The position numbers and the translations under genes are program-made. A stretch of 57,301 bases of DNA. Origin: Oxalobacteraceae bacterium (GTDB lineage: Bacteria; Pseudomonadota; Gammaproteobacteria; Burkholderiales; Burkholderiaceae_D). Each line of letters opens with the position of its first letter. Position 1 is the stretch's first letter. The notes beneath the pieces were generated by a model. That model was not told where the DNA came from. It did no database searches and saw nothing but the letters and a program-made list of their open reading frames with translations. The stretch is taken from contig JAHFQV010000012.1 of the NCBI GenBank assembly GCA_023259175.1, positions 1 to 57,301 of the forward strand. Reading direction: 5' to 3'. Of this stretch, positions 1-57,301 are shown one piece after another.

Positions 1-1375
1 CGCTAGCGCCGTTGCCTTCGGAACGTGCGCCTGCAGGCTTGCTAAAACTACGCTGACCGGGCGGTTTGCTATTGCCAAAACTATTGCCTGTCGAGCGCTT
101 GTCACCTGGTTTCCAGCCACTGGCTTTGCGAGCCGGAGCGCGGGTGTTGAGTGCGCTTTTCTTAGGTTCAAAACCTTCAACCACATCGACGGGTATCAAT
201 TGCTTGATAAAGCGTTCTATGCGTTTGACATTCATGCTTTCTGCATGGTTGACTAAAGAAATCGCCAAGCCGTTACGACCAGCACGACCGGTACGGCCTA
301 TGCGATGCACATAGTCTTCTGGGAATTTAGGTAGATCGTAGTTGAAAACGTGTGTAATAGCGGGCACGTCAATGCCGCGTGCGGCAACGTCAGTGGCGAC
401 CAAAACACGCACCTGACCACGACGTAGCGAATCCAAAGTGCGATTGCGCGCGCCTTGGTGCATGTCGCCATGCAAAGCCGCTGCTGCAAAGCCAGCGATA
501 TTGAGGCGGTCTGCAATGGTGTCGGCATCGCGCTTGGTGGCAGTAAATACGACGGCTTGATCTAGAGATTCGTCACGCAGTAAATGATCGAGCAAACGAT
601 TTTTGTGCGATAAGTCATCCACGAAATGCACTTTTTGTTGAATGTTTTCGTGTTTGGTTGCGGAGCTAGCGATTTGAATGACGAGTGGGTCATTGGTAAT
701 GCGACGTGCCATATTGCCGACGACACCATCTAAGGTGGCCGAGAACAGCATGGTTTGACGTGTAGTCGGTGTGGCCGCAACGATTTTTTCGATGTCGTCG
801 ATAAAGCCCATGTCCAGCATACGATCAGCTTCGTCTAAAACGAGAATTTCTAATTCGGAGAAATTGATTTTGCCCGATTCCATATGATCAATCAGGCGAC
901 CTGGTGTTGCGACCAAAATTTCTGGATTGCGTGAAAGGAGTTGCATTTGTTTTGGATAAGGCATGCCGCCCAAAATCGAGACTGCTTTAACGCGGCGTGA
1001 ATAGGCACTGTATTTGTCGGTCGCGGTGGTCACTTGCAAAGCCAATTCACGCGTCGGCGTCAGTACCAACATTTTTGGTTTGGCGGCTTGGAAGCGAGGG
1101 CGTTCACCACGGGCACGGGCCGATTGGCGTTCTTGATTGGATGTTTTGTTGGGTGTTGCCGTATTCATTTCATCGGCAGCGGTCGCAAATTTGTGCAAGG
1201 CTGGCAGCATAAACGCCGCAGTTTTGCCTGAACCTGTTTGGGATGAGACCAATAAATCGCGTCCGGCGATAGCAGCGGGAACCGCTTGCTGTTGTACAGT
1301 AGTCGGCTCTGTATAGCCACTGTCTGCGATAGCACGGAGGATGGAAGTATGTAGGCCTAGTGTTTCAAAAGTCAT
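1..1375 (-). CDS. DEAD-box ATP-dependent RNA helicase, RhlE-like (3' end beyond window)
   Basis: An open frame runs on the minus strand from ATG at 1373-1375 to the left edge without a stop, about 458 codons. The Q-motif glutamines lie near residues 28-30, the Walker A motif SQTGSGKT at about 45-52, PTRELA after a basic insertion of roughly 30 residues, DEAD at 181-184, SAT near 211 and HRIGRTGR near 356. The end that is visible is a basic, Gly/Ser-rich tail typical of RhlE-type helicases. These unwind short RNA duplexes in ribosome assembly and mRNA decay (family knowledge). The N-terminus MTFETLGL resembles RhlE; assignment to RhlE rather than another DEAD-box paralogue is inference. No strong ribosome-binding site is visible upstream. 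Confidence 0.93.
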   Translation of the reverse strand, partial: MTFETLGLHTSILRAIADSGYTEPTTVQQQAVPAAIAGRDLLVSSQTGSGKTAAFMLPALHKFATAADEMNTATPNKTSNQERQSARARGERPRFQAAKPKMLVLTPTRELALQVTTATDKYSAYSRRVKAVSILGGMPYPKQMQLLSRNPEILVATPGRLIDHMESGKINFSELEILVLDEADRMLDMGFIDDIEKIVAATPTTRQTMLFSATLDGVVGNMARRITNDPLVIQIASSATKHENIQQKVHFVDDLSHKNRLLDHLLRDESLDQAVVFTATKRDADTIADRLNIAGFAAAALHGDMHQGARNRTLDSLRRGQVRVLVATDVAARGIDVPAITHVFNYDLPKFPEDYVHRIGRTGRAGRNGLAISLVNHAESMNVKRIERFIKQLIPVDVVEGFEPKKSALNTRAPARKASGWKPGDKRSTGNSFGNSKPPGQRSFSKPAGARSEGNGAS

Positions 1376-1892
1376 TTAATCATTCTTTCTTTAAATTCGA
1401 CGTTCGCCAATTGAATGCAATCGTCAAATACGAAGCGTAGTGCATCAGCAAATAGCGATGCACGACGCACAAAAAAAGCAGCAAACAGCAAAACGAAATG
1501 AACAAAGACAACCCGCAGCTTATTAAAAAATAAGCTTGCGAAAGGGATATTCGATGAAATTTCGGCACAAAAGCTTTGCGCCGGGACGATGTCTATGTGT
1601 GAAACCAGACATACAGGGCGGGAGGGCTTTACATTGCAACATCCAAAGTCGATGCGCAAGGGCTACGGTGCTACTAACTCAATCGCAAAGCAAATTATAT
1701 TGCAGTGCAAAAACGAGACTATACAGCAAAAAACAGGATGACGCATTAAATTTTGACATACTGGATTTTCCTTGTTGTCGGTCACAACTTGGCTTGCGTT
1801 TGCGCAGATTAGAAGGGATTGTCTTTCTATGATGGCGAATTTGGGGATACTATTTCGCTCTTTGCTGCAATCATTTTGAAAGGGCGATGACG
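1376..1892. other. Gene-free divergent region between helicase and modA
   Basis: About 515 bases lie between the divergent helicase gene and modA, so promoters for both should be here. Short frames exist on both strands but show no family resemblance or ribosome-binding site. One imperfect hairpin is visible at 1514-1540 (arms CGCAGCTTATT and AATAAGCTTGCG, one bulge). It has no following T-tract, so I do not call it a terminator. I looked for a ModE-type palindrome or a molybdenum-cofactor riboswitch before modA and did not find a convincing one. Confidence 0.5.
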
Positions 1893-2762
1893 ATGAACAA
1901 AGGGCGGGGTTTTGTGTGGACTTGTGTAAGACAAGGCTTGGCCTCGTTGGACCCGCTTAGTCTTGCCAAAGTGCTGCGTTCTGAGTCTCGCCTCGCGCTT
2001 GCCGTTTTGCGTAAGTCCTATGTTCTATTTTGTTTCGCCCAATTCGGCTTCATGCTGCCCGCTGTCGCAGACGAATTGCAGGTGGCGGTTACCGCGAATG
2101 TGTCACCGGTATTTGCAGACTTAAGTCTCGCGTTTAAACACGCCACGGGTCATACGCTCAAGGCCAGTGTCGGCTCTTCTGGAAAATTGACGGCGCAGAT
2201 AGAAAACGGTGCACCCTATGACGTATTTTTGTCGGCAGACTTAGAATATCCGCGACGCTTGCAAGAGAAGTCCTACGCGGTTGGTGAGCTACGGGTTTAT
2301 GCTTATGGTGTCTTGGTCTGGTGGACCTGCCGAGACATCGATTTGTCGCAATGGCAGAGACAGGTACGCGAGCAACGATGGGCTAAGATTGCGATTGCAA
2401 ATCCAAAACTAGCTCCGTTTGGACGTGCGGCAGTGCATCTGCTGGAACACTTTCATTTGTTTGAGAAGGCGCAGCCGAATTTGATTTACGGAGAAAGCAT
2501 CGCTCAAGTAAATCAGGCGATTTTTTCCGGTGTGGTCGAAGCTGGTTTGACGGCGAAAGCGGTGGTCGTGGCACCGGAAATGGCAGGAAAAGGTCATTGG
2601 TTAGAACTGTCGCAGGACGCTTATCAAGCCTTGCCTCAGGTCGCAGTTGTATTGAAACACGGTCAAAAAAATGTGCCTCTGGCCTCGGCGGCATTTTTAA
2701 ATTTTTTAGCGACAGCCGATGCACAAGCGATTTTAAAAAAATATGGATACCGTTTGCCGTGA
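1893..2762 (+). CDS. modA: Molybdate ABC transporter, periplasmic substrate-binding protein ModA
   Basis: The 289-residue product is a periplasmic molybdate/tungstate-binding protein that delivers the oxyanion to ModB. After the leader, the mature part begins near ADELQVAVTANV and continues with the family hallmarks SVGSSGKLTAQIENGAPYDVFLSAD (given here as two joined blocks, SVGSSGKLTAQ and ENGAPYDVFLSAD) and a C-terminal LASAAFLNFLATADAQ helix. ATG 1893 is preferred to ATG 1887 because AAAGGG at 1879-1884 is 8 bases from it. The stretch before the hydrophobic core is unusually long for a signal peptide (about 40 residues), so a later non-ATG start is possible. It is the first gene of a tightly overlapping four-gene mod operon. 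Confidence 0.93.
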   Translation: MNKGRGFVWTCVRQGLASLDPLSLAKVLRSESRLALAVLRKSYVLFCFAQFGFMLPAVADELQVAVTANVSPVFADLSLAFKHATGHTLKASVGSSGKLTAQIENGAPYDVFLSADLEYPRRLQEKSYAVGELRVYAYGVLVWWTCRDIDLSQWQRQVREQRWAKIAIANPKLAPFGRAAVHLLEHFHLFEKAQPNLIYGESIAQVNQAIFSGVVEAGLTAKAVVVAPEMAGKGHWLELSQDAYQALPQVAVVLKHGQKNVPLASAAFLNFLATADAQAILKKYGYRLP

Positions 2763-3211
2763 ATACATTTAGGGGAAGCATCCTTGCTATCGAAGCGCAA
2801 GAAAGCATTGCGCTGATTGATGTTGCGCTGGGCTCGCATCGCTTGTGCGCGACGGTGCTTGGAAGCGCTGCAGCGCAAGCGAATTGGCGACTGGGGCAAA
2901 ATGTACAGCTCATGTTTAATGAAATGGAAGTCGCGTTGGCGAAAAATTTTCAAGGGCAAATTAGTCTGCGCAATCGCCTGCCCGGCAAAATTACGCAGCT
3001 TGAATTTGGGAAAATTTTAACGCGCGTAGAATTTTTGCTAGCGCCAGTGGAAGAGTGCGCTGAGCCGTGTGTTGAATTGTGCAGCGATATTCTTATCCAA
3101 GCAGTGATCACCACACGTTCGGCTAGAGCGCTGGAGTTGGCGGTTGGCGATACTGTGCTCGGCTTGGTAAAGTCAAACGAAGTTAATTTAATGGCCGTGG
3201 AGGGTGTATGA
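2759..3211 (+). CDS. Molbindin: tandem Mop/TOBE-domain molybdate-binding protein (ModG-like)
   Basis: A 150-residue soluble protein starts at GTG 2759, which overlaps the modA stop by four bases (GTGA), and it ends by overlapping modB (ATGA). It consists of two Mop-like repeats. The first covers about residues 3-65 (FRGSILAIEAQESIALIDVAL). The second covers about 75-150 and ends KSNEVNLMAVEGV, resembling the Mop ending KASSVMLA. Di-Mop proteins such as ModG of Azotobacter assemble into rings that store or buffer cytoplasmic molybdate (family knowledge). A longer frame extends upstream to 2597, but it runs inside modA and the translation-coupled GTG is far more plausible. Sequence similarity to ModG is by eye only. 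Confidence 0.8.
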   Translation: MNTFRGSILAIEAQESIALIDVALGSHRLCATVLGSAAAQANWRLGQNVQLMFNEMEVALAKNFQGQISLRNRLPGKITQLEFGKILTRVEFLLAPVEECAEPCVELCSDILIQAVITTRSARALELAVGDTVLGLVKSNEVNLMAVEGV

Positions 3212-3894
3212 ATCTGCATGGCTTTGATTGGCAGCCCCTATTGCTGAGTCTGAAATTGGCAACCTGTACTACTTTAATTTTATTGGTGCTTGGCTTGCCT
3301 TTGGCTTATGGTTTGGCTTTTTCACGTTCGCGTTTAAAGCCCTTGTGGGAAGCATTAATCAGTATGCCGCTGGTGTTGCCGCCTTCGGTTTTGGGTTTTT
3401 ATTTATTGCTGATTTTGAGTCCGCGGCAAGGTCTAGGCGCCTGGCTTGCGAACACTTTGAATGTGAATTTGGCGTTTTCTTTTACAGGAATTGTCATCGG
3501 CTCGGTGATTTTTAGTTTGCCTTTCATGGTGCAATCCTTGCAGGCGGGTTTGCAATCCATCCCGGCTGCGTATAGTGAGGTCGCTTACACGCTGGGGCAG
3601 TCGCGATTACAAACTTTATTTCGCGTTTTACTGCCGAATATGAAAGCCTCTTTATTGACCGGCATCGTCTTGAGTTTTGCACATACCATAGGCGAATTTG
3701 GCGTGGTATTGATGATAGGCGGTAGTATTCCCGGCGTGACCAAGGTCGCCTCTATCGCGATTTACGAAGATGTCGAGGCGCTGCAATACGGTCACGCCCA
3801 TCTCTATTCGGTGATCTTACTATTGCTGAGTTTTGTAGTGCTGTTGGCGGTGTATATGGGCAAGCGATTTTTCGAAGAGGCCGCCGATGTCTGA
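3208..3894 (+). CDS. modB: Molybdate ABC transporter permease ModB
   Basis: This 228-residue integral membrane protein has about five hydrophobic segments and the cytoplasmic EAA-type coupling loop around AYTLGQSRLQTLFRVLLPN. That is followed by the ModB/CysT-typical block HTIGEFGVVLMIGGSIPG. It forms the inner-membrane channel for molybdate with the ATPase ModC. The length fits the family (about 220-230). The start ATG overlaps the molbindin stop (ATGA), and its own end overlaps modC by 8 bases, indicating translational coupling. Confidence 0.95.
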   Translation: MNLHGFDWQPLLLSLKLATCTTLILLVLGLPLAYGLAFSRSRLKPLWEALISMPLVLPPSVLGFYLLLILSPRQGLGAWLANTLNVNLAFSFTGIVIGSVIFSLPFMVQSLQAGLQSIPAAYSEVAYTLGQSRLQTLFRVLLPNMKASLLTGIVLSFAHTIGEFGVVLMIGGSIPGVTKVASIAIYEDVEALQYGHAHLYSVILLLLSFVVLLAVYMGKRFFEEAADV

Positions 3895-4801
3895 AGAAAT
3901 CGGTTCAAATACCGGCTTATCACTTCGATTGAAAAAGACTTTGCAATCGGGGTCGCAGGCCTTACATCTCGAGATTGACGCGCACCTCGAAGCGAATACT
4001 ATCGTCGCTATTGTTGGTCCTTCGGGTGTGGGTAAAACCAGCTTGCTACGCATGATCGCCGGACTCAATGACGTGGATGTGGGACGTATTGATTTTAATG
4101 GGCAGATTTGGTCCGACCGCGAAAAGAATATTTTTGTCAAACCGCAGCAACGTGGCGTAGGGATGGTGTTTCAGCATGCAGGCTTATTTCCGCATTTGAA
4201 TGTAGAAGAAAACGTGCGATTTGCGGCTGGCAAGGGCGATGCAGCTTGGATCGCAGCTTTGCTTGAAATCTGCGGTTTGTCGGAGCTAAGTAAACGTTCA
4301 GTGAGTATGCTTTCAGGTGGGCAGAGACAAAGAGTTGCATTGGCACGCGCCTTGGCTGCACGACCGCGTTTGTTGCTCTTGGACGAAGCGTTCTCTGCGC
4401 TTGATTATGAGGCGCGAAGTGGTCTGCATATGCATTTATTGGAACTGCAGCGCGAACTGAAATTGACAGTGATTTTGGTCAGTCACGATTTGGGTGAAGT
4501 GTTTCAATTGGCGCAGCAAGTCTGGTTAATGGAAGAGGGAAAAATCATTCGTTCTGGTACGCCGCAGACCATTTTCTTAGAGGAACGCAAGTCCACGCAA
4601 TTAAATTTGCAAGCGCGTGTGCTAGCCATTCGTGACGAGGAAATTGTTCGGGTGCTGTCGGTGCTGATAGGGCAGGAAGTGTTGGAAATCATTGCGCCCA
4701 AGTTGATCGGAAATGCGCAGAAAGTTGAGTTGGCAGTCGGCGATAGGATTTTAATTTCAGCGAAAACCTTTAGTCCCCTGATAGAAAAAATCTCGGATTG
4801 A
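3887..4801 (+). CDS. modC: Molybdate ABC transporter ATP-binding protein ModC
   Basis: The 304-residue ATPase powers molybdate import. Visible motifs are Walker A GPSGVGKTS (about residues 44-52), the Q-loop in MVFQHAGLFPH, the signature LSGGQRQR, Walker B LLLLDEAF, and the switch histidine in LVSHD. A C-terminal TOBE domain covers roughly residues 235-304, as in other ModC proteins, and is thought to sense oxyanion. It overlaps modB by 8 bases and is the last gene of the operon. Its stop codon lies inside the loop region of the following terminator hairpin. Confidence 0.95.
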   Translation: MSEEIGSNTGLSLRLKKTLQSGSQALHLEIDAHLEANTIVAIVGPSGVGKTSLLRMIAGLNDVDVGRIDFNGQIWSDREKNIFVKPQQRGVGMVFQHAGLFPHLNVEENVRFAAGKGDAAWIAALLEICGLSELSKRSVSMLSGGQRQRVALARALAARPRLLLLDEAFSALDYEARSGLHMHLLELQRELKLTVILVSHDLGEVFQLAQQVWLMEEGKIIRSGTPQTIFLEERKSTQLNLQARVLAIRDEEIVRVLSVLIGQEVLEIIAPKLIGNAQKVELAVGDRILISAKTFSPLIEKISD

Positions 4802-4812
4802 CCGAGATTTTT
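4785..4812 (+). terminator. Rho-independent terminator of the mod operon
   Basis: An 11-base-pair stem AAAAATCTCGG / CCGAGATTTTT with a five-base loop and a T-tract. The modC stop codon (4799-4801) falls in the loop. The A-tract on the other side could also stop fabI-strand transcripts, since fabI is read toward it. Confidence 0.8.
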
Positions 4813-4885
4813 CTGGAAAAAACTTCACTTCCATAGCGCCGCCAAGATTTCATTTTCACGCAATGTTGGCGGTTTTTGAATTGAT

Positions 4886-5668
4886 TTAGTCCGGTGTCAA
4901 GCCCATGACATGAGAAAAACCACCGTCCACATAGGTGATTTCACCCGTGATGCCGCTCGCTAAATGCGATAACAAAAACGCGGCAGTATTGCCGACTTCT
5001 TCGATAGTGACATTGCGACGTAGAGGAGCATGCTCGGCCACAAAACCCAGTAAGGTACCGAAATCCTTAATCCCGCTGGCAGCTAAAGTTTTGATAGGGC
5101 CGGCGGAAATGCCGTTGACACGGATGCCCTTTTTGCCAAGGTTCTCTGCGAGATAACGCACACTGGCTTCTAGCGAGGCCTTCGCTAATCCCATCGTGTT
5201 GTAGTAAGGGATGGCACGGATTGCACCCAAATAAGACAAGGTCAACAAGGACGCATCTTGGCTTAGCATAGGCAATGAGGCCTTGGCTAAAGCGGGAAAA
5301 CTGTAAGCGGAAATATCATGTGCAACCTTAAAGGCTTCGCGTGAAAAACCATCTAAAAAATCCCCGGCAATCGCCTCGCGTGGTGCGAAACCGATGGCAT
5401 GAACGAGGCCGTCGAGCTGCGTCCAAGATTGTTTTAAATCGGTGAATACTGCATTGATTTGCTCGTCGCTGCTGACATCGCAATCAAAAATCAGTTCGCT
5501 GCCAAATTCTTTTGCGAAATCGGTGATGCGATCCTTAAAACGCTCGCCCACATAGGTAAACGCCAGATCGGCGCCTTCACGACGGCAAGCTTGCGCAATA
5601 CCATAGGCAATCGAGCGGTTCGATAACAAGCCTGTAATCAGAATTTTTTTGCCTTGCAAAAATGCCAT
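4886..5668 (-). CDS. fabI: Enoyl-[acyl-carrier-protein] reductase (NADH), FabI
   Basis: The 260-residue protein catalyses the last reductive step of each fatty-acid elongation cycle, trans-2-enoyl-ACP to acyl-ACP, with NADH. It is an atypical SDR. The N-terminal nucleotide-binding block [13 protein letters not shown] is FabI-specific. The catalytic residues Tyr146, Tyr156 and Lys163 sit in [19 protein letters not shown], at the same numbers as in E. coli FabI. Length matches the family. It is transcribed alone, convergent with the mod operon. Confidence 0.97.
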
Positions 5669-6607
5669 ATCAACTCCAGTGTTACTGCGCCCTTAGAGTG
5701 AAAGCCGCAATCCAAAATAAGCCTAGGATTTGCAAGCGAATCAGGTACGCTCAGGTTTTAAGAAATTTCTATTTTACGCCGACGGTCGCAGACGCGTACC
5801 TAGTGAACTAGTGAAGCGGCGATGTGTATCGTCGAAAAAAATAGGCTTTCACATCGATGTTACGGTCGAATCCTTGATGTAAATCAAACTGCAATTCGAC
5901 TGACAGGTCGGAATTGTAGTGGTAGAAGACGAATTGGGCAAATGATAAGCGCCGGCGACGATAATATGCTGAAAATATACTTGACTTGCTCGCCCGTCTT
6001 ATCGCATGCTCCATCAAGCGAGAAAAGTCGCTTGATGCAGTGGATAATGGGTGTATTCTTAGGGCGCTGAGGGAATTCTCCATAACGAGAATGCGCTTGA
6101 TCACCCTAGATAAACGGCATGGCTAAATACAAACAACTTATCGAGACATAAAACTTATGTTGCATAGCAGCATAAAAGCAACTTCCATTTCGTGCTTTGT
6201 TTATGTCAAAATAGGCGCTGTTTTTCGCGGGGATTTTAAAAAAACAATGTTTAATTGAAGTAAATTGGAAGCTTTTCCAGAAATTTCAAGAGACGACCGC
6301 TACAATTATCTTGTTAGCCCAAAAGGTTGATAAGCGAGATGAGTGATGGCTTAACAGAATTGTTGATCTTCGCTTGAGGGGGGCTCAGAACTGAGAAAAG
6401 AAAGTAGTACTCATCGGGAAAATAGCTTTCTAGTGTTTGCCCATCGAGTATTGGGGGCGCAAACGGCGGGCTGGTCGGGGTAGTGATTAGTTGGGCAAAG
6501 ACGAGATTTTTGTAATGGGGGGCTTGCACCTCGATGCAAGGGACTCTATGCTTAAGTTTCGCACGTTTGAACCTAATTGAAATTGTTGTGGTATTGGAGG
6601 AGCAGGT
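5669..6607. other. Long gene-free region between fabI and tonB
   Basis: About 940 bases without a convincing gene. Small frames at 5808-6104 (minus), 5822-6070 (plus) and 6314-6529 (minus) have no ribosome-binding site or family resemblance. The stretch holds a perfect FNR-type palindrome at 5874-5887 and, nearer tonB, a small hairpin at 6523-6540 (CTTGCA, loop CCTCGA, TGCAAG). The length is more than two promoters need, so a small RNA or a long 5' leader of tonB is possible. I cannot show either. Confidence 0.5.
5874..5887. promoter_or_regulatory. FNR/ANR-type palindrome TTGAT-N4-ATCAA
   Basis: TTGATGTAAATCAA is a perfect match to the FNR/ANR consensus, which mediates oxygen-responsive control in proteobacteria (established consensus). 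It lies 206 bases upstream of the fabI start and over 700 bases before tonB. I cannot identify the promoter it serves from spacing alone. Confidence 0.5.
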
Positions 6608-7270
6608 ATGGATTTTTCAGGACGCCAGCAAGAATCGGGAAAGAAGTTTATCGGTTTAGGTTTGGTTATTATTTTGCACTTTTTAATTGGTTTAGCTTTC
6701 CTTACCGGGTTGGCAAATCATATTGGGCCGCAAGCTCAAAAATTGATGGAGGCTGTGTTAGATAAGCCAGAGCCGCCACCGCCACCACCCGACGCACCAC
6801 CACCACCACCACCGAAATTGGCGGTGCCACCACCACCATTTATTCCACCTCCTGAAGTCCAGGTGCAACAGACGCCAGCGCCGAATGCCATTTCCGCGGT
6901 TTCAAATGTTAAGCCAGAAACCAATGTGATGACGAAAGTCGCAGCGCCCGTGGTGGAGCAGCCTAAGGCACCAGCAGGTCCTTCGGTGATTCCCGCACAC
7001 GTCGACTTCCAACAAGCTGGTTGCAAGCCTGAGTATCCACGCGCATCTTTGCGTAATGAAGAATCAGGTATTACTCGCTTGTCAGTTACGGTCGGTGCCG
7101 ATGGCTCGGTGACAGATGTACAGATCGCCAAATCAAGTGGTTTTAGAGGTTTGGATAATGCAGTTAAGTCACAATTGATGTCTGGCTCTTGCAGAAATAA
7201 GCCCGGTACAGTGGATGGTAAGCCTCAAGCGACGACGGCTGTCGTTGACTATGTTTGGAAAATTGACTAA
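6608..7270 (+). CDS. tonB: Energy transducer TonB
   Basis: This 220-residue protein has one N-terminal membrane anchor (about residues 14-34) and a long Pro-rich periplasmic spacer with runs of proline at about 55-85. Its C-terminal TonB domain (about 135-220) contains PEYPRASLRNEESG and VTVGADGSVTDVQI. It couples the proton motive force harvested by ExbB/ExbD to outer-membrane TonB-dependent receptors. GGAGG lies about 6-11 bases before the ATG. It heads the cluster tonB-exbB-exbD-exbD. Confidence 0.95.
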   Translation: MDFSGRQQESGKKFIGLGLVIILHFLIGLAFLTGLANHIGPQAQKLMEAVLDKPEPPPPPPDAPPPPPPKLAVPPPPFIPPPEVQVQQTPAPNAISAVSNVKPETNVMTKVAAPVVEQPKAPAGPSVIPAHVDFQQAGCKPEYPRASLRNEESGITRLSVTVGADGSVTDVQIAKSSGFRGLDNAVKSQLMSGSCRNKPGTVDGKPQATTAVVDYVWKID

Positions 7271-7362
7271 AGCAAAGCTAACAAAACAATGCTGGTCTAA
7301 GAAGTCTCGTTTTACTCACAACCTACGTAAGTATTAGTTTTTTTTAAAAAGGAAGTATCTAC

Positions 7363-8235
7363 ATGAAAACCCGCGCTAAAGTAAGCACATTCCTGGCGGC
7401 GATTTTGTTCGCAATGACAGCCGCAATGACCACTGCAACCGTATTTGCACAAGACGCATCTGCACCTGCTGCGACACCTGCAGCGAGTGCACCTGAAGCC
7501 GTTGCTGCAGCACCCGCTGCTTCAACCGACGCTTCTTTGCCAGCGGCTGAAGCAACAAAAGAAGAAGATAAATACTCTCTGACTCACTTGATCAAAGAAG
7601 GTAACTTTGTTGATAGAGCGACTCTGGCGATCATGTTAATTATGTCCATGGGTAGCTGGTACATCTTGATTACCAAGATTTTGGACTTGGTAAAATTGGG
7701 TGGACAAGCTAAAGAATCCCGTAAATTTTGGAAAGCGGCGAATGTATCCGCTGGCTTGGCCAGTTTGAAAGACGGCAGCCCTTACCGTTTTATCGCTGAA
7801 TCTGCGATCAATGCTAGCGAACATCACGAAGGTGCTTTGTTAGAGCAAATCGATTTGAATTCATGGGTCACTATGTCAATTCAACGTGCAGTGGATCGTG
7901 TACAAAGTCGTTTAGGTGAAGGTTTGACCTTCTTGGCTACTGTCGGTTCTACAGCCCCATTTATCGGTTTGTTTGGTACTGTTATGGGTATTTATCAAGC
8001 CTTGATACAAATTGGTACTTCCGGTAACTCCTCTATCGACAAAGTTGCGGGTCCAGTGGGTTCCGCTTTGATCATGACGGCGATTGGTTTGTTCACAGCG
8101 GTTCCTGCTGTTTTGGGTTACAACTACTTGTTGCGTCGTAATAAGTCTGCAATGGAAGAAGTTCGTGCTTTTGGTGCTGACTTGCACTCGGTTGTTTTGT
8201 CTGGTGCAATGGGCAAAGCCGCTTCAAATAAATAA
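7363..8235 (+). CDS. exbB: ExbB-type proton channel protein with N-terminal exported extension
   Basis: The 290-residue product starts with a signal-like segment ending near TVFAQDA, then an Ala/Pro/Glu-rich periplasmic stretch (to about residue 65). Next come the three ExbB/TolQ membrane segments, including TFLATVGSTAPFIGLFGTVMG and a third near SALIMTAIGLFTAVPAV. With ExbD it forms the proton-conducting motor energising TonB. The extra N-terminal extension is a recognised ExbB variant in many betaproteobacteria. RBS AAGGAAG precedes the ATG. The gap to tonB is 92 bases. Confidence 0.93.
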   Translation: MKTRAKVSTFLAAILFAMTAAMTTATVFAQDASAPAATPAASAPEAVAAAPAASTDASLPAAEATKEEDKYSLTHLIKEGNFVDRATLAIMLIMSMGSWYILITKILDLVKLGGQAKESRKFWKAANVSAGLASLKDGSPYRFIAESAINASEHHEGALLEQIDLNSWVTMSIQRAVDRVQSRLGEGLTFLATVGSTAPFIGLFGTVMGIYQALIQIGTSGNSSIDKVAGPVGSALIMTAIGLFTAVPAVLGYNYLLRRNKSAMEEVRAFGADLHSVVLSGAMGKAASNK

Positions 8236-8342
8236 TCTTCGGCATAAAACGTAAGACCGTTTTAATCACGAAAATCCCGTCAAGCAGTGTTGTCCAAATT
8301 GGATAACTAAGCTTTGGCGGAATTCACCAAAGAGAATCTATT

Positions 8343-8774
8343 ATGGCTATGCAAATTGGCGGCGATGAAGGTGAAGATCAAGTTAACAGCACAATTAATA
8401 CCACCCCCTTGGTGGATATTATGTTGGTATTGTTGATTATCTTCATCATTACATCGCCTGTAGTTTTAAATTTAACAAAAGTTGTTCTGCCTGCGGAAAA
8501 GAACGACCCGTATAATCCAGATGCAAAAAACGTCATTATCACCGTCAGTAAAGATGGTGACATTTATTGGCGTGGTTTGCGTAAGCCTGTGGCTTCGGAT
8601 GACGAGTTGTTTCAGAAGATGAAAGAAGTAGCGGTCTTGATTCCTCAACCGGAAGTACATATTCGTGGCGATCAAAATGCGCGATATGAAGCTATTGGTA
8701 AAACCATCCTGACGGTACAACGCGCTGGGATTTCCAAGGTCGGGTTTGTACTTGAACCACCAGCGAAAAATTAG
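8343..8774 (+). CDS. exbD: Biopolymer transport protein ExbD (first copy)
   Basis: The 143-residue product has one N-terminal membrane helix containing NTTPLVDIMLVLLIIFIIT. The aspartate in PLVDIMLVL is the conserved proton-relay residue of ExbD/TolR. A small periplasmic domain follows, ending in a typical TVQRAGISKVGFVLEP. It acts with ExbB and TonB at the inner membrane. It is followed after 14 bases by a second ExbD, so two non-identical ExbD subunits are made from the same cluster. Confidence 0.93.
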   Translation: MAMQIGGDEGEDQVNSTINTTPLVDIMLVLLIIFIITSPVVLNLTKVVLPAEKNDPYNPDAKNVIITVSKDGDIYWRGLRKPVASDDELFQKMKEVAVLIPQPEVHIRGDQNARYEAIGKTILTVQRAGISKVGFVLEPPAKN

Positions 8775-8788
8775 AAGGGAAAAAGACC

Positions 8789-9214
8789 ATGGCTATGAAT
8801 ATGAGTTCCGGTTCTGGTGGAGATCCAGAACCAATGATGGAAATGAACATGACGCCGATGATTGACGTGATGTTGGTTTTGATCATTATGTTTATTACGA
8901 CGCTTCCGATCGCGAATAATTCGGTTAGCCTCACGATGCCGCCGCCGACTCCTCCGTTAAATATTGATCCGCCGGAAGTCGTCAAGATTGATGTTGACTT
9001 CGATGGCACCATTACTTGGAACGGCGAAGTCGTTAATCGTACGCAGTTGGAAGAATTTTTTGTGGCGACGGCCGCAAAAAAACCGCAACCTGAGGTTCAT
9101 TTGCAACCAAATCGTTTGGTCTCCTACAAAGTGGTCGCTGGTGTGATGGCGGCTGCACAAAGTCGGGGAATCACCAAGCTCGGTATGGTTGGTAATGAGC
9201 AGTTCTTGAAGTAA
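8789..9214 (+). CDS. exbD: Biopolymer transport protein ExbD (second copy)
   Basis: The 141-residue ExbD/TolR family protein has the motif NMTPMIDVMLVLIIMFITT, with the conserved Asp in PMIDVMLVL. Its periplasmic domain ends ITKLGMVGNEQFLK. GAAGGG lies before the ATG. Paired exbD genes after exbB also occur in Xanthomonas-type TonB clusters, where the second is needed only for some substrates (established for that genus; transfer to this strain is inference). A strong terminator follows. Confidence 0.93.
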   Translation: MAMNMSSGSGGDPEPMMEMNMTPMIDVMLVLIIMFITTLPIANNSVSLTMPPPTPPLNIDPPEVVKIDVDFDGTITWNGEVVNRTQLEEFFVATAAKKPQPEVHLQPNRLVSYKVVAGVMAAAQSRGITKLGMVGNEQFLK

Positions 9215-9260
9215 TCCAATTGGGGGGATGATGTATTTCGATCTTCATCCTTACTAAGAC

Positions 9261-9289
9261 AAAAGGGCAGGGTTTACCCTGCCTTTTTT
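9261..9289 (+). terminator. Rho-independent terminator after exbD
   Basis: An 11-base-pair stem AAAGGGCAGGG / CCCTGCCTTTT with a TTTA loop and a T-tract, 47 bases after the exbD stop. It separates the tonB cluster from the TPR gene. Confidence 0.85.
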
Positions 9290-9393
9290 CTTGTGAGTCC
9301 TGCATAAGCAAGATATGATGAATATTCGTGGTGCGTCTTCACCATTTTTCCTTGGGCTGAATTTTTATAATTTTATTGATTGAGAGATCAACT

Positions 9394-10641
9394 ATGAAGC
9401 ACCTACGCTTATCACAATTGACTATTCTTTTCGCTGCGATTGCTTGCGCTTCACTTCCTGAATTGTCGGGAATCGCTGCTAATACTGCCTACGCGCAAGA
9501 AGCGATGCGCCCTGAAGTGGGTAAATTAGTGCAGCAAGCTGGTGAAATGTTTAAAGCTAAGAAGTACCGTGATGCGCTCGCAAAATTGCAGGAAACCGAC
9601 CGTGTCGGCAATAAAACCGTCAACGAAAATTTTACGATAGAACGCATGCGTTTAGCCGTAGCATCGGCAGCGGGTGATAATGAGATGGTGGTTCGTTCTG
9701 CCGAAATCATTGTCGCAGCCAACAAATTGCCGAGCAAGGATCAATTGCAACTGATCCAAGTCCTGGCAAATTCTTACTTCAAATCAGGTAACTATGCCAA
9801 GGCGTCGAAAGCCTATGAACGCTATTTCAATGAAGGTGGTACCGATGCCAGTTTGCGTCCTTACTATATTCAAGCGATGTCACAGGGCGGTGACAATAGC
9901 AAAGCATTGAAGGAAGTGAAAGCTGAAATTCAAGCGGCAGAAAAAGCCGGCCGAGCACCTAGCTTAGTATCCTTGGAGTTCTATGCGAACGCAGTGCAAA
10001 AGAGCGATAAGGCGGCTTACTTAACTTCCTTGGAAAAGCTCGTTACTTATTACGGCAAGAAAGAATATTGGGTGAATTTGCTTAATAGCGTAGAGCATAA
10101 ATCTGAATTCTCTTCGCGTTTGAGTATGGATTTGTATCGTTTGAAATTGGCGACAGGGTTATTGACCAAGACTAGCGATTATATGGAAATGGCACAAATC
10201 GCGATTCAAGACGGTAATGCGGGTGAAGCCATTCGGATTATTGATCAAGGTTACAAGGCCGGTACGCTGGGAACCGGTAGCGAAGCGGCGCGTCATGGTC
10301 GTTTGCGTGATATGGCCAATAAGCGTTTGGCAGAGAACAAAGCAGCGCAAGCGGCTAGCGAAGACGAAGCGCAAAAAAGTTCTGATGGCACCGCTTTAGT
10401 GAATATTGGTTTTGCGTATGCAACTGCGGGCGATTTCGATAAAGGCATCCGTTTGATGGAGCAAGGGATTAAGAAAGATAATCTCAAGCATCCGGATGAC
10501 GCAGAGCTACACTTGGGCATCGTCTATTTGATGGCGGGTAAGAAGGCGAACGCGATCAAGATGTTCAAAGGAGTTGAAGGTAAAGATGGCTCGACAGATT
10601 TGGCGCGCTATTGGATTTTGTATGCGAATCAAGCGAAGTAA
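9394..10641 (+). CDS. Exported tetratricopeptide-repeat protein downstream of the TonB cluster
   Basis: The 415-residue product has a signal peptide ending near TAYA-QEA (about residue 34). Helical TPR-like repeats follow, clearest at about 120-145 (LIQVLANSYFKSGNYAKASK) and at the end (LVNIGFAYATAGDFDKGIRL, ELHLGIVYLMAGKKANAIKM). It is probably periplasmic. ATG 9394 is chosen over an upstream TTG at 9376 because of the signal peptide and a GAGAG sequence just before it. A TPR protein next to TonB genes recalls the accessory TPR genes of TonB2 clusters in vibrios. Function here is not known, and the terminator before it argues for its own promoter. Confidence 0.85.
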   Translation: MKHLRLSQLTILFAAIACASLPELSGIAANTAYAQEAMRPEVGKLVQQAGEMFKAKKYRDALAKLQETDRVGNKTVNENFTIERMRLAVASAAGDNEMVVRSAEIIVAANKLPSKDQLQLIQVLANSYFKSGNYAKASKAYERYFNEGGTDASLRPYYIQAMSQGGDNSKALKEVKAEIQAAEKAGRAPSLVSLEFYANAVQKSDKAAYLTSLEKLVTYYGKKEYWVNLLNSVEHKSEFSSRLSMDLYRLKLATGLLTKTSDYMEMAQIAIQDGNAGEAIRIIDQGYKAGTLGTGSEAARHGRLRDMANKRLAENKAAQAASEDEAQKSSDGTALVNIGFAYATAGDFDKGIRLMEQGIKKDNLKHPDDAELHLGIVYLMAGKKANAIKMFKGVEGKDGSTDLARYWILYANQAK

Positions 10642-10662
10642 ATCACGCGAGATTTGAAAAAC

Positions 10663-10695
10663 AAAAACGCGGCTTTGAGCCGCGTTTTTGTTTTG
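10663..10695. terminator. Bidirectional terminator between the TPR gene and mltD
   Basis: An 11-base-pair stem AAAAACGCGGC / GCCGCGTTTTT with loop TTTGA. It is flanked by T-rich sequence in both directions, and it lies between the convergent TPR gene and mltD. Confidence 0.82.
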
Positions 10696-10772
10696 TAGGA
10701 TTACTTATGCGAGCCCAGTACAAGCTAAGGGCATCCGCATGTTTTGTCGAAATACTTCGAGTGCACAGCACT

Positions 10773-12326
10773 CTAAACGCGCTTACTAGGTTTCTTATGT
10801 TGACTGGCGATGTGACGTGCGCTTGATTTCTGCGCTGTGGATTTTTGGCGTGAATGTGAAATATGTTGTGCGATTTGCCTAGACCCATGCGCAGCATGCC
10901 CTCTTGCCTTATTCGGTACTTGCAACACCAGAGTTTGCCCTGGTTTAAGGGTATCTCGGTGTAGTTTGTTCCAAGCTTTAATGTCCGCAATATCGAGCTT
11001 ATAACGCTTGGCAATACTGGCCAGATTTTCTTTGCGGCCAACGCGAATATGAACGGCATGCGTTGCTGGACTGGCTTTGACGATGGTCAGTTGGGCTTGT
11101 TCGGCGACGTGGGTAGGGATATTGTCTTCGGAAGACTTGAGCGATTTTGGTACTAAAATGGTCGAGCCAGCTTTGACCAGCATTTTGGCCGGAATTGCAT
11201 TGACCTCGCGCACTAGGTCCGCCTTGTAACCGAGTCGCGTCGCTAAATTTTCTACGCGCTCTGTTTTCTGTACATTGAGTGTAGTCCAAGTTGACAGCGG
11301 ACCTTTCCAATTTAAGAAATTGGTTTCAAATAAATTGGCATTTTCAATCGGCAGCAAAATTTTGGTGTTGTTGCCCGCAGTGATGACGGGTCTGTCAAAT
11401 TGTGGATTGAGCGCCCTAAATTCGCTGATAGGAATTTCGGCCAATTTAGCGGCGATGTTCACGTCCATATCGCGATCTTTACGCACGCTGGTAAAGTAAG
11501 GCGCGTTTTCTAGCGCGGGTAATTCGAGATTGAAAAATGCCGGATTGCCGATGATATTTTTAACCGCTTGTAACTTGGGGACATAGTTTTGTGTTTCTTT
11601 CGGCATCCGTGCTGAGAGGCTGTCGAAGTCGATGGGTAGTCCTAAGGCTTGCTGTTTCTTGATGGCGCGCTGCACCGAACCTTCGCCCCAATTATAGGCC
11701 GCTAGCGCTAATTGCCAATCCCCAAATATGCCGTAAAGACGCTGCAAATAATCGAGCGCAGCTTCGGTCGAATCGAGTACACCGCGCCTGTCATCCTTAA
11801 AAATATTTTGTTTGAGATTAAAGTCCCTACCCGTCGCGGCCATGAATTGCCACATGCCGGACGCTTTTGCACTTGAGACCGCTTGTGGATTAAACGCTGA
11901 TTCGATGAAGGGAAGTAAGGCTAAATCGGTAGGCATGCCTCGTTTTTCGAGCGCATCGACAACGTGATACAAGTAACGCGAGCCGCGCTGTATGCTGCGT
12001 TTGAGATAGTCAACCCGTCCGCTATACCATGTTGTTTGGTAGGTGACTCTATCGTTTTCTAAATCGGGTATGGCATAGCCAGTGCGAATTCGGTTCCAGA
12101 GGTCTTTATTCAGGACTAAGTTGGCTTCAAGCTCGGTGCTGGCAGCTGGCTCGACCGTTTCATCAGAAAGACCTATTTCCCCTTCTTTATTGATCTTGGC
12201 TGGCGTAGGTTCGCTGAGATTTTTCGTGAGTTTAAGGGCTTCGATAGACTGCGCAGTGGCCGAAGTGCTGAGGCCGAATAGTGTGAGCAAACTCAGAGCA
12301 CTGACTGCGCGGTGGATTTTTTTCAT
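10773..12326 (-). CDS. mltD: Lytic murein transglycosylase D with LysM domain
   Basis: This 517-residue exported enzyme cleaves the MurNAc-GlcNAc bond of peptidoglycan to give 1,6-anhydro ends. The signal peptide covers about residues 1-26 (TSATAQS). The SLT domain has the catalytic Glu142 in FIESAFNP, then SGMWQFMAATGRDF and LALAAYNWGEGSV. A LysM repeat near residues 415-465 (IRVGRKENLASIAKRYKLD) binds peptidoglycan, and a second weaker LysM-like stretch precedes it. The tail is rich in His, Ser and Lys. There is no lipobox cysteine, unlike the E. coli lipoprotein, so it is probably periplasmic. Confidence 0.92.
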   Translation of the reverse strand: MKKIHRAVSALSLLTLFGLSTSATAQSIEALKLTKNLSEPTPAKINKEGEIGLSDETVEPAASTELEANLVLNKDLWNRIRTGYAIPDLENDRVTYQTTWYSGRVDYLKRSIQRGSRYLYHVVDALEKRGMPTDLALLPFIESAFNPQAVSSAKASGMWQFMAATGRDFNLKQNIFKDDRRGVLDSTEAALDYLQRLYGIFGDWQLALAAYNWGEGSVQRAIKKQQALGLPIDFDSLSARMPKETQNYVPKLQAVKNIIGNPAFFNLELPALENAPYFTSVRKDRDMDVNIAAKLAEIPISEFRALNPQFDRPVITAGNNTKILLPIENANLFETNFLNWKGPLSTWTTLNVQKTERVENLATRLGYKADLVREVNAIPAKMLVKAGSTILVPKSLKSSEDNIPTHVAEQAQLTIVKASPATHAVHIRVGRKENLASIAKRYKLDIADIKAWNKLHRDTLKPGQTLVLQVPNKARGHAAHGSRQIAQHISHSRQKSTAQKSSARHIASQHKKPSKRV

Positions 12327-12684
12327 GGGTCTTTCTGGTATGTGATAAGCCTTTGATGAATGAACATCCGCTCATGTGTAAAAGAATCGCTAAACAATCG
12401 TAAGACAATCGTAAGACAAACCTTAGACGTGGCAGTGTAAAGAGATTCCGCAAGCAAGGTCAAGCGAAAAATGCGCTAAAAAGTTGAGTGTAAGGCGGAA
12501 AATTACCGTGCCGCAAGTTCGAATGAAGGGCGATTGCTTGAAAATCGCAGCGAACATGAAACAACAGTCACAGGCAATCGCCCCACTCATTCGACGAAAA
12601 ATCAAAAACAGAAATAGACAAGCGTGGTTTTTTTGAATAAGGTATGGCTTGATTCGAGATCAAAAACAATTTGGAGCAAAGCCC
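12327..12684. other. Divergent promoter region between mltD and the amidohydrolase
   Basis: About 360 bases between divergent genes. They contain a perfect 11-base tandem duplication at 12395-12416 (unit CAATCGTAAGA, twice). No gene or convincing operator is seen. Confidence 0.5.
12395..12416. repeat. 11-bp tandem duplication, two units
   Basis: The unit CAATCGTAAGA occurs twice without interruption, 5' of mltD. The length equals about one helical turn, which can create paired protein-binding sites. It may equally be a chance slippage product. Confidence 0.7.
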
Positions 12685-14352
12685 ATGCTGACGCACAAAA
12701 AGAAGTTGTTTGCCTTGACCGCGCTATCTTTCTGCGCACTGACATCCGCCTACGCCGACACGTTTTTTTCCAATATGAACGCCTATACGCTCAATGCCAA
12801 GCAGGAGCTACAGCGTTTCGATAGTATGGCGGTGGATGATCAAGGACGTATTTTGAAAACGGGCATGCGGGCGCAATTGCAAAAGCAGTTTGCGAAATTT
12901 GAGCAAGTTGATTTACGTGGGCAGACTGTTTTGCCTGGATTGATTGATGCGCATGGTCATATTTTGGGTTTGGGTATCAATCAAAGTCAGCTCAGCTTAC
13001 GAGCGACCAACTCCCTTGCACAAGCGCAAGCGGCGATTACCCAATACGGCAAACAATTCCCTAAAAATCAGTGGATTTTGGGTGGCGAATGGAATCAGGC
13101 CATATGGAAGCTAGCGCGCTTCCCGACAGCGGCCGAATTAGATACGGCCTTGGCCGATAGACCGGTGTGGCTAAGGCGCGTCGATGGCCATGCAGGCTGG
13201 GCCAATAGTAAAGCCTTGCAATTGGCAGGCATTAGTCGCGATACACTCGATCCTCCCGGCGGCAAAATCGAACGCGATGCGGCGGGTAATCCCAGCGGCA
13301 TCTTGGTTGATAACGCGATGAGTTTGATGGAAAAAAAACTGCCCCCGCTCAATATCGCCGAACAACGTGCTGCGCTTGATGCGGCACTGCAAAGCTTGCG
13401 CGAATTTGGCTTAACCAGTGTGCACGATGCAGGGGTATCGGCCAGCGCTGATAAGCTTTTTCGTGAATACGCCATCTACGGTAAGTTGACGACACGCGTG
13501 GTGGGGATGATCAGTGGCGTGGATGAATTCTTCGATGAGGTTTCAAAAGCGGGACCCTTGACCAGTTTTGCCGATGATCGATACAGCTTGCGCGCGGTTA
13601 AATTATATGCCGATGGTGCTTTGGGTAGCCGTGGTGCCGCCTTGCTGCAGCCTTATAGTGATGCACCCCAAACCAAGGGACTGCTTTTTGTATCTGATCA
13701 GACTATGCTGGACATGATACGTAAGGCCGCAATCAAGGGCTATCAAATTAATGTGCATGCCATCGGTGATGCGGGTAATCGACAGGTCATCGATAGTTTT
13801 GCGCAGTTACCTAAGACCGTCGGCCCTAAAATTTTGCGCCATCGTATCGAGCATGCCCAGGTGTTAGATCAGGCCGACATCGCACGGGTTGCCAGTCTGG
13901 GTTTGATACCCTCAATGCAGCCGACCCATGCGACTTCCGATATGAATATGGCGGAAGATCGTATTGGTAGCGAGCGTATTGCAGGGGCTTATGCCTGGCG
14001 CAGTTTTTTGAAGCAGGGTTCGCGGATTGCCTGCGGTTCGGATTTTCCGATTGAAAGCGCAAATCCATTTTTGGGCATGCATGCCGCGATCACGCGTCAG
14101 GATTTAAATCTAAAACCCGAACAAGGATGGCATGCAGAACAAGCGATGACGCGGTTGGAAGCCTTCCGTTGCTTCACCTTGGATGCAGCCTATGCTGGGC
14201 ATCAGGAAAACCTCGTAGGTAGCCTAGAAAAAGGAAAATGGGCCGATTTCATTGTGATCGACCGTGATTTTTTTCAAATACCTGCCAACGAAATTCATAA
14301 CATCAAAGTACTGCAAACCTTTCAGGCTGGGCAGCAAGTATTTGGACCTTAG
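12685..14352 (+). CDS. Exported metal-dependent amidohydrolase (YtcJ-like, amidohydrolase 3 family)
   Basis: The 555-residue protein has a signal peptide (LFALTALSFCALTSAYADT). Amidohydrolase-3 landmarks follow: the metal-binding DAHGHILGLG near residue 92, KLYADGALGSRGA (YtcJ signature) near 315, HAIGDAGNRQVID near 362, RHRIEHAQVLD near 388, and GSDFPIES near 452. These enzymes hydrolyse C-N bonds of formamides and related compounds; the substrate here cannot be read. ATG 12685 is preferred over TTG 12649 because GGAG precedes it and the signal peptide starts there. It stands alone between minus-strand genes. Confidence 0.88.
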   Translation: MLTHKKKLFALTALSFCALTSAYADTFFSNMNAYTLNAKQELQRFDSMAVDDQGRILKTGMRAQLQKQFAKFEQVDLRGQTVLPGLIDAHGHILGLGINQSQLSLRATNSLAQAQAAITQYGKQFPKNQWILGGEWNQAIWKLARFPTAAELDTALADRPVWLRRVDGHAGWANSKALQLAGISRDTLDPPGGKIERDAAGNPSGILVDNAMSLMEKKLPPLNIAEQRAALDAALQSLREFGLTSVHDAGVSASADKLFREYAIYGKLTTRVVGMISGVDEFFDEVSKAGPLTSFADDRYSLRAVKLYADGALGSRGAALLQPYSDAPQTKGLLFVSDQTMLDMIRKAAIKGYQINVHAIGDAGNRQVIDSFAQLPKTVGPKILRHRIEHAQVLDQADIARVASLGLIPSMQPTHATSDMNMAEDRIGSERIAGAYAWRSFLKQGSRIACGSDFPIESANPFLGMHAAITRQDLNLKPEQGWHAEQAMTRLEAFRCFTLDAAYAGHQENLVGSLEKGKWADFIVIDRDFFQIPANEIHNIKVLQTFQAGQQVFGP

Positions 14353-14373
14353 GGACGTGCGGATTTTATTCGC

Positions 14374-14402
14374 GTATTAATCGGGTATTAATCGGGTATT
14401 AA
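14374..14402. repeat. 11-bp tandem repeat, about 2.6 units
   Basis: The unit GTATTAATCGG is repeated twice with a partial third copy between the convergent amidohydrolase and ABC exporter genes. There is no terminator hairpin here, so the role is unknown. Confidence 0.7.
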
Positions 14403-14418
14403 AGAGATCCACGCCTCC

Positions 14419-16233
14419 CTAGTCATGCAACTGAAACTGTAAACGTGCCAGATGTGCGTACACCCCATCTTGCTCGATTAAGCTAGCATGGGTTCCGGTT
14501 TCTACGATGCGCCCATGTTCGAACACAATAATGCGGTCGGCTTTTTTGACAGTGGCTAGTCGGTGCGCGATGATTAAAGTCGTGCGCCCTTGCATCGCTG
14601 TTTCCAAAGCCTGTTGTACCAAGCGTTCGGATTCTGCGTCCAAGGCGCTGGTGGCTTCATCTAACAGCATTAGCCTTGGATTTTTGAGTAGCGCACGGGC
14701 GATGGCGATGCGTTGTTTTTGACCACCTGACAAACGTACACCGCGCTCACCCAAGAAACTGTGATAGCCCTCGGGCAGACGTTCGATAAATTCATGAGCG
14801 GCGGCAAGTTTTGCTGCGTGTATGACTTCCTCATCGCTGGCCTTGGATCGACCATAGCGTATATTTTCAAGGGCATTGGCTGAAAAAATCACCGTGTCTT
14901 GCGGTACGATACCGATGACTTCGCGTAGCGACTGTAAATCGAGTTGGGCTAAGGCGATGTTTTCGAGTTTAATACTCCCTTGCTGCGGATCGTAAAAACG
15001 GCAAATGAGTTGAAACAGCGTGGTTTTCCCTGCGCCTGAAGCGCCAACGATGGCCACGGTTTCGCCTGCCGCAATATGTAAATCAATTTGATGGAGTGCT
15101 GCGTGGTTTGGGCGCGACGGGTAATGAAAAGATAGCCCCTCTAAATCCAAGGTCGCGCCTTTCTCCATCGTCGAGGTGATGGCTGTGGCTGTAGGCGGGG
15201 AGACAATGCTCGATTGTAAGGAGAGTAGTTCTAGCAAGCGCTCGGTCGCGCCAGCGGCTCTTTGTGCTTCACCTAAGACTTCGGAAAGCGCGCCAATCGA
15301 GCCAGCAACGATCGATGCATACAAAATAAATTGGCCGAGCTTTCCCCCACTCATCTCGCCCTGCACCACGGCATGAGCGCCTAGCCACAATACAAAAACG
15401 ATGGCACCGAAAATCAGGAGAATTGCAATTAAGGTCAATAAGGAGCGCGCACGTATGCGTCGCATTGCGGTTGCGAACGCGGCTTCGACACTACTTAAAT
15501 AGCGTTCGGTCTCAATTAATTCGTGGGTAAATGCTTGAACCGTGGGCATGGCATTGAGAATTTCTCCGGCCACTGCAGATGAATCAGCAATACGATCTTG
15601 CGAATCGCGCGAGAGCTTACGGACACGTCGGCCAAAAAGAACGATGGGTAGCACCACCAAAGCTAACATCAAAATAATGGTTGAGGCGAGTATCGGGCTA
15701 GTCACAAATAACATGATGAGCCCGCCGACGAGTAGTAGGGAATTGCGCAGGGCAAGGCTGATACTGGTACCCACTACACTTTGGATTAAAGTCGTATCGG
15801 TACTTAAACGGGACAGTACCTCGCCGGTTTTTGTGGTTTCAAAAAATTCTGGGCTTTGCTGTAAGACATGGCCATACACGGCATTCCTAATATCGGCGGT
15901 GACACGTTCGCCCAGCCAAGAAACCATATAGAAACGCGCTGCTGTGGCAAAACCTAATAGCACCGCTAGGCCGAAGAGCCCCAAAAAAGTGAGATTGACA
16001 TGGTCGATCCCATGCGCATTTGCATCGCCAATTTTACTAAAACCAAGATCGATCATTTGCCGAAATGCGTAGGGAATGCTTAAAGTCGCCCCTGCCGCAA
16101 TCAGCAGGGCTAAGCCAGCGAATAAAAACTGTCGGCGGTAAGGACGTAGAAACGGTAGTAGACCCTTCAGTGTGGCCAGCGTACTGCGCGTATGGGCTGT
16201 TTCACTTGGCTCGATAGGGGGAGTGGCGGTCAT
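14419..16233 (-). CDS. ABC exporter, fused permease and ATPase (ABCB/MsbA-like half transporter)
   Basis: The 604-residue half transporter has an N-terminal six-helix membrane domain (about 35-320) and a C-terminal ATPase. ATPase motifs are Walker A GASGAGKTTLF (about 398), the signature LSGGQKQRIAIARAL, Walker B LMLLDEATSALD, and the H-loop IIAHRLATV. It would act as a homodimer exporting a lipid or hydrophobic compound. The ATP-binding region is most like the MsbA/ABCB group widely found in Burkholderiales. There is no linked substrate gene, so cargo is not assignable. Confidence 0.92.
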   Translation of the reverse strand: MTATPPIEPSETAHTRSTLATLKGLLPFLRPYRRQFLFAGLALLIAAGATLSIPYAFRQMIDLGFSKIGDANAHGIDHVNLTFLGLFGLAVLLGFATAARFYMVSWLGERVTADIRNAVYGHVLQQSPEFFETTKTGEVLSRLSTDTTLIQSVVGTSISLALRNSLLLVGGLIMLFVTSPILASTIILMLALVVLPIVLFGRRVRKLSRDSQDRIADSSAVAGEILNAMPTVQAFTHELIETERYLSSVEAAFATAMRRIRARSLLTLIAILLIFGAIVFVLWLGAHAVVQGEMSGGKLGQFILYASIVAGSIGALSEVLGEAQRAAGATERLLELLSLQSSIVSPPTATAITSTMEKGATLDLEGLSFHYPSRPNHAALHQIDLHIAAGETVAIVGASGAGKTTLFQLICRFYDPQQGSIKLENIALAQLDLQSLREVIGIVPQDTVIFSANALENIRYGRSKASDEEVIHAAKLAAAHEFIERLPEGYHSFLGERGVRLSGGQKQRIAIARALLKNPRLMLLDEATSALDAESERLVQQALETAMQGRTTLIIAHRLATVKKADRIIVFEHGRIVETGTHASLIEQDGVYAHLARLQFQLHD

Positions 16234-16485
16234 GGTGAAGTCTGGGGAAAGTGTTGACTAAAGGAAGGCGGTATTGTGGCATTGTTTCAGGATATACGGT
16301 TAAACCGAGTTTAAACACCTAGGGCGTTTGCATATTGATCTCACTGGCTTCCATTTTGGGCTACAGTTTAAAAACACAAGATCAGCTTGGAAATAGGTAA
16401 TCTTTTTGGAAAAAAACCTCAGAGCGTCATCCGGTTCTACAGTAGAATTTCACCCTTCGATTTGAATAGTTTTTGAAAGAAAAAT

Positions 16486-17448
16486 ATGTCTGGTGCTAGT
16501 CTTTTAGCTTTGTTCGATGATATTGCAGCGGTCTTGGACGATGTCGCTTTGATGACTAAAGTGGCCGCGCAAAAAACGGCCGGTGTGTTGGGCGATGATT
16601 TGGCTTTAAATGCCGAACAAGTCAATGGTGTTCGTGCTGAACGCGAATTGCCCGTCGTGTGGGCGGTGGCAAAAGGTTCTTTGCGCAATAAATTGATTTT
16701 GGTGCCTTTGGCCTTATTTTTTAGTGCGGTAGCACCTTGGGCGATCATGCCTTTGTTAATGGCTGGGGGTGTGTATTTGTGTTTTGAAGGGGTGGAAAAA
16801 TTGGCCCATCATTTTCTTCATAGTGCCGCCGAAGACGCGGCGCATGAGGAAGAAATTCTGCATTATCTTGAGGACGAATCGCTGGATTTGGTCGAGTTCG
16901 AAAAAGAAAAAATAGTGGGCGCGATTCGCACGGATTTTGTTCTAAGTGCGGAAATTATCATCATTACTTTGGGTACCGTGGCATCCGCCAATTTTTTGAC
17001 GCGCTGTGCCGTGCTGGCTGGTGTTGGTTTAATTATGACGATAGGCGTCTACGGCTTGGTGGCGCTGATTGTGAAATTAGATGACATCGGATTTTATTTG
17101 CAAAAGCGTGCTGCTTTGCGTAAGAGCAGTGCTTGGCAACTTCAATTGGGTTTTGCTTTGGTCTCGTTTGCACCTTGGCTGATGCGTGCATTGACCGTGA
17201 TTGGTACGGTCGCGATGTTTTTGGTGGGCGGCGGTATTTTGATGCATGGCTTGCCCGCACTCGAAATTTGGAATCACAGTTTGGGCGACATGGTGAGTGG
17301 TATTGCAGTCGTGGGTGGAGTGTTGCAGGGATTGGCATCGGCCTTGTTTGACATTGCGCTGGGCATCCTTGCGGGCGCGTTCGCTTTGGGCGGCGTTTTG
17401 ATTTTTAATCGCGTCAAATCTAAGTTCAAACAGTCAGCACTGGATTGA
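16486..17448 (+). CDS. DUF808 (YedI-type) inner-membrane protein
   Basis: The 320-residue product has the DUF808 N-terminus SGASLLALFDDIAAVLDDVA and KVAAQKTAGVLGDDLALNA, followed by several hydrophobic helices. It resembles E. coli YedI. Members are multi-pass membrane proteins of unknown function. A GAAAGAAAA purine stretch precedes the ATG. It lies 23 bases before an ABC ATPase gene on the same strand, so it may share a transcript. Confidence 0.88.
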   Translation: MSGASLLALFDDIAAVLDDVALMTKVAAQKTAGVLGDDLALNAEQVNGVRAERELPVVWAVAKGSLRNKLILVPLALFFSAVAPWAIMPLLMAGGVYLCFEGVEKLAHHFLHSAAEDAAHEEEILHYLEDESLDLVEFEKEKIVGAIRTDFVLSAEIIIITLGTVASANFLTRCAVLAGVGLIMTIGVYGLVALIVKLDDIGFYLQKRAALRKSSAWQLQLGFALVSFAPWLMRALTVIGTVAMFLVGGGILMHGLPALEIWNHSLGDMVSGIAVVGGVLQGLASALFDIALGILAGAFALGGVLIFNRVKSKFKQSALD

Positions 17449-17471
17449 TCTAGCGGAAGAATGGAGAATGC

Positions 17472-18428
17472 ATGTTAGGTTTAAAAGTGGAGTGTCTTGA
17501 AAAAAGTTATGGCGAAACACGCGCCGTTGCTGGTTTGAGTTTTCAGGTAGAACCCGGGAAAATATTTGCTTTGCTAGGCCCCAATGGTGCCGGAAAGTCG
17601 TCCTTGATACGGATGTTGGTGGGGCTAACTTTGCCTGATCATGGGTCGATTACGGTGACGGACAAGGGCCAGCAAATTGAGCGTATTCCTGAGCGTGGAT
17701 TTGCCTATTTGCCGGAAGACCGAGGCTTGTATCCTGAGCGTACAGTGACACAAAATTTAGAATACATCGGCGCTTTGCGCGGATTAAAGCGTGAAGTCAT
17801 CGCCGCACAATTGTCGAAATGGTTGCCACGTTTTGATTTAAGCGATAAGGCGAAGGATAAACTTAGCAAGCTTTCGAAAGGTAATCAGCAAAAAGTTCAG
17901 GTCATCGCTTGTTTAATCCATCAGCCGCAATTGCTGATATTGGACGAGCCTTTTTCTGGACTTGATCCTATCAATCAGGAAGTCTTACTTGAGATTTTGC
18001 AGGAATTGAAAGAAGCGGGTACGACGATCGTATTGAGCGCCCATCAAATGGCCTTGGTTGAGCGCTTGGCCGATCATATGCTGCTGCTCAATCGCGGTGA
18101 GCAAGTGGCCTTGGGCAGCTTAGCGGAAGTTGTCGCGCAACTGAGTCCACAATCTTTTTTTCAGCTTGAGTTTGCCGATGCGGTCGAATTAAGCGCGGTA
18201 CAAGCTTGTGTAGCCGTTGCCGGATGTGAGCAACAAACCGCCAACAATTTTATTTTGCGTTTGGCCGATGATGCTAGTGTGAATACACTGTTGAAACAGT
18301 TAATGAGTGTCAGTGAAATTCGCAATTTCAGTCGGCTACAACCCAGTCTGCATGAACTCTATCTACGCGCTGTGGGTGCGCATAACGAAAAACAAAAAAC
18401 GCAGAGCCTAGAGGGAAAACCATCATGA
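17472..18428 (+). CDS. ABC transporter ATP-binding protein, NatA-like
   Basis: This 318-residue ATPase has Walker A GPNGAGKSS (about residues 36-44), the unusual signature region LSKGNQQKVQVIACL, Walker B LLILDEPFSGLD, and the switch His in LSAHQM. A C-terminal regulatory part of about 100 residues follows, as in NatA/ABC-2 exporters (DUF4162-like). It pairs with the permease that overlaps its stop by four bases (ATGA). NatAB pairs export Na+ or other small substrates; the substrate here is not shown. Confidence 0.9.
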   Translation: MLGLKVECLEKSYGETRAVAGLSFQVEPGKIFALLGPNGAGKSSLIRMLVGLTLPDHGSITVTDKGQQIERIPERGFAYLPEDRGLYPERTVTQNLEYIGALRGLKREVIAAQLSKWLPRFDLSDKAKDKLSKLSKGNQQKVQVIACLIHQPQLLILDEPFSGLDPINQEVLLEILQELKEAGTTIVLSAHQMALVERLADHMLLLNRGEQVALGSLAEVVAQLSPQSFFQLEFADAVELSAVQACVAVAGCEQQTANNFILRLADDASVNTLLKQLMSVSEIRNFSRLQPSLHELYLRAVGAHNEKQKTQSLEGKPS

Positions 18429-19594
18429 TTTGGACCATTGCGCTATTCGAATTTAAACGCTATTTCAAATGGAAGCAGGAAATTATTTCGATTGCGCTAC
18501 TGCTGCTGGGTGTGGGGTTTTCTAGCCTGTGGCCCGTGATTAAAGGCGTGATCGATAAAGATTATCAGGTGGCAGTGGTCGGTGCGACGCAAATGCCGAG
18601 TTTAAGTGGTTTTCAATTTAGCCAAATTAGCCCTGAGACACAAGCGAGTGTCGCGAAGCAGATCGGTGAAAACTGGCATGCTTTGGTGAGTATCGAAGGC
18701 GGAAAATTGCGGCTTACCGTTAAAGAAAAAGCCAGTTGGCAAACGAAATTAAAAGCGAGCTTACAAGAGTGGCAGCAAAAAAGAGAAATTGCTTCATTGC
18801 CGCTCACAGCAGAGCAAAGACTGCAAATTACGCAGTTACCCGAAATTGATTTCGTCACACTTAAACCTGAGAAAAATAATCAGGATGAAAAAGATCGCGT
18901 ATTGCTCAGTGCGGGTTTGTTAGTGCTACTGAGCTTAGGCGTGTTCTCGGGGTTTGGATTTTTATTTGCGGGTATCACTAGCGAAAAACAAAATCGGGTT
19001 ACTGAACAACTATTGACTCTAATTACGCCAGCGCAGTGGATACAGGGGAAAATTTTGGGGATTTCCTTGTTTTGTTTAAAGACGATGCTCAGTTATGGCT
19101 TGCTATTTTTTGTCTTTGTGCAAGGTGTCGCCGTCGTGAATGGAAAAGCGGCTGCGCATCTTCCCTTGTCGCTGTTTGAAATTTTTAGCGTGATTTTGTT
19201 TATCGGTTTGGGACTGGTTTTAGTCAATAGTTTTATGGCCGCATTCGCTGCGACGATTGATGACCCAAATCATTCGAGTCGTTCTATTGTGATGTTCTTG
19301 CCGGTGATTCCGATTTTTCTTTCATTTAATGCGGTCGATAATGCCGAAGGCATGCTCATGCAAGTATTGAGTATCTTTCCCTTGACCTCGTTTGCCGGCA
19401 TGCCTTTGCGAATGGCCCACACCATCGTCCCCATCTGGCAGTGGGCTGTATCGCTCGTGCTTTTGCTCGGATGTTTGTGGTGGCTAAGTGCAGGTGCGAC
19501 CCGGGTGTTTGCGATGGGGATACGCATGTATGGCAAAGAGCCGAGTTGGAAACAGTTGCTTGAGACTTTCCTGTTTCCGGTAAAAATTCACTAG
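18425..19594 (+). CDS. ABC-2 type permease, NatB-like
   Basis: The 389-residue permease has one N-terminal membrane helix (LLLLGVGFSSLWPVI), a soluble extracytoplasmic domain (about 50-160), and about five membrane segments in the C-terminal half (LLVLLSLGVFSGFGFLFAGI onwards). The conserved cytoplasmic segment SEKQNRVTEQLLTLITPAQWIQGKIL (two blocks: SEKQNRVTEQLLTL, then ITPAQWIQGKIL) is typical of NatB/ABC-2 proteins. It is translationally coupled to the ATPase before it. Confidence 0.9.
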   Translation: MIWTIALFEFKRYFKWKQEIISIALLLLGVGFSSLWPVIKGVIDKDYQVAVVGATQMPSLSGFQFSQISPETQASVAKQIGENWHALVSIEGGKLRLTVKEKASWQTKLKASLQEWQQKREIASLPLTAEQRLQITQLPEIDFVTLKPEKNNQDEKDRVLLSAGLLVLLSLGVFSGFGFLFAGITSEKQNRVTEQLLTLITPAQWIQGKILGISLFCLKTMLSYGLLFFVFVQGVAVVNGKAAAHLPLSLFEIFSVILFIGLGLVLVNSFMAAFAATIDDPNHSSRSIVMFLPVIPIFLSFNAVDNAEGMLMQVLSIFPLTSFAGMPLRMAHTIVPIWQWAVSLVLLLGCLWWLSAGATRVFAMGIRMYGKEPSWKQLLETFLFPVKIH

Positions 19595-19608
19595 CTTCGT
19601 TAGCTAGC

Positions 19609-20532
19609 CTATTTGATTGCGTGATCAATGACGACGACTGCTTTGCTTAAAATTTCAATCGCACCATCAAAGAATTTTGGATTGATTTTTTCGAAGCGGT
19701 CGCTAGTTTTGTGATAGTCCGCATGGTCTTCTACGCCAAAATAAAGATGCGGAATATTGGCTTGGAAAAAAGCATAATGATCGGATTGATTGGTCCAATC
19801 GCCTTCGCCTTCTTCGGGACAATCATGACCAAAAATAAGTTTAATCCCTTGGGTTCCATCCAAGTGTCGCAGTAAAGGTTTAAGCCAAGGGTTTGTGTAG
19901 CTGCCACTGGCATAGAGCTCGTTTTTATCGCCCCGTGCGACCATGTCAAAATTCAAGTTGATGGCAATGTTTTTCTTGGCGAAGGTTTCGTTTTTGACGA
20001 AAGCATTTGAGCCTAATAAGCCGATTTCTTCCCCATCAAAAAATGCGTAAACCAGCGTGTGCTCCGGCGCAGAGGTTTTCCCTTGCATGCTTGCTGCGAT
20101 GGCGAGTACCGCCGCGACACCGGATGCATTGTCGTCAGCACCGAAAAATATTTTTCCTGCGCGTGCGCCCAAATGGTCGTAATGCGCGGACACCACGATG
20201 GCTTTAGCTTGATTCGTTTTTCCTAACTGGCAAGCGACGATATTTTTTCCTACTTGGGTTTCGCCGCGTTTGTCGCGGTAATTGAATTCGGCAAAAAAAC
20301 TCTCTTTGCAAGGTTTGAGGCCGAGTTGGGTGAGCCGTTCAATGATGTATTCCTGGGCTAAGCGATTGCCTGCCGTGCCCGGTTCACGACCTTGCATTTT
20401 CTCGCTTGATAGGACTTGTAAGTCATTCATGGCCTGCGACTGTGGGTGGTTCTGCGGGTTTGCCGACACCGTGGCGCAAGCGACTGTGGCGAGAAAAAAT
20501 AGGGTGGTCAATGTGGAAGAGGTCGGGATCAT
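19609..20532 (-). CDS. Exported M28-family zinc metallopeptidase
   Basis: The 307-residue protein has a signal peptide (LFFLATVACATVSA). M28 metal ligands appear in order: VSAHYDHLG, GADDNASGVAAVL, FFDGEEIGLLGS, NFDMVARGD, and HADYHKTSD. These co-catalytic zinc enzymes remove N-terminal residues from peptides in the periplasm or outside. It lies downstream of sodB on the same strand, but a terminator separates them. It is convergent with the NatB-like gene, with only 14 bases between them. Confidence 0.92.
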   Translation of the reverse strand: MIPTSSTLTTLFFLATVACATVSANPQNHPQSQAMNDLQVLSSEKMQGREPGTAGNRLAQEYIIERLTQLGLKPCKESFFAEFNYRDKRGETQVGKNIVACQLGKTNQAKAIVVSAHYDHLGARAGKIFFGADDNASGVAAVLAIAASMQGKTSAPEHTLVYAFFDGEEIGLLGSNAFVKNETFAKKNIAINLNFDMVARGDKNELYASGSYTNPWLKPLLRHLDGTQGIKLIFGHDCPEEGEGDWTNQSDHYAFFQANIPHLYFGVEDHADYHKTSDRFEKINPKFFDGAIEILSKAVVVIDHAIK

Positions 20533-20551
20533 TTGAGCTCGGAATTTAAGG

Positions 20552-20585
20552 TGAAAAAAGCCCGCAATTGTTGCTCTGCGGGCTT
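20552..20585 (-). terminator. Rho-independent terminator downstream of sodB
   Basis: Read on the minus strand, AAGCCCGCA pairs with TGCGGGCTT and is followed by a six-base T-run. It lies 42 bases after the sodB stop and just before the peptidase gene. Confidence 0.8.
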
Positions 20586-20626
20586 GGGTCGCTGATCAAT
20601 CGTGGTCGATCAATCCTTTACAAAAT

Positions 20627-21205
20627 TCAGGCGAAATTCGCATTCGCAAAATTCCAGTTAACCAAGGCCCAAAACGCTTCCAAATACTTAGGACGCGCAT
20701 TGCGATAGTCGATGTAGTAGGCGTGTTCCCACAAGTCACAAGTGAGTAAAGGACGGTCTGTCGTTGTCAATGGCGTTGCTGCATTGGAGGTGTTGACGAT
20801 GTCCAAACTGCCGTCCGCTTTTTTGACCAACCACGTCCAGCTAGAACCGAAATTGCCTACGCAGGATTTGGTGAAGGCTTCTTTGAAGGCATCGAAGGAA
20901 CCCCATTTTGCATTGATGGCTTCCGCGACCGCACCGTTTGCTGCGCCGCCGCCATTGGGTGTGAGGCCATTCCAGTAGAAAGTATGATTCCAGATTTGTG
21001 CCGCATTATTGAAGACACCACCGGAGGATTTCTTAACGATTTCTTCTAAGCTCGCATTTTCAAACTCTGTGCCTTTGACGAGGTTGTTGAGGTTAGTCAC
21101 ATAGGTTTGGTGATGCTTGCCGTAATGGTATTCCAAAGTTTCTTGTGAAATGTGCGGTGCCAATGCGTCTAAAGCGTAAGGTAGGGCGGGCAGAGTATGT
21201 TCCAT
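20627..21205 (-). CDS. sodB: Superoxide dismutase [Fe], SodB
   Basis: The 192-residue cytoplasmic enzyme converts superoxide to hydrogen peroxide and oxygen. Metal ligands are visible as His27, His74 (in QIWNHTFYW), Asp157 and His161 (in DLWEHAYY). Gln70 in NNAAQIWNH is the position and residue typical of the iron form, whereas Mn enzymes usually carry the key Gln or His at about residue 146. Length and the C-terminal block [13 protein letters not shown] fit the family. Confidence 0.97.
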
Positions 21206-21388
21206 GAAGAGTCCTATGAATGAATTGACCGGAAGGTCGTTACAAGTTAAAGCGCGATTGCTTGACGAGTCTAGCGGCTTACAAGCTAAGAGCAGCCAAA
21301 TCGAAAGCGATGCGTCAAACGGGAAAGCAATATTGTAAGCGTTTGCGGCTATCCATGCAGCACTTGCTCATTCTAAGTGGAATCGCTA

Positions 21389-21606
21389 GGGAAGCGCGGA
21401 TTTATTCGGCGTGCGCGTTCGAGCCCAAAACGGGATGAGTTTGGTAGCAAGATTTCCGCAGGGTGCCAAGCAAGGGAATTTGCTGCCAAAATCGCCCGTT
21501 TTAGGCCGAACCCGGAGGGAAAGCCCATTTTTTCGTTGCACAAGCTCAAAAAATCAGTTTTCAAAAAAATGGGGTTTCGCGCTCGTCGAATAGATCCGCG
21601 CTTTCC
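21389..21606 (-). mobile_element. TA-flanked MITE, copy 1 (218 bp, most diverged)
   Basis: Inverted ends GGGAAGCGCGGATTTATTCG and CGAATAGATCCGCGCTTTCC (18 of 20 complementary) are flanked by TA at 21387-21388 and 21607-21608. It lies between sodB (5' side) and xseA (3' side, stop 28 bases away). It is 8 bases shorter than the other copies, mainly at the apex of the long internal hairpin. Orientation is set opposite to copies 2 and 3. It has no coding capacity of its own. Confidence 0.88.
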
Positions 21607-21633
21607 TAGGGATGCTGCCATCACTGCGACAAG

Positions 21634-23010
21634 CTAATTGGGTAATTTGACGTTGATTTCGCGCCTGTCGTTGGCGGTTTGTATTTGTATTTGTTCGCCA
21701 TCCTGCAGTTGCCCTGCACTGCGCAAAATGGCACCGCTGGCTTGTCGTATGATAGTGTAGCCACGCTCTAAAGTTCTTTGGGGATTGAGCATTTCGAGTT
21801 GCGCTTGAAAATGCGTGAGCTGCGTTTTTTGCCTTAAAACGAGGTCTTTCAGAGCGCGTGAGAGTTGTTGTTTTTGAGTTTGCAACTGCGTTGTTGCGCT
21901 ATTGATTTCAGGACGTGCATTGCGCCAGCGTAATTGCTGTTGCGCTAAACGGGCTTGCTTTTGTTGGGTTTGGTTTTTTCCATGAAACAGCAGACTACGG
22001 GCAAGTTGAGCGAGCCGTAATTGTTTGGTTTCAAAGGCAGTGCGCGGACTCTGTAGGCGATGGCTGAGCCAATCGAGCTGTTGCGAGTCATTTTGCAGTT
22101 TGCGCTGCATTTGACGGCTGAGTGCTTGCTGCATTTGTTGTAGTTGCTCTAGCCAGACCGTGCGTGGCGTTGCAGCCATTTCGGCCGCTGCGGTGGGCGT
22201 CGGGGCGCGTAAGTCGGCGACAAAATCAGCGATCGTAAAATCGCTTTCGTGACCCACGCCGCAAATAATTGGGATGCTGGAATGCGCAATCGTGCGCGCC
22301 AGTGTTTCGTCATTAAATGCCCATAAATCTTCAATGGAGCCACCGCCACGGCACAGCAAAAGAAGTTCACATTGCCCTTGCGCACATGCGCTGGCAATGG
22401 CTTGCGCAATCAAATTGGCGGCTCCCTCACCTTGAACGGGGCAGGGATAGAGCCTAATTTCCACATGTGGCGCACGTCTTTGTAGACAGCTCAGTACGTC
22501 TTGCAGCGCCGCCGCCTGTGGGCTGGTGATGATGCCTATGCGTTTGGGGAAAGTCGGTAATGTTCGCTTGCGTTCTGCGTCGAATAGACCCTCGGCGGCC
22601 AGTTTGGCCTTGAGTTGTAAAAACGCCTCAAACAAATTGCCAACACCGGCACGTCGTAAATTTTCAACCGTAATCTGAAAATCGCCCCGGGGCGCATACA
22701 GACCGACCGTGGCACGCACCTCCACTTTATCGCCTTCCTTGGGTAAGAAATCCACGTGTTGGGCGCGACCTCGAAACATGACTGCCCTTACCTGCGCGGC
22801 ATGATCCTTAAGACTGAAGTACCAATGTCCAGATGTGGCGCGGGTAAAATTGGATATTTCCCCGGAAATCCACGTCAATGGGAAGCTTTGCTCGAGTAAC
22901 TCAGACACCGCTTGGTTTAGCGCGGACACTGGGATGATTTTCCCCGTCCTGATTGGGTTTGCGTTTGAAAATTGAGCTGTCACTTGGCTTTGCCCTCGAA
23001 AAATGTCCAC
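21634..23010 (-). CDS. xseA: Exodeoxyribonuclease VII large subunit XseA
   Basis: The 458-residue protein degrades single-stranded DNA with the small subunit XseB. An N-terminal OB-fold covers about residues 25-125 (LTWISGEISNFTRATSGHWY, FSLKD). The catalytic domain has RIGIITSPQAAALQDVL and LLLCRGGGSIEDLWAFNDE, then VGHESDFTIADFVADLRAPTP (two blocks). A long Gln-rich coiled-coil region spans about 285-400, and the C-terminus has LERGYTIIR. Its 5' end faces the DnaA-box-like region, and xseB is not in the window. Confidence 0.95.
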   Translation of the reverse strand: MDIFRGQSQVTAQFSNANPIRTGKIIPVSALNQAVSELLEQSFPLTWISGEISNFTRATSGHWYFSLKDHAAQVRAVMFRGRAQHVDFLPKEGDKVEVRATVGLYAPRGDFQITVENLRRAGVGNLFEAFLQLKAKLAAEGLFDAERKRTLPTFPKRIGIITSPQAAALQDVLSCLQRRAPHVEIRLYPCPVQGEGAANLIAQAIASACAQGQCELLLLCRGGGSIEDLWAFNDETLARTIAHSSIPIICGVGHESDFTIADFVADLRAPTPTAAAEMAATPRTVWLEQLQQMQQALSRQMQRKLQNDSQQLDWLSHRLQSPRTAFETKQLRLAQLARSLLFHGKNQTQQKQARLAQQQLRWRNARPEINSATTQLQTQKQQLSRALKDLVLRQKTQLTHFQAQLEMLNPQRTLERGYTIIRQASGAILRSAGQLQDGEQIQIQTANDRREINVKLPN

Positions 23011-23200
23011 AGGAGAGAGGATATCGAGCTTGCGCTAGATCAATCTCGGTGCCGCACTTGTCTTGCAATGAAGACTGTGTGCAAGTCATTGATTTTAAAC
23101 GTAAAAATATTGCGATTTTGATGCTTTTCCTGTGCATTGCACAAAATTTCCGTAAGGAATTTTTCGCACGCTTCCTTACGCGTCAGAATTATACACAAAG

Positions 23201-23209
23201 TTATCCACA
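23201..23209 (+). promoter_or_regulatory. DnaA-box match TTATCCACA (1)
   Basis: Exact match to the strong DnaA-box consensus, followed by GAATTGCTGTG. The context resembles site 4 (shared TTATCCACAG then ATTGCT). Confidence 0.6.
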
Positions 23210-23340
23210 GAATTGCTGTGCTCTTACGCGAAAATTTGGCCTATGCTTTCCTTTATTCGATCAAGTATCGCCTTGCTGTTTTTTTGTGCATTCAAGCAAA
23301 GCTTAATGAAATCATGGACTTATGGATTAAACAGCATCAT

Positions 23341-23374
23341 GTTCACAAACTTATCCACAATTTGTGTGCAAAAC
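23341..23374 (+). repeat. 34-bp direct repeat, unit A, containing exact DnaA-box 2
   Basis: GTTCACAAAC, then TTATCCACAA, then TTTGTGTGCAAAAC. It matches unit B (23511-23544) at 31 of 34 positions. CACAAA and TTTGTG on either side of the DnaA-box form a small inverted repeat. Confidence 0.75.
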
Positions 23375-23510
23375 AGTGCACAAGTTTGCTCAAATTTTTG
23401 AAAAACCCAGCGATCCAAGCAAAAATCGGGCATTTTCGGGCACTGATTAAAATTGAAGCAGCCTGATTTAATTCATTTAAAACAGATACTTAAATTTTTC
23501 CGCAAGCTTT

Positions 23511-23544
23511 GTTCACAAAGTTTTCCACAGTTTGTGTGCAAAAC
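23511..23544 (+). repeat. 34-bp direct repeat, unit B, containing one-mismatch DnaA-box
   Basis: GTTCACAAAG, then TTTTCCACAG, then TTTGTGTGCAAAAC. It is 170 bases downstream of unit A and differs from it at three positions, one of them within the 9-mer. Confidence 0.75.
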
Positions 23545-23574
23545 TTTTCGTGCTTGCCAAGTCCGGCTAAGAAT

Positions 23575-23583
23575 TGTGGAAAA
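23575..23583 (-). promoter_or_regulatory. One-mismatch DnaA-box TTTTCCACA on the minus strand
   Basis: TGTGGAAAA on the plus strand. It is the only site of the cluster in the opposite orientation and lies 46 bases from unit B's box. Confidence 0.45.
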
Positions 23584-23676
23584 CTTGAGTCATAGGGTGT
23601 TTGTGAGGATTTGCCTAAATTTTTAGCGCAGGCGTGAATAGTTTACAAATCAATGACTTAGTGGGAGCTCCCAAGC

Positions 23677-23685
23677 TTATCCACA
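23677..23685 (+). promoter_or_regulatory. DnaA-box match TTATCCACA (4)
   Basis: Exact consensus. It is followed 16 bases later by ACTGTGCAAAAC, the same motif that follows the boxes of units A and B. Confidence 0.6.
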
Positions 23686-23887
23686 GTATTGCTCACAGAA
23701 ACTGTGCAAAACCCGATTGGGAGGACTTGCCCTTCGCGAAACAAAAGGCTACATTGCGGGCTGAGGGAAATTTATTGCATCATCTAACTTTGCCTACTTT
23801 TCGGGGTGTTTGTTCTTTTCACCGAGCGCTGTGCATCATTTCGGTAGGCATTTAGTGAAGTTACACTTCGCTTTCACTTTGGTTTCA

Positions 23888-23906
23888 TTATTACGAATCA
23901 TAATAA
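23888..23906. promoter_or_regulatory. 19-bp palindrome (9-1-9) overlapping the exbB ribosome-binding site; Fur-box-like
   Basis: TTATTACGA-A-TCATAATAA matches its reverse complement at 8 of 9 arm positions. Size and symmetry are those of a Fur operator, and half of it (AATCAT) agrees with the Fur consensus, but the other half fits poorly. The palindrome runs into AAGGAG at 23905-23910. Confidence 0.35.
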
Positions 23907-23916
23907 GGAGTAAGAT

Positions 23917-24522
23917 TTGTTCCCGTTTATTCAAGCCGCTGGTTGGCCCATCTATTTCCTCTTATTTGCGTCCGTCGTTGCGCTGGCCTTGATCGTGGAG
24001 CGCTTGTTGTCTTTGCGTAGTCATCGAATTTTGCCGACGACCTTGTTGGAAGAGGTGATACGTGTCTATCAAAACGGCAAAATCAAACAGGAAGTGATCG
24101 ATCAACTCGCCGTCAATTCGCCTTTGGGACGGGTGCTCGCTGCAGGCTTACGCAATGTGAATGCGCCGCGCGAAGTGATGAAGGAGTCGATTGAAGAAGC
24201 AGGACGCGCAGTGGCGCACGAAATGGAACGCTTCCTGACTAGCTTGGGGACCATCGCCTCGCTGGCACCTTTAATGGGATTACTCGGAACCGTGGTGGGG
24301 ATGATAGAAATTTTTGGTTCGCAAAATGCGACGGGCGCGAATCCCGCACAATTGGCGCATGGGATTTCGGTTGCTTTGTACAACACTTTGTTTGGACTCT
24401 TAATCGCGATTGTAGCGCTGGGATTTTATCGTCATTTTCGTGCACTGGTGGACGGTTTTGTGGTTGACATGGAGCAGCAGGCAGTGAAGTTTGTTGACAT
24501 CGTTCACAGCGCGAGAAAATAA
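23917..24522 (+). CDS. MotA/TolQ/ExbB proton channel family protein (second ExbB)
   Basis: The 201-residue, three-helix proton channel protein starts at TTG, supported by AAGGAG six bases upstream. The helices are near WPIYFLLFASVVALALIVE, SLGTIASLAPLMGLLGTVVG and VALYNTLFGLLIAIVALGF. It lacks the exported extension seen in the first ExbB. It is followed one base later by an ExbD and then lpxK, the usual Burkholderiales order. It may energise a TonB or Tol-like system; the partner is not in this cluster. Confidence 0.93.
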   Translation: MFPFIQAAGWPIYFLLFASVVALALIVERLLSLRSHRILPTTLLEEVIRVYQNGKIKQEVIDQLAVNSPLGRVLAAGLRNVNAPREVMKESIEEAGRAVAHEMERFLTSLGTIASLAPLMGLLGTVVGMIEIFGSQNATGANPAQLAHGISVALYNTLFGLLIAIVALGFYRHFRALVDGFVVDMEQQAVKFVDIVHSARK

Positions 24523-24523
24523 G

Positions 24524-24985
24524 ATGGACTTTCGCAAGGGAAAACGAAGGGAAGAGCCAGAGATTAATCTGATTCCATTTATTGACGTGCTCTTGGTCAT
24601 TTTGATTTTCTTGATGGTGACCACAACGTATAGCCGTTTTACAGAGCTACAAATCACGCTGCCGACCGCAGATGCAGAAAAAGCGCAAGATAAACCCGCG
24701 CAAATTGAAATTGGAATTGACGCGCAGGGACGCTATAAAATTAATAGCGATGCGGTGAGTTTTATTGATGCCGCGACTTTGGCCTCCGATTTGCGCAAAG
24801 CAGCCGATGCTTTGAATGCCGATAAATCAGTTCAAGGACGTGATCCTGTCATCATCATCAATGCTGATCGTGCAGCAACACATCAGTCGGTGATCGATGT
24901 GTTAGAAGCGGCGCGCATCGCTGGTTTGGCGAAAGTAAGTTTCGCCGCCCAAGCCACTGCTAATGCCAATGCCAATGGCAAATAA
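24524..24985 (+). CDS. ExbD/TolR family biopolymer transporter (third ExbD of the window)
   Basis: The 153-residue protein has a membrane helix containing NLIPFIDVLLVILIFLMV, with the conserved Asp, and a periplasmic domain with DPVIIINADRAATHQSVIDV typical of the family. ATG 24524 lies one base after the exbB stop. A longer upstream frame would overlap exbB and is not needed. It is cotranscribed with exbB and probably lpxK (41 bases to its ATG). Confidence 0.92.
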   Translation: MDFRKGKRREEPEINLIPFIDVLLVILIFLMVTTTYSRFTELQITLPTADAEKAQDKPAQIEIGIDAQGRYKINSDAVSFIDAATLASDLRKAADALNADKSVQGRDPVIIINADRAATHQSVIDVLEAARIAGLAKVSFAAQATANANANGK

Positions 24986-25026
24986 AGCGTTTTTTGTAGT
25001 AGTGCTGTAGCAGATTGCCCATAACC

Positions 25027-26085
25027 ATGAAAAATACCGACCGTGCTCGCCTGGAAAAATTTTTGATCCAAGCGTGGGCGCGGCGCGGCTTTTTTATGTT
25101 TCTGTTTTGGCCGGTTGCTGTTTTTTTTGGCGCACTCTTGTGGCTCAGACGCGTGCTTTTTCGTATTGGTTTTTATCGAAGTACACAGTTGCCACTTCCG
25201 CTGATTGTCGTGGGCAATATTTATATCGGTGGTACGGGTAAAACGCCGATGGTGATTTATCTACTGCAACAGTTGAAACAGGCTGGTTGGAATCCCGGTG
25301 TCATTTCTCGGGCCTACGGTGTAAAACTTGAGCAGCCGCGCGAAGTGCTGCCTGATTCCTTAGCCTCGGAAGTGGGCGATGAGCCTTTGTTGATACAACA
25401 GCGCAGCCAATGTCCTATGATGGTTGGGGCAGATCGTGTCGCTTGTGCGCACCAGCTGATTGAAAAACATCCGCAGCTTGACATCCTCATTTCTGACGAT
25501 GGTTTGCAACATCTCGCGTTCAAGAGAGAAGTGGAAATCGTCATGTTCGATCAACGCGGCGTGGGGAATGGTCAGCTTTTGCCCGCCGGCCCATTGCGCG
25601 AAAAGCTTAGCGCAGACTATCCCTTTGCGGTGCTCAATTCGGTACCCGAGGACGTTCGTGCAAACCTGCCACGCGTGCTGCGTGAGCAGGCTTGGCCCAT
25701 GCGATTGCAAGCAACGCAGTGTTGGCAATTGCAAAGTCCTGCGCAGCACCAAGCGCTCGCAGAGTTTAAAGGAAAGCGTATTTTGGCGGCAGCAGGCATT
25801 GGTCACCCCCAGCGCTTTTTTTCTATGCTCGCATCGCATGATTTTGAGATGAAAACTTTAGCGCTACCCGATCATTATGCGTTTGAGGCCAGTACATTTG
25901 CCCACCTAGACGCGGAAATTATTCTGATCACCGAAAAGGATGCAGTAAAATGTCGGCAAATTGCGCAGCTTCAGTGTGATGCGCGGATTTGGGTGGTGCC
26001 GGTCGAAGCCCAATTGCCACCAGAATTTATGGCAAAACTGCTTGCAGCTTTGCCGAGGAAGAAAAATGGATACACGATTACTTGA
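25027..26085 (+). CDS. lpxK: Tetraacyldisaccharide 4'-kinase LpxK
   Basis: The 352-residue protein phosphorylates the 4' position of the lipid A disaccharide precursor at the inner membrane. An N-terminal membrane helix (about 21-40) is followed by the P-loop [12 protein letters not shown] (about 63-74). The block [20 protein letters not shown] is LpxK-typical, as are the C-terminal LPDHYAF and [12 protein letters not shown] 25027 is chosen over TTG 25015. It overlaps the Trm112-like gene by 20 bases. Confidence 0.95.
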
Positions 26086-26236
26086 TGTCCTAGTTTGCCC
26101 TGTTTGTAAGGGGCCTTTAGTTTATGAGAAGGCGGCGCAGGAACTCATTTGTAAAGCCGATAAATTGGCATTTCCGATACGCGATGGCATTCCTATTATG
26201 TGGGAAGATCAGGCGCGTCGTTTGACCAATGCATAG
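26066..26236 (+). CDS. Trm112 family (YcaR-like) small zinc-ribbon-type protein
   Basis: The 56-residue product begins [18 protein letters not shown] with the CxxC pair Cys11/Cys14. A lone Cys29 replaces the second pair, as in many bacterial YcaR proteins. The pattern [11 protein letters not shown] is the family hallmark. It lies between lpxK and kdsB as in E. coli and most beta- and gammaproteobacteria. Its TAG stop (26234-26236) is made of the TA target plus the first G of MITE copy 2, so insertion may have changed the original C-terminus. Confidence 0.93.
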
Positions 26237-26461
26237 GGAAGCGCGGATTTATTCGATAAGCGCGAAACACCATTTTTTTAAGAACCTGAATTTTCGACCT
26301 TGTTCAACGAAAAAATGGAGTTTCCCTCCGGGTTCGGCTCAAAATGGGCGATTTTGGCAGCAAATTCCCTTGCTTGGCACCAGCCAAGCTGCGGAAATGT
26401 TGCTACCAAACTCATCCCATTTTGGGCTCGAACGCGCATACCGAATAAATCCGCGCTTCCC
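26236..26461 (+). mobile_element. TA-flanked MITE, copy 2 (226 bp), inside the lpxK-kdsB operon
   Basis: Perfect 20-base inverted ends (26236-26255 and 26442-26461) are flanked by TA at 26234-26235 and 26462-26463. Hairpin 1 has arms 26264-26278 and 26310-26324 (14 of 15 paired). Hairpin 2 runs 26333-26433 with arms of about 47-50 bases and apex GCTTGGC-ACCA-GCCAAGC. It ends 39 bases before the kdsB start and lies between same-strand genes, so it should be present in the operon mRNA. Confidence 0.92.
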
Positions 26462-26500
26462 TAGCTTTCACCCTACTGATTTCTTGATTGCTAGCCACCC

Positions 26501-27247
26501 ATGAGCTTTACTGTGATTATTCCGGCGCGTCTCGCTTCGACGCGTTTGCCCAATAAGGCTTTGCTCGATTTAGGCGGCAAACCGATGGTGGTACGCACTG
26601 CTGAACGTGCGATGGCTTCTGGTGCTGGGCGGGTCTTGGTCGCCACAGATCATCAAGCGATTGTGCAAGCTTGCGCTGCGCATGGGATAGAGGCGCATAT
26701 GACGCGCGCCGATCATCCTTCGGGAACCGATAGAATTGCGGAAGTGGCCAGCGCTTTGCAATTGGCTGATGACGCGGTGGTGGTCAATGTGCAAGGTGAC
26801 GAGCCTTTGATTGATCCTGCCCTGATTAGCGCGACCGCTGCGATGGTCAGCCGAGCAACGCCAATGGCAACCGCGGCGCACCCCTTGAGCGATATTGTCG
26901 ATTTTTTTAATCCTAACGTGGTTAAAGTTGTGCTCGATCAGGCGCAGCAAGCCTTATTGTTTTCACGTGCACCGATTCCTTGGCAGCGCGATCATTTTGC
27001 GCAGGATCGTTCTAGTTTTCCCGATGGATTTACGGCGTTACGGCATATTGGAATTTATGCCTATCGCAGTGATTTTCTGGCGAACTATCCACAACTTCCA
27101 GTTTCCCCCTTGGAACAATGGGAATCCCTAGAACAATTACGCGTGTTGTGGAATCGGATTGGGATTGCGGTGCATATTGCCGCACATAGCCCCGCTGTTG
27201 GGGTCGATACGCTCGAAGATTTGCAGCGGGTTCGTCAATTTTTTTGA
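26501..27247 (+). CDS. kdsB: 3-deoxy-manno-octulosonate cytidylyltransferase KdsB
   Basis: The 248-residue cytoplasmic enzyme activates Kdo as CMP-Kdo for lipopolysaccharide inner core assembly. N-terminal [21 protein letters not shown] is the nucleotide-binding signature (two blocks: [21 protein letters not shown]). [10 protein letters not shown] and FSRAPIPW, then HIGIYAYR and [13 protein letters not shown], are conserved family motifs. It follows lpxK and the Trm112 gene but is separated from them by a MITE. No clear ribosome-binding site is seen before ATG 26501. Confidence 0.96.
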
Positions 27248-28261
<1,014 letters not shown>

Positions 28262-28265
28262 TGAG

Positions 28266-28293
28266 AAAGCGGACTTTGTGTCCGCTTTTTTTT
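28266..28293 (+). terminator. Rho-independent terminator of adk
   Basis: Stem AAAGCGGAC / GTCCGCTTT with loop TTTGT and an eight-base T-run, starting 5 bases after the adk stop. Confidence 0.85.
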
Positions 28294-28421
28294 ATTCACA
28301 ATTTGAAAAACTTAGAGAAGGAGTTCGCGGCAAATTATAAGAAAAATCAAAACAACACTGTGCATCAGATACCGGTTCGAAAATATAGAAAATAAATTTG
28401 TTTGTTTTTGGAGGAGTCAAT

Positions 28422-30602
28422 ATGGTAGTTAATCTGTGGGTGGTTGTGGCATGTGGCGTAATAGCAGTGCTGTACGGTTTGCTGACGAGAAATTGGATAC
28501 TAAAACAAGACGCGGGAAATGCCCGCATGCAGGAGATTGCTACCGCGATACAAGAAGGTGCGGCCGCTTATTTGGCACGCCAATATAAGACCATAGGCAT
28601 GGTGGGTGCGGTGCTCTTTGTGTTGATCGCGTTTTTGCCAGGTCTGGGATTAACAACTGCGCTCGGCTTTTTGCTCGGCGCGGTCTTGTCGGGCGCTTGC
28701 GGTTTCATTGGCATGAACGTTTCCGTGCGCGCCAATGTGCGGACCGCGCAAGCGGCGACCAAGGGTATGAATCAAGCTTTGGATGTTGCGTTTAAAGGTG
28801 GCGCTATTACTGGCATGCTGGTGGCCGGTTTAGGACTTTTGGGCGTGGCGCTGTTCTACATGTATTTGTCGCGTGACCCCAGTGTCACTGTCAATCATGA
28901 TCTCATCAAGCCGCTCATAGGCTTGGCTTTCGGGGCCTCTTTGATTTCCATTTTTGCGCGTTTGGGCGGCGGCATCTTTACCAAGGGTGCCGATGTTGGC
29001 GCGGATTTGGTCGGTAAAGTCGAAGCAGGTATTCCCGAAGATGACCCTCGTAATCCAGCCGTGATTGCCGATAACGTAGGCGATAATGTCGGTGATTGCG
29101 CGGGGATGGCAGCCGATTTATTTGAAACCTATGTGGTGACCCTAATTGCGACCATGTTACTGGGTGCGTTGACGATGACGGGTACCGATGCGATTGTGTA
29201 TCCTTTGTTGTTGGGGGCCGTTTCTATCCCAGCTTCCATCATCGGCTGCTCGGTTGTTAAGCATACGCCTGGCAGTAAAATTATGTCGGCCTTATACAAA
29301 GGTTTGACTTGGGCGGCGGGTTTGTCGCTGATCGGGTTCGCGGTGGTGACTTGGATGTTGTTTAAAGAAGACGCACTCCGCCAACAAATGATGATTTCAT
29401 CCGTGGTCGGCATCGTGTTAACCGGCTTGATGGTTTATATCACCGAATACTACACAGGGACAGATTTCAAACCAGTGCGTCATATTGCCGAGGCATCGAC
29501 GACTGGCCACGGCACTAACATCATTGCAGGTTTGGGCGTTTCGATGAAATCAACGGCCTATCCCGTATTGGCGGTCTGCGTTGCGATTTTAGTGTCCTAC
29601 AAATTTGGCGGCGGCTTGTACGGCATCGCGGTTGCGGCCACTTCCATGCTTTCGATGGCCGGTATTATCGTTGCGCTCGATGCCTATGGCCCGATTACCG
29701 ATAATGCAGGGGGTATCGCCGAAATGGCGGGCATGCCTGATTCGGTACGCGCCATTACCGACCCGCTAGATGCCGTTGGAAACACGACTAAAGCGGTCAC
29801 TAAGGGCTATGCGATTGGCTCTGCAGGTTTGGCGGCCTTGGTTTTGTTTGCGGATTACACCCATGCTTTAAGCTCGGTCGGTATGTCGATTAAGTTTGAT
29901 TTATCCGATCCGCAAGTGAATGTGGGTCTGATTATTGGTGGCTTGATTCCCTATTTATTCGGTGCGATGGCAATGGAAGCGGTGGGGCGTGCGGCGGGTG
30001 CGGTCGTGGTGGAAGTGCGTCGTCAATTCCGCGACATCAAAGGCATCATGGATGGAAGCGGCAAGCCTGAATACGATAAAGCGGTTGATATGTTGACGGC
30101 TTCGGCGATTAAAGAAATGATACTGCCTTCATTATTGCCAGTCGCTGTGCCCATCTTAGTCGGACTTACTTTGGGCGCTGCGGCATTGGGCGGCATGTTA
30201 ATGGGAACGATTGTGACGGGTTTGTTCGTTGCCATTTCGATGACTACCGGCGGTGGAGCTTGGGATAACGCAAAAAAATACATTGAAGATGGTCATTTTG
30301 GCGGCAAAGGTTCCGACGCGCATAAAGCGGCAGTGACGGGTGATACCGTGGGCGATCCCTACAAAGACACCGCCGGCCCTGCGATCAATCCTTTGATCAA
30401 AATTATCAATATTGTGGCCTTGTTGTTGGTACCCTTGTTGCCTTTGGTTCCTTGGCATCAAGTTCAAGCGCCACCAGCGCCGGTTGTGATGACCGCGCCT
30501 GCGGCTGAGTTGCCCGTAGTGGCGGCACCGACGGCTTTGGAGGTGGTTAAAGTTGAAGCAGCTAGCGTACCTGCGGCGGCCTCCGCATCAGCATCAAAAT
30601 AG
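28422..30602 (+). CDS. hppA: Membrane-bound proton-translocating pyrophosphatase, K+-independent type
   Basis: The 726-residue, roughly 16-helix inner-membrane pump hydrolyses pyrophosphate and exports protons. The substrate site is seen in [20 protein letters not shown] and [20 protein letters not shown]; the second metal-binding region has [16 protein letters not shown] and [15 protein letters not shown]. The determinant region reads [12 protein letters not shown] with Lys457 and Thr460, the pair typical of K+-independent enzymes (Ala and Gly in K+-dependent ones). ATG 28422 follows GGAGG. The final 45 or so residues are an Ala/Pro/Val-rich extension not seen in standard family members. Confidence 0.95.
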
Positions 30603-30621
30603 CGTAATTTTTTTCGCTAGG

Positions 30622-30645
30622 AAAGGCGGCTTCGGCCGCTTTTTT
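30622..30645 (+). terminator. Rho-independent terminator of hppA
   Basis: Stem AAAG-GCGGC / GCCGC-TTT with a TTCG tetraloop and T-tract. Confidence 0.82.
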
Positions 30646-30676
30646 GTTTTGTATTGTTGGAAGTTTCGGTACAATA

Positions 30677-30692
30677 TTGACGTTTACGTTAA
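30677..30692. promoter_or_regulatory. Palindrome TTGACG-TTTA-CGTTAA before the SDR gene; LiuR-like
   Basis: A 16-base inverted repeat (5 of 6 arm pairs) follows a possible -10 (TACAAT, 30670-30675) and lies 43 bases before the start codon. From memory, MerR-family LiuR sites in branched-chain amino-acid catabolism genes look like this. The downstream gene fits such a pathway. Confidence 0.35.
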
Positions 30693-30734
30693 CGGAACTT
30701 CGCAGAAACTGCGCTTCAACTCTTAGGAAAAAAT

Positions 30735-31493
30735 ATGCAAATCGAAAATAATGTTTTTATTGTGACAGGTGGTGCTTCGGGTTTGGGTGAGGCGACGGCG
30801 CGTATGATCGTGGCCAATGGTGGTCAAGTGGTGATCGCAGACGTACAAGTGGAAGCCGGCGAAAAGTTGGCCTTGGAATTGCAGGCGAGTTTTGTGAAGT
30901 GCGATGTGACGTCGGAAGAAGATGGCAAAGCGGTGATCGCTGCAGCAACAGCGCGTGGAACTTTGCGCGGCTTGATTAATTGTGCTGGCGTTGCGCCCGC
31001 CATGAAAACCGTGGGCAAAGAGGGTGCCCATGCTTTGGAATTATTTCAGCGCGTGGTCAATATTAACCTAGTTGGCACCTTCAATATGGCGCGCCTAGCC
31101 GCCGAAGCGATGAGTAAAACAGAAGCCAGTGCTGATGCTGAACGCGGCATCATCATCAATACCGCGTCCGTTGCTGCGTATGACGGACAAATGGGGCAGG
31201 CGGCTTACGGTTCCTCCAAAGCCGCCGTGGTTGGTTTGACCTTGCCGATGGCACGCGATTTATCGCGTAATGGGATTCGTGTGATGACCATCGCACCAGG
31301 TATTTTCGAAACGCCGATGTTGCTCGGTATGCCACAAGAAGTGCAAGATGCCTTGGGTAAAATGGTACCTTTCCCTTCTCGTTTAGGAAAACCTGCCGAA
31401 TACGCACAACTGGCCAAAACCATCATTGAAAATAGGATGCTCAATGGTGAAACGATACGTTTGGACGGCGCGATCCGCATGCAAGCTAAATAA
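30735..31493 (+). CDS. SDR family 3-hydroxyacyl-CoA dehydrogenase, type II-like
   Basis: The 252-residue short-chain dehydrogenase has Rossmann motif TGGASGLGEATAR (about 11-23), NCAGVAP, catalytic Ser in NTASVAAYDGQMGQ, and YGSSKAA with the Tyr-x3-Lys pair. The C-terminal half (APGIFETPMLLGMP) resembles the HSD17B10 / 2-methyl-3-hydroxybutyryl-CoA dehydrogenase group. These use NAD+ on 3-hydroxyacyl-CoA in isoleucine and fatty-acid breakdown (family knowledge). RBS TAGGAAAA precedes the ATG. Substrate specificity is inference. Confidence 0.88.
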   Translation: MQIENNVFIVTGGASGLGEATARMIVANGGQVVIADVQVEAGEKLALELQASFVKCDVTSEEDGKAVIAAATARGTLRGLINCAGVAPAMKTVGKEGAHALELFQRVVNINLVGTFNMARLAAEAMSKTEASADAERGIIINTASVAAYDGQMGQAAYGSSKAAVVGLTLPMARDLSRNGIRVMTIAPGIFETPMLLGMPQEVQDALGKMVPFPSRLGKPAEYAQLAKTIIENRMLNGETIRLDGAIRMQAK

Positions 31494-31640
31494 TCGTGTT
31501 GAAATCGTGGTGAAATTCCCACTTCAAAAATCAAGCAAATGGCTTTCTTGAAGACAATTTGATTGCGCCGGATTACACTGTAGCAAGACAAGTCTCAGTC
31601 GCATCCATGTCGTAGTCTTGATTTTTGGAGCTGGAATCAA

Positions 31641-32849
31641 ATGATTGATAACGGCCATACAGGTCTCATTTTAACCGGCGGTGGAGCGCGAGCCGCTTAT
31701 CAGGTCGGCGTGCTCAAGGCGATTTCAGATATCTTGCTGGAAGAGGCTTGGGACCCTAAGGAAAACCCCTTTGGCATTATTTGCGGCACCTCCGCCGGTG
31801 CGATCAACGCGACAGCCTTGGCCTGTCGTTGCGATAATTTTCGTGAGTCGGTCAGCAGTATTGTTCATGTCTGGAGTCATTTTGAAGCGGCGCAAGTGTA
31901 TCGTGCCGATTCATTGGGTGTGATACGGTCTGGTGCGCGCTGGCTATCCATTATGTCGTTCGGATGGCTGCTCAATAAATGGCGTAAATCACCCCCCACC
32001 TCATTGCTCGACAACTCGCCCTTGGGCGGTTTGCTGTTGCGCATGCTCGATATGGAACGTCTAGACGCGGCATTTTCTAGCGGGGTTTTGCAAGCACTCG
32101 CTGTGACAGCTTCGTCCTACACGACAGGTCACCATCTTACCTTTTATCAGACCCTTAAAGACATTGAGCCTTGGGTGCGCAGTCAACGCTTGGCGCAGCG
32201 CGACTTTATCGGCATTCAACACCTCTTGGCCTCGTCTGCGATTCCGTTTATCTTCCCGTCCGTTCCGCTTAATTGGGGTGGTCATTTGGAATATTGCGGC
32301 GATGGATCGATGCGCCAGCTTGCACCGATTTCACCGGCCATCCATTTGGGCTCAAAAAAGGTATTGATCATTGGTGCCGGTCGTTTAAGCGAACCGCCAC
32401 AATCTGTGTTTCAAGTGGCGACCTATCCTAGCCTCGCGCAAATTGCCGGGCACGCGATGTCGAGTATTTTCTTGGATAGTTTGGCGGTGGATATTGAACG
32501 TCTGCAGCGCATCAACAAAACCTTGTCGATGCTGCCGCCTGACATACTGGAAAAAACACCACTTAAACCGGTTGAATTATTGGTCATCGCACCTTCGGAG
32601 CGCTTGGATGAAATCGCTAGCCGCCATACCCATAGCCTACCTTTGCCAGTGAGAACGATGTTAGGCGGCATTGGTGCCACCGACGCACGCGGCGCCGCGC
32701 TGGCTTCCTATCTTTTGTTCGAGTCGAGTTTTACCCAGGAATTGATAAACTTGGGCAAGACCGATACCCATGCGATGCGCGATGAAGTCGTGGGATTTTT
32801 TGGTAGCCGCAGACAGGCGTCTGCGGCAAGCGATTTAGAAACGAGCTAA
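31641..32849 (+). CDS. Patatin-like phospholipase
   Basis: The 402-residue lipase-fold protein has the oxyanion-hole glycines in GLILTGGGARAAYQVGVL (about residues 8-25), the nucleophile elbow GTSAGAIN with catalytic Ser near 52, and the partner Asp in YCGDGSMRQLAP. Length and the block SSAIPFIFPSV fit RssA/patatin family esterases. It would hydrolyse acyl chains from phospholipids. It has no signal peptide, so it is probably cytoplasmic or membrane-associated. It ends one base from the convergent small exported protein gene, with no terminator visible between. Confidence 0.9.
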   Translation: MIDNGHTGLILTGGGARAAYQVGVLKAISDILLEEAWDPKENPFGIICGTSAGAINATALACRCDNFRESVSSIVHVWSHFEAAQVYRADSLGVIRSGARWLSIMSFGWLLNKWRKSPPTSLLDNSPLGGLLLRMLDMERLDAAFSSGVLQALAVTASSYTTGHHLTFYQTLKDIEPWVRSQRLAQRDFIGIQHLLASSAIPFIFPSVPLNWGGHLEYCGDGSMRQLAPISPAIHLGSKKVLIIGAGRLSEPPQSVFQVATYPSLAQIAGHAMSSIFLDSLAVDIERLQRINKTLSMLPPDILEKTPLKPVELLVIAPSERLDEIASRHTHSLPLPVRTMLGGIGATDARGAALASYLLFESSFTQELINLGKTDTHAMRDEVVGFFGSRRQASAASDLETS

Positions 32850-32850
32850 A

Positions 32851-33099
32851 TTAGCAAAGATAGTTGCCACAGCAAGGTTCTTTTTCCACAGTGTAGTAAG
32901 CAGTCCGTGTACCAGAGCGTGAACTGGTGCCATTGCAATGGATTACAGTGTAGCCTACCTCAGTGGTCAAACTCGCGTTGCTGTAATACGTCGTGTAGGT
33001 TTCCATTCTATAGACGGCGTAGGCTTGAAATGAGACGAGTGCGAATGCCGCGAAGCCAGCTACAGCGGAAGCGATTTTGATCGATTTCTTAAAGTTCAT
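32851..33099 (-). CDS. Small exported Tyr-rich, four-cysteine protein (DUF6289-like)
   Basis: This 82-residue product has a clear signal peptide of about 28 residues (KIASAVAGFAAFALVSFQAYA). The remaining 54 residues are rich in Tyr and Thr and carry four cysteines (His-Cys, a Cys-Cys pair, C-terminal Leu-Cys). The pattern YYSNASLTTEVGYTVIHCNG resembles small exported DUF6289-type proteins; this is by eye. AGGAG precedes the ATG on the minus strand. MITE copy 3 lies 38 bases upstream. No function is known to me. Confidence 0.8.
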   Translation of the reverse strand: MNFKKSIKIASAVAGFAAFALVSFQAYAVYRMETYTTYYSNASLTTEVGYTVIHCNGTSSRSGTRTAYYTVEKEPCCGNYLC

Positions 33100-33137
33100 T
33101 TTAACTCCTGTAATGTTTACCTTGGTTGAGATAGTTA

Positions 33138-33363
33138 AGGAAGAGCGGGTTTATTCGATAAGCGCGAAACACCATTTTTTTAAGAACCTGAATTTTTGAC
33201 CTTGTTCAACGAAAAAATGGAGTTTCCCTCCGGGTTCGGCTCAAAATGGGCGATTTTGGCAGCGAATTCCCTTGCTTGGCACCAGCCAAGCTGCGGAAAT
33301 GTTGCTACCAAACTCATCCCATTTTGGGCTCGAACGCGCATACCGAATAAATCCGCGCTTCCT
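33138..33363 (+). mobile_element. TA-flanked MITE, copy 3 (226 bp)
   Basis: Left end AGGAAGAGCGGGTTTATTCG (two changes from the others) and right end CGAATAAATCCGCGCTTCCT, flanked by TA at 33136-33137 and 33364-33365. Same orientation as copy 2 and nearly identical to it inside. It lies between the small exported protein gene and the barstar gene, both of which start away from it. Confidence 0.9.
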
Positions 33364-33676
33364 TAATCCACGGGCTCTCGATTTTTGCACAATATTAAAT
33401 ATATTTAAGCTTGTGCTAAATACTCTTGAAAAACCGTGCAGCTAATGTACATCATTTTTGAAATAAAAAAATGGGTAGTGTCTTGCGAAAGTGTAAAACA
33501 CGTAAGCGAATGTGATTTGCGCGCGAGTAATTAGGCTTTTGCGCAACATCTTTAGGCACTGAACGCAAATTTTCCAAATAGAATGTAAGCTTGATCCAAA
33601 ATCTAGGTTCAACTTAGGAGACCTCGACGTAAGCTTCGCCTACAATGCAAAGTATCCCAAACCGATGGAGGGCCGC
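33364..33676. other. Gene-free AT-rich leader region before the barstar gene
   Basis: About 310 bases with an AT-rich patch (AATATTAAATATATTTA near 33392) and no gene. It presumably carries the barstar promoter. I see no clear operator. Confidence 0.45.
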
Positions 33677-34084
33677 ATGCTGGACAATCACAAGGTGCAG
33701 GCAATCGCGTTTAAGCGCGGTGACCGACGACTGTTGCGGACGCTGCAGAGTGAGGCACTGCTGCGTGGGCAGCATTTCTTGTACGCTGACTGTGGCAAAG
33801 CCCATACCAAGTGGCAGATACTGGATAAAGTTGCGCGCAGCTTTGGCTTTCCCGAACAATTTGGTGATAATTTCGATGTGCTTCTAGATTGCCTTACTAT
33901 TCGCCTAGCGGCTGCAGGGGAACAGCAAGGATTCTTTGTGGTTTTAGATCGGCTCCATGCCGCCACCCATCTCGAACATGAATTGCAAGAAGTGTTATTG
34001 ACGGTTTTCCTTGACGCAGGCGATTTTTGGATGGACTTGGGTGTGCCATTTCGGATTTACTATTCTACGATTGATACCTTGTAA
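33677..34084 (+). CDS. Barstar family protein (barnase-inhibitor-like), no nuclease partner nearby
   Basis: The 135-residue acidic protein carries the barstar core: ILDKVARSFGFPEQFGDNFDVLLDCL (two blocks: ILDKVARSFGFPEQ, FGDNFDVLLDCL) followed by GFFVVLDRL. The segment FGDNFDVLLDCL corresponds to the barnase-binding helix region of barstar (YGxNWDALWDCL). ATG 33677 is preferred over 33665 because GGAGGG sits five bases before it. Barstars neutralise extracellular-type RNases or polymorphic toxins. No ribonuclease gene adjoins it; purN follows 105 bases later. It may be an orphan immunity protein or a housekeeping homologue. Confidence 0.85.
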   Translation: MLDNHKVQAIAFKRGDRRLLRTLQSEALLRGQHFLYADCGKAHTKWQILDKVARSFGFPEQFGDNFDVLLDCLTIRLAAAGEQQGFFVVLDRLHAATHLEHELQEVLLTVFLDAGDFWMDLGVPFRIYYSTIDTL

Positions 34085-34189
34085 ATTAAGCTTGTACTGC
34101 GCATAAATAAGCAAGACTTTCCCCCAATAGAATAAGAGCAAAGTGGCGTTTCGCTTGGGCTAAAACCCGGACAGCGGTACAATGCCGCC

Positions 34190-34792
34190 ATGAAAAACAT
34201 CGTTATCCTTATTTCTGGACGTGGCAGCAATATGCAGGCCATTGTTCAAACTGCCCAGAAAGAGCAGTGGTCGGCCAAGATCGCCGCAGTCATTAGCAAT
34301 AAGCCCGACGCTGCAGGTTTGGCATTCGCGCACGCGCAGGGCATTCCAACTGCGGTGGTTGAGAGTAAGAAATTCGCCACTCGCGAAGCTTTTGATGCAG
34401 CCTTGCAAACGCAGATCGATGTGTTCTCGCCCGACTGCGTGGTACTCGCCGGATTTATGCGTATATTGACACCGGCTTTCGTGGCGCATTATGAAAATCG
34501 TCTGCTCAATATTCATCCCTCTTTATTGCCTAGTTTTGTCGGCTTACACACCCATCGGCAAGCCTTGGACGCGGGTGTTAAAGTGCATGGCGCGACCGTC
34601 CATTTTGTGACGGCGGAACTCGATCACGGCCCGATTATTGATCAAGCGACGATAACAGTGTTTGATGACGATACCGAAGAAAGTTTAGCGCAGCGCTTGC
34701 TGACACAGGAGCATCAAATGTATCCACGCGCAGTGCATCGCTTTGTCGAAGGACAATTAAAGATTCGTGGTAATCGCGTTCTAAAAAATTAG
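34190..34792 (+). CDS. purN: Phosphoribosylglycinamide formyltransferase PurN
   Basis: The 200-residue enzyme transfers a formyl group from 10-formyl-THF to GAR in purine synthesis. ILISGRGSNMQA (residues 6-17) binds the phosphate. NIHPSLLPSF (catalytic Asn and His) and VHFVTAELDHGPII with the catalytic Asp are all present. Family length is about 190-215. Confidence 0.96.
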   Translation: MKNIVILISGRGSNMQAIVQTAQKEQWSAKIAAVISNKPDAAGLAFAHAQGIPTAVVESKKFATREAFDAALQTQIDVFSPDCVVLAGFMRILTPAFVAHYENRLLNIHPSLLPSFVGLHTHRQALDAGVKVHGATVHFVTAELDHGPIIDQATITVFDDDTEESLAQRLLTQEHQMYPRAVHRFVEGQLKIRGNRVLKN

Positions 34793-34868
34793 CTAAAAAT
34801 TAGCTACAAGGACGTAAGGGACTTGCTGCTCTTTTACGCCTACACCGTTTTATTAATGAAGGAATTTC

Positions 34869-36203
34869 ATGAGATTAGCCCCCGCCATTGTTGGCCATAC
34901 CGAAGAAGTGTTGCGCGAAATTTTGCGTTTCACTGGACCTGCCGACGGCACTTTATCGCGTTATTTTCGTGAGCATCCGCGTTTGGGTTCGCGCGAGCGT
35001 GGCGTGATTGCGGAAGCGATTTACGGTTTGTTACGCAATAAGAGTGTGTACACCAGTTTTTCCGAATCAGGCAGTGGTTCGCAAATGCGCCGTCTAACTT
35101 TGTTGGGCTTAGCCGATGCGGTCGGCATTGATGCTTTGGGCGGTTTATCAGAAGACGAGGCGGTCTGGTTAAATCGGGTGATGGAGATTGATCGTACTCA
35201 TCTGCCGACAACACAGCAATCGAATATGCCTAACTGGCTCTGGCAAAAAATGCTCGCTCGCTTTGGCGAATCGGCAGCGATGGCTTTGGCGCAATCGCTC
35301 AATACGCCGGCACCACTTGATTTGCGTGTGAATGCACTGAAAGCGAATCGTGATGATGTGATTGCGAGTTTGGCGCAGGCTCCGATTGTTGCTAGCCCTA
35401 CGCCTTATTCTGCTCTGGGTTTGCGCGTCATTAAGAAGCCATCGATACAAAATCTGCCTTTGTTTAAAGACGGCAGCATCGAGGTGCAAGATGAAGGTAG
35501 TCAAGTTTTAGCTCAAATTTTGGGTGCGAAGCGCGGCGAAATGGTGGCCGATTTTTGTGCCGGTGCCGGTGGTAAGACTTTGGCTTTGGGTGCGGCGATG
35601 CGTAATACCGGGCGGCTCTATGCCTTCGATATTTCGGAAAAACGTTTGGCAAAACTCAAGCCACGTTTGGCACGCAGCGGTTTATCGAACGTGCATCCGG
35701 TGGTGATTGCGCATGAACGCGATGCGAAGATTAAGCGTCTCGCTGGAAAATTAGATCGCGTTTTAGTCGATGCGCCTTGTAGTGGATTGGGTACTTTGCG
35801 CCGTAATCCAGACGTTAAATGGCGTCAAAATTTAGAAGGCATTGCTGAACTCAATCAAAAGCAAGCCGCTATCTTGGATAGCGCTGCGCGCTTGGTGAAA
35901 TTCGGTGGGCGTTTGGTGTATGCCACTTGCAGTATTTTGGAAGAAGAAAATGAAGGCATCGTGCAGCAGTTTTTAGCGGCCCATGCGGATTTTGAATTGC
36001 GTCCGATGTCGCAGATTTTAGAGGAGCAAAAAATTGATCTCGTGATGGGTGATTATTTGAATCTGACACCGCATCAACATCAGACCGATGGTTTCTTTGC
36101 CGCCGTTTTGCAAAGGAAAAAAGAAGTGAAAAAAGAACTTCCGACGGAAGCTCCACTTGAAACTGAGGTGGAAGCTGACCACAATTCTGGCGACGCGCAA
36201 TAA
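34869..36203 (+). CDS. rsmB: 16S rRNA (cytosine-5) methyltransferase RsmB
   Basis: The 444-residue S-adenosylmethionine-dependent enzyme methylates C967 of 16S rRNA (E. coli numbering). An N-terminal NusB-like domain (to about 130) precedes the Rossmann core. That core has DFCAGAGGKTLAL, the motif IV cysteine in DAPCSGLGTLRRNPDVKWR, and the catalytic motif VI cysteine in YATCSILEEENE. Acidic C-terminal tail. AAGGA precedes the ATG. It starts 76 bases after purN. Confidence 0.94.
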   Translation: MRLAPAIVGHTEEVLREILRFTGPADGTLSRYFREHPRLGSRERGVIAEAIYGLLRNKSVYTSFSESGSGSQMRRLTLLGLADAVGIDALGGLSEDEAVWLNRVMEIDRTHLPTTQQSNMPNWLWQKMLARFGESAAMALAQSLNTPAPLDLRVNALKANRDDVIASLAQAPIVASPTPYSALGLRVIKKPSIQNLPLFKDGSIEVQDEGSQVLAQILGAKRGEMVADFCAGAGGKTLALGAAMRNTGRLYAFDISEKRLAKLKPRLARSGLSNVHPVVIAHERDAKIKRLAGKLDRVLVDAPCSGLGTLRRNPDVKWRQNLEGIAELNQKQAAILDSAARLVKFGGRLVYATCSILEEENEGIVQQFLAAHADFELRPMSQILEEQKIDLVMGDYLNLTPHQHQTDGFFAAVLQRKKEVKKELPTEAPLETEVEADHNSGDAQ

Positions 36204-36226
36204 GATTTTTTTGAAAATTTAGGATC

Positions 36227-37522
36227 ATGGAAAGTCTCTCACTGACGCGTTTAATTAGCGAAATTTCCGCTGACTTTGGAAATCCAGATTTTTGGGTGCA
36301 GCTGGGTTTGTTGCTGGTTTGTTTGGCGATGGCTTGGCTGTGGTCGCGCCATTTGCAGCGCTATTTTGCGACCGTTGATCAAACTAGTGGCGTGCTCAAA
36401 TTGGGCGTGGAAAGTTTTTCGCGTGTACTTTGGCCGCTCTTGGCTTTGATTTTTTTAATGCTCGTAAAAACAGTATTGGCCCATTTTCAGCACACGAGTT
36501 TGTTACGCCTATTTTTTCCTATCCTAGGCTCGCTGGCTTTGATACGTTTTAGTTTTTATGTGTTTCGTCGTGCCTTTGTGCGGGATGGCACGATAGGAAA
36601 TACCCTGCAAATTTTTGAAAAAGTTTTTGCGTCTTTGGTTTGGTTGGGTTTGGTCTTGCGCTTTACCAATTTGTGGGATGAAGTTTTTTCGACTTTAGAT
36701 CAGTTCGTACTGCCCATAGGGAAAACGCATGTATCGTTACTGGTGATTTTGCAGGCCAGTGCCTCGGTAGGTTTAACCCTCATTATCGCTTTGTGGTTGA
36801 GCGCCATGCTAGAGGCGCGCCTGATGCTGGTCACGAGCATGCATTCGTCTTTGCAGGTGGTGTTGTCGCGCTTGGGGCGAGCCATTTTCGTCTTGCTCGG
36901 TATTTTAATTAGCCTGGCTTTGGTCGGCATTGATCTCACGGTGTTGTCCGTATTTGGCGGCGCATTGGGGGTAGGTTTGGGCTTGGGTTTGCAACGCATT
37001 ACCAGTAGTTATGTGTCCGGGTTTATTATTTTATTCGACCGTAGTTTGTCGATAGGTGACATGATTACCGTCGATAAATTCAGTGGCAAAGTCACGCAAA
37101 TTAATACCCGCTACACCGTTCTAAAAGGCTTGGATGGCGTTGAGTCCATCATCCCCAATGAGACCTTGGTCTCAAACCCCGTGCAAAATCTATCCTTAAC
37201 CGATAGAGCGGTTTTGTTGACCACTGAATTTGTCGTGGACTTTAAAACCGATATTGAAGCGCTCCTGCCACAGTTGGTGGCGATTGTAACTGGCATTGAA
37301 CGGGTTTCCAAAGTCGAAGCGCCTTCGGCCTACCTGATTCGGTTTGCGCCTGATGGCTTTGAGTTACGGGTGGGGTTTTGGATAGATGACCCCGAAAATG
37401 GGCGAGCGAATGTGATTTCAGCGGTCAATCGTGCCATTTGGGCGCTGTTGCAAGTGCAAGAAATTACGATGCCCTATCCGCAACGTGTTGTGACCTTGAA
37501 TCCGGCAGCAAATAAAACTTGA
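36227..37522 (+). CDS. MscS-family mechanosensitive ion channel
   Basis: This 431-residue protein has about five or six predicted membrane helices. The pore-lining helix region is seen in LSVFGGALGVGLGLGLQRI, and the soluble MscS beta domain in VSGFIILFDRSLSIGDMITV, then the beta-rich IPNETLVSNPVQNLS. It would open under membrane tension and protect against osmotic downshock. It is longer at the N-terminus than E. coli MscS (286 residues). 23 bases separate it from rsmB. Confidence 0.92.
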   Translation: MESLSLTRLISEISADFGNPDFWVQLGLLLVCLAMAWLWSRHLQRYFATVDQTSGVLKLGVESFSRVLWPLLALIFLMLVKTVLAHFQHTSLLRLFFPILGSLALIRFSFYVFRRAFVRDGTIGNTLQIFEKVFASLVWLGLVLRFTNLWDEVFSTLDQFVLPIGKTHVSLLVILQASASVGLTLIIALWLSAMLEARLMLVTSMHSSLQVVLSRLGRAIFVLLGILISLALVGIDLTVLSVFGGALGVGLGLGLQRITSSYVSGFIILFDRSLSIGDMITVDKFSGKVTQINTRYTVLKGLDGVESIIPNETLVSNPVQNLSLTDRAVLLTTEFVVDFKTDIEALLPQLVAIVTGIERVSKVEAPSAYLIRFAPDGFELRVGFWIDDPENGRANVISAVNRAIWALLQVQEITMPYPQRVVTLNPAANKT

Positions 37523-37605
37523 TTGTGGGAAAAAAACGTACAATACTTTTGTATCTGTGGGGCATCTAGCAGTTGATTTAATCCTTAATTTTGGAGTAGT
37601 GAATT

Positions 37606-38808
37606 TTGAGTAATTTTACTGACATGTTTTTAGGCTTCCTTGCGCATGGTTTGGTGCATGCGTCAACTTGGCAAATCATTGTTTTCACTTTGGTCGTAAC
37701 CCATATCACCATCGCTAGTGTGACTATTTTTCTGCACCGTTGCCAAGCGCATCGCGCACTCGAGTTGCATGCAATCCCCAGTCATTTCTTCCGCTGTTGG
37801 TTGTGGTTGACGACCGGCCAAGTGACCAAGGAATGGGCTGCGGTGCATCGCAAACATCACGCTAAATGTGAAACTGAAGAAGACCCGCACAGCCCTGTGA
37901 CACGCGGCATTAAAAAAGTTTTGTTGGAAGGTGCCGAGCTCTATCGTATTGAATCAAAGAATCAAGAGACTCTGCAAAAATATGGCCACGGCACGCCCGA
38001 CGATTGGCTAGAACGTAATCTCTACACGCGTTTTAGCTGGCAAGGTGTTGGTGTGATGCTGGTGATTGATCTGATGTTGTTTGGTGTCTTGGGATTGTCG
38101 GTTTGGGCGGTACAAATGCTTTGGATACCCGTGACTGCCGCTGGCATTATCAATGGCATTGGACACTATTGGGGTTACCGTAATTATGAATGCGCTGATG
38201 CCGCGACCAATATCGTCCCTTGGGGGATTATCATCGGCGGCGAAGAACTGCATAACAATCATCATACCTTTGCCACGAGTGCGAAATTGTCTTCGAAATG
38301 GTATGAGTTCGATATAGGCTGGGCGTATATTCGTACCTTGGAAACCTTGGGTTTGGCGAAGGTCAAGAAAATTGCACCGCAACCCAAATTTTTAGATACC
38401 AAAGTCGTGGTGGATGGCGAAACTTTGCATGCAGTGATTACCAATCGCTACGATGTCATGGCGACTTATGCCAAATCGCTGCGTCAAGCTTGGCGTGACG
38501 AAGTCGTGCAATTGCGTAAGAATACGCAGTTTGAAAAGGGCTTTTTAGCGAATGTGCAGTTGTTGTTGCAACGCGAACCGACCCAATTGGAGGCGCTGCA
38601 AAAGCAAGAATTATTACGCCTTTTTGCTCACAGCAAAGCACTTAAGACCATGCACGATATGCGCTTAGAGCTCAATGCTATTTGGGATCGCTCTAGCGCC
38701 ACTCGGGAGCAGTTGGTCGCGCAATTACAAGACTGGTGCGCCCGTGCCGAAGCTTCGGGCATTAAGACCTTGCAAGAGTTTTCTTTGCGATTGCGCACCT
38801 ACGCATAA
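37606..38808 (+). CDS. Acyl-CoA/acyl-lipid fatty-acid desaturase (delta-9 type)
   Basis: The 400-residue membrane di-iron desaturase has three histidine boxes: HRCQAH (about residue 45), HRKHH (about 85), and HNNHH (about 215), the hallmark of the membrane-bound desaturase superfamily. Four hydrophobic segments are visible. It starts at TTG 37606, since no ATG fits and GGAG lies 9-12 bases before it. A C-terminal 140-residue soluble extension follows. It introduces a cis double bond into acyl chains, adjusting membrane fluidity (family knowledge). Confidence 0.92.
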   Translation: MSNFTDMFLGFLAHGLVHASTWQIIVFTLVVTHITIASVTIFLHRCQAHRALELHAIPSHFFRCWLWLTTGQVTKEWAAVHRKHHAKCETEEDPHSPVTRGIKKVLLEGAELYRIESKNQETLQKYGHGTPDDWLERNLYTRFSWQGVGVMLVIDLMLFGVLGLSVWAVQMLWIPVTAAGIINGIGHYWGYRNYECADAATNIVPWGIIIGGEELHNNHHTFATSAKLSSKWYEFDIGWAYIRTLETLGLAKVKKIAPQPKFLDTKVVVDGETLHAVITNRYDVMATYAKSLRQAWRDEVVQLRKNTQFEKGFLANVQLLLQREPTQLEALQKQELLRLFAHSKALKTMHDMRLELNAIWDRSSATREQLVAQLQDWCARAEASGIKTLQEFSLRLRTYA

Positions 38809-38857
38809 GTGAATTTGCTGTGCGCGCTGCGCGCACAGGATGCAAAAGAGATGGACG

Positions 38858-38891
38858 AAAAAAAACCTGCGAAATTTCGCAGGTTTTTTTT
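38858..38891. terminator. Bidirectional terminator between desaturase and rpmG
   Basis: Stem AAAAAAACCTGCGAA / TTCGCAGGTTTTTTT with a minimal loop. T-tracts appear in both directions. A GC-rich palindrome (TGTGCGCG-CTG-CGCGCACA) at 38819-38837 lies just before it. Confidence 0.85.
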
Positions 38892-38908
38892 CGAAATGCA
38901 AAAACAAA

Positions 38909-39076
38909 TTATTTGATTTTGGTTTCTTTGTAGATGACATGCTTACGTGCCTTGGGATCAAACTTCATGATCTCCATTTTTTCAGGCATAGTACGTTTGT
39001 TTTTTGATGTCGTGTAGAAGTGACCCGTTCCTGCAGTCGATTCTAATTTGATCTTGTCGCGACCAGATTTAGCCAT
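38909..39076 (-). CDS. rpmG: 50S ribosomal protein L33
   Basis: The 55-residue product reads [20 protein letters not shown] and ends [17 protein letters not shown]. This is the standard proteobacterial L33, the cysteine-free (non-zinc) form. AGGAAAA precedes the ATG on the minus strand. It lies 25 bases downstream of rpmB, as usual. Confidence 0.97.
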
Positions 39077-39101
39077 GATATTTTCCTAACAATAGATTTG
39101 C

Positions 39102-39338
39102 TTAAACTTTTTCGCCGCGAGCGCGTAAGTCAACCAAAACGGCATCGATACCGATTTTGTCCACGACACGTAAGCCAGCGTTTGATAAACGCAAGGATAC
39201 CCAGCGATTCTCAGATTCTACGAAAAAGCGGCGATTTTGCAGGTTAGGCAAAAAACGACGTTTAGTTTTGTTGTTCGCATGGGAAACGTTGTTGCCAACC
39301 ATTGGCCCCTTCCCAGTAACTTGGCATACACGCGCCAT
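39102..39338 (-). CDS. rpmB: 50S ribosomal protein L28
   Basis: The 78-residue product begins [20 protein letters not shown] and has the family blocks [13 protein letters not shown] and [16 protein letters not shown]. It lacks the CxxC zinc knuckle. AGGAG precedes the ATG on the minus strand. It forms an operon with rpmG. Confidence 0.97.
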
Positions 39339-39479
39339 GTTTCACTCCTTAATGATTTCCGAAATTGGAAAAAACGTGAGTATAGCCAAAAAACGGTGAA
39401 ATATCAACGACTTGTGAAAAACAAGTGTGTCTTTTTATGTTTGTTGTATTTAACAATTTACGTTTGACTCGGAAACCCT

Positions 39480-40154
39480 TTAAATTTGCCCATTTTCCGC
39501 GAAAGAGTAAATCTGATGATTAGCGACGATGAAATGATCCAGTATTCTCACATCGACTAAGGCCATCGCGGATTTTAAGGTTTGTGTGAGGGAAATGTCG
39601 GCTTGGCTGGGTTCTGGCGAGCCAGAGGGATGATTGTGCGCAAGGATGACGCTGGCGGCATTGTGTGACAGCGCGCTTTTCACCACTTCTCTCGGGTAAA
39701 CACTGGCATGGCTTAAGCTTCCACGAAATAATTCTTGCGCTTTGATCAGTCGGTTTTTAATGTCCAGAAAAAGGATGGTGAATGATTCGTATTGTTTGTG
39801 ACCGATTTCGAGTTGCAAGTATTGTCTAACGGCTTGGGGCGAAGAGAGTGAGCTTTGTGTCTGCAATTCTTCTTTGATGGCGCGTTTGGCCAATTCCAAG
39901 ACGGCGTGAAGTTGGGCATATTTTGCGCTACCCAAGCCATGTAGCTGTTCGAATTCTCTTAGATTTGCAGCAAATAGGCCGCGTAAAGAGCCAAATTGCT
40001 GCAACATATCTCGCCCCAGATCGACTGCACTTTTGCCTCGCACGCCGGTGCGTAGGAAGACCGCCAGGAGTTCAGGATCAGATAGGGCATGTGCGCCTAA
40101 ATTGATTAAACGTTCGCGTGGCCTTTGGTCTTTGGGCCAATCATTGATCGCCAT
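39480..40154 (-). CDS. radC: RadC/JAB-domain protein
   Basis: The 224-residue protein has an N-terminal helix-hairpin-helix part (residues about 1-100, including DPELLAVFLRTG) and a C-terminal JAMM-like domain with the metal-binding pattern LAHNHPSGSPEPSQAD, Asp in the last position. The biological role of RadC is unsettled despite its name. ATG 40154 is preferred over TTG 40160, with AGGA spaced 6 bases upstream. It lies upstream of rpmB on the same strand. Confidence 0.92.
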   Translation of the reverse strand: MAINDWPKDQRPRERLINLGAHALSDPELLAVFLRTGVRGKSAVDLGRDMLQQFGSLRGLFAANLREFEQLHGLGSAKYAQLHAVLELAKRAIKEELQTQSSLSSPQAVRQYLQLEIGHKQYESFTILFLDIKNRLIKAQELFRGSLSHASVYPREVVKSALSHNAASVILAHNHPSGSPEPSQADISLTQTLKSAMALVDVRILDHFIVANHQIYSFAENGQI

Positions 40155-40242
40155 TGGCAATTCCTAAAATGGGAGGTGGGGAAATTTTCAAGCGGCGCTG
40201 CTTTACTTTACAATAGGGGGTTTGCAGCGCTCTATTTTTATT

Positions 40243-40698
40243 ATGTCTGAAAAATCTATGCTTGTCGTCAATAAAAACGCTTATCTCACTTTACATTACC
40301 GTTTAGCCACACTTGCGGGCGAAGACATCATTTCTACTTTTCATGAAAGCCCAGCGACCTTGTTATTGGGGCAGGGGCAGTTAGCTCCCGGTTTGGAAGC
40401 GGCTTTGTTGGGCTTGGAGGAGGGATCGCATACGACGCAAGAACTGGCACCGGAAGCCGCTTTTGGTGTGCGTAATCCTGAATTAATGCAGCGGGTTTCC
40501 TTGAAAACTCTGCGTGAGAATTCGGTCTTGGGTGAAGAATTTAAAGTCGGTGATTTGATCGATTTTAACGCGCCTTCGGGTGGGCAATTTGCGGGCGTGA
40601 TCCAAGATTTAGATGAGGAATCGGCGCTGTTCGATTTTAATCATCCGCTGGCAGGACAGCGTGTTTTGTTCGAAGTTAAAATCATTGGAATTTTATAG
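40243..40698 (+). CDS. fkpB: FKBP-type peptidyl-prolyl isomerase (SlyD/FkpB group)
   Basis: The 151-residue enzyme has the reduced FKBP fold with an IF insertion. [40 protein letters not shown] and [16 protein letters not shown] are the hallmark segments. The E. coli homologue fkpB also precedes ispH. ATG 40243 is preferred over TTG 40222. Its TAG stop shares one base with the ispH GTG start. Confidence 0.9.
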
Positions 40699-41642
40699 TG
40701 AGCACTTTAGAAAAAGAAATATTGTTGGCACAGCCCCGTGGTTTTTGTGCGGGCGTGGATCGTGCGATTGACATCGTTGAATTAGCTTTGGCGCAGTTTG
40801 GGGCGCCGATTTATGTACGTCACGAGATCGTTCACAATGCTTATGTGGTTGAAAATTTGCGTGAAAAGGGTGCGGTGTTTATCGAAGAACTCGATGATGT
40901 GCCAGCGGGTAGTACCTTGATTTTTTCCGCTCATGGTGTCTCACAAGCGATACGCGAAGATGCCGAGCAGCGTGGCTTGAAGGTGTTCGATGCGACTTGC
41001 CCTTTGGTGACCAAGGTGCATATTGAGGTCGCCAAGATGCGCCGTGAAGGCCGCGAAATTATTATGATTGGACATCAGGGACACCCTGAAGTTGAAGGAA
41101 CAATGGGGCAATCTGAAGGGGGTATGTATTTGGTGGAAACCCTAGACGATGTGGCGCATCTGACGGTCAAGGACCCAAGCATGTTAGCCTATGTTTCGCA
41201 AACCACGCTGTCTGTTGACGATACGGCTGATATTATCGAAGCGCTCAAGCGCACGTTCCCGCTGATTACCGAGCCGAAAAAAGGCGACATTTGCTACGCA
41301 ACCACGAATCGTCAAACTGCGGTCAAATTCATGGCACCGCAAGTTGATCTGGTGATCGTGGTGGGCAGTCAAAACAGCTCCAATTCGAATCGCTTGCGTG
41401 AGGTTGCCCAAAAAATGGGAACGACGGCCTATATGATTGACAAGGCAGAAGATATTAATCCAGTCTGGTTGGAAAATTGCGCGCGTGTCGGTGTGACTGC
41501 GGGTGCTTCCGCGCCGGAAATTTTGGTCAATCAAGTGGTCGATCAACTCAAGCGTTTAGGCGTTAGGAGCGTGCGTACTTTGGATGGCGCTGAGGAACAT
41601 GTGACCTTTCCTTTACCCAAGGGTTTGGCGCGCGTGGGCTGA
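40698..41642 (+). CDS. ispH: 4-hydroxy-3-methylbut-2-enyl diphosphate reductase IspH
   Basis: The 314-residue iron-sulfur enzyme makes isopentenyl and dimethylallyl diphosphate, the last step of the MEP isoprenoid pathway. The three cluster cysteines are visible in [23 protein letters not shown] and [12 protein letters not shown]. Also present are [10 protein letters not shown] and SSNSNRL. It starts at GTG 40698, overlapping the fkpB stop by one base. Confidence 0.96.
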
Positions 41643-41646
41643 TTTT

Positions 41647-42864
41647 TTAAGTCGCAGTACCCGTCAGAAATTGTCTCAAACCTGCGTCGCTACAGTAGCC
41701 TATTTGCAGTTCTGGTGTGGCATGCCAATCGGAAAAACGCTTTAAAACGCGTTTCAGATCAAGACCTAAAGCTTCGCTGAAGTTGACCTCTGCTTCTAGG
41801 TGCAGGGCTTTGATTTCCATGACACCTATTTTTCGATGGGCTTTGGCATCGATGCGACCGATGAGTTTTCCACGTCTCAGTATGGGCAGTGTGAAGTAGC
41901 CATATTGGCGCTTGGATTGCGGCGTGTAGCATTCGATTTTATAGTCGAAATGAAAGAAATCTAGGGCGCGTTTTCTATCCCAAACAATCGGGTCAAAGGG
42001 GGAGAGTAAAGTAGTAAGGCTCGCTTTTAATTGCCCAGCTTGCGCTTGGTTCAGTAAATCCTTATGCGCGGGATGGACGTAGAAATCTTCTTGCCATCCT
42101 TCGACGCGCACCACTTGCAGTAGTCCACGATCAGCGAGGGCTTGCGCGCTTAATTTGTGGGCTAATTTTTTCATGCGAAAATAATCTGCGATCCACTGTG
42201 CTTGTGTGATGCCCAGTGCACGCACTGCATCGAGTACTTGATTTTCTTCATCGTGCGCGCGTTTGCCCAAGTCACGTTGGTCTTGCCATGTCGGATGGAC
42301 GCGTTCGGTTAAATCATACACACGTTGAAATCCTTGACGACGATCAACCATGACTTGGCCAGTGGTAAAGAGTACTTCGAGCGAGCGCTTTTCTGGTTTC
42401 CAATCCCACCAACCATTGTTTTTTTCTGTATTGCCTACAAAATCGGCAGAGCGGCATGCACCATTTTTCTTGATGTGCGTGAGGACTTGTTGGATGTGCT
42501 TGGCATTTTCAAGTTGCCAGCTTTGATTGAGCTTCCAGCCCATATTGTCGGGCTGTAGCATTTGATGGCGATAGCGACCGAAATGTTCGATAGGGATGAA
42601 ACAGGCTTCGTGCGACCAGTATTCGAATAGATTTTTTTCCGCGAGATGTTGATCCAGCCAGTTTAAAGGATAGTCGCCAAGTCGACTCCAAAGCACCAAG
42701 TAAGGGCTGCGTGCGACCACACTAATGGTGTCGATTTGCAGCACGCCCATGCGTCGTATACAGGCTAAAACTTCAGCCTTACTTGCTTTGCTTTTCGCAG
42801 GATGAAGTAAGCCTTGCGCAGCCAATTGCAGGTTTCTAGCGGCGGTCAGGCTAAGCGAAATCAT
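41647..42864 (-). CDS. Winged-helix DNA glycosylase, YcaQ/AlkX type
   Basis: The 405-residue HTH_42 family protein starts SLTAARNLQLAAQGLL. Gln43-Ile44-Asp45 in MGVLQIDTISVV gives the QxD catalytic motif that marks the YcaQ/AlkX branch (AlkZ has QxQ). Further matches are YWSHEACFIPIE and PFDPIVWDRKR. These enzymes unhook interstrand crosslinks and excise bulky N7-alkyl purines (family knowledge). It is eight bases downstream of trpS, in the same operon. Confidence 0.88.
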   Translation of the reverse strand: MISLSLTAARNLQLAAQGLLHPAKSKASKAEVLACIRRMGVLQIDTISVVARSPYLVLWSRLGDYPLNWLDQHLAEKNLFEYWSHEACFIPIEHFGRYRHQMLQPDNMGWKLNQSWQLENAKHIQQVLTHIKKNGACRSADFVGNTEKNNGWWDWKPEKRSLEVLFTTGQVMVDRRQGFQRVYDLTERVHPTWQDQRDLGKRAHDEENQVLDAVRALGITQAQWIADYFRMKKLAHKLSAQALADRGLLQVVRVEGWQEDFYVHPAHKDLLNQAQAGQLKASLTTLLSPFDPIVWDRKRALDFFHFDYKIECYTPQSKRQYGYFTLPILRRGKLIGRIDAKAHRKIGVMEIKALHLEAEVNFSEALGLDLKRVLKRFSDWHATPELQIGYCSDAGLRQFLTGTAT

Positions 42865-42872
42865 GAGGTTTT

Positions 42873-43919
42873 TTAAAAATGCTTTAAGCCGATAGCGGCT
42901 TTGACTTCGTCATTGGTACGTGCCGCAATTTCGCGGGCGCGGAGGGTGCCTTGCTTCAAGAGTTGTAAGACATGGCCTTTATCTTTTTCGTATTCCTGAC
43001 GCCGTTCGCGGATCGGGCGCAGCATGTCTTGCAAGATGCCTTCGAGTCGCGCTTTGACTTTCGAGTCGCCCAAGCCGCCGCCTACATAGTGTTCCTTCAT
43101 CGCTTGTAGTCCTTCTTTGTCCGGGTCGAAAGCATCGAGATAGGTGAAGGCGACGTTGCCCTCTAAGTGACCAGGGTCTTCCACACGCAAGTGTAAAGGG
43201 TCGGTATAGACATTGCGCACAGCGAGTTTGATTTCGGCTTCGCTTGCACCTAGGTTGATGGCGTTCCCCAATGATTTGCTCATTTTGGCTTTGCCGTCTA
43301 TGCCCGGCAATCGACCGATTTCAGGTACCAAGGCCTCGCATTCCACCAAGATGTCTTTTTTCGCTAGACGATTGAAGCGACGCACGATTTCGTTCGTCTG
43401 TTCTATCATGGGAATTTGGTCATCGCCGACCGGCACTAAACTGGCTTTGAAGGCGGTGATGTCGGCCGCTTGACTGACGGGATAAGTGAAAAATCCAGCG
43501 GGAATATCCCGTTCGAAATTACGTAAAATAATTTCTTGTTTGATGGTGGGATTGCGTTCTAAACGTGCGATGGTGACTAAATTCATGTAGTAAAACGTGA
43601 GTTCAGTTAACTCGGGAATTTGCGATTGGATAAAGATGGTGGACTTGGAGGGGTCAATCCCAACCGCCAAATAATCCAGCGCCACTTCGATGACATTGTT
43701 ATGAACTTTGCTCGGATCGTCCATATTGTCGGTCAATGCTTGGGCATCGGCGATCATAATGTATTGCTGATACTGGTTTTGGTACATCACGCGATTGCGC
43801 AGACTGCCCACGAAATGGCCTAAATGGAGTGGGCCAGTGGGTCGATCACCTGTGAGGATGAGATGTTGCTTATTGCTGGGCGATTTTACTTCGGATGGGG
43901 TTTGCTGCGCGTGGTTCAT
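42873..43919 (-). CDS. trpS: Tryptophan--tRNA ligase TrpS
   Basis: The 348-residue class I synthetase has the HIGH-type motif [11 protein letters not shown] near residue 30 and [10 protein letters not shown] near residue 214. TGDRPTG at the start and the region [10 protein letters not shown] match TrpRS. It attaches tryptophan to tRNA-Trp in the cytoplasm. It is divergent from hemC with a 196-base shared upstream region. Confidence 0.96.
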
Positions 43920-44115
43920 GCGGTGTCCAAATTCGGTGAGTGTCGATTCTAAAAGAGCGAAAATTGCGATGCTATTCCTCGGCGCATAATGCCTTTAGCC
44001 TCGCTTTATTGTCAAGAATTGTCTGAGAAAGATGAGCCTCGGCATGGTAAAATCCGAGTTTAGGCATTTTGCTTTACCATAAATTTTTAAATAACTTTTT
44101 TAGAAGGTTTGTGCT

Positions 44116-45081
44116 TTGAACGCTGACTTAAATTCGACCACGGCCATGCCTAAGCAACTCATTATCGCGTCTCGCGAAAGCCGTTTGGCGATGTGGCAGG
44201 CTGAACATGTGCGGGCGCGCTTGCAGGCTTTGTATCCGCAGTGCGATGTGCGTATTTTAGGGATGACGACGCGCGGTGATCAGATACTCGATAGAGCCTT
44301 ATCGCAGGTGGGTGGCAAGGGTTTGTTTGTCAAAGAGCTGGAAGTGGCGATGGAAGACGGTCGTGCCGATTTAGCGGTGCATTCCTTAAAAGATGTGCCT
44401 ATGGATTTGCCGGACGGTTTTATGCTCGCTGCGGTTTTAGAGCGCGAAGACCCACGCGACGCCTTTGTCTCGAACGCCTATACCTCTTTGGCGGCGCTAC
44501 CGGCAGGGGCGATTGTCGGCACCAGCAGTTTGCGTCGGCAAGCCTTGATTTCCGCAGGTTTTCCGCATTTGATTATTAAGCCCTTGCGTGGCAATCTCGA
44601 TACGCGTTTGCGTAAGCTCGATGCGGGTGAATATGCCGCCATTATTTTGGCTGCAGCGGGTTTGAAACGCTTAGGAGTGCCAGAACGCATTACTGCTTTT
44701 TTAGCGCCTGAACTGAGTTTGCCTGCCGCCGGACAAGGTGCAATGGCGATTGAAATTTTGAGTGGTCGATCCGATTTAATTGCAGCACTTGCGCCGCTGA
44801 ATCATCACGAAACTTCCTTGCGCGTGCATGCCGAAAGAGCGGTCTCAAAGGCTTTTGGCGGGAGTTGTCAAATTCCGCTGGCCGCTTTCGCCGAGATTGA
44901 GGCAGGTCAGATGACTTTGCGCGCGATGGTGGCGACTCCGGATGGCGGACAGTCTGCCCACGCCGCTGTCAGTGGCGACGCTGAACATGCCTTGCGTTTG
45001 AGCGAGCAAGTTGTGCAGCGGCTGCAGCAGCAAAATGCCGACGCGATTTTGGCGCAATGTCGTGTTGCAGGCGATTCTTAA
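44116..45081 (+). CDS. hemC: Porphobilinogen deaminase (hydroxymethylbilane synthase) HemC
   Basis: The 321-residue enzyme condenses four porphobilinogens into hydroxymethylbilane. Key parts are [43 protein letters not shown] and [13 protein letters not shown]; the Cys of GSCQIP holds the dipyrromethane cofactor. The TTG start is chosen because AGAAGG lies 8 bases upstream; ATG 44146 is the alternative. It begins hemC-hemD-hemX-hemY, and its TAA abuts the hemD ATG. Confidence 0.96.
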
Positions 45082-45894
45082 ATGAGCCCGTTTTCCGCCG
45101 AACTGGACTCAGATGTTAGGATCGTTCTCACGCGTCCAGAAAAGCAGGCGCGGCAAATGCTGCCGGCTTTGGCGCAGTTAGGCTTGGCGGCGGAGATTTT
45201 TTCCTTATTTGAAATCGAGACACTCGATGATTTTACTTTGCTCGATGCTGCGCTAGCGCGGCTTGCTGATTTTGCGCTGCTGGTCTTCGTGAGCCCGAAT
45301 GCGATTGAAGCTTTTTTCGCGCGCCTCACACAACAAAATATGGCTCATCCAAAGAGGATGCAATGGGGCGTGATGGGTGCGAGCAGCCTGCAAGCTTTGC
45401 AGATTCATATAGGCACAGATGGATTGGAACGAGTCGTGCAGCCCGCCGATGCGCAAAAAACGGATTCGGAAAGTTTTTTTGCGAACTTAGATTTAGACCA
45501 TTTGCGCGGCAAAAAAGTGTTGATCGTGCGTGGTAGTTCTGGACGCGAATTTCTCTCACAAGCATTGCGGCAGCAAGGGATAGAAGTGGAATTAGTGAGC
45601 GCGTATCGGCGTGTTTTTCCGATCTTAAATCAAGCACGTCAAGATCAGCTCGAACAACTTTTGCAAAAACAAAGAACATGGATAATTACCAGTTCAGAGG
45701 CCCTAAAACAGCTTATAGCTTGGTGCGCAGCGAGTGCGATACCCGATGCAGTCGTTAAAATGCAACACCAAGTCCTGTTCGTACCACATCAACGTATTGC
45801 AGAACAGGCGCAAGGTTTAGGATGCCATCATGTGCACTTAACTGCCTCTGGCGACGAAAATATTTTACTCGCGTTACAATCTCGACAAATTTAA
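45082..45894 (+). CDS. hemD: Uroporphyrinogen-III synthase HemD
   Basis: The 270-residue protein cyclises hydroxymethylbilane with D-ring inversion to uroporphyrinogen III. Sequence is poorly conserved in this family. VLTRPEKQARQMLPAL, FVSPNAIEAFF and VLIVRGSSGREFLSQALRQQG are recognisable, and its position between hemC and hemX supports the call. Two similar lobes are expected. Confidence 0.92.
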   Translation: MSPFSAELDSDVRIVLTRPEKQARQMLPALAQLGLAAEIFSLFEIETLDDFTLLDAALARLADFALLVFVSPNAIEAFFARLTQQNMAHPKRMQWGVMGASSLQALQIHIGTDGLERVVQPADAQKTDSESFFANLDLDHLRGKKVLIVRGSSGREFLSQALRQQGIEVELVSAYRRVFPILNQARQDQLEQLLQKQRTWIITSSEALKQLIAWCAASAIPDAVVKMQHQVLFVPHQRIAEQAQGLGCHHVHLTASGDENILLALQSRQI

Positions 45895-45901
45895 TTTCCA
45901 T

Positions 45902-47107
45902 ATGAATGAAATAAACCCTTCAACACAAGTTGAAACTATTGAGCCTATTGAGTCCATTATGTCGACTACGCCAACACCGGAGAATCAAGCCTCTTCTTCC
46001 AGCTCGCTAGCTGCCCCGAATACTGACATCAGCGCGCCGACCGCAGAAGCTGGGTCGCCCGTGTGGAAGTCCACACCGTATTTGATTTCGGGCGCGCTGG
46101 CTTTGCTGTTGGCGGTGCAATGGCTCAATACGCATAATCAGATTGATGGTTTGACTAAGGAACTGGCTAAACGTTTACAAAGCGTTGAAATCAATAATAG
46201 CGAAGTCAAAACGACCAACCGCGCTATCGTTGAAACCACACGCGAAGTGCAAGCCAAGGTCACGCTGCTCGAAGGCAAGCAAGCCGAGGCGCAAGGTCAA
46301 CAACTCGCGCTCGAACAACTCTATCAAGATTTATCGAAAAATCGCGATGAATGGGCGCTAGCCGAAATCGAGCAAGTGTTAGCGACGGCGAGCCAGCAAT
46401 TACAGTTGGCTGGCAATGTTCAAGGTGCTTTAATCGCTTTGCAAAACGCGGATAGTCGCTTGGCGAAATCGGAAAAAGCGCAGTTTATTCTGGTGCGACG
46501 GGCGATTGCAAAAGACATCGAACGCTTAAAAGCCTTACCTATACTCGATTTGACGGGCGTGGTTTTGCGCTTAGATACCGCGATTCAATCGGTCGATACA
46601 GCGCCCTTATGGTCGGATGAAAAAGCACCGACCGAGGCAATAGCGCCCAAGGCTCCTTTGCGTGTCCTCCCCAACTTGAACAAATCTAAGAGCGGGCAGG
46701 CGCAAGGCAAAGAAGCCGAATATACCTTGAGCGAAAAGCTGCAAGATCGCTGGCAGAGTTTTTCAGCTGAGATGTGGACCGAGCTCAAACAGCTAGTGCG
46801 TGTGCGCAGTGTCAAAACACCTGATGCCTTATTCGTTTCGCCGACGCAAGCTTATTTTGTCAAAGAAAATCTCAAACTCCGCTTATTGAATGCACGTTTG
46901 GCGCTCTTATCGCGCAATGAAAACGTTTTTCAGAACGACATAAAGTCAGCGCAAGACATTATCGAGAAATATTTTGACGAGCGCTCAAAACAAACGGTGG
47001 CTTTGCAGTCCATGCTGACACAAATCCAAAACAATAAGCTCTCGATTGAAATGCCCGCGTTGACGGAGAGTCTTAATTCGATACGTAATTTCAAAGTGAA
47101 GCCTTAA
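45902..47107 (+). CDS. hemX: HemX: membrane-anchored protein of the haem-biosynthesis cluster
   Basis: The 401-residue protein has a Ser/Thr/Pro-rich cytoplasmic N-terminus (to about 55), one membrane helix (about 60-80, YLISGALALLLAVQWL), and a long helical periplasmic part with coiled-coil character (about 85-150). This is the HemX architecture. It was once called uroporphyrinogen-III C-methyltransferase, but no catalytic domain for that is visible. ATG 45959 is an alternative start. It lies 7 bases after hemD. Confidence 0.88.
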   Translation: MNEINPSTQVETIEPIESIMSTTPTPENQASSSSSLAAPNTDISAPTAEAGSPVWKSTPYLISGALALLLAVQWLNTHNQIDGLTKELAKRLQSVEINNSEVKTTNRAIVETTREVQAKVTLLEGKQAEAQGQQLALEQLYQDLSKNRDEWALAEIEQVLATASQQLQLAGNVQGALIALQNADSRLAKSEKAQFILVRRAIAKDIERLKALPILDLTGVVLRLDTAIQSVDTAPLWSDEKAPTEAIAPKAPLRVLPNLNKSKSGQAQGKEAEYTLSEKLQDRWQSFSAEMWTELKQLVRVRSVKTPDALFVSPTQAYFVKENLKLRLLNARLALLSRNENVFQNDIKSAQDIIEKYFDERSKQTVALQSMLTQIQNNKLSIEMPALTESLNSIRNFKVKP

Positions 47108-47114
47108 ATTTATC

Positions 47115-48335
47115 ATGCGCATTTTTATTCGATTTTTAATCCTCTTCGCTTTGGCGGCAGGTTTGGCGGTGGGCGGGCGCTTTAATCCGGGTAATGTGGT
47201 TTTTTTCTACCCACCGAATCGCTTTGATATCTCCCTAAATCTATTTCTCTTTGCTTTTCTCGTTCTGTTTTTTGTCCTTTATTTTTTACTGAGAACGCTG
47301 ATGATCGCTTTGGATATGCCGCAGAAAGTTGCGGCGTATCGCCAGAGCAAACGCGAACGTGATAGTAATAAAGCCTTGCGTGAAGGCTTAAAAGCCTTGT
47401 TTGAAGGACGATTTGGGCATGCAGAAAAATCCGCACTGAAAGCGCAAGACCTGAATGAAAATAAAGGCTTGGCGACCTTAATCGGTGCTCGTGCTGCGCA
47501 TCACATGAGTCAGTTTGAAAGGCGTGACGCTTGGTTGTCCAAGATAGAAGATGATGCGGGATTTAAGACGGCAAGATTAGTCACCATGACCGAGCTTTTT
47601 GTTGATGAACATAAAGCTGAGCGCGCACTTGAAGCGGTGGCCGAACTCAATGCCCGCGGCAAGCGACATATTCAAGTTTTGCGTTGGGCTTTAAAAGCCA
47701 ATCAACAAGCGAAAAATTGGAACGAAGTGCTCAAATTGGTGCGCACGCTGGAAAAGAATCACGCCATTCATCCCGCCTTAGCAGGTCGTTTGCGTGAGAT
47801 GGCGTATGAAGCTTTGCTGAGAGAAAACGAGCACGATCCTGAGTCACTGCGTTATGTTTGGAACGAAGTTCCTTCTAACGAACGCAAGAACCGCTATATC
47901 GCTTTTACCGCGGCGACCGCATTTACCGAATGCCAGTTGTTTGATGAGGCGCGTTTCATCGTGGAAAATGCCTTGTCGGATGAATGGGATATTCGCTTAG
48001 TGCGGATTTATCGGGAAGCCGCAGGTAGCGAAGGTTCGGCAGCGTTGCGGATGCAAATTGAACGTTGTGAATCGTGGATGCAAACCCATGTCCGAGAGCC
48101 GGAATTGGAGCTTTGTCTAGGGGTATTATGCTTCAAGCAAAAGCTATGGGGAAAAGCCCAAGTGCATATGGAAAATACCTTGGCGTATTGCAAAGAGGCT
48201 CGTACCGAACGTGAAGCGAATTTGTATCTCGCCCAATTGCACGAAGCGATAGGACAAGCGTCAGAGGCAGCCAAGTATTATCGACAATGCGCGATGGTGG
48301 GGCAGCGCTCAATATTTCTTTCCTCGCCTTCTTAA
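47115..48335 (+). CDS. hemY: HemY: TPR protein of the haem-biosynthesis cluster
   Basis: The 406-residue product has two N-terminal membrane helices (LILFALAAGLAVGGRF, LFLFAFLVLFFVLYFLL). TPR-type helical repeats follow (AEKSALKAQDLNENKG, ALKANQQAKNWNEVLKL, EANLYLAQLHEAIGQASEAA), as in HemY proteins. Molecular role is unresolved; the gene is conserved next to hemX. It follows hemX by 7 bases. Confidence 0.88.
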   Translation: MRIFIRFLILFALAAGLAVGGRFNPGNVVFFYPPNRFDISLNLFLFAFLVLFFVLYFLLRTLMIALDMPQKVAAYRQSKRERDSNKALREGLKALFEGRFGHAEKSALKAQDLNENKGLATLIGARAAHHMSQFERRDAWLSKIEDDAGFKTARLVTMTELFVDEHKAERALEAVAELNARGKRHIQVLRWALKANQQAKNWNEVLKLVRTLEKNHAIHPALAGRLREMAYEALLRENEHDPESLRYVWNEVPSNERKNRYIAFTAATAFTECQLFDEARFIVENALSDEWDIRLVRIYREAAGSEGSAALRMQIERCESWMQTHVREPELELCLGVLCFKQKLWGKAQVHMENTLAYCKEARTEREANLYLAQLHEAIGQASEAAKYYRQCAMVGQRSIFLSSPS

Positions 48336-48407
48336 TTTCGAATGAAGAATTCCGCTGCAAAATCGAGGTGTGCCTGCTGCAGCGCACCAATGCGCTCTAA
48401 AAATCGT

Positions 48408-48413
48408 TATAAT
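48408..48413 (+). promoter_or_regulatory. Possible -10 element TATAAT before ppa
   Basis: A perfect TATAAT lies 48 bases before the ppa ATG. The -35 region at the right spacing is a poor match, so this is tentative. Confidence 0.35.
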
Positions 48414-48460
48414 GGCGCGATTCTTCACCGAAATTCTTCGATTTAATTGGAAAGTGCCTC

Positions 48461-48997
48461 ATGAGTTTAAATAAAGTCCCCGCCGGTCGCGATTTGCCTA
48501 ACGATTTCAATGTCATCATTGAAATTCCAATGAATGCAGACCCGATCAAGTATGAAGTCGATAAAGAAAGTGGCGCGATTTTCGTCGATCGTTTCATGGG
48601 CACGGCGATGCACTATCCGTGTAATTATGGCTATGTGCCTGATACGATTTCAGGCGATGGCGATCCGGTCGATGTCTTGGTGATTACGCCGTTTCCATTG
48701 ATCCCGGGTGTGGTAGTGCGTTGCCGCCCTATCGGAATTTTGAAAATGCATGATGAAGCGGGTGCGGACGGCAAAGTTTTGGCTGTGCCTATCGATAAAA
48801 TTCTGCCGATTTATCAACACTGGCAAAAACCGGAAGACATGAATGAATTGCGCCTCAAGCAGATTCAGCACTTTTTCGAACATTACAAAGATTTAGAGCA
48901 AGGTAAATGGGTCAAGATCGATGGATGGGGCGGACCTGATGAAGCGCGTGAAGAAATTTTAACGGGCGTAGCAAATTACCAGAAGATCACTGCGTAA
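48461..48997 (+). CDS. ppa: Inorganic pyrophosphatase Ppa
   Basis: The 178-residue soluble family I enzyme hydrolyses pyrophosphate to two phosphates. Active-site features include [43 protein letters not shown] (two blocks: [24 protein letters not shown]) and the C-terminal [10 protein letters not shown]. It lies 125 bases after hemY. MITE copy 4 separates it from the terminator that follows. Confidence 0.97.
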
Positions 48998-49021
48998 GAA
49001 TTTCGTAAAAAATACCCATTA

Positions 49022-49247
49022 AGGAAGCGCGGATTTATTCGGTATGTGCGTTCGAGCCCAAAATGGGATGAGTTTGGTAGCAACATTTCCGCAGCTTGGC
49101 TGGTGCCAAGCAAGGGAATTTGCTGCCAAAATCGCCCATTTTGAGCCGAACCCGGAGGGAAACTCCATTTTTTCGTTGAACAAGCTTGAAAATTCAGGTT
49201 CTTAAAAAAATGGTGTTTCGCGCTTATCGAATAAATCCGCGCTTCCT
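49022..49247 (-). mobile_element. TA-flanked MITE, copy 4 (226 bp), between ppa and its terminator
   Basis: Ends AGGAAGCGCGGATTTATTCG and CGAATAAATCCGCGCTTCCT are perfect 20-base inverted repeats, flanked by TA at 49020-49021 and 49248-49249. Orientation is opposite to copies 2 and 3. It starts 24 bases after the ppa stop; the terminator stem begins directly at the right TA. Confidence 0.92.
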
Positions 49248-49248
49248 T

Positions 49249-49271
49249 AAGGCACTTCGGTGCCTTTTTTT
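49249..49271 (+). terminator. Rho-independent terminator (ppa side)
   Basis: Stem AAGGCAC / GTGCCTT with a TTCG tetraloop and T-tract. Its T-run reaches the stop codon of the convergent kinase gene. It probably ended ppa transcription before the MITE inserted. Confidence 0.8.
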
Positions 49272-50304
49272 ACGATTTGAGTGACAAGTAAGCGAGTGCC
49301 GCCGCGCACAGAAAGCTACCCCAGGCCAACCAAAACAGGCCGCCTTTTTTCTTGAGCTCGGCTAATAAATTCGTCGAAGCCCCCAAATTTTTAGATGCGT
49401 TTCTGCGAGCACGTTTTTCATGAGCAAGGAATTTGTTTAGCGCCAAGCCCATCTCTGCCGCACTTTGATAGCGCCTATGGGTTTTTTTCTGCATCGCCTT
49501 CATGACGATATGGGCTAAGCGCTCGGGCACTTCGGGGTTAATTAGTTCGGGTGATTTAGGTGTCTTGCGGTTGATGTTGTAGAGCAGCTTGTCGAAATCG
49601 GGCGCGGAAAAAGGTTTTTGCCCGGTCAACATTTCGTACAGTACTGCGCCCAAAGAATATACGTCCGTGAGTGGAGTGACGGGTTGGCTGGAGGCCTGTT
49701 CGGGCGACATATAATTGGGTGTGCCCATAATATTATTTTTAAATAGGGTATGCGCCTGCCCATTTTCGTCGGCGACCCGATTCGGAACCCTAGCGATGCC
49801 AAAATCGACAACCTTGGGTTGATTGTTTTCGACTAAAAAAATATTCGCCGGTTTGATATCACGGTGAATCACCCCTTGGCTATGCGCAAAAGCCAGTGCA
49901 TTGGCGACTTTGTAGGCAATACCAGCCGCATCGATAACATCAAAACGTTTGCCCTGACTCATTAAGGCGCGTAAGTCCTTACCCTGTAAAAACTCCATCG
50001 CGATAAAAGTAGTACCACCTTCGGTCGAGGCATCATAGATGGTGACGATATTCGGATGTGACAGGCGACCAGCGGCGCGTGCTTCGTTGATGAATTGCTG
50101 TTCGCGTTGCTTCTTGTCCGGTCCTGTGGCTGGATTGTTCAGGATTTTAATGGCCACGGCGCGATCAATGACAGGGTCATGCCCTAGCAAGACATTGCCA
50201 TTGGAGCCACTGCCTAATTTGTCAGTCACCGTGAATCGGCCAATACGCCTCAAAGGGGCTTTGCCCGGATTCGCTTGGTTAGAGTGCAGCACGTTTTGTA
50301 TCAT
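49270..50304 (-). CDS. Serine/threonine protein kinase with C-terminal membrane anchor
   Basis: The 344-residue Hanks-type kinase has a Gly loop GSGSNGNV (31-38), Lys53, Glu74, HRD at 147-149 within HRDIKPAN, DFG at 167-169, and MGTPNYMSPEQ in the activation segment. All catalytic residues are present. A single membrane helix lies near the C-terminus (about 320-341), with almost nothing outside. PASTA repeats are absent. Substrate unknown; the neighbours give no hint. Confidence 0.93.
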   Translation of the reverse strand: MIQNVLHSNQANPGKAPLRRIGRFTVTDKLGSGSNGNVLLGHDPVIDRAVAIKILNNPATGPDKKQREQQFINEARAAGRLSHPNIVTIYDASTEGGTTFIAMEFLQGKDLRALMSQGKRFDVIDAAGIAYKVANALAFAHSQGVIHRDIKPANIFLVENNQPKVVDFGIARVPNRVADENGQAHTLFKNNIMGTPNYMSPEQASSQPVTPLTDVYSLGAVLYEMLTGQKPFSAPDFDKLLYNINRKTPKSPELINPEVPERLAHIVMKAMQKKTHRRYQSAAEMGLALNKFLAHEKRARRNASKNLGASTNLLAELKKKGGLFWLAWGSFLCAAALAYLSLKS

Positions 50305-50439
50305 TCTAGGTGAAACCTTGCTTAAATTTCAGACAATCGACTTAATCTTGCGCTCATTCTAATGGAATTCTGGCTAAGCACGAAGACGGCGACCATTTTC
50401 CTGAGGTTTTCCTGAGAATTCTGTTGCAAAATACTGAGA

Positions 50440-51621
50440 TCACGCCTTTTTTTGTAATGAAGGATCACTATTCGCACGTTTGTAGGCGGAATTTTCGGTG
50501 AGGATGCGCTTGTATTCCTCAAATTCACCGGACTCATGCTCAACATGCGCTTTAATCGCTTGAAAAAAACGAGCTTCTTTCAAAATGTGGGCTGAGTAAG
50601 TACTTACCGGCAGAAATCCCCTTGCCATTTTGTGCTCCCCCTGAGCACCGCCTTCAAATACCGCCAATTTTTGCGCAATGCAAAATTCGATGGCTTGATA
50701 GTAGGCTGTTTCGAAGTGTAGGCAAGGAACATAGTCGACACAACCCCAATAGCGGCCATAGAGCCTAGTTTCATCTTTAAAGGAGAGCGAGGCGGCAATG
50801 GGCTGGGCATCGCGGTAAGCCAGAATAAGTAATAGCTGCTCTCCCATTGTAGCGCCGATACGTTGGAAGAAATTGAGATTGAGATAAGGGCTCGAACGAT
50901 GGGCAGCGTAGGTTTGGTCGTAGCAGCGTTTAAAGAATGCCCAATGGGCTTCTTTAATTTCGCTTCCACTTAGATGGGTGAATGAAATACCTGCTTTTTG
51001 AACGGACTGCCGTTCGGCTCGAATATTCTTGCGCTTCTTCATACTCAAGCTGTCCAAGAAGTCCTGAAAATCGCGAAAGCCCTTATTCTGCCAATGGAAT
51101 TGATGACCCTGCCGGATGATGAAACCAGCCGCTTTCAAGGTTGGTAATTCTGCTTCGCAGGGGAATAAAATGTGGCTTGATGAGTAGTTTCCGGCTTCGT
51201 AAAAGGCTTTGAGCCCCGCTAGCAAATGCTGTCTTGCGTCCGGGTCGCGAGCCAACAAACGAGAGCCCTCGACCGGAGTGAAGGGAATTGCACATAATAA
51301 TTTGGGGTAATAACGCACACCATGTTCGTGATAGGCATGTGCCCAAGCCCAGTCAAAAACATATTCGCCGTAGGAGTGAAGTTTTACATACAAGGGCATT
51401 GCAGCGACCAGCCTGTTTTCTAGCCAGAGGCTGAGATATTGAATTTGCCATCCTGTCTGGGGACTCGCACACATGCTCTCGTGCAAGGCGTGTAGGAAGG
51501 CGTAAGCGAGAAAAGGTGTGGGCTTTTCCTGCGCTCGCACTAAATCATTCCATACGGTTTCACCAATCTCGCTGAGTGAATTCTGGACGCGCATGCGATA
51601 ATGGCCTACTTCTAATTCCAT
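50440..51621 (-). CDS. FemAB/GNAT-fold acyltransferase (COG3146, DUF482-like)
   Basis: The 393-residue protein resembles the peptidogalycan-biosynthesis group of GNAT-fold enzymes. Matches are TPFLAYAFLHALHES near residue 35, WAWAHAYHEHGVRYYPKLL, MKKRKNIRAERQSV near 195, and FEGGAQGEHKMARGF. These are conserved in COG3146 proteins of unknown substrate. It stands between the kinase and nadE, divergent from nadE with 21 bases between their starts. Confidence 0.85.
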   Translation of the reverse strand: MELEVGHYRMRVQNSLSEIGETVWNDLVRAQEKPTPFLAYAFLHALHESMCASPQTGWQIQYLSLWLENRLVAAMPLYVKLHSYGEYVFDWAWAHAYHEHGVRYYPKLLCAIPFTPVEGSRLLARDPDARQHLLAGLKAFYEAGNYSSSHILFPCEAELPTLKAAGFIIRQGHQFHWQNKGFRDFQDFLDSLSMKKRKNIRAERQSVQKAGISFTHLSGSEIKEAHWAFFKRCYDQTYAAHRSSPYLNLNFFQRIGATMGEQLLLILAYRDAQPIAASLSFKDETRLYGRYWGCVDYVPCLHFETAYYQAIEFCIAQKLAVFEGGAQGEHKMARGFLPVSTYSAHILKEARFFQAIKAHVEHESGEFEEYKRILTENSAYKRANSDPSLQKKA

Positions 51622-51642
51622 CTTTGATCGAATCCTTCAATT

Positions 51643-53280
51643 ATGTCTGTTTCTTTAGAAAATTCCGCGATGGTCAAGGTCGCGATTGTGCAAATGAATA
51701 GCGTCGTCGGCGATTTGGCGGGCAATGCGCAGCAAATTGTAGACTATGTGAGGCGTGCAGCGGAAAATTCAGCCGATATTGTGGTGACACCGGAATTGTC
51801 CTTGGTCGGCTATCCTCCTGAAGATTTATTATTGCGTTCCGCTTTTTATCAGCAGGCACAAATTTGTCTCGAACAATTAGCGCAGTCGCTGGCGCAATGG
51901 CCCGATGTGCATGTCTTAGTCGGGCATCCCTATGCGTGCGAACAAGCGCACTATAACGCGGTTTCCGTATTGCTTAACGGGCGTGTCCTGCACCGTTATT
52001 ACAAACAAGCGCTGCCCAATGACATGGTGTTTGACGAAAAACGCTATTTTGACGCGGGCGTAGAACCTGTCGTGTTCGAGGTTAAAGGCACACGTTTTGG
52101 TATCAATATTTGCGAAGATACTTGGAATGAAATCGCGCCGCGACGCGCACGCGAGGCAGGGGCGGAAGTCTTGTTGGTACCCAATGGATCGCCTTTTCAC
52201 ATGAATAAGCGCGATCTGCGCATGGATGTCATGCGTAAAAATGTCTGCGCACAGGGGATGAGCTTGGTGTATGTCAATCTCGTCGGCGGACAAGATGAAC
52301 TTATTTTTGATGGCAACTCATTTGTACTCGACGCACAAGCTCAGGTGCAAGCGCAATTGCCATATTGTGAAGCCGATATGCAGACCATTAGTTTTGCGGG
52401 CTCGGTTCCTCAGGCGAGTGGGCTGTGCGAGCCGCTAGCACTTGAGGCGCAAATTTATCAGGCGCTAGTGTTGGGTGTGCGTGACTACGTCAATAAAAAT
52501 GGTTTTCCTAGTGTCTTGATCGGTTTTTCCGGTGGCGTTGATTCTGCATTGACCTTGGCGATTGCGGTTGATGCACTAGGAGCTGAGCGCGTGCGTGCGA
52601 TCATGATGCCCTCACCCTATACCGCCGATATTTCTTGGCTGGACTCGCGCGAGATGGTAGAGCGTATCGCGGTGCGCTATGATGAGATTTCCATCAACGA
52701 ATGTTTTGACGCATTTCGACAAACCTTGAGTCAAGAATTTGCCGGGCTCAAGGAAGATACCACCGAAGAAAATATTCAAGCACGTATTCGCGGCACACTC
52801 TTAATGGCCCTGTCGAACAAATATGGCTCCATCGTTTTAACCACCGGGAATAAGAGTGAAATGGCGGTCGGATATTGCACACTTTACGGTGATATGGCGG
52901 GTGGATTTGCTGTCATTAAAGACATCGCGAAAACCATGGTCTATCGTTTATGTTCTTACCGAAATAGCCTCTCAGAGATTATTCCCGAACGCATTATTAC
53001 GCGCCCGCCCTCGGCCGAATTACGGCCAGATCAAAAAGATCAAGACAGTTTGCCGCCCTACGAAATTCTTGATGGCATTATGCAGCTTTACATGGAAGAA
53101 AATCAGTCGCGCGCAGAAATAATCGCGGCAGGTTATCAAGCAGAAGACGTTGAAAGAATTACGCGCCTGATCAAAATTAACGAATACAAACGGCGTCAGG
53201 CACCGGTCGGCATACGCATCACGCATCGTGCATTTGGGCGCGACTGGCGTTACCCCATTACGTCGAATTTTCGAGATTAA
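51643..53280 (+). CDS. nadE: NAD+ synthetase, glutamine-hydrolysing, NadE
   Basis: The 545-residue enzyme amidates nicotinate adenine dinucleotide to NAD+. The N-terminal nitrilase domain shows its triad: Glu in TPELSLVGYPPEDLLLR, Lys in YYKQALPNDMVFDE and Cys in GINICEDTWNE. It supplies ammonia from glutamine. The synthetase domain has the ATP motif GFSGGVDSALT near residue 295. Two starts are possible (51643, 51670); neither has a strong ribosome-binding site. glnB follows 18 bases later. Confidence 0.95.
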   Translation: MSVSLENSAMVKVAIVQMNSVVGDLAGNAQQIVDYVRRAAENSADIVVTPELSLVGYPPEDLLLRSAFYQQAQICLEQLAQSLAQWPDVHVLVGHPYACEQAHYNAVSVLLNGRVLHRYYKQALPNDMVFDEKRYFDAGVEPVVFEVKGTRFGINICEDTWNEIAPRRAREAGAEVLLVPNGSPFHMNKRDLRMDVMRKNVCAQGMSLVYVNLVGGQDELIFDGNSFVLDAQAQVQAQLPYCEADMQTISFAGSVPQASGLCEPLALEAQIYQALVLGVRDYVNKNGFPSVLIGFSGGVDSALTLAIAVDALGAERVRAIMMPSPYTADISWLDSREMVERIAVRYDEISINECFDAFRQTLSQEFAGLKEDTTEENIQARIRGTLLMALSNKYGSIVLTTGNKSEMAVGYCTLYGDMAGGFAVIKDIAKTMVYRLCSYRNSLSEIIPERIITRPPSAELRPDQKDQDSLPPYEILDGIMQLYMEENQSRAEIIAAGYQAEDVERITRLIKINEYKRRQAPVGIRITHRAFGRDWRYPITSNFRD

Positions 53281-53637
<357 letters not shown>

Positions 53638-53655
53638 GTGAGTCTTTTTTGATGT

Positions 53656-54222
53656 TTAGCGGGATCCAATTCTGACTCGTCCTCCCGATGCGATGTAGAG
53701 TACTTTGTCATGCGTCGTGTTTGCATCCCATCTTGGGCGCATGATTTTGAAATGCATATAGGAAGCTTGAATTTGCCCTAAAGAGGTAAATACGAGGTGA
53801 TTTTTTTGAGGGGCGGGGATGATGCTACCGGAATCAGCATTTGAAAATAAGGCATCCTGTACTTGCAGGAGTACATCCGTTTTCGAATACACAGAATCGC
53901 CGTCCTTGTCGTAAAAAATAAGCCAACCATCTCCCCAGCCGCGATTTTGTTTCGCATCATTAGGCTCCTTGGTACAGCTTGGGTTTTCGGCCAAGGGGTT
54001 TTTACTTCGACAAATTACGACATGTCCAGATCGCTTTATGGCCTCTGAACGCGCGTAAGTAAGTGCGATTTGTAGCTCTGATGTCGCGGCAGCGATTCGG
54101 TTTCTGACAACAATCTCTTGCATTTCGACGGTGGCTAAGCTCGCTAAAATGCCAGTTAGGGTAATACTTATCATTATTTCTATGAGCGTAAAACCTTCAA
54201 GGCGTGTTTCCTTGGCTATCAT
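53656..54222 (-). CDS. GspH/FimT family pseudopilin (minus-strand copy)
   Basis: The 188-residue prepilin-like protein begins MIAKETRLEGFTLIEIMISI, with the prepilin peptidase site before Phe and Glu at position 5 of the mature protein. A long hydrophobic helix is followed by a GspH-type domain (NRIAAATSELQIALTYARSEAIKR, two blocks: NRIAAATSELQ, ALTYARSEAIKR). It resembles the plus-strand FimT-like protein at 54755. It would be a minor pilin of a type IV pilus. It is convergent with glnB. Confidence 0.88.
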   Translation of the reverse strand: MIAKETRLEGFTLIEIMISITLTGILASLATVEMQEIVVRNRIAAATSELQIALTYARSEAIKRSGHVVICRSKNPLAENPSCTKEPNDAKQNRGWGDGWLIFYDKDGDSVYSKTDVLLQVQDALFSNADSGSIIPAPQKNHLVFTSLGQIQASYMHFKIMRPRWDANTTHDKVLYIASGGRVRIGSR

Positions 54223-54754
54223 CTCTCCCCCTCAAATACATTATATTTTTCTTGTATTGCTATTCCGAAGTATGTTCTAAGGAATTTTTCCTTGCTACGC
54301 CTCCTACCATTACTCACGTTCATCGTTGCCAAATTCAGGCAAAAGATGTCCCACACTTACAAAATCGGAAAAGTCGCGCAAAACACAAATTATTTCTTTT
54401 TGGTATTTAATTTTATATCTGTAAAAAATAATACATTGGATTTTTTTATTGTGCAATTAGCTTGTTAATTCTAGTGGTATTTGTGGTTCAAATCGCTGTT
54501 TTTTGGATACTTTGTGCATGAATGGATTTTTTTACTTGCCGAAGACTACGCGGACGCTAGCCTATAGCAAGTTGTTGACAAGCCTCAAAAGCGCGGCGGT
54601 AATTCTGCTTTATCTGTGCGTTGATATTGATGAGGTGTTATTGTAAAAATGCCCGTTCATACCAAGTGTCCTCTGAATAGAACCATCTATCCGGTAGGGT
54701 TTGCGGGATGCTGTAAGGAACGACTATCATCAAGGAAACTATAAGGGTGGTTAT
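54223..54754. other. Gene-free divergent region between two pseudopilin genes
   Basis: About 530 bases, AT-rich in the middle (near 54400-54480). A possible -35 TTGACA is at 54575-54580, with only a weak -10 (near 54598-54605), upstream of the minor-pilin operon. No gene is seen. Confidence 0.45.
54575..54605 (+). promoter_or_regulatory. Possible sigma-70-type promoter before the minor-pilin operon
   Basis: TTGACA at 54575-54580 is a perfect -35. The -10 region (GGTAAT/TAATTC around 54598-54605) is weak. Confidence 0.3.
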
Positions 54755-55342
54755 ATGAGCATAATTCTGTTCCGCAGAAAAAAAATGATCGGCTTCACTT
54801 TGATTGAGGTTTTGATTGTGATTGCCATCATAGGCATTCTCTCCCGTATCGCGGTTCCTGCTTACCAGCACATGATGGCCTCAAATCGCATGAGTAGTTT
54901 GGCCTCTGATTTTAATTTGAGCTTAACCTTGGCGCGTTCAGAAGCGTTGAAACGAAATACTACAATCAGCCTATGCAAAAGTTCTACAACTGCAGACGCG
55001 GTGCCGGTTTGTGATGCCGATAAGAGCGTTGCAGGAAGCAATGTGGGCTGGGGCAGTGGCTGGTTGATTTTTGTCGATACTGATGGTGATGGCGTGCGCG
55101 CTGCGACGGAAGAACTCATACAAGTAAGTTCAGCTGCTTTGGATACTGCGGCACAAGGCTCCTTGGTGCCAAGTAACGGTGTTGAGAGCATTACTTTTGG
55201 TGTGACTGGCCAGTCTTTTGCAGCAGTGAATTTTGTTATTAACGCGCCGGATGCGTTTCCTAGTTTGAGTCGCGCAGTATGCGTTTCCATAGGTGGTCGG
55301 TCTAGAGTTGGAAAGTCACCTGATTGTCCAAAGGGGAATTAA
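54755..55342 (+). CDS. GspH/FimT family type IV pilus minor pseudopilin
   Basis: The 195-residue protein has prepilin motif MIGFTLIEVLIVIAIIGIL with Glu at +5 of the mature form. The domain then has SSLASDFNLSLTLARSEALKR, typical of FimT/GspH (two blocks: SSLASDFNLSL, TLARSEALKR). ATG 54755 is chosen over an upstream TTG, with AAGGGTGG before it. Its TAA is immediately followed by pilV ATG, showing an operon. Confidence 0.9.
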   Translation: MSIILFRRKKMIGFTLIEVLIVIAIIGILSRIAVPAYQHMMASNRMSSLASDFNLSLTLARSEALKRNTTISLCKSSTTADAVPVCDADKSVAGSNVGWGSGWLIFVDTDGDGVRAATEELIQVSSAALDTAAQGSLVPSNGVESITFGVTGQSFAAVNFVINAPDAFPSLSRAVCVSIGGRSRVGKSPDCPKGN

Positions 55343-55933
55343 ATGAAGAAGCATGTTAGAGCTCAAGCGGGTACGACCTTGTTAGAAGTGATGGTTTCGG
55401 TCGTGGTGCTTGCTATTGGTTTATTAGGTGTTGCGAGTTTGCAGGTGAACTCGTTGAAATATCAAAAGACAGCAAATCAGAGGATAGAAGCGACTCAGGC
55501 CGCCTATGATATCGCAGAAAGAATGCGTGCGAATTGGGTATTTACTACGGCTAATAGTGGTACAGCCGTGTCGGCTGATGCGCTTTACATCGCCGATCGC
55601 AAACTTAACGAGGACAAGTATCAGCTCGTGGCGACTTATGCCGCTAATCTTGCTGCGGCCGATTCTGCCGTGCCGAATGATTGCACAGTCGTTACTGGCT
55701 GCGATACCAATAAAATTGCAAAAAATGACCTGCAAGATTGGCTGCGAAAATTAAAGCAAAAGTTAATTAACGGGACAGGGATCATTTCTGGGGTGGTAGG
55801 TGCGACGAGTTCGAGTTTTGATGTCACGGTGATGTGGCAGGAGCAGGGTTTTGATGCTAAAGATTCTACTTGTCCAGTTGCAACAAGCGCGCCGGCTGGA
55901 ATTCGGTGCTTCACGGTGAGGGTAACGGTATGA
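55343..55933 (+). CDS. pilV: Type IV pilus modification protein PilV
   Basis: The 196-residue minor prepilin has the N-terminal class III-like signal AGTTLLEVMVSVVVLAIGLL, with the Glu of LLEVM at the pseudopilin position. The segment LGVASLQVNSLKYQ and the following helix EATQAAYDIAERMR are PilV hallmarks. It helps start pilus assembly at the inner membrane. It overlaps pilW by four bases (ATGA). Confidence 0.9.
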   Translation: MKKHVRAQAGTTLLEVMVSVVVLAIGLLGVASLQVNSLKYQKTANQRIEATQAAYDIAERMRANWVFTTANSGTAVSADALYIADRKLNEDKYQLVATYAANLAAADSAVPNDCTVVTGCDTNKIAKNDLQDWLRKLKQKLINGTGIISGVVGATSSSFDVTVMWQEQGFDAKDSTCPVATSAPAGIRCFTVRVTV

Positions 55934-56907
55934 AAATGAGAACTGCATCTTTGTACGTTAGAAGAAAAGGGTCGGGTCGTACACTCGTAGAATTGATGAT
56001 CGCCTTGTCCTTGGGGCTATTCGTCATGCTAGGAATTACCTCATTATTTGCGGCGAATAAAAAATCCTTTACTGTGGCTGACGATAAAGGACGTCTTGAA
56101 GAAGAGGGTAGGCTTGCGCTTAACTTAATGGCCTATCACGTTAGGATGGCGGGTTATGGCAGCTTGACTACACCGAAGGAATCTTATACGGATGATCAAA
56201 ATGGAAATAAGCAAGTCGCAGCCCTGTTTACTAATTTTGGTAATCAAAGTACCGGTGCTTCTGAGAATGCGATTCGCGGTTGCGCGGGCGGTTTTGCCGA
56301 TGCTGCCAAAGATGTTTCTTCAATCGCTTGCGTTGCTGGTACGACATCGGATGCTTTTTTGGTGCGTTATGTGGTCGATCAAGACACTGTAACTTCAGGC
56401 GGCGCAACAGCCACCGATTGTTTGGGTGCTGCCGTGCAATTGTCCCCCGCTATTCCAGAGTCGCCAGGACGGGCAGCGTCACCTGCTTTTTATTTAATTG
56501 AAAATCGGTTTTTTGTTACAAAGAACACGGTTACAGATAATCCCGAACTCTATTGCAAGGGTAACGGAAATACAGCGCTTGGAAGTTCTTTGGCAAATCC
56601 AGAGCAACCTATCGCAGAAAACGTTGAGACAATGAAAATATTGTACGGAATTACGGATGCATCTGCCTCGTCGCAGTACGTTAATCGCTTTGTGACGGCG
56701 GATAAGTTGCTCACCACCGCCGATTGGAATCGCGTGGTTTCTGCGCGTATTTGTTTGGTAGTGCGGTCTCAAAGTGAAAACGTAACCATTTCCAAACAAA
56801 CTTATGTGGATTGTGATGACACTAAGGTCACCGCAGCAGATAAGCGCTTGCGGGGTGTTTTTTCGACGACCATCGCAATCCGTAGTCGTTCAGTGGGGGC
56901 AACATGA
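55930..56907 (+). CDS. pilW: Type IV pilus minor pilin PilW
   Basis: The 325-residue minor pilin starts at ATG 55930 (overlapping pilV stop), with the prepilin-type helix GRTLVELMIALSLGLFVMLG and the usual Glu in LVELM. A long C-terminal domain with repeated small residues fits PilW. A longer upstream frame runs through the pilV coding region and is not used. It overlaps pilX by four bases (ATGA). Confidence 0.9.
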   Translation: MKMRTASLYVRRKGSGRTLVELMIALSLGLFVMLGITSLFAANKKSFTVADDKGRLEEEGRLALNLMAYHVRMAGYGSLTTPKESYTDDQNGNKQVAALFTNFGNQSTGASENAIRGCAGGFADAAKDVSSIACVAGTTSDAFLVRYVVDQDTVTSGGATATDCLGAAVQLSPAIPESPGRAASPAFYLIENRFFVTKNTVTDNPELYCKGNGNTALGSSLANPEQPIAENVETMKILYGITDASASSQYVNRFVTADKLLTTADWNRVVSARICLVVRSQSENVTISKQTYVDCDDTKVTAADKRLRGVFSTTIAIRSRSVGAT

Positions 56908-57301
56908 AACTTTTTAAAATACGTAAGCAGGCCGGTTTTGTGCTGGCTGTGAGTATGATTTTCTTAATTGTGATGACCTTACTTGCAGTGACAGCGATGA
57001 AAAAGGCAACCTTGGAAGAAAAAATCGGCGGAAATTTGCGCGCGCAGAATATGGCATTTCAATCTGCTGAGAAAGCGTTGCGATATTGTGAAAGTGCGAT
57101 TGTATTGACGACTGGTTCTGCAAAGATGTGCACCATGCGATCTGGGAAAGAGAGTTGGGAAGTTCCTGCGACAGTCGAGTTTCCACAGTTGTGGAAGACC
57201 AAGGATAATTGGACAAAAGCGGTGGCTCAAGTTTTGCCCAGTGCTGAAATGAGTGGAGTTGCAAGCGCGCCGCGCTGCATGATAGAGCGTTGGGCTATCC
57301 C
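56904..57301 (+). CDS. pilX: Type IV pilus minor pilin PilX (3' end beyond window)
   Basis: The visible 132 codons start MKLFKIRKQAGFVLAVSMIF with one hydrophobic helix (LAVSMIFLIVMTLLAVTA). The block TLEEKIGGNLRAQNMAFQSA is a strong PilX signature. It overlaps pilW by four bases and runs off the right edge. pilY1 and pilE normally follow in such clusters (inference). Confidence 0.88.
   Translation, partial: MKLFKIRKQAGFVLAVSMIFLIVMTLLAVTAMKKATLEEKIGGNLRAQNMAFQSAEKALRYCESAIVLTTGSAKMCTMRSGKESWEVPATVEFPQLWKTKDNWTKAVAQVLPSAEMSGVASAPRCMIERWAI

Follow-up and report, generated by a model that had tools for sequence, protein, structure and literature searches.

A multi-copy family of gene-less inverted-repeat elements with 4-bp YTAR target duplications in an Oxalobacteraceae genome, very probably MITEs of the IS5 group

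Results and Discussion

Four copies of a short element in the window

The window, i.e. the whole stretch of DNA analyzed (57,301 nucleotides of contig JAHFQV010000012.1), carries four copies of a short element, each one with genes on both sides. The copies and their flanking 4-mers are listed below; the + label is arbitrary and indicates the orientation common to copies 1 and 4, copies 2 and 3 being opposite.

21386..21389, no strand: target duplication CTAG left of copy 1
21390..21605, + strand: MITE copy 1, 216 bp, SodB-type gene on one side and XseA-type gene on the other
21606..21609, no strand: target duplication CTAG right of copy 1
26233..26236, no strand: left flank of copy 2, ATAG, imperfect duplication (ATAG/CTAG)
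26237..26460, - strand: MITE copy 2, 224 bp, flanked by LpxK-type and KdsB-type genes
26461..26464, no strand: right flank of copy 2, CTAG
33135..33138, no strand: target duplication TTAA left of copy 3
33139..33362, - strand: MITE copy 3, 224 bp, flanked by patatin-like and barstar-like genes
33363..33366, no strand: target duplication TTAA right of copy 3
49019..49022, no strand: target duplication TTAA left of copy 4
49023..49246, + strand: MITE copy 4, 224 bp, flanked by an inorganic pyrophosphatase gene and a convergent protein-kinase gene
49247..49250, no strand: right-hand TTAA of the copy-4 target duplication; it overlaps the base of a hairpin resembling a terminator (49249-49266, with a T run)

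The four copies are 216-224 bp long and have 19-bp inverted ends, GGAAGCGCGGATTTATTCG. Allowing at most three mismatches, this 19-mer matches the window eight times, versus a mean of 0.02 in 100 shuffles. An earlier note on this DNA had reported four copies with TA on each side, two in each orientation, and all of them were found where it placed them, flanked and oriented as described. The inverted ends that it described were also recovered, but their length is 19 bp and not 20, since the outermost base (R) belongs to the target duplication. Its description of a multi-copy, gene-less element of the MITE type with terminal inverted repeats stands, as does the absence of a transposase inside an element of this size, the interior of which has no evident gene.

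Two other features of the window were observed. Copy 3 has a barstar-family gene (33665-34084) about 300 bp away. Two 35-base direct repeats, 91% alike (23340-23374 and 23510-23544), are located upstream of the XseA-type gene and contain TTATCCACA and TTTTCCACA; we take these two sequences to resemble the DnaA-box consensus.

The duplicated target is YTAR

The flanks were compared among the copies having both ends (at most five mismatches each) and 10 flanking bases per side. The sample consisted of 45 copies (28 of the own genome plus 17 of relatives) and left out those with fewer than 10 flanking bases on C46 and C232 (contig edges). The two flanking 4-mers were identical in 32/45 copies, while identity over only 2, 3 or 5 bases occurred in 0/45. 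All the identical 4-mers are YTAR, except one (CTAT). Positions 0 and 3 of the 4-mer each match in 38 of the 45 copies, above all 1000 shuffles, and the positions neighbouring the 4-mer behave as in shuffles. The 4-mers were unequal in 13/45 copies: three have a poor end or an unrelated flank (L092, L134 and L021), nine are one or two bases off and one is three bases off (L121). In the window, the duplication is perfect at three of the four copies (CTAG, TTAA and TTAA), copy 2 having ATAG/CTAG.

The duplicated target is a 4-bp YTAR, which has been described as the duplicated motif of IS5 (PMC10359306). CTAG and TTAA are palindromic, and thus resemble a TA plus one further base of the element end. 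Five identical pairs are non-palindromic, namely CTAA/CTAA (three), TTAG/TTAG (one) and CTAT/CTAT (one); these are direct repeats only, and a TA duplication with an extra end base cannot give them.

In locus L019 (1725-1745), a second end-like sequence (GGAAGCGCAGATTTA) comes immediately after the CTAG on the right of one copy, as though a single target had served for two insertions.

Copy number and distribution

The own genome (4,025,955 bases in 233 contigs) contains 100 matches to the end at no more than three mismatches (48 forward and 52 reverse) versus 0 for the reversed-pattern control, in agreement with the high genome-wide number expected in the earlier note. Among these ends, 27 pairs face each other at a distance of 162-240 bp (with the TA counted); the other 46 have no partner. 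A BLAST search with a whole copy listed 88 alignments: the first 40 span 92-236 bases and the remaining ones are mostly inverted ends matching one another. Since several copies lie at contig ends, the true copy number is likely higher. The best pair of own copies is 99.6% identical and the median identity is 90.2%; the existence of near-identical copies suggests that some transposition was recent, and many copies appear to be decayed or truncated.

Of 19 stretches carrying the exact end, 17 belong to Undibacterium sp. records and two to Polaromonas sp. records. The ends are present in 9 of the 43 genomes of the genus, own included. At the level of the taxonomic family, the end occurs with at most one mismatch in 11/392 genomes. 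Five of these, counting the own one, belong to the genus, and in all the six that lie outside the genus the end differs at base 9 (G/T). At the level of the order, the exact G/T-variant end was found in 5/399 genomes, own included. Viral contigs gave 0 exact matches to the end. No match was obtained when the copy-2 element was searched in plasmid and phage collections (E up to 0.01), nor when the window was compared with Rfam (gathering thresholds). A literature search on miniature inverted-repeat elements found no such family described for Undibacterium and, of the four end sequences searched as literature text, a single 13-mer was retrieved, once, in a yeast paper.

Genomic context and sites in relatives

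An open reading frame of at least 90 aa was found on each side of 24 of the 28 own copies, and their arrangement, tallied approximately, is convergent in 8, divergent in 7 and tandem in 9. When the flanks of the 28 own copies were joined, an open frame crossed the join in one case only (L010); here a PlsY-like protein presumably starts after the element, and counting its gene moves L010 from convergent to tandem. Furthermore, five of the 28 own copies overlap a mechanical open frame of at least 90 aa (91, 92, 114, 125 and 314 aa). The scan of copies 2 and 4 found no sigma-70-like promoter, and one terminator-like site for each, located outside the element. Copy 4 is inserted at a TTAA overlapping the base of the terminator-like hairpin 3' of the pyrophosphatase gene.

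The earlier note had suggested looking for empty sites in sister strains. At the copy-4 site, none of the 29 relative loci has an end match with fewer than five mismatches, and 27 of the 29 alignments cross the join, some of them weakly; the four relatives with an alignment score above 180 have a terminator-like hairpin after the pyrophosphatase gene and lack the element. The SodB-XseA spacing around copy 1 was measurable in 37 of 41 relatives and was shorter by 54-316 bp in 34 of these, with a median over the 37 of 239 bp shorter, versus 220 bp for the element plus its duplication. The spacing is longer by 255-883 bp in the other three (G014, G035 and G042), in which something else must lie there. 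No exact empty site was seen, as the relatives are only ~66-83% identical at these two loci.

IS5-type insertion sequences with a near-identical end

Of the seven loci obtained from the six genomes outside the genus, L168 and L166 are insertion sequences. The remaining five are short elements (99 bp in four cases, 122 bp in one) with YTAR on each side, the two 4-mers being equal in 4/5. L168 is 1215 bp long, is flanked by CTAG/CTAG, has GGAAGCGCTGATTTATTCG at one end and contains an intact 339-aa frame that matches NF033581 (IS5-family transposase; E 5.8e-101), with DDE_Tnp_1 and DUF772. L166 (1219 bp, CTAG/CTAG) has the same GGAAGCGCTGATTTATTCG end, and its transposase-like frames are broken, as judged by eye. 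The MITE end is identical to this end of L168 and L166 at 18 of 19 bases, base 9 being different (G/T); the second ends of L166 and L168 have four and five mismatches from GGAAGCGCTGATTTATTCG, respectively, the match being good at one end only. A third insertion sequence, L145, comes from the same genus and has CTAA/CTAA flanks, a NF033581 match (E 4.1e-95) and ends GGAAGCGCTGAATAAT and GGAAACGCTGATTTAT. All three share the YTAR duplication with the MITE, but they are about 1.2 kb long with a transposase gene (broken in L166), and the MITE interior has no convincing likeness to such sequences: its comparison with five insertion sequences gave only chance-length matches beyond the ends.

DUF772 was found in 21/42 genomes of the genus. 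Inverted ends with a YTAR duplication were present in five of the 30 DUF772 loci fetched from the genus, one of them being L145 and the other four the following:

L140, L158, L165: the same insertion sequence, present three times in genome G018, flanked by TTAA or TTAG
L142: DUF772 locus with inverted ends, flanked by TTAG

Several other DUF772 loci among the 30 showed end pairs with non-YTAR 4-mers, and were set aside as other groups or chance. The own genome has one DUF772 match, on another contig (C229), which is closest to IS1182 and lacks ends of this kind in its vicinity. Neither the DDE_3 nor the DUF772 profile, run on the 233 contigs of the own genome, retrieved an IS5-group transposase accompanied by matching ends; the missing partner is weak counter-evidence, since an assembly in 233 contigs collapses repeats.

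Origin of the family

The 18/19 end on same-family insertion sequences, the YTAR duplication and the IS5-family transposase of L168 indicate that the four repeats very probably belong to a family of non-autonomous transposons (MITEs) of the IS5 group. This gene-less family is probably moved by the borrowed enzyme of an IS5-type transposon: the transposase, supplied in trans, would bind the MITE ends and would insert the element at YTAR, through a staggered cut of 4 bp.

The earlier note had read the repeats as a Correia-like MITE derived from IS630/Tc1-mariner, with a TA target duplication, and a TA does flank both sides of all four copies. Such an origin is now extremely improbable. Indeed, the 4-bp identities, including CTAA/CTAA, TTAG/TTAG and CTAT/CTAT, contradict it unless all five non-palindromic pairs arose by chance, and one end is common at 18/19 bases with IS5-type insertion sequences. 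Furthermore, the search for an IS630-family transposase, which the note had proposed, gave 0 DDE_3 matches in the own genome (an incomplete assembly in 233 contigs). The IS630 derivative was rejected on the absence of DDE_3 and on the flanking 4-mers, and the Correia-like assignment fell together with the TA signature, the duplication being of 4 bp. The target of Correia elements is TA, whereas here it is YTAR, and it is by the target site that the two families were compared. The likeness is that the Correia element of Neisseria is also a multi-copy MITE of ~200 bp (PMC10969869). The family assignment is corrected here, and the case illustrates that a palindromic YTAR duplication can pass for a TA with a longer inverted end.

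By anatomy, our IS5-group family looks like MITEPsy1 of Pseudomonas syringae pv. phaseolicola, so that this kind of element appears to be already known. MITEPsy1 is 100 nt long and present in six copies, with 18-nt ends (GGAAGGTCTGAAAAAGCC / GTATCCTCTGAAAAAGCC), CTAG or YTAA targets, a 4-nt duplication and demonstrated transposition; its authors proposed the IS5-family insertion sequence ISPsy2 as its parent (PMC3189936). Both elements are small and gene-less, with a left end starting with GGAAG, a 4-nt duplication and a proposed IS5-family parent. What separates them is the sequence of the ends, the size, the number of copies and the interior: the present elements are of 216-224 nt, with GGAAGCGCGGATTTATTCG ends and in many more copies. 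In the main text of the MITEPsy1 paper, the words "secondary structure" are absent (PMC3189936).

Fold of the whole element

Folding of the whole element gave -115.1 kcal/mol (z -11.96) for one strand and -128.1 kcal/mol (z -13.71) for the other. The predicted shape has three arms, namely a stem made by the ends plus two others, and in this model the fold-back of the whole element is unusually complete. Folding as such is not new, since MITE transcripts are described in a review to form stable stem-loops (PMC10969869).

Alignment A3 comprises 29 copies from four genomes, namely 24 of the 28 own copies (four shorter ones omitted) and five from three relatives. In this alignment 93.5% of the cells pair, and 20 of 84 pairs have changes on both sides, versus a shuffle mean of 8.0 (reached by 0/500 shuffles) and 2-11 for slid-partner controls; these counts should be read considering that the structure was derived from one aligned copy and that relatedness inflates both-side changes. 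The number of further pair types is less striking (50 versus 44.6, reached by 6/500 shuffles). RNAalifold alone gave both-side changes in 16 of 68 pairs. One-sided changes keep a standard pair in 18/58 singletons (31%) and in 9/35 shared variants (26%), where 34% is expected assuming a transition share of 2/3. Two-sided variants pair in 14/24 singletons and in 9/12 shared variants.

The fold could be a selected RNA function at the host level (an mRNA stabiliser, an RNase III site or a terminator), the copies having been domesticated. The strongly negative z values of both strands speak for it, as do the excess of both-side changes over shuffles and slid controls and the two-sided variants, which often still pair. 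We nevertheless consider this explanation quite unlikely. Being close to the 34% expectation, one-sided changes are not visibly filtered, and that they break pairs at about the chance rate argues against a host role of each copy. Coherently, the flanking genes have no preferred arrangement, copies 2 and 4 lack a sigma-70-like promoter and have their terminator-like sites outside the element, and the ends occur in only nine of the 43 genomes of the genus.

Template-switch (quasipalindrome) correction can produce compensatory changes during replication, and it may account for those seen here without selection. This has a real chance of being right, if somewhat below an even one: the both-side changes are clustered, for example in a hairpin arm of L051, and the loss of pairs by one-sided changes is close to that expected by chance, although the data do not separate template switching from selection in the transposing lineage. 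It would explain the fold and not the family, and is therefore compatible with the IS5-group MITE explanation. We favour the view that the transposing lineage maintains the fold, through a propagation advantage of some kind or through template-switch correction of imperfect palindromes, and that it does not serve host regulation by each copy.

Elements with similar ends and other interiors

Seven elements having these or similar ends and other interiors were used for comparison: three from G021 (two of 159 bp, one of 68 bp), one of 159 bp from G005, one of 99 bp, one of 122 bp and a contig-cut Polaromonas piece. Their interior-only z ranged from -1.9 to -10.5, and six of the seven were below -2.72, the minimum of sixty random 186-base windows (mean -0.40), the exception being the 99-bp element. 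In six members of the present family, the interior-only z ranged from -3.0 to -8.1. It is conceivable, although we hold it rather doubtful, that IS5-type ends repeatedly acquire unrelated self-complementary interiors, that complete fold-back is itself selected for mobility and that structure, not sequence, defines these MITEs across Burkholderiales. Elements that share their ends but differ in their folded interiors offer material for directly testing the role of fold-back in transposition.

A second family with the same ends was observed in Undibacterium sp. 339R, with elements of 159 bp (L031, L032, L034 and L041) and of 68 bp (L036 and L039). Its interior carries GTCATCCCCG...CGGGGATGAC-like hairpins, in our view reminiscent of dRS3-like repeats, and its duplications include CTAA and CTAT. 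L037, L040, L048 and L049 have the same length as the second-family elements, and at L042 (1735-2130) an element of the 159-bp type is apparently interrupted by ~230 bases of other sequence. Lastly, the Polaromonas genome G392 contains paired 161-bp elements with these ends (L227 and L228), flanked by unequal, non-YTAR sequences.
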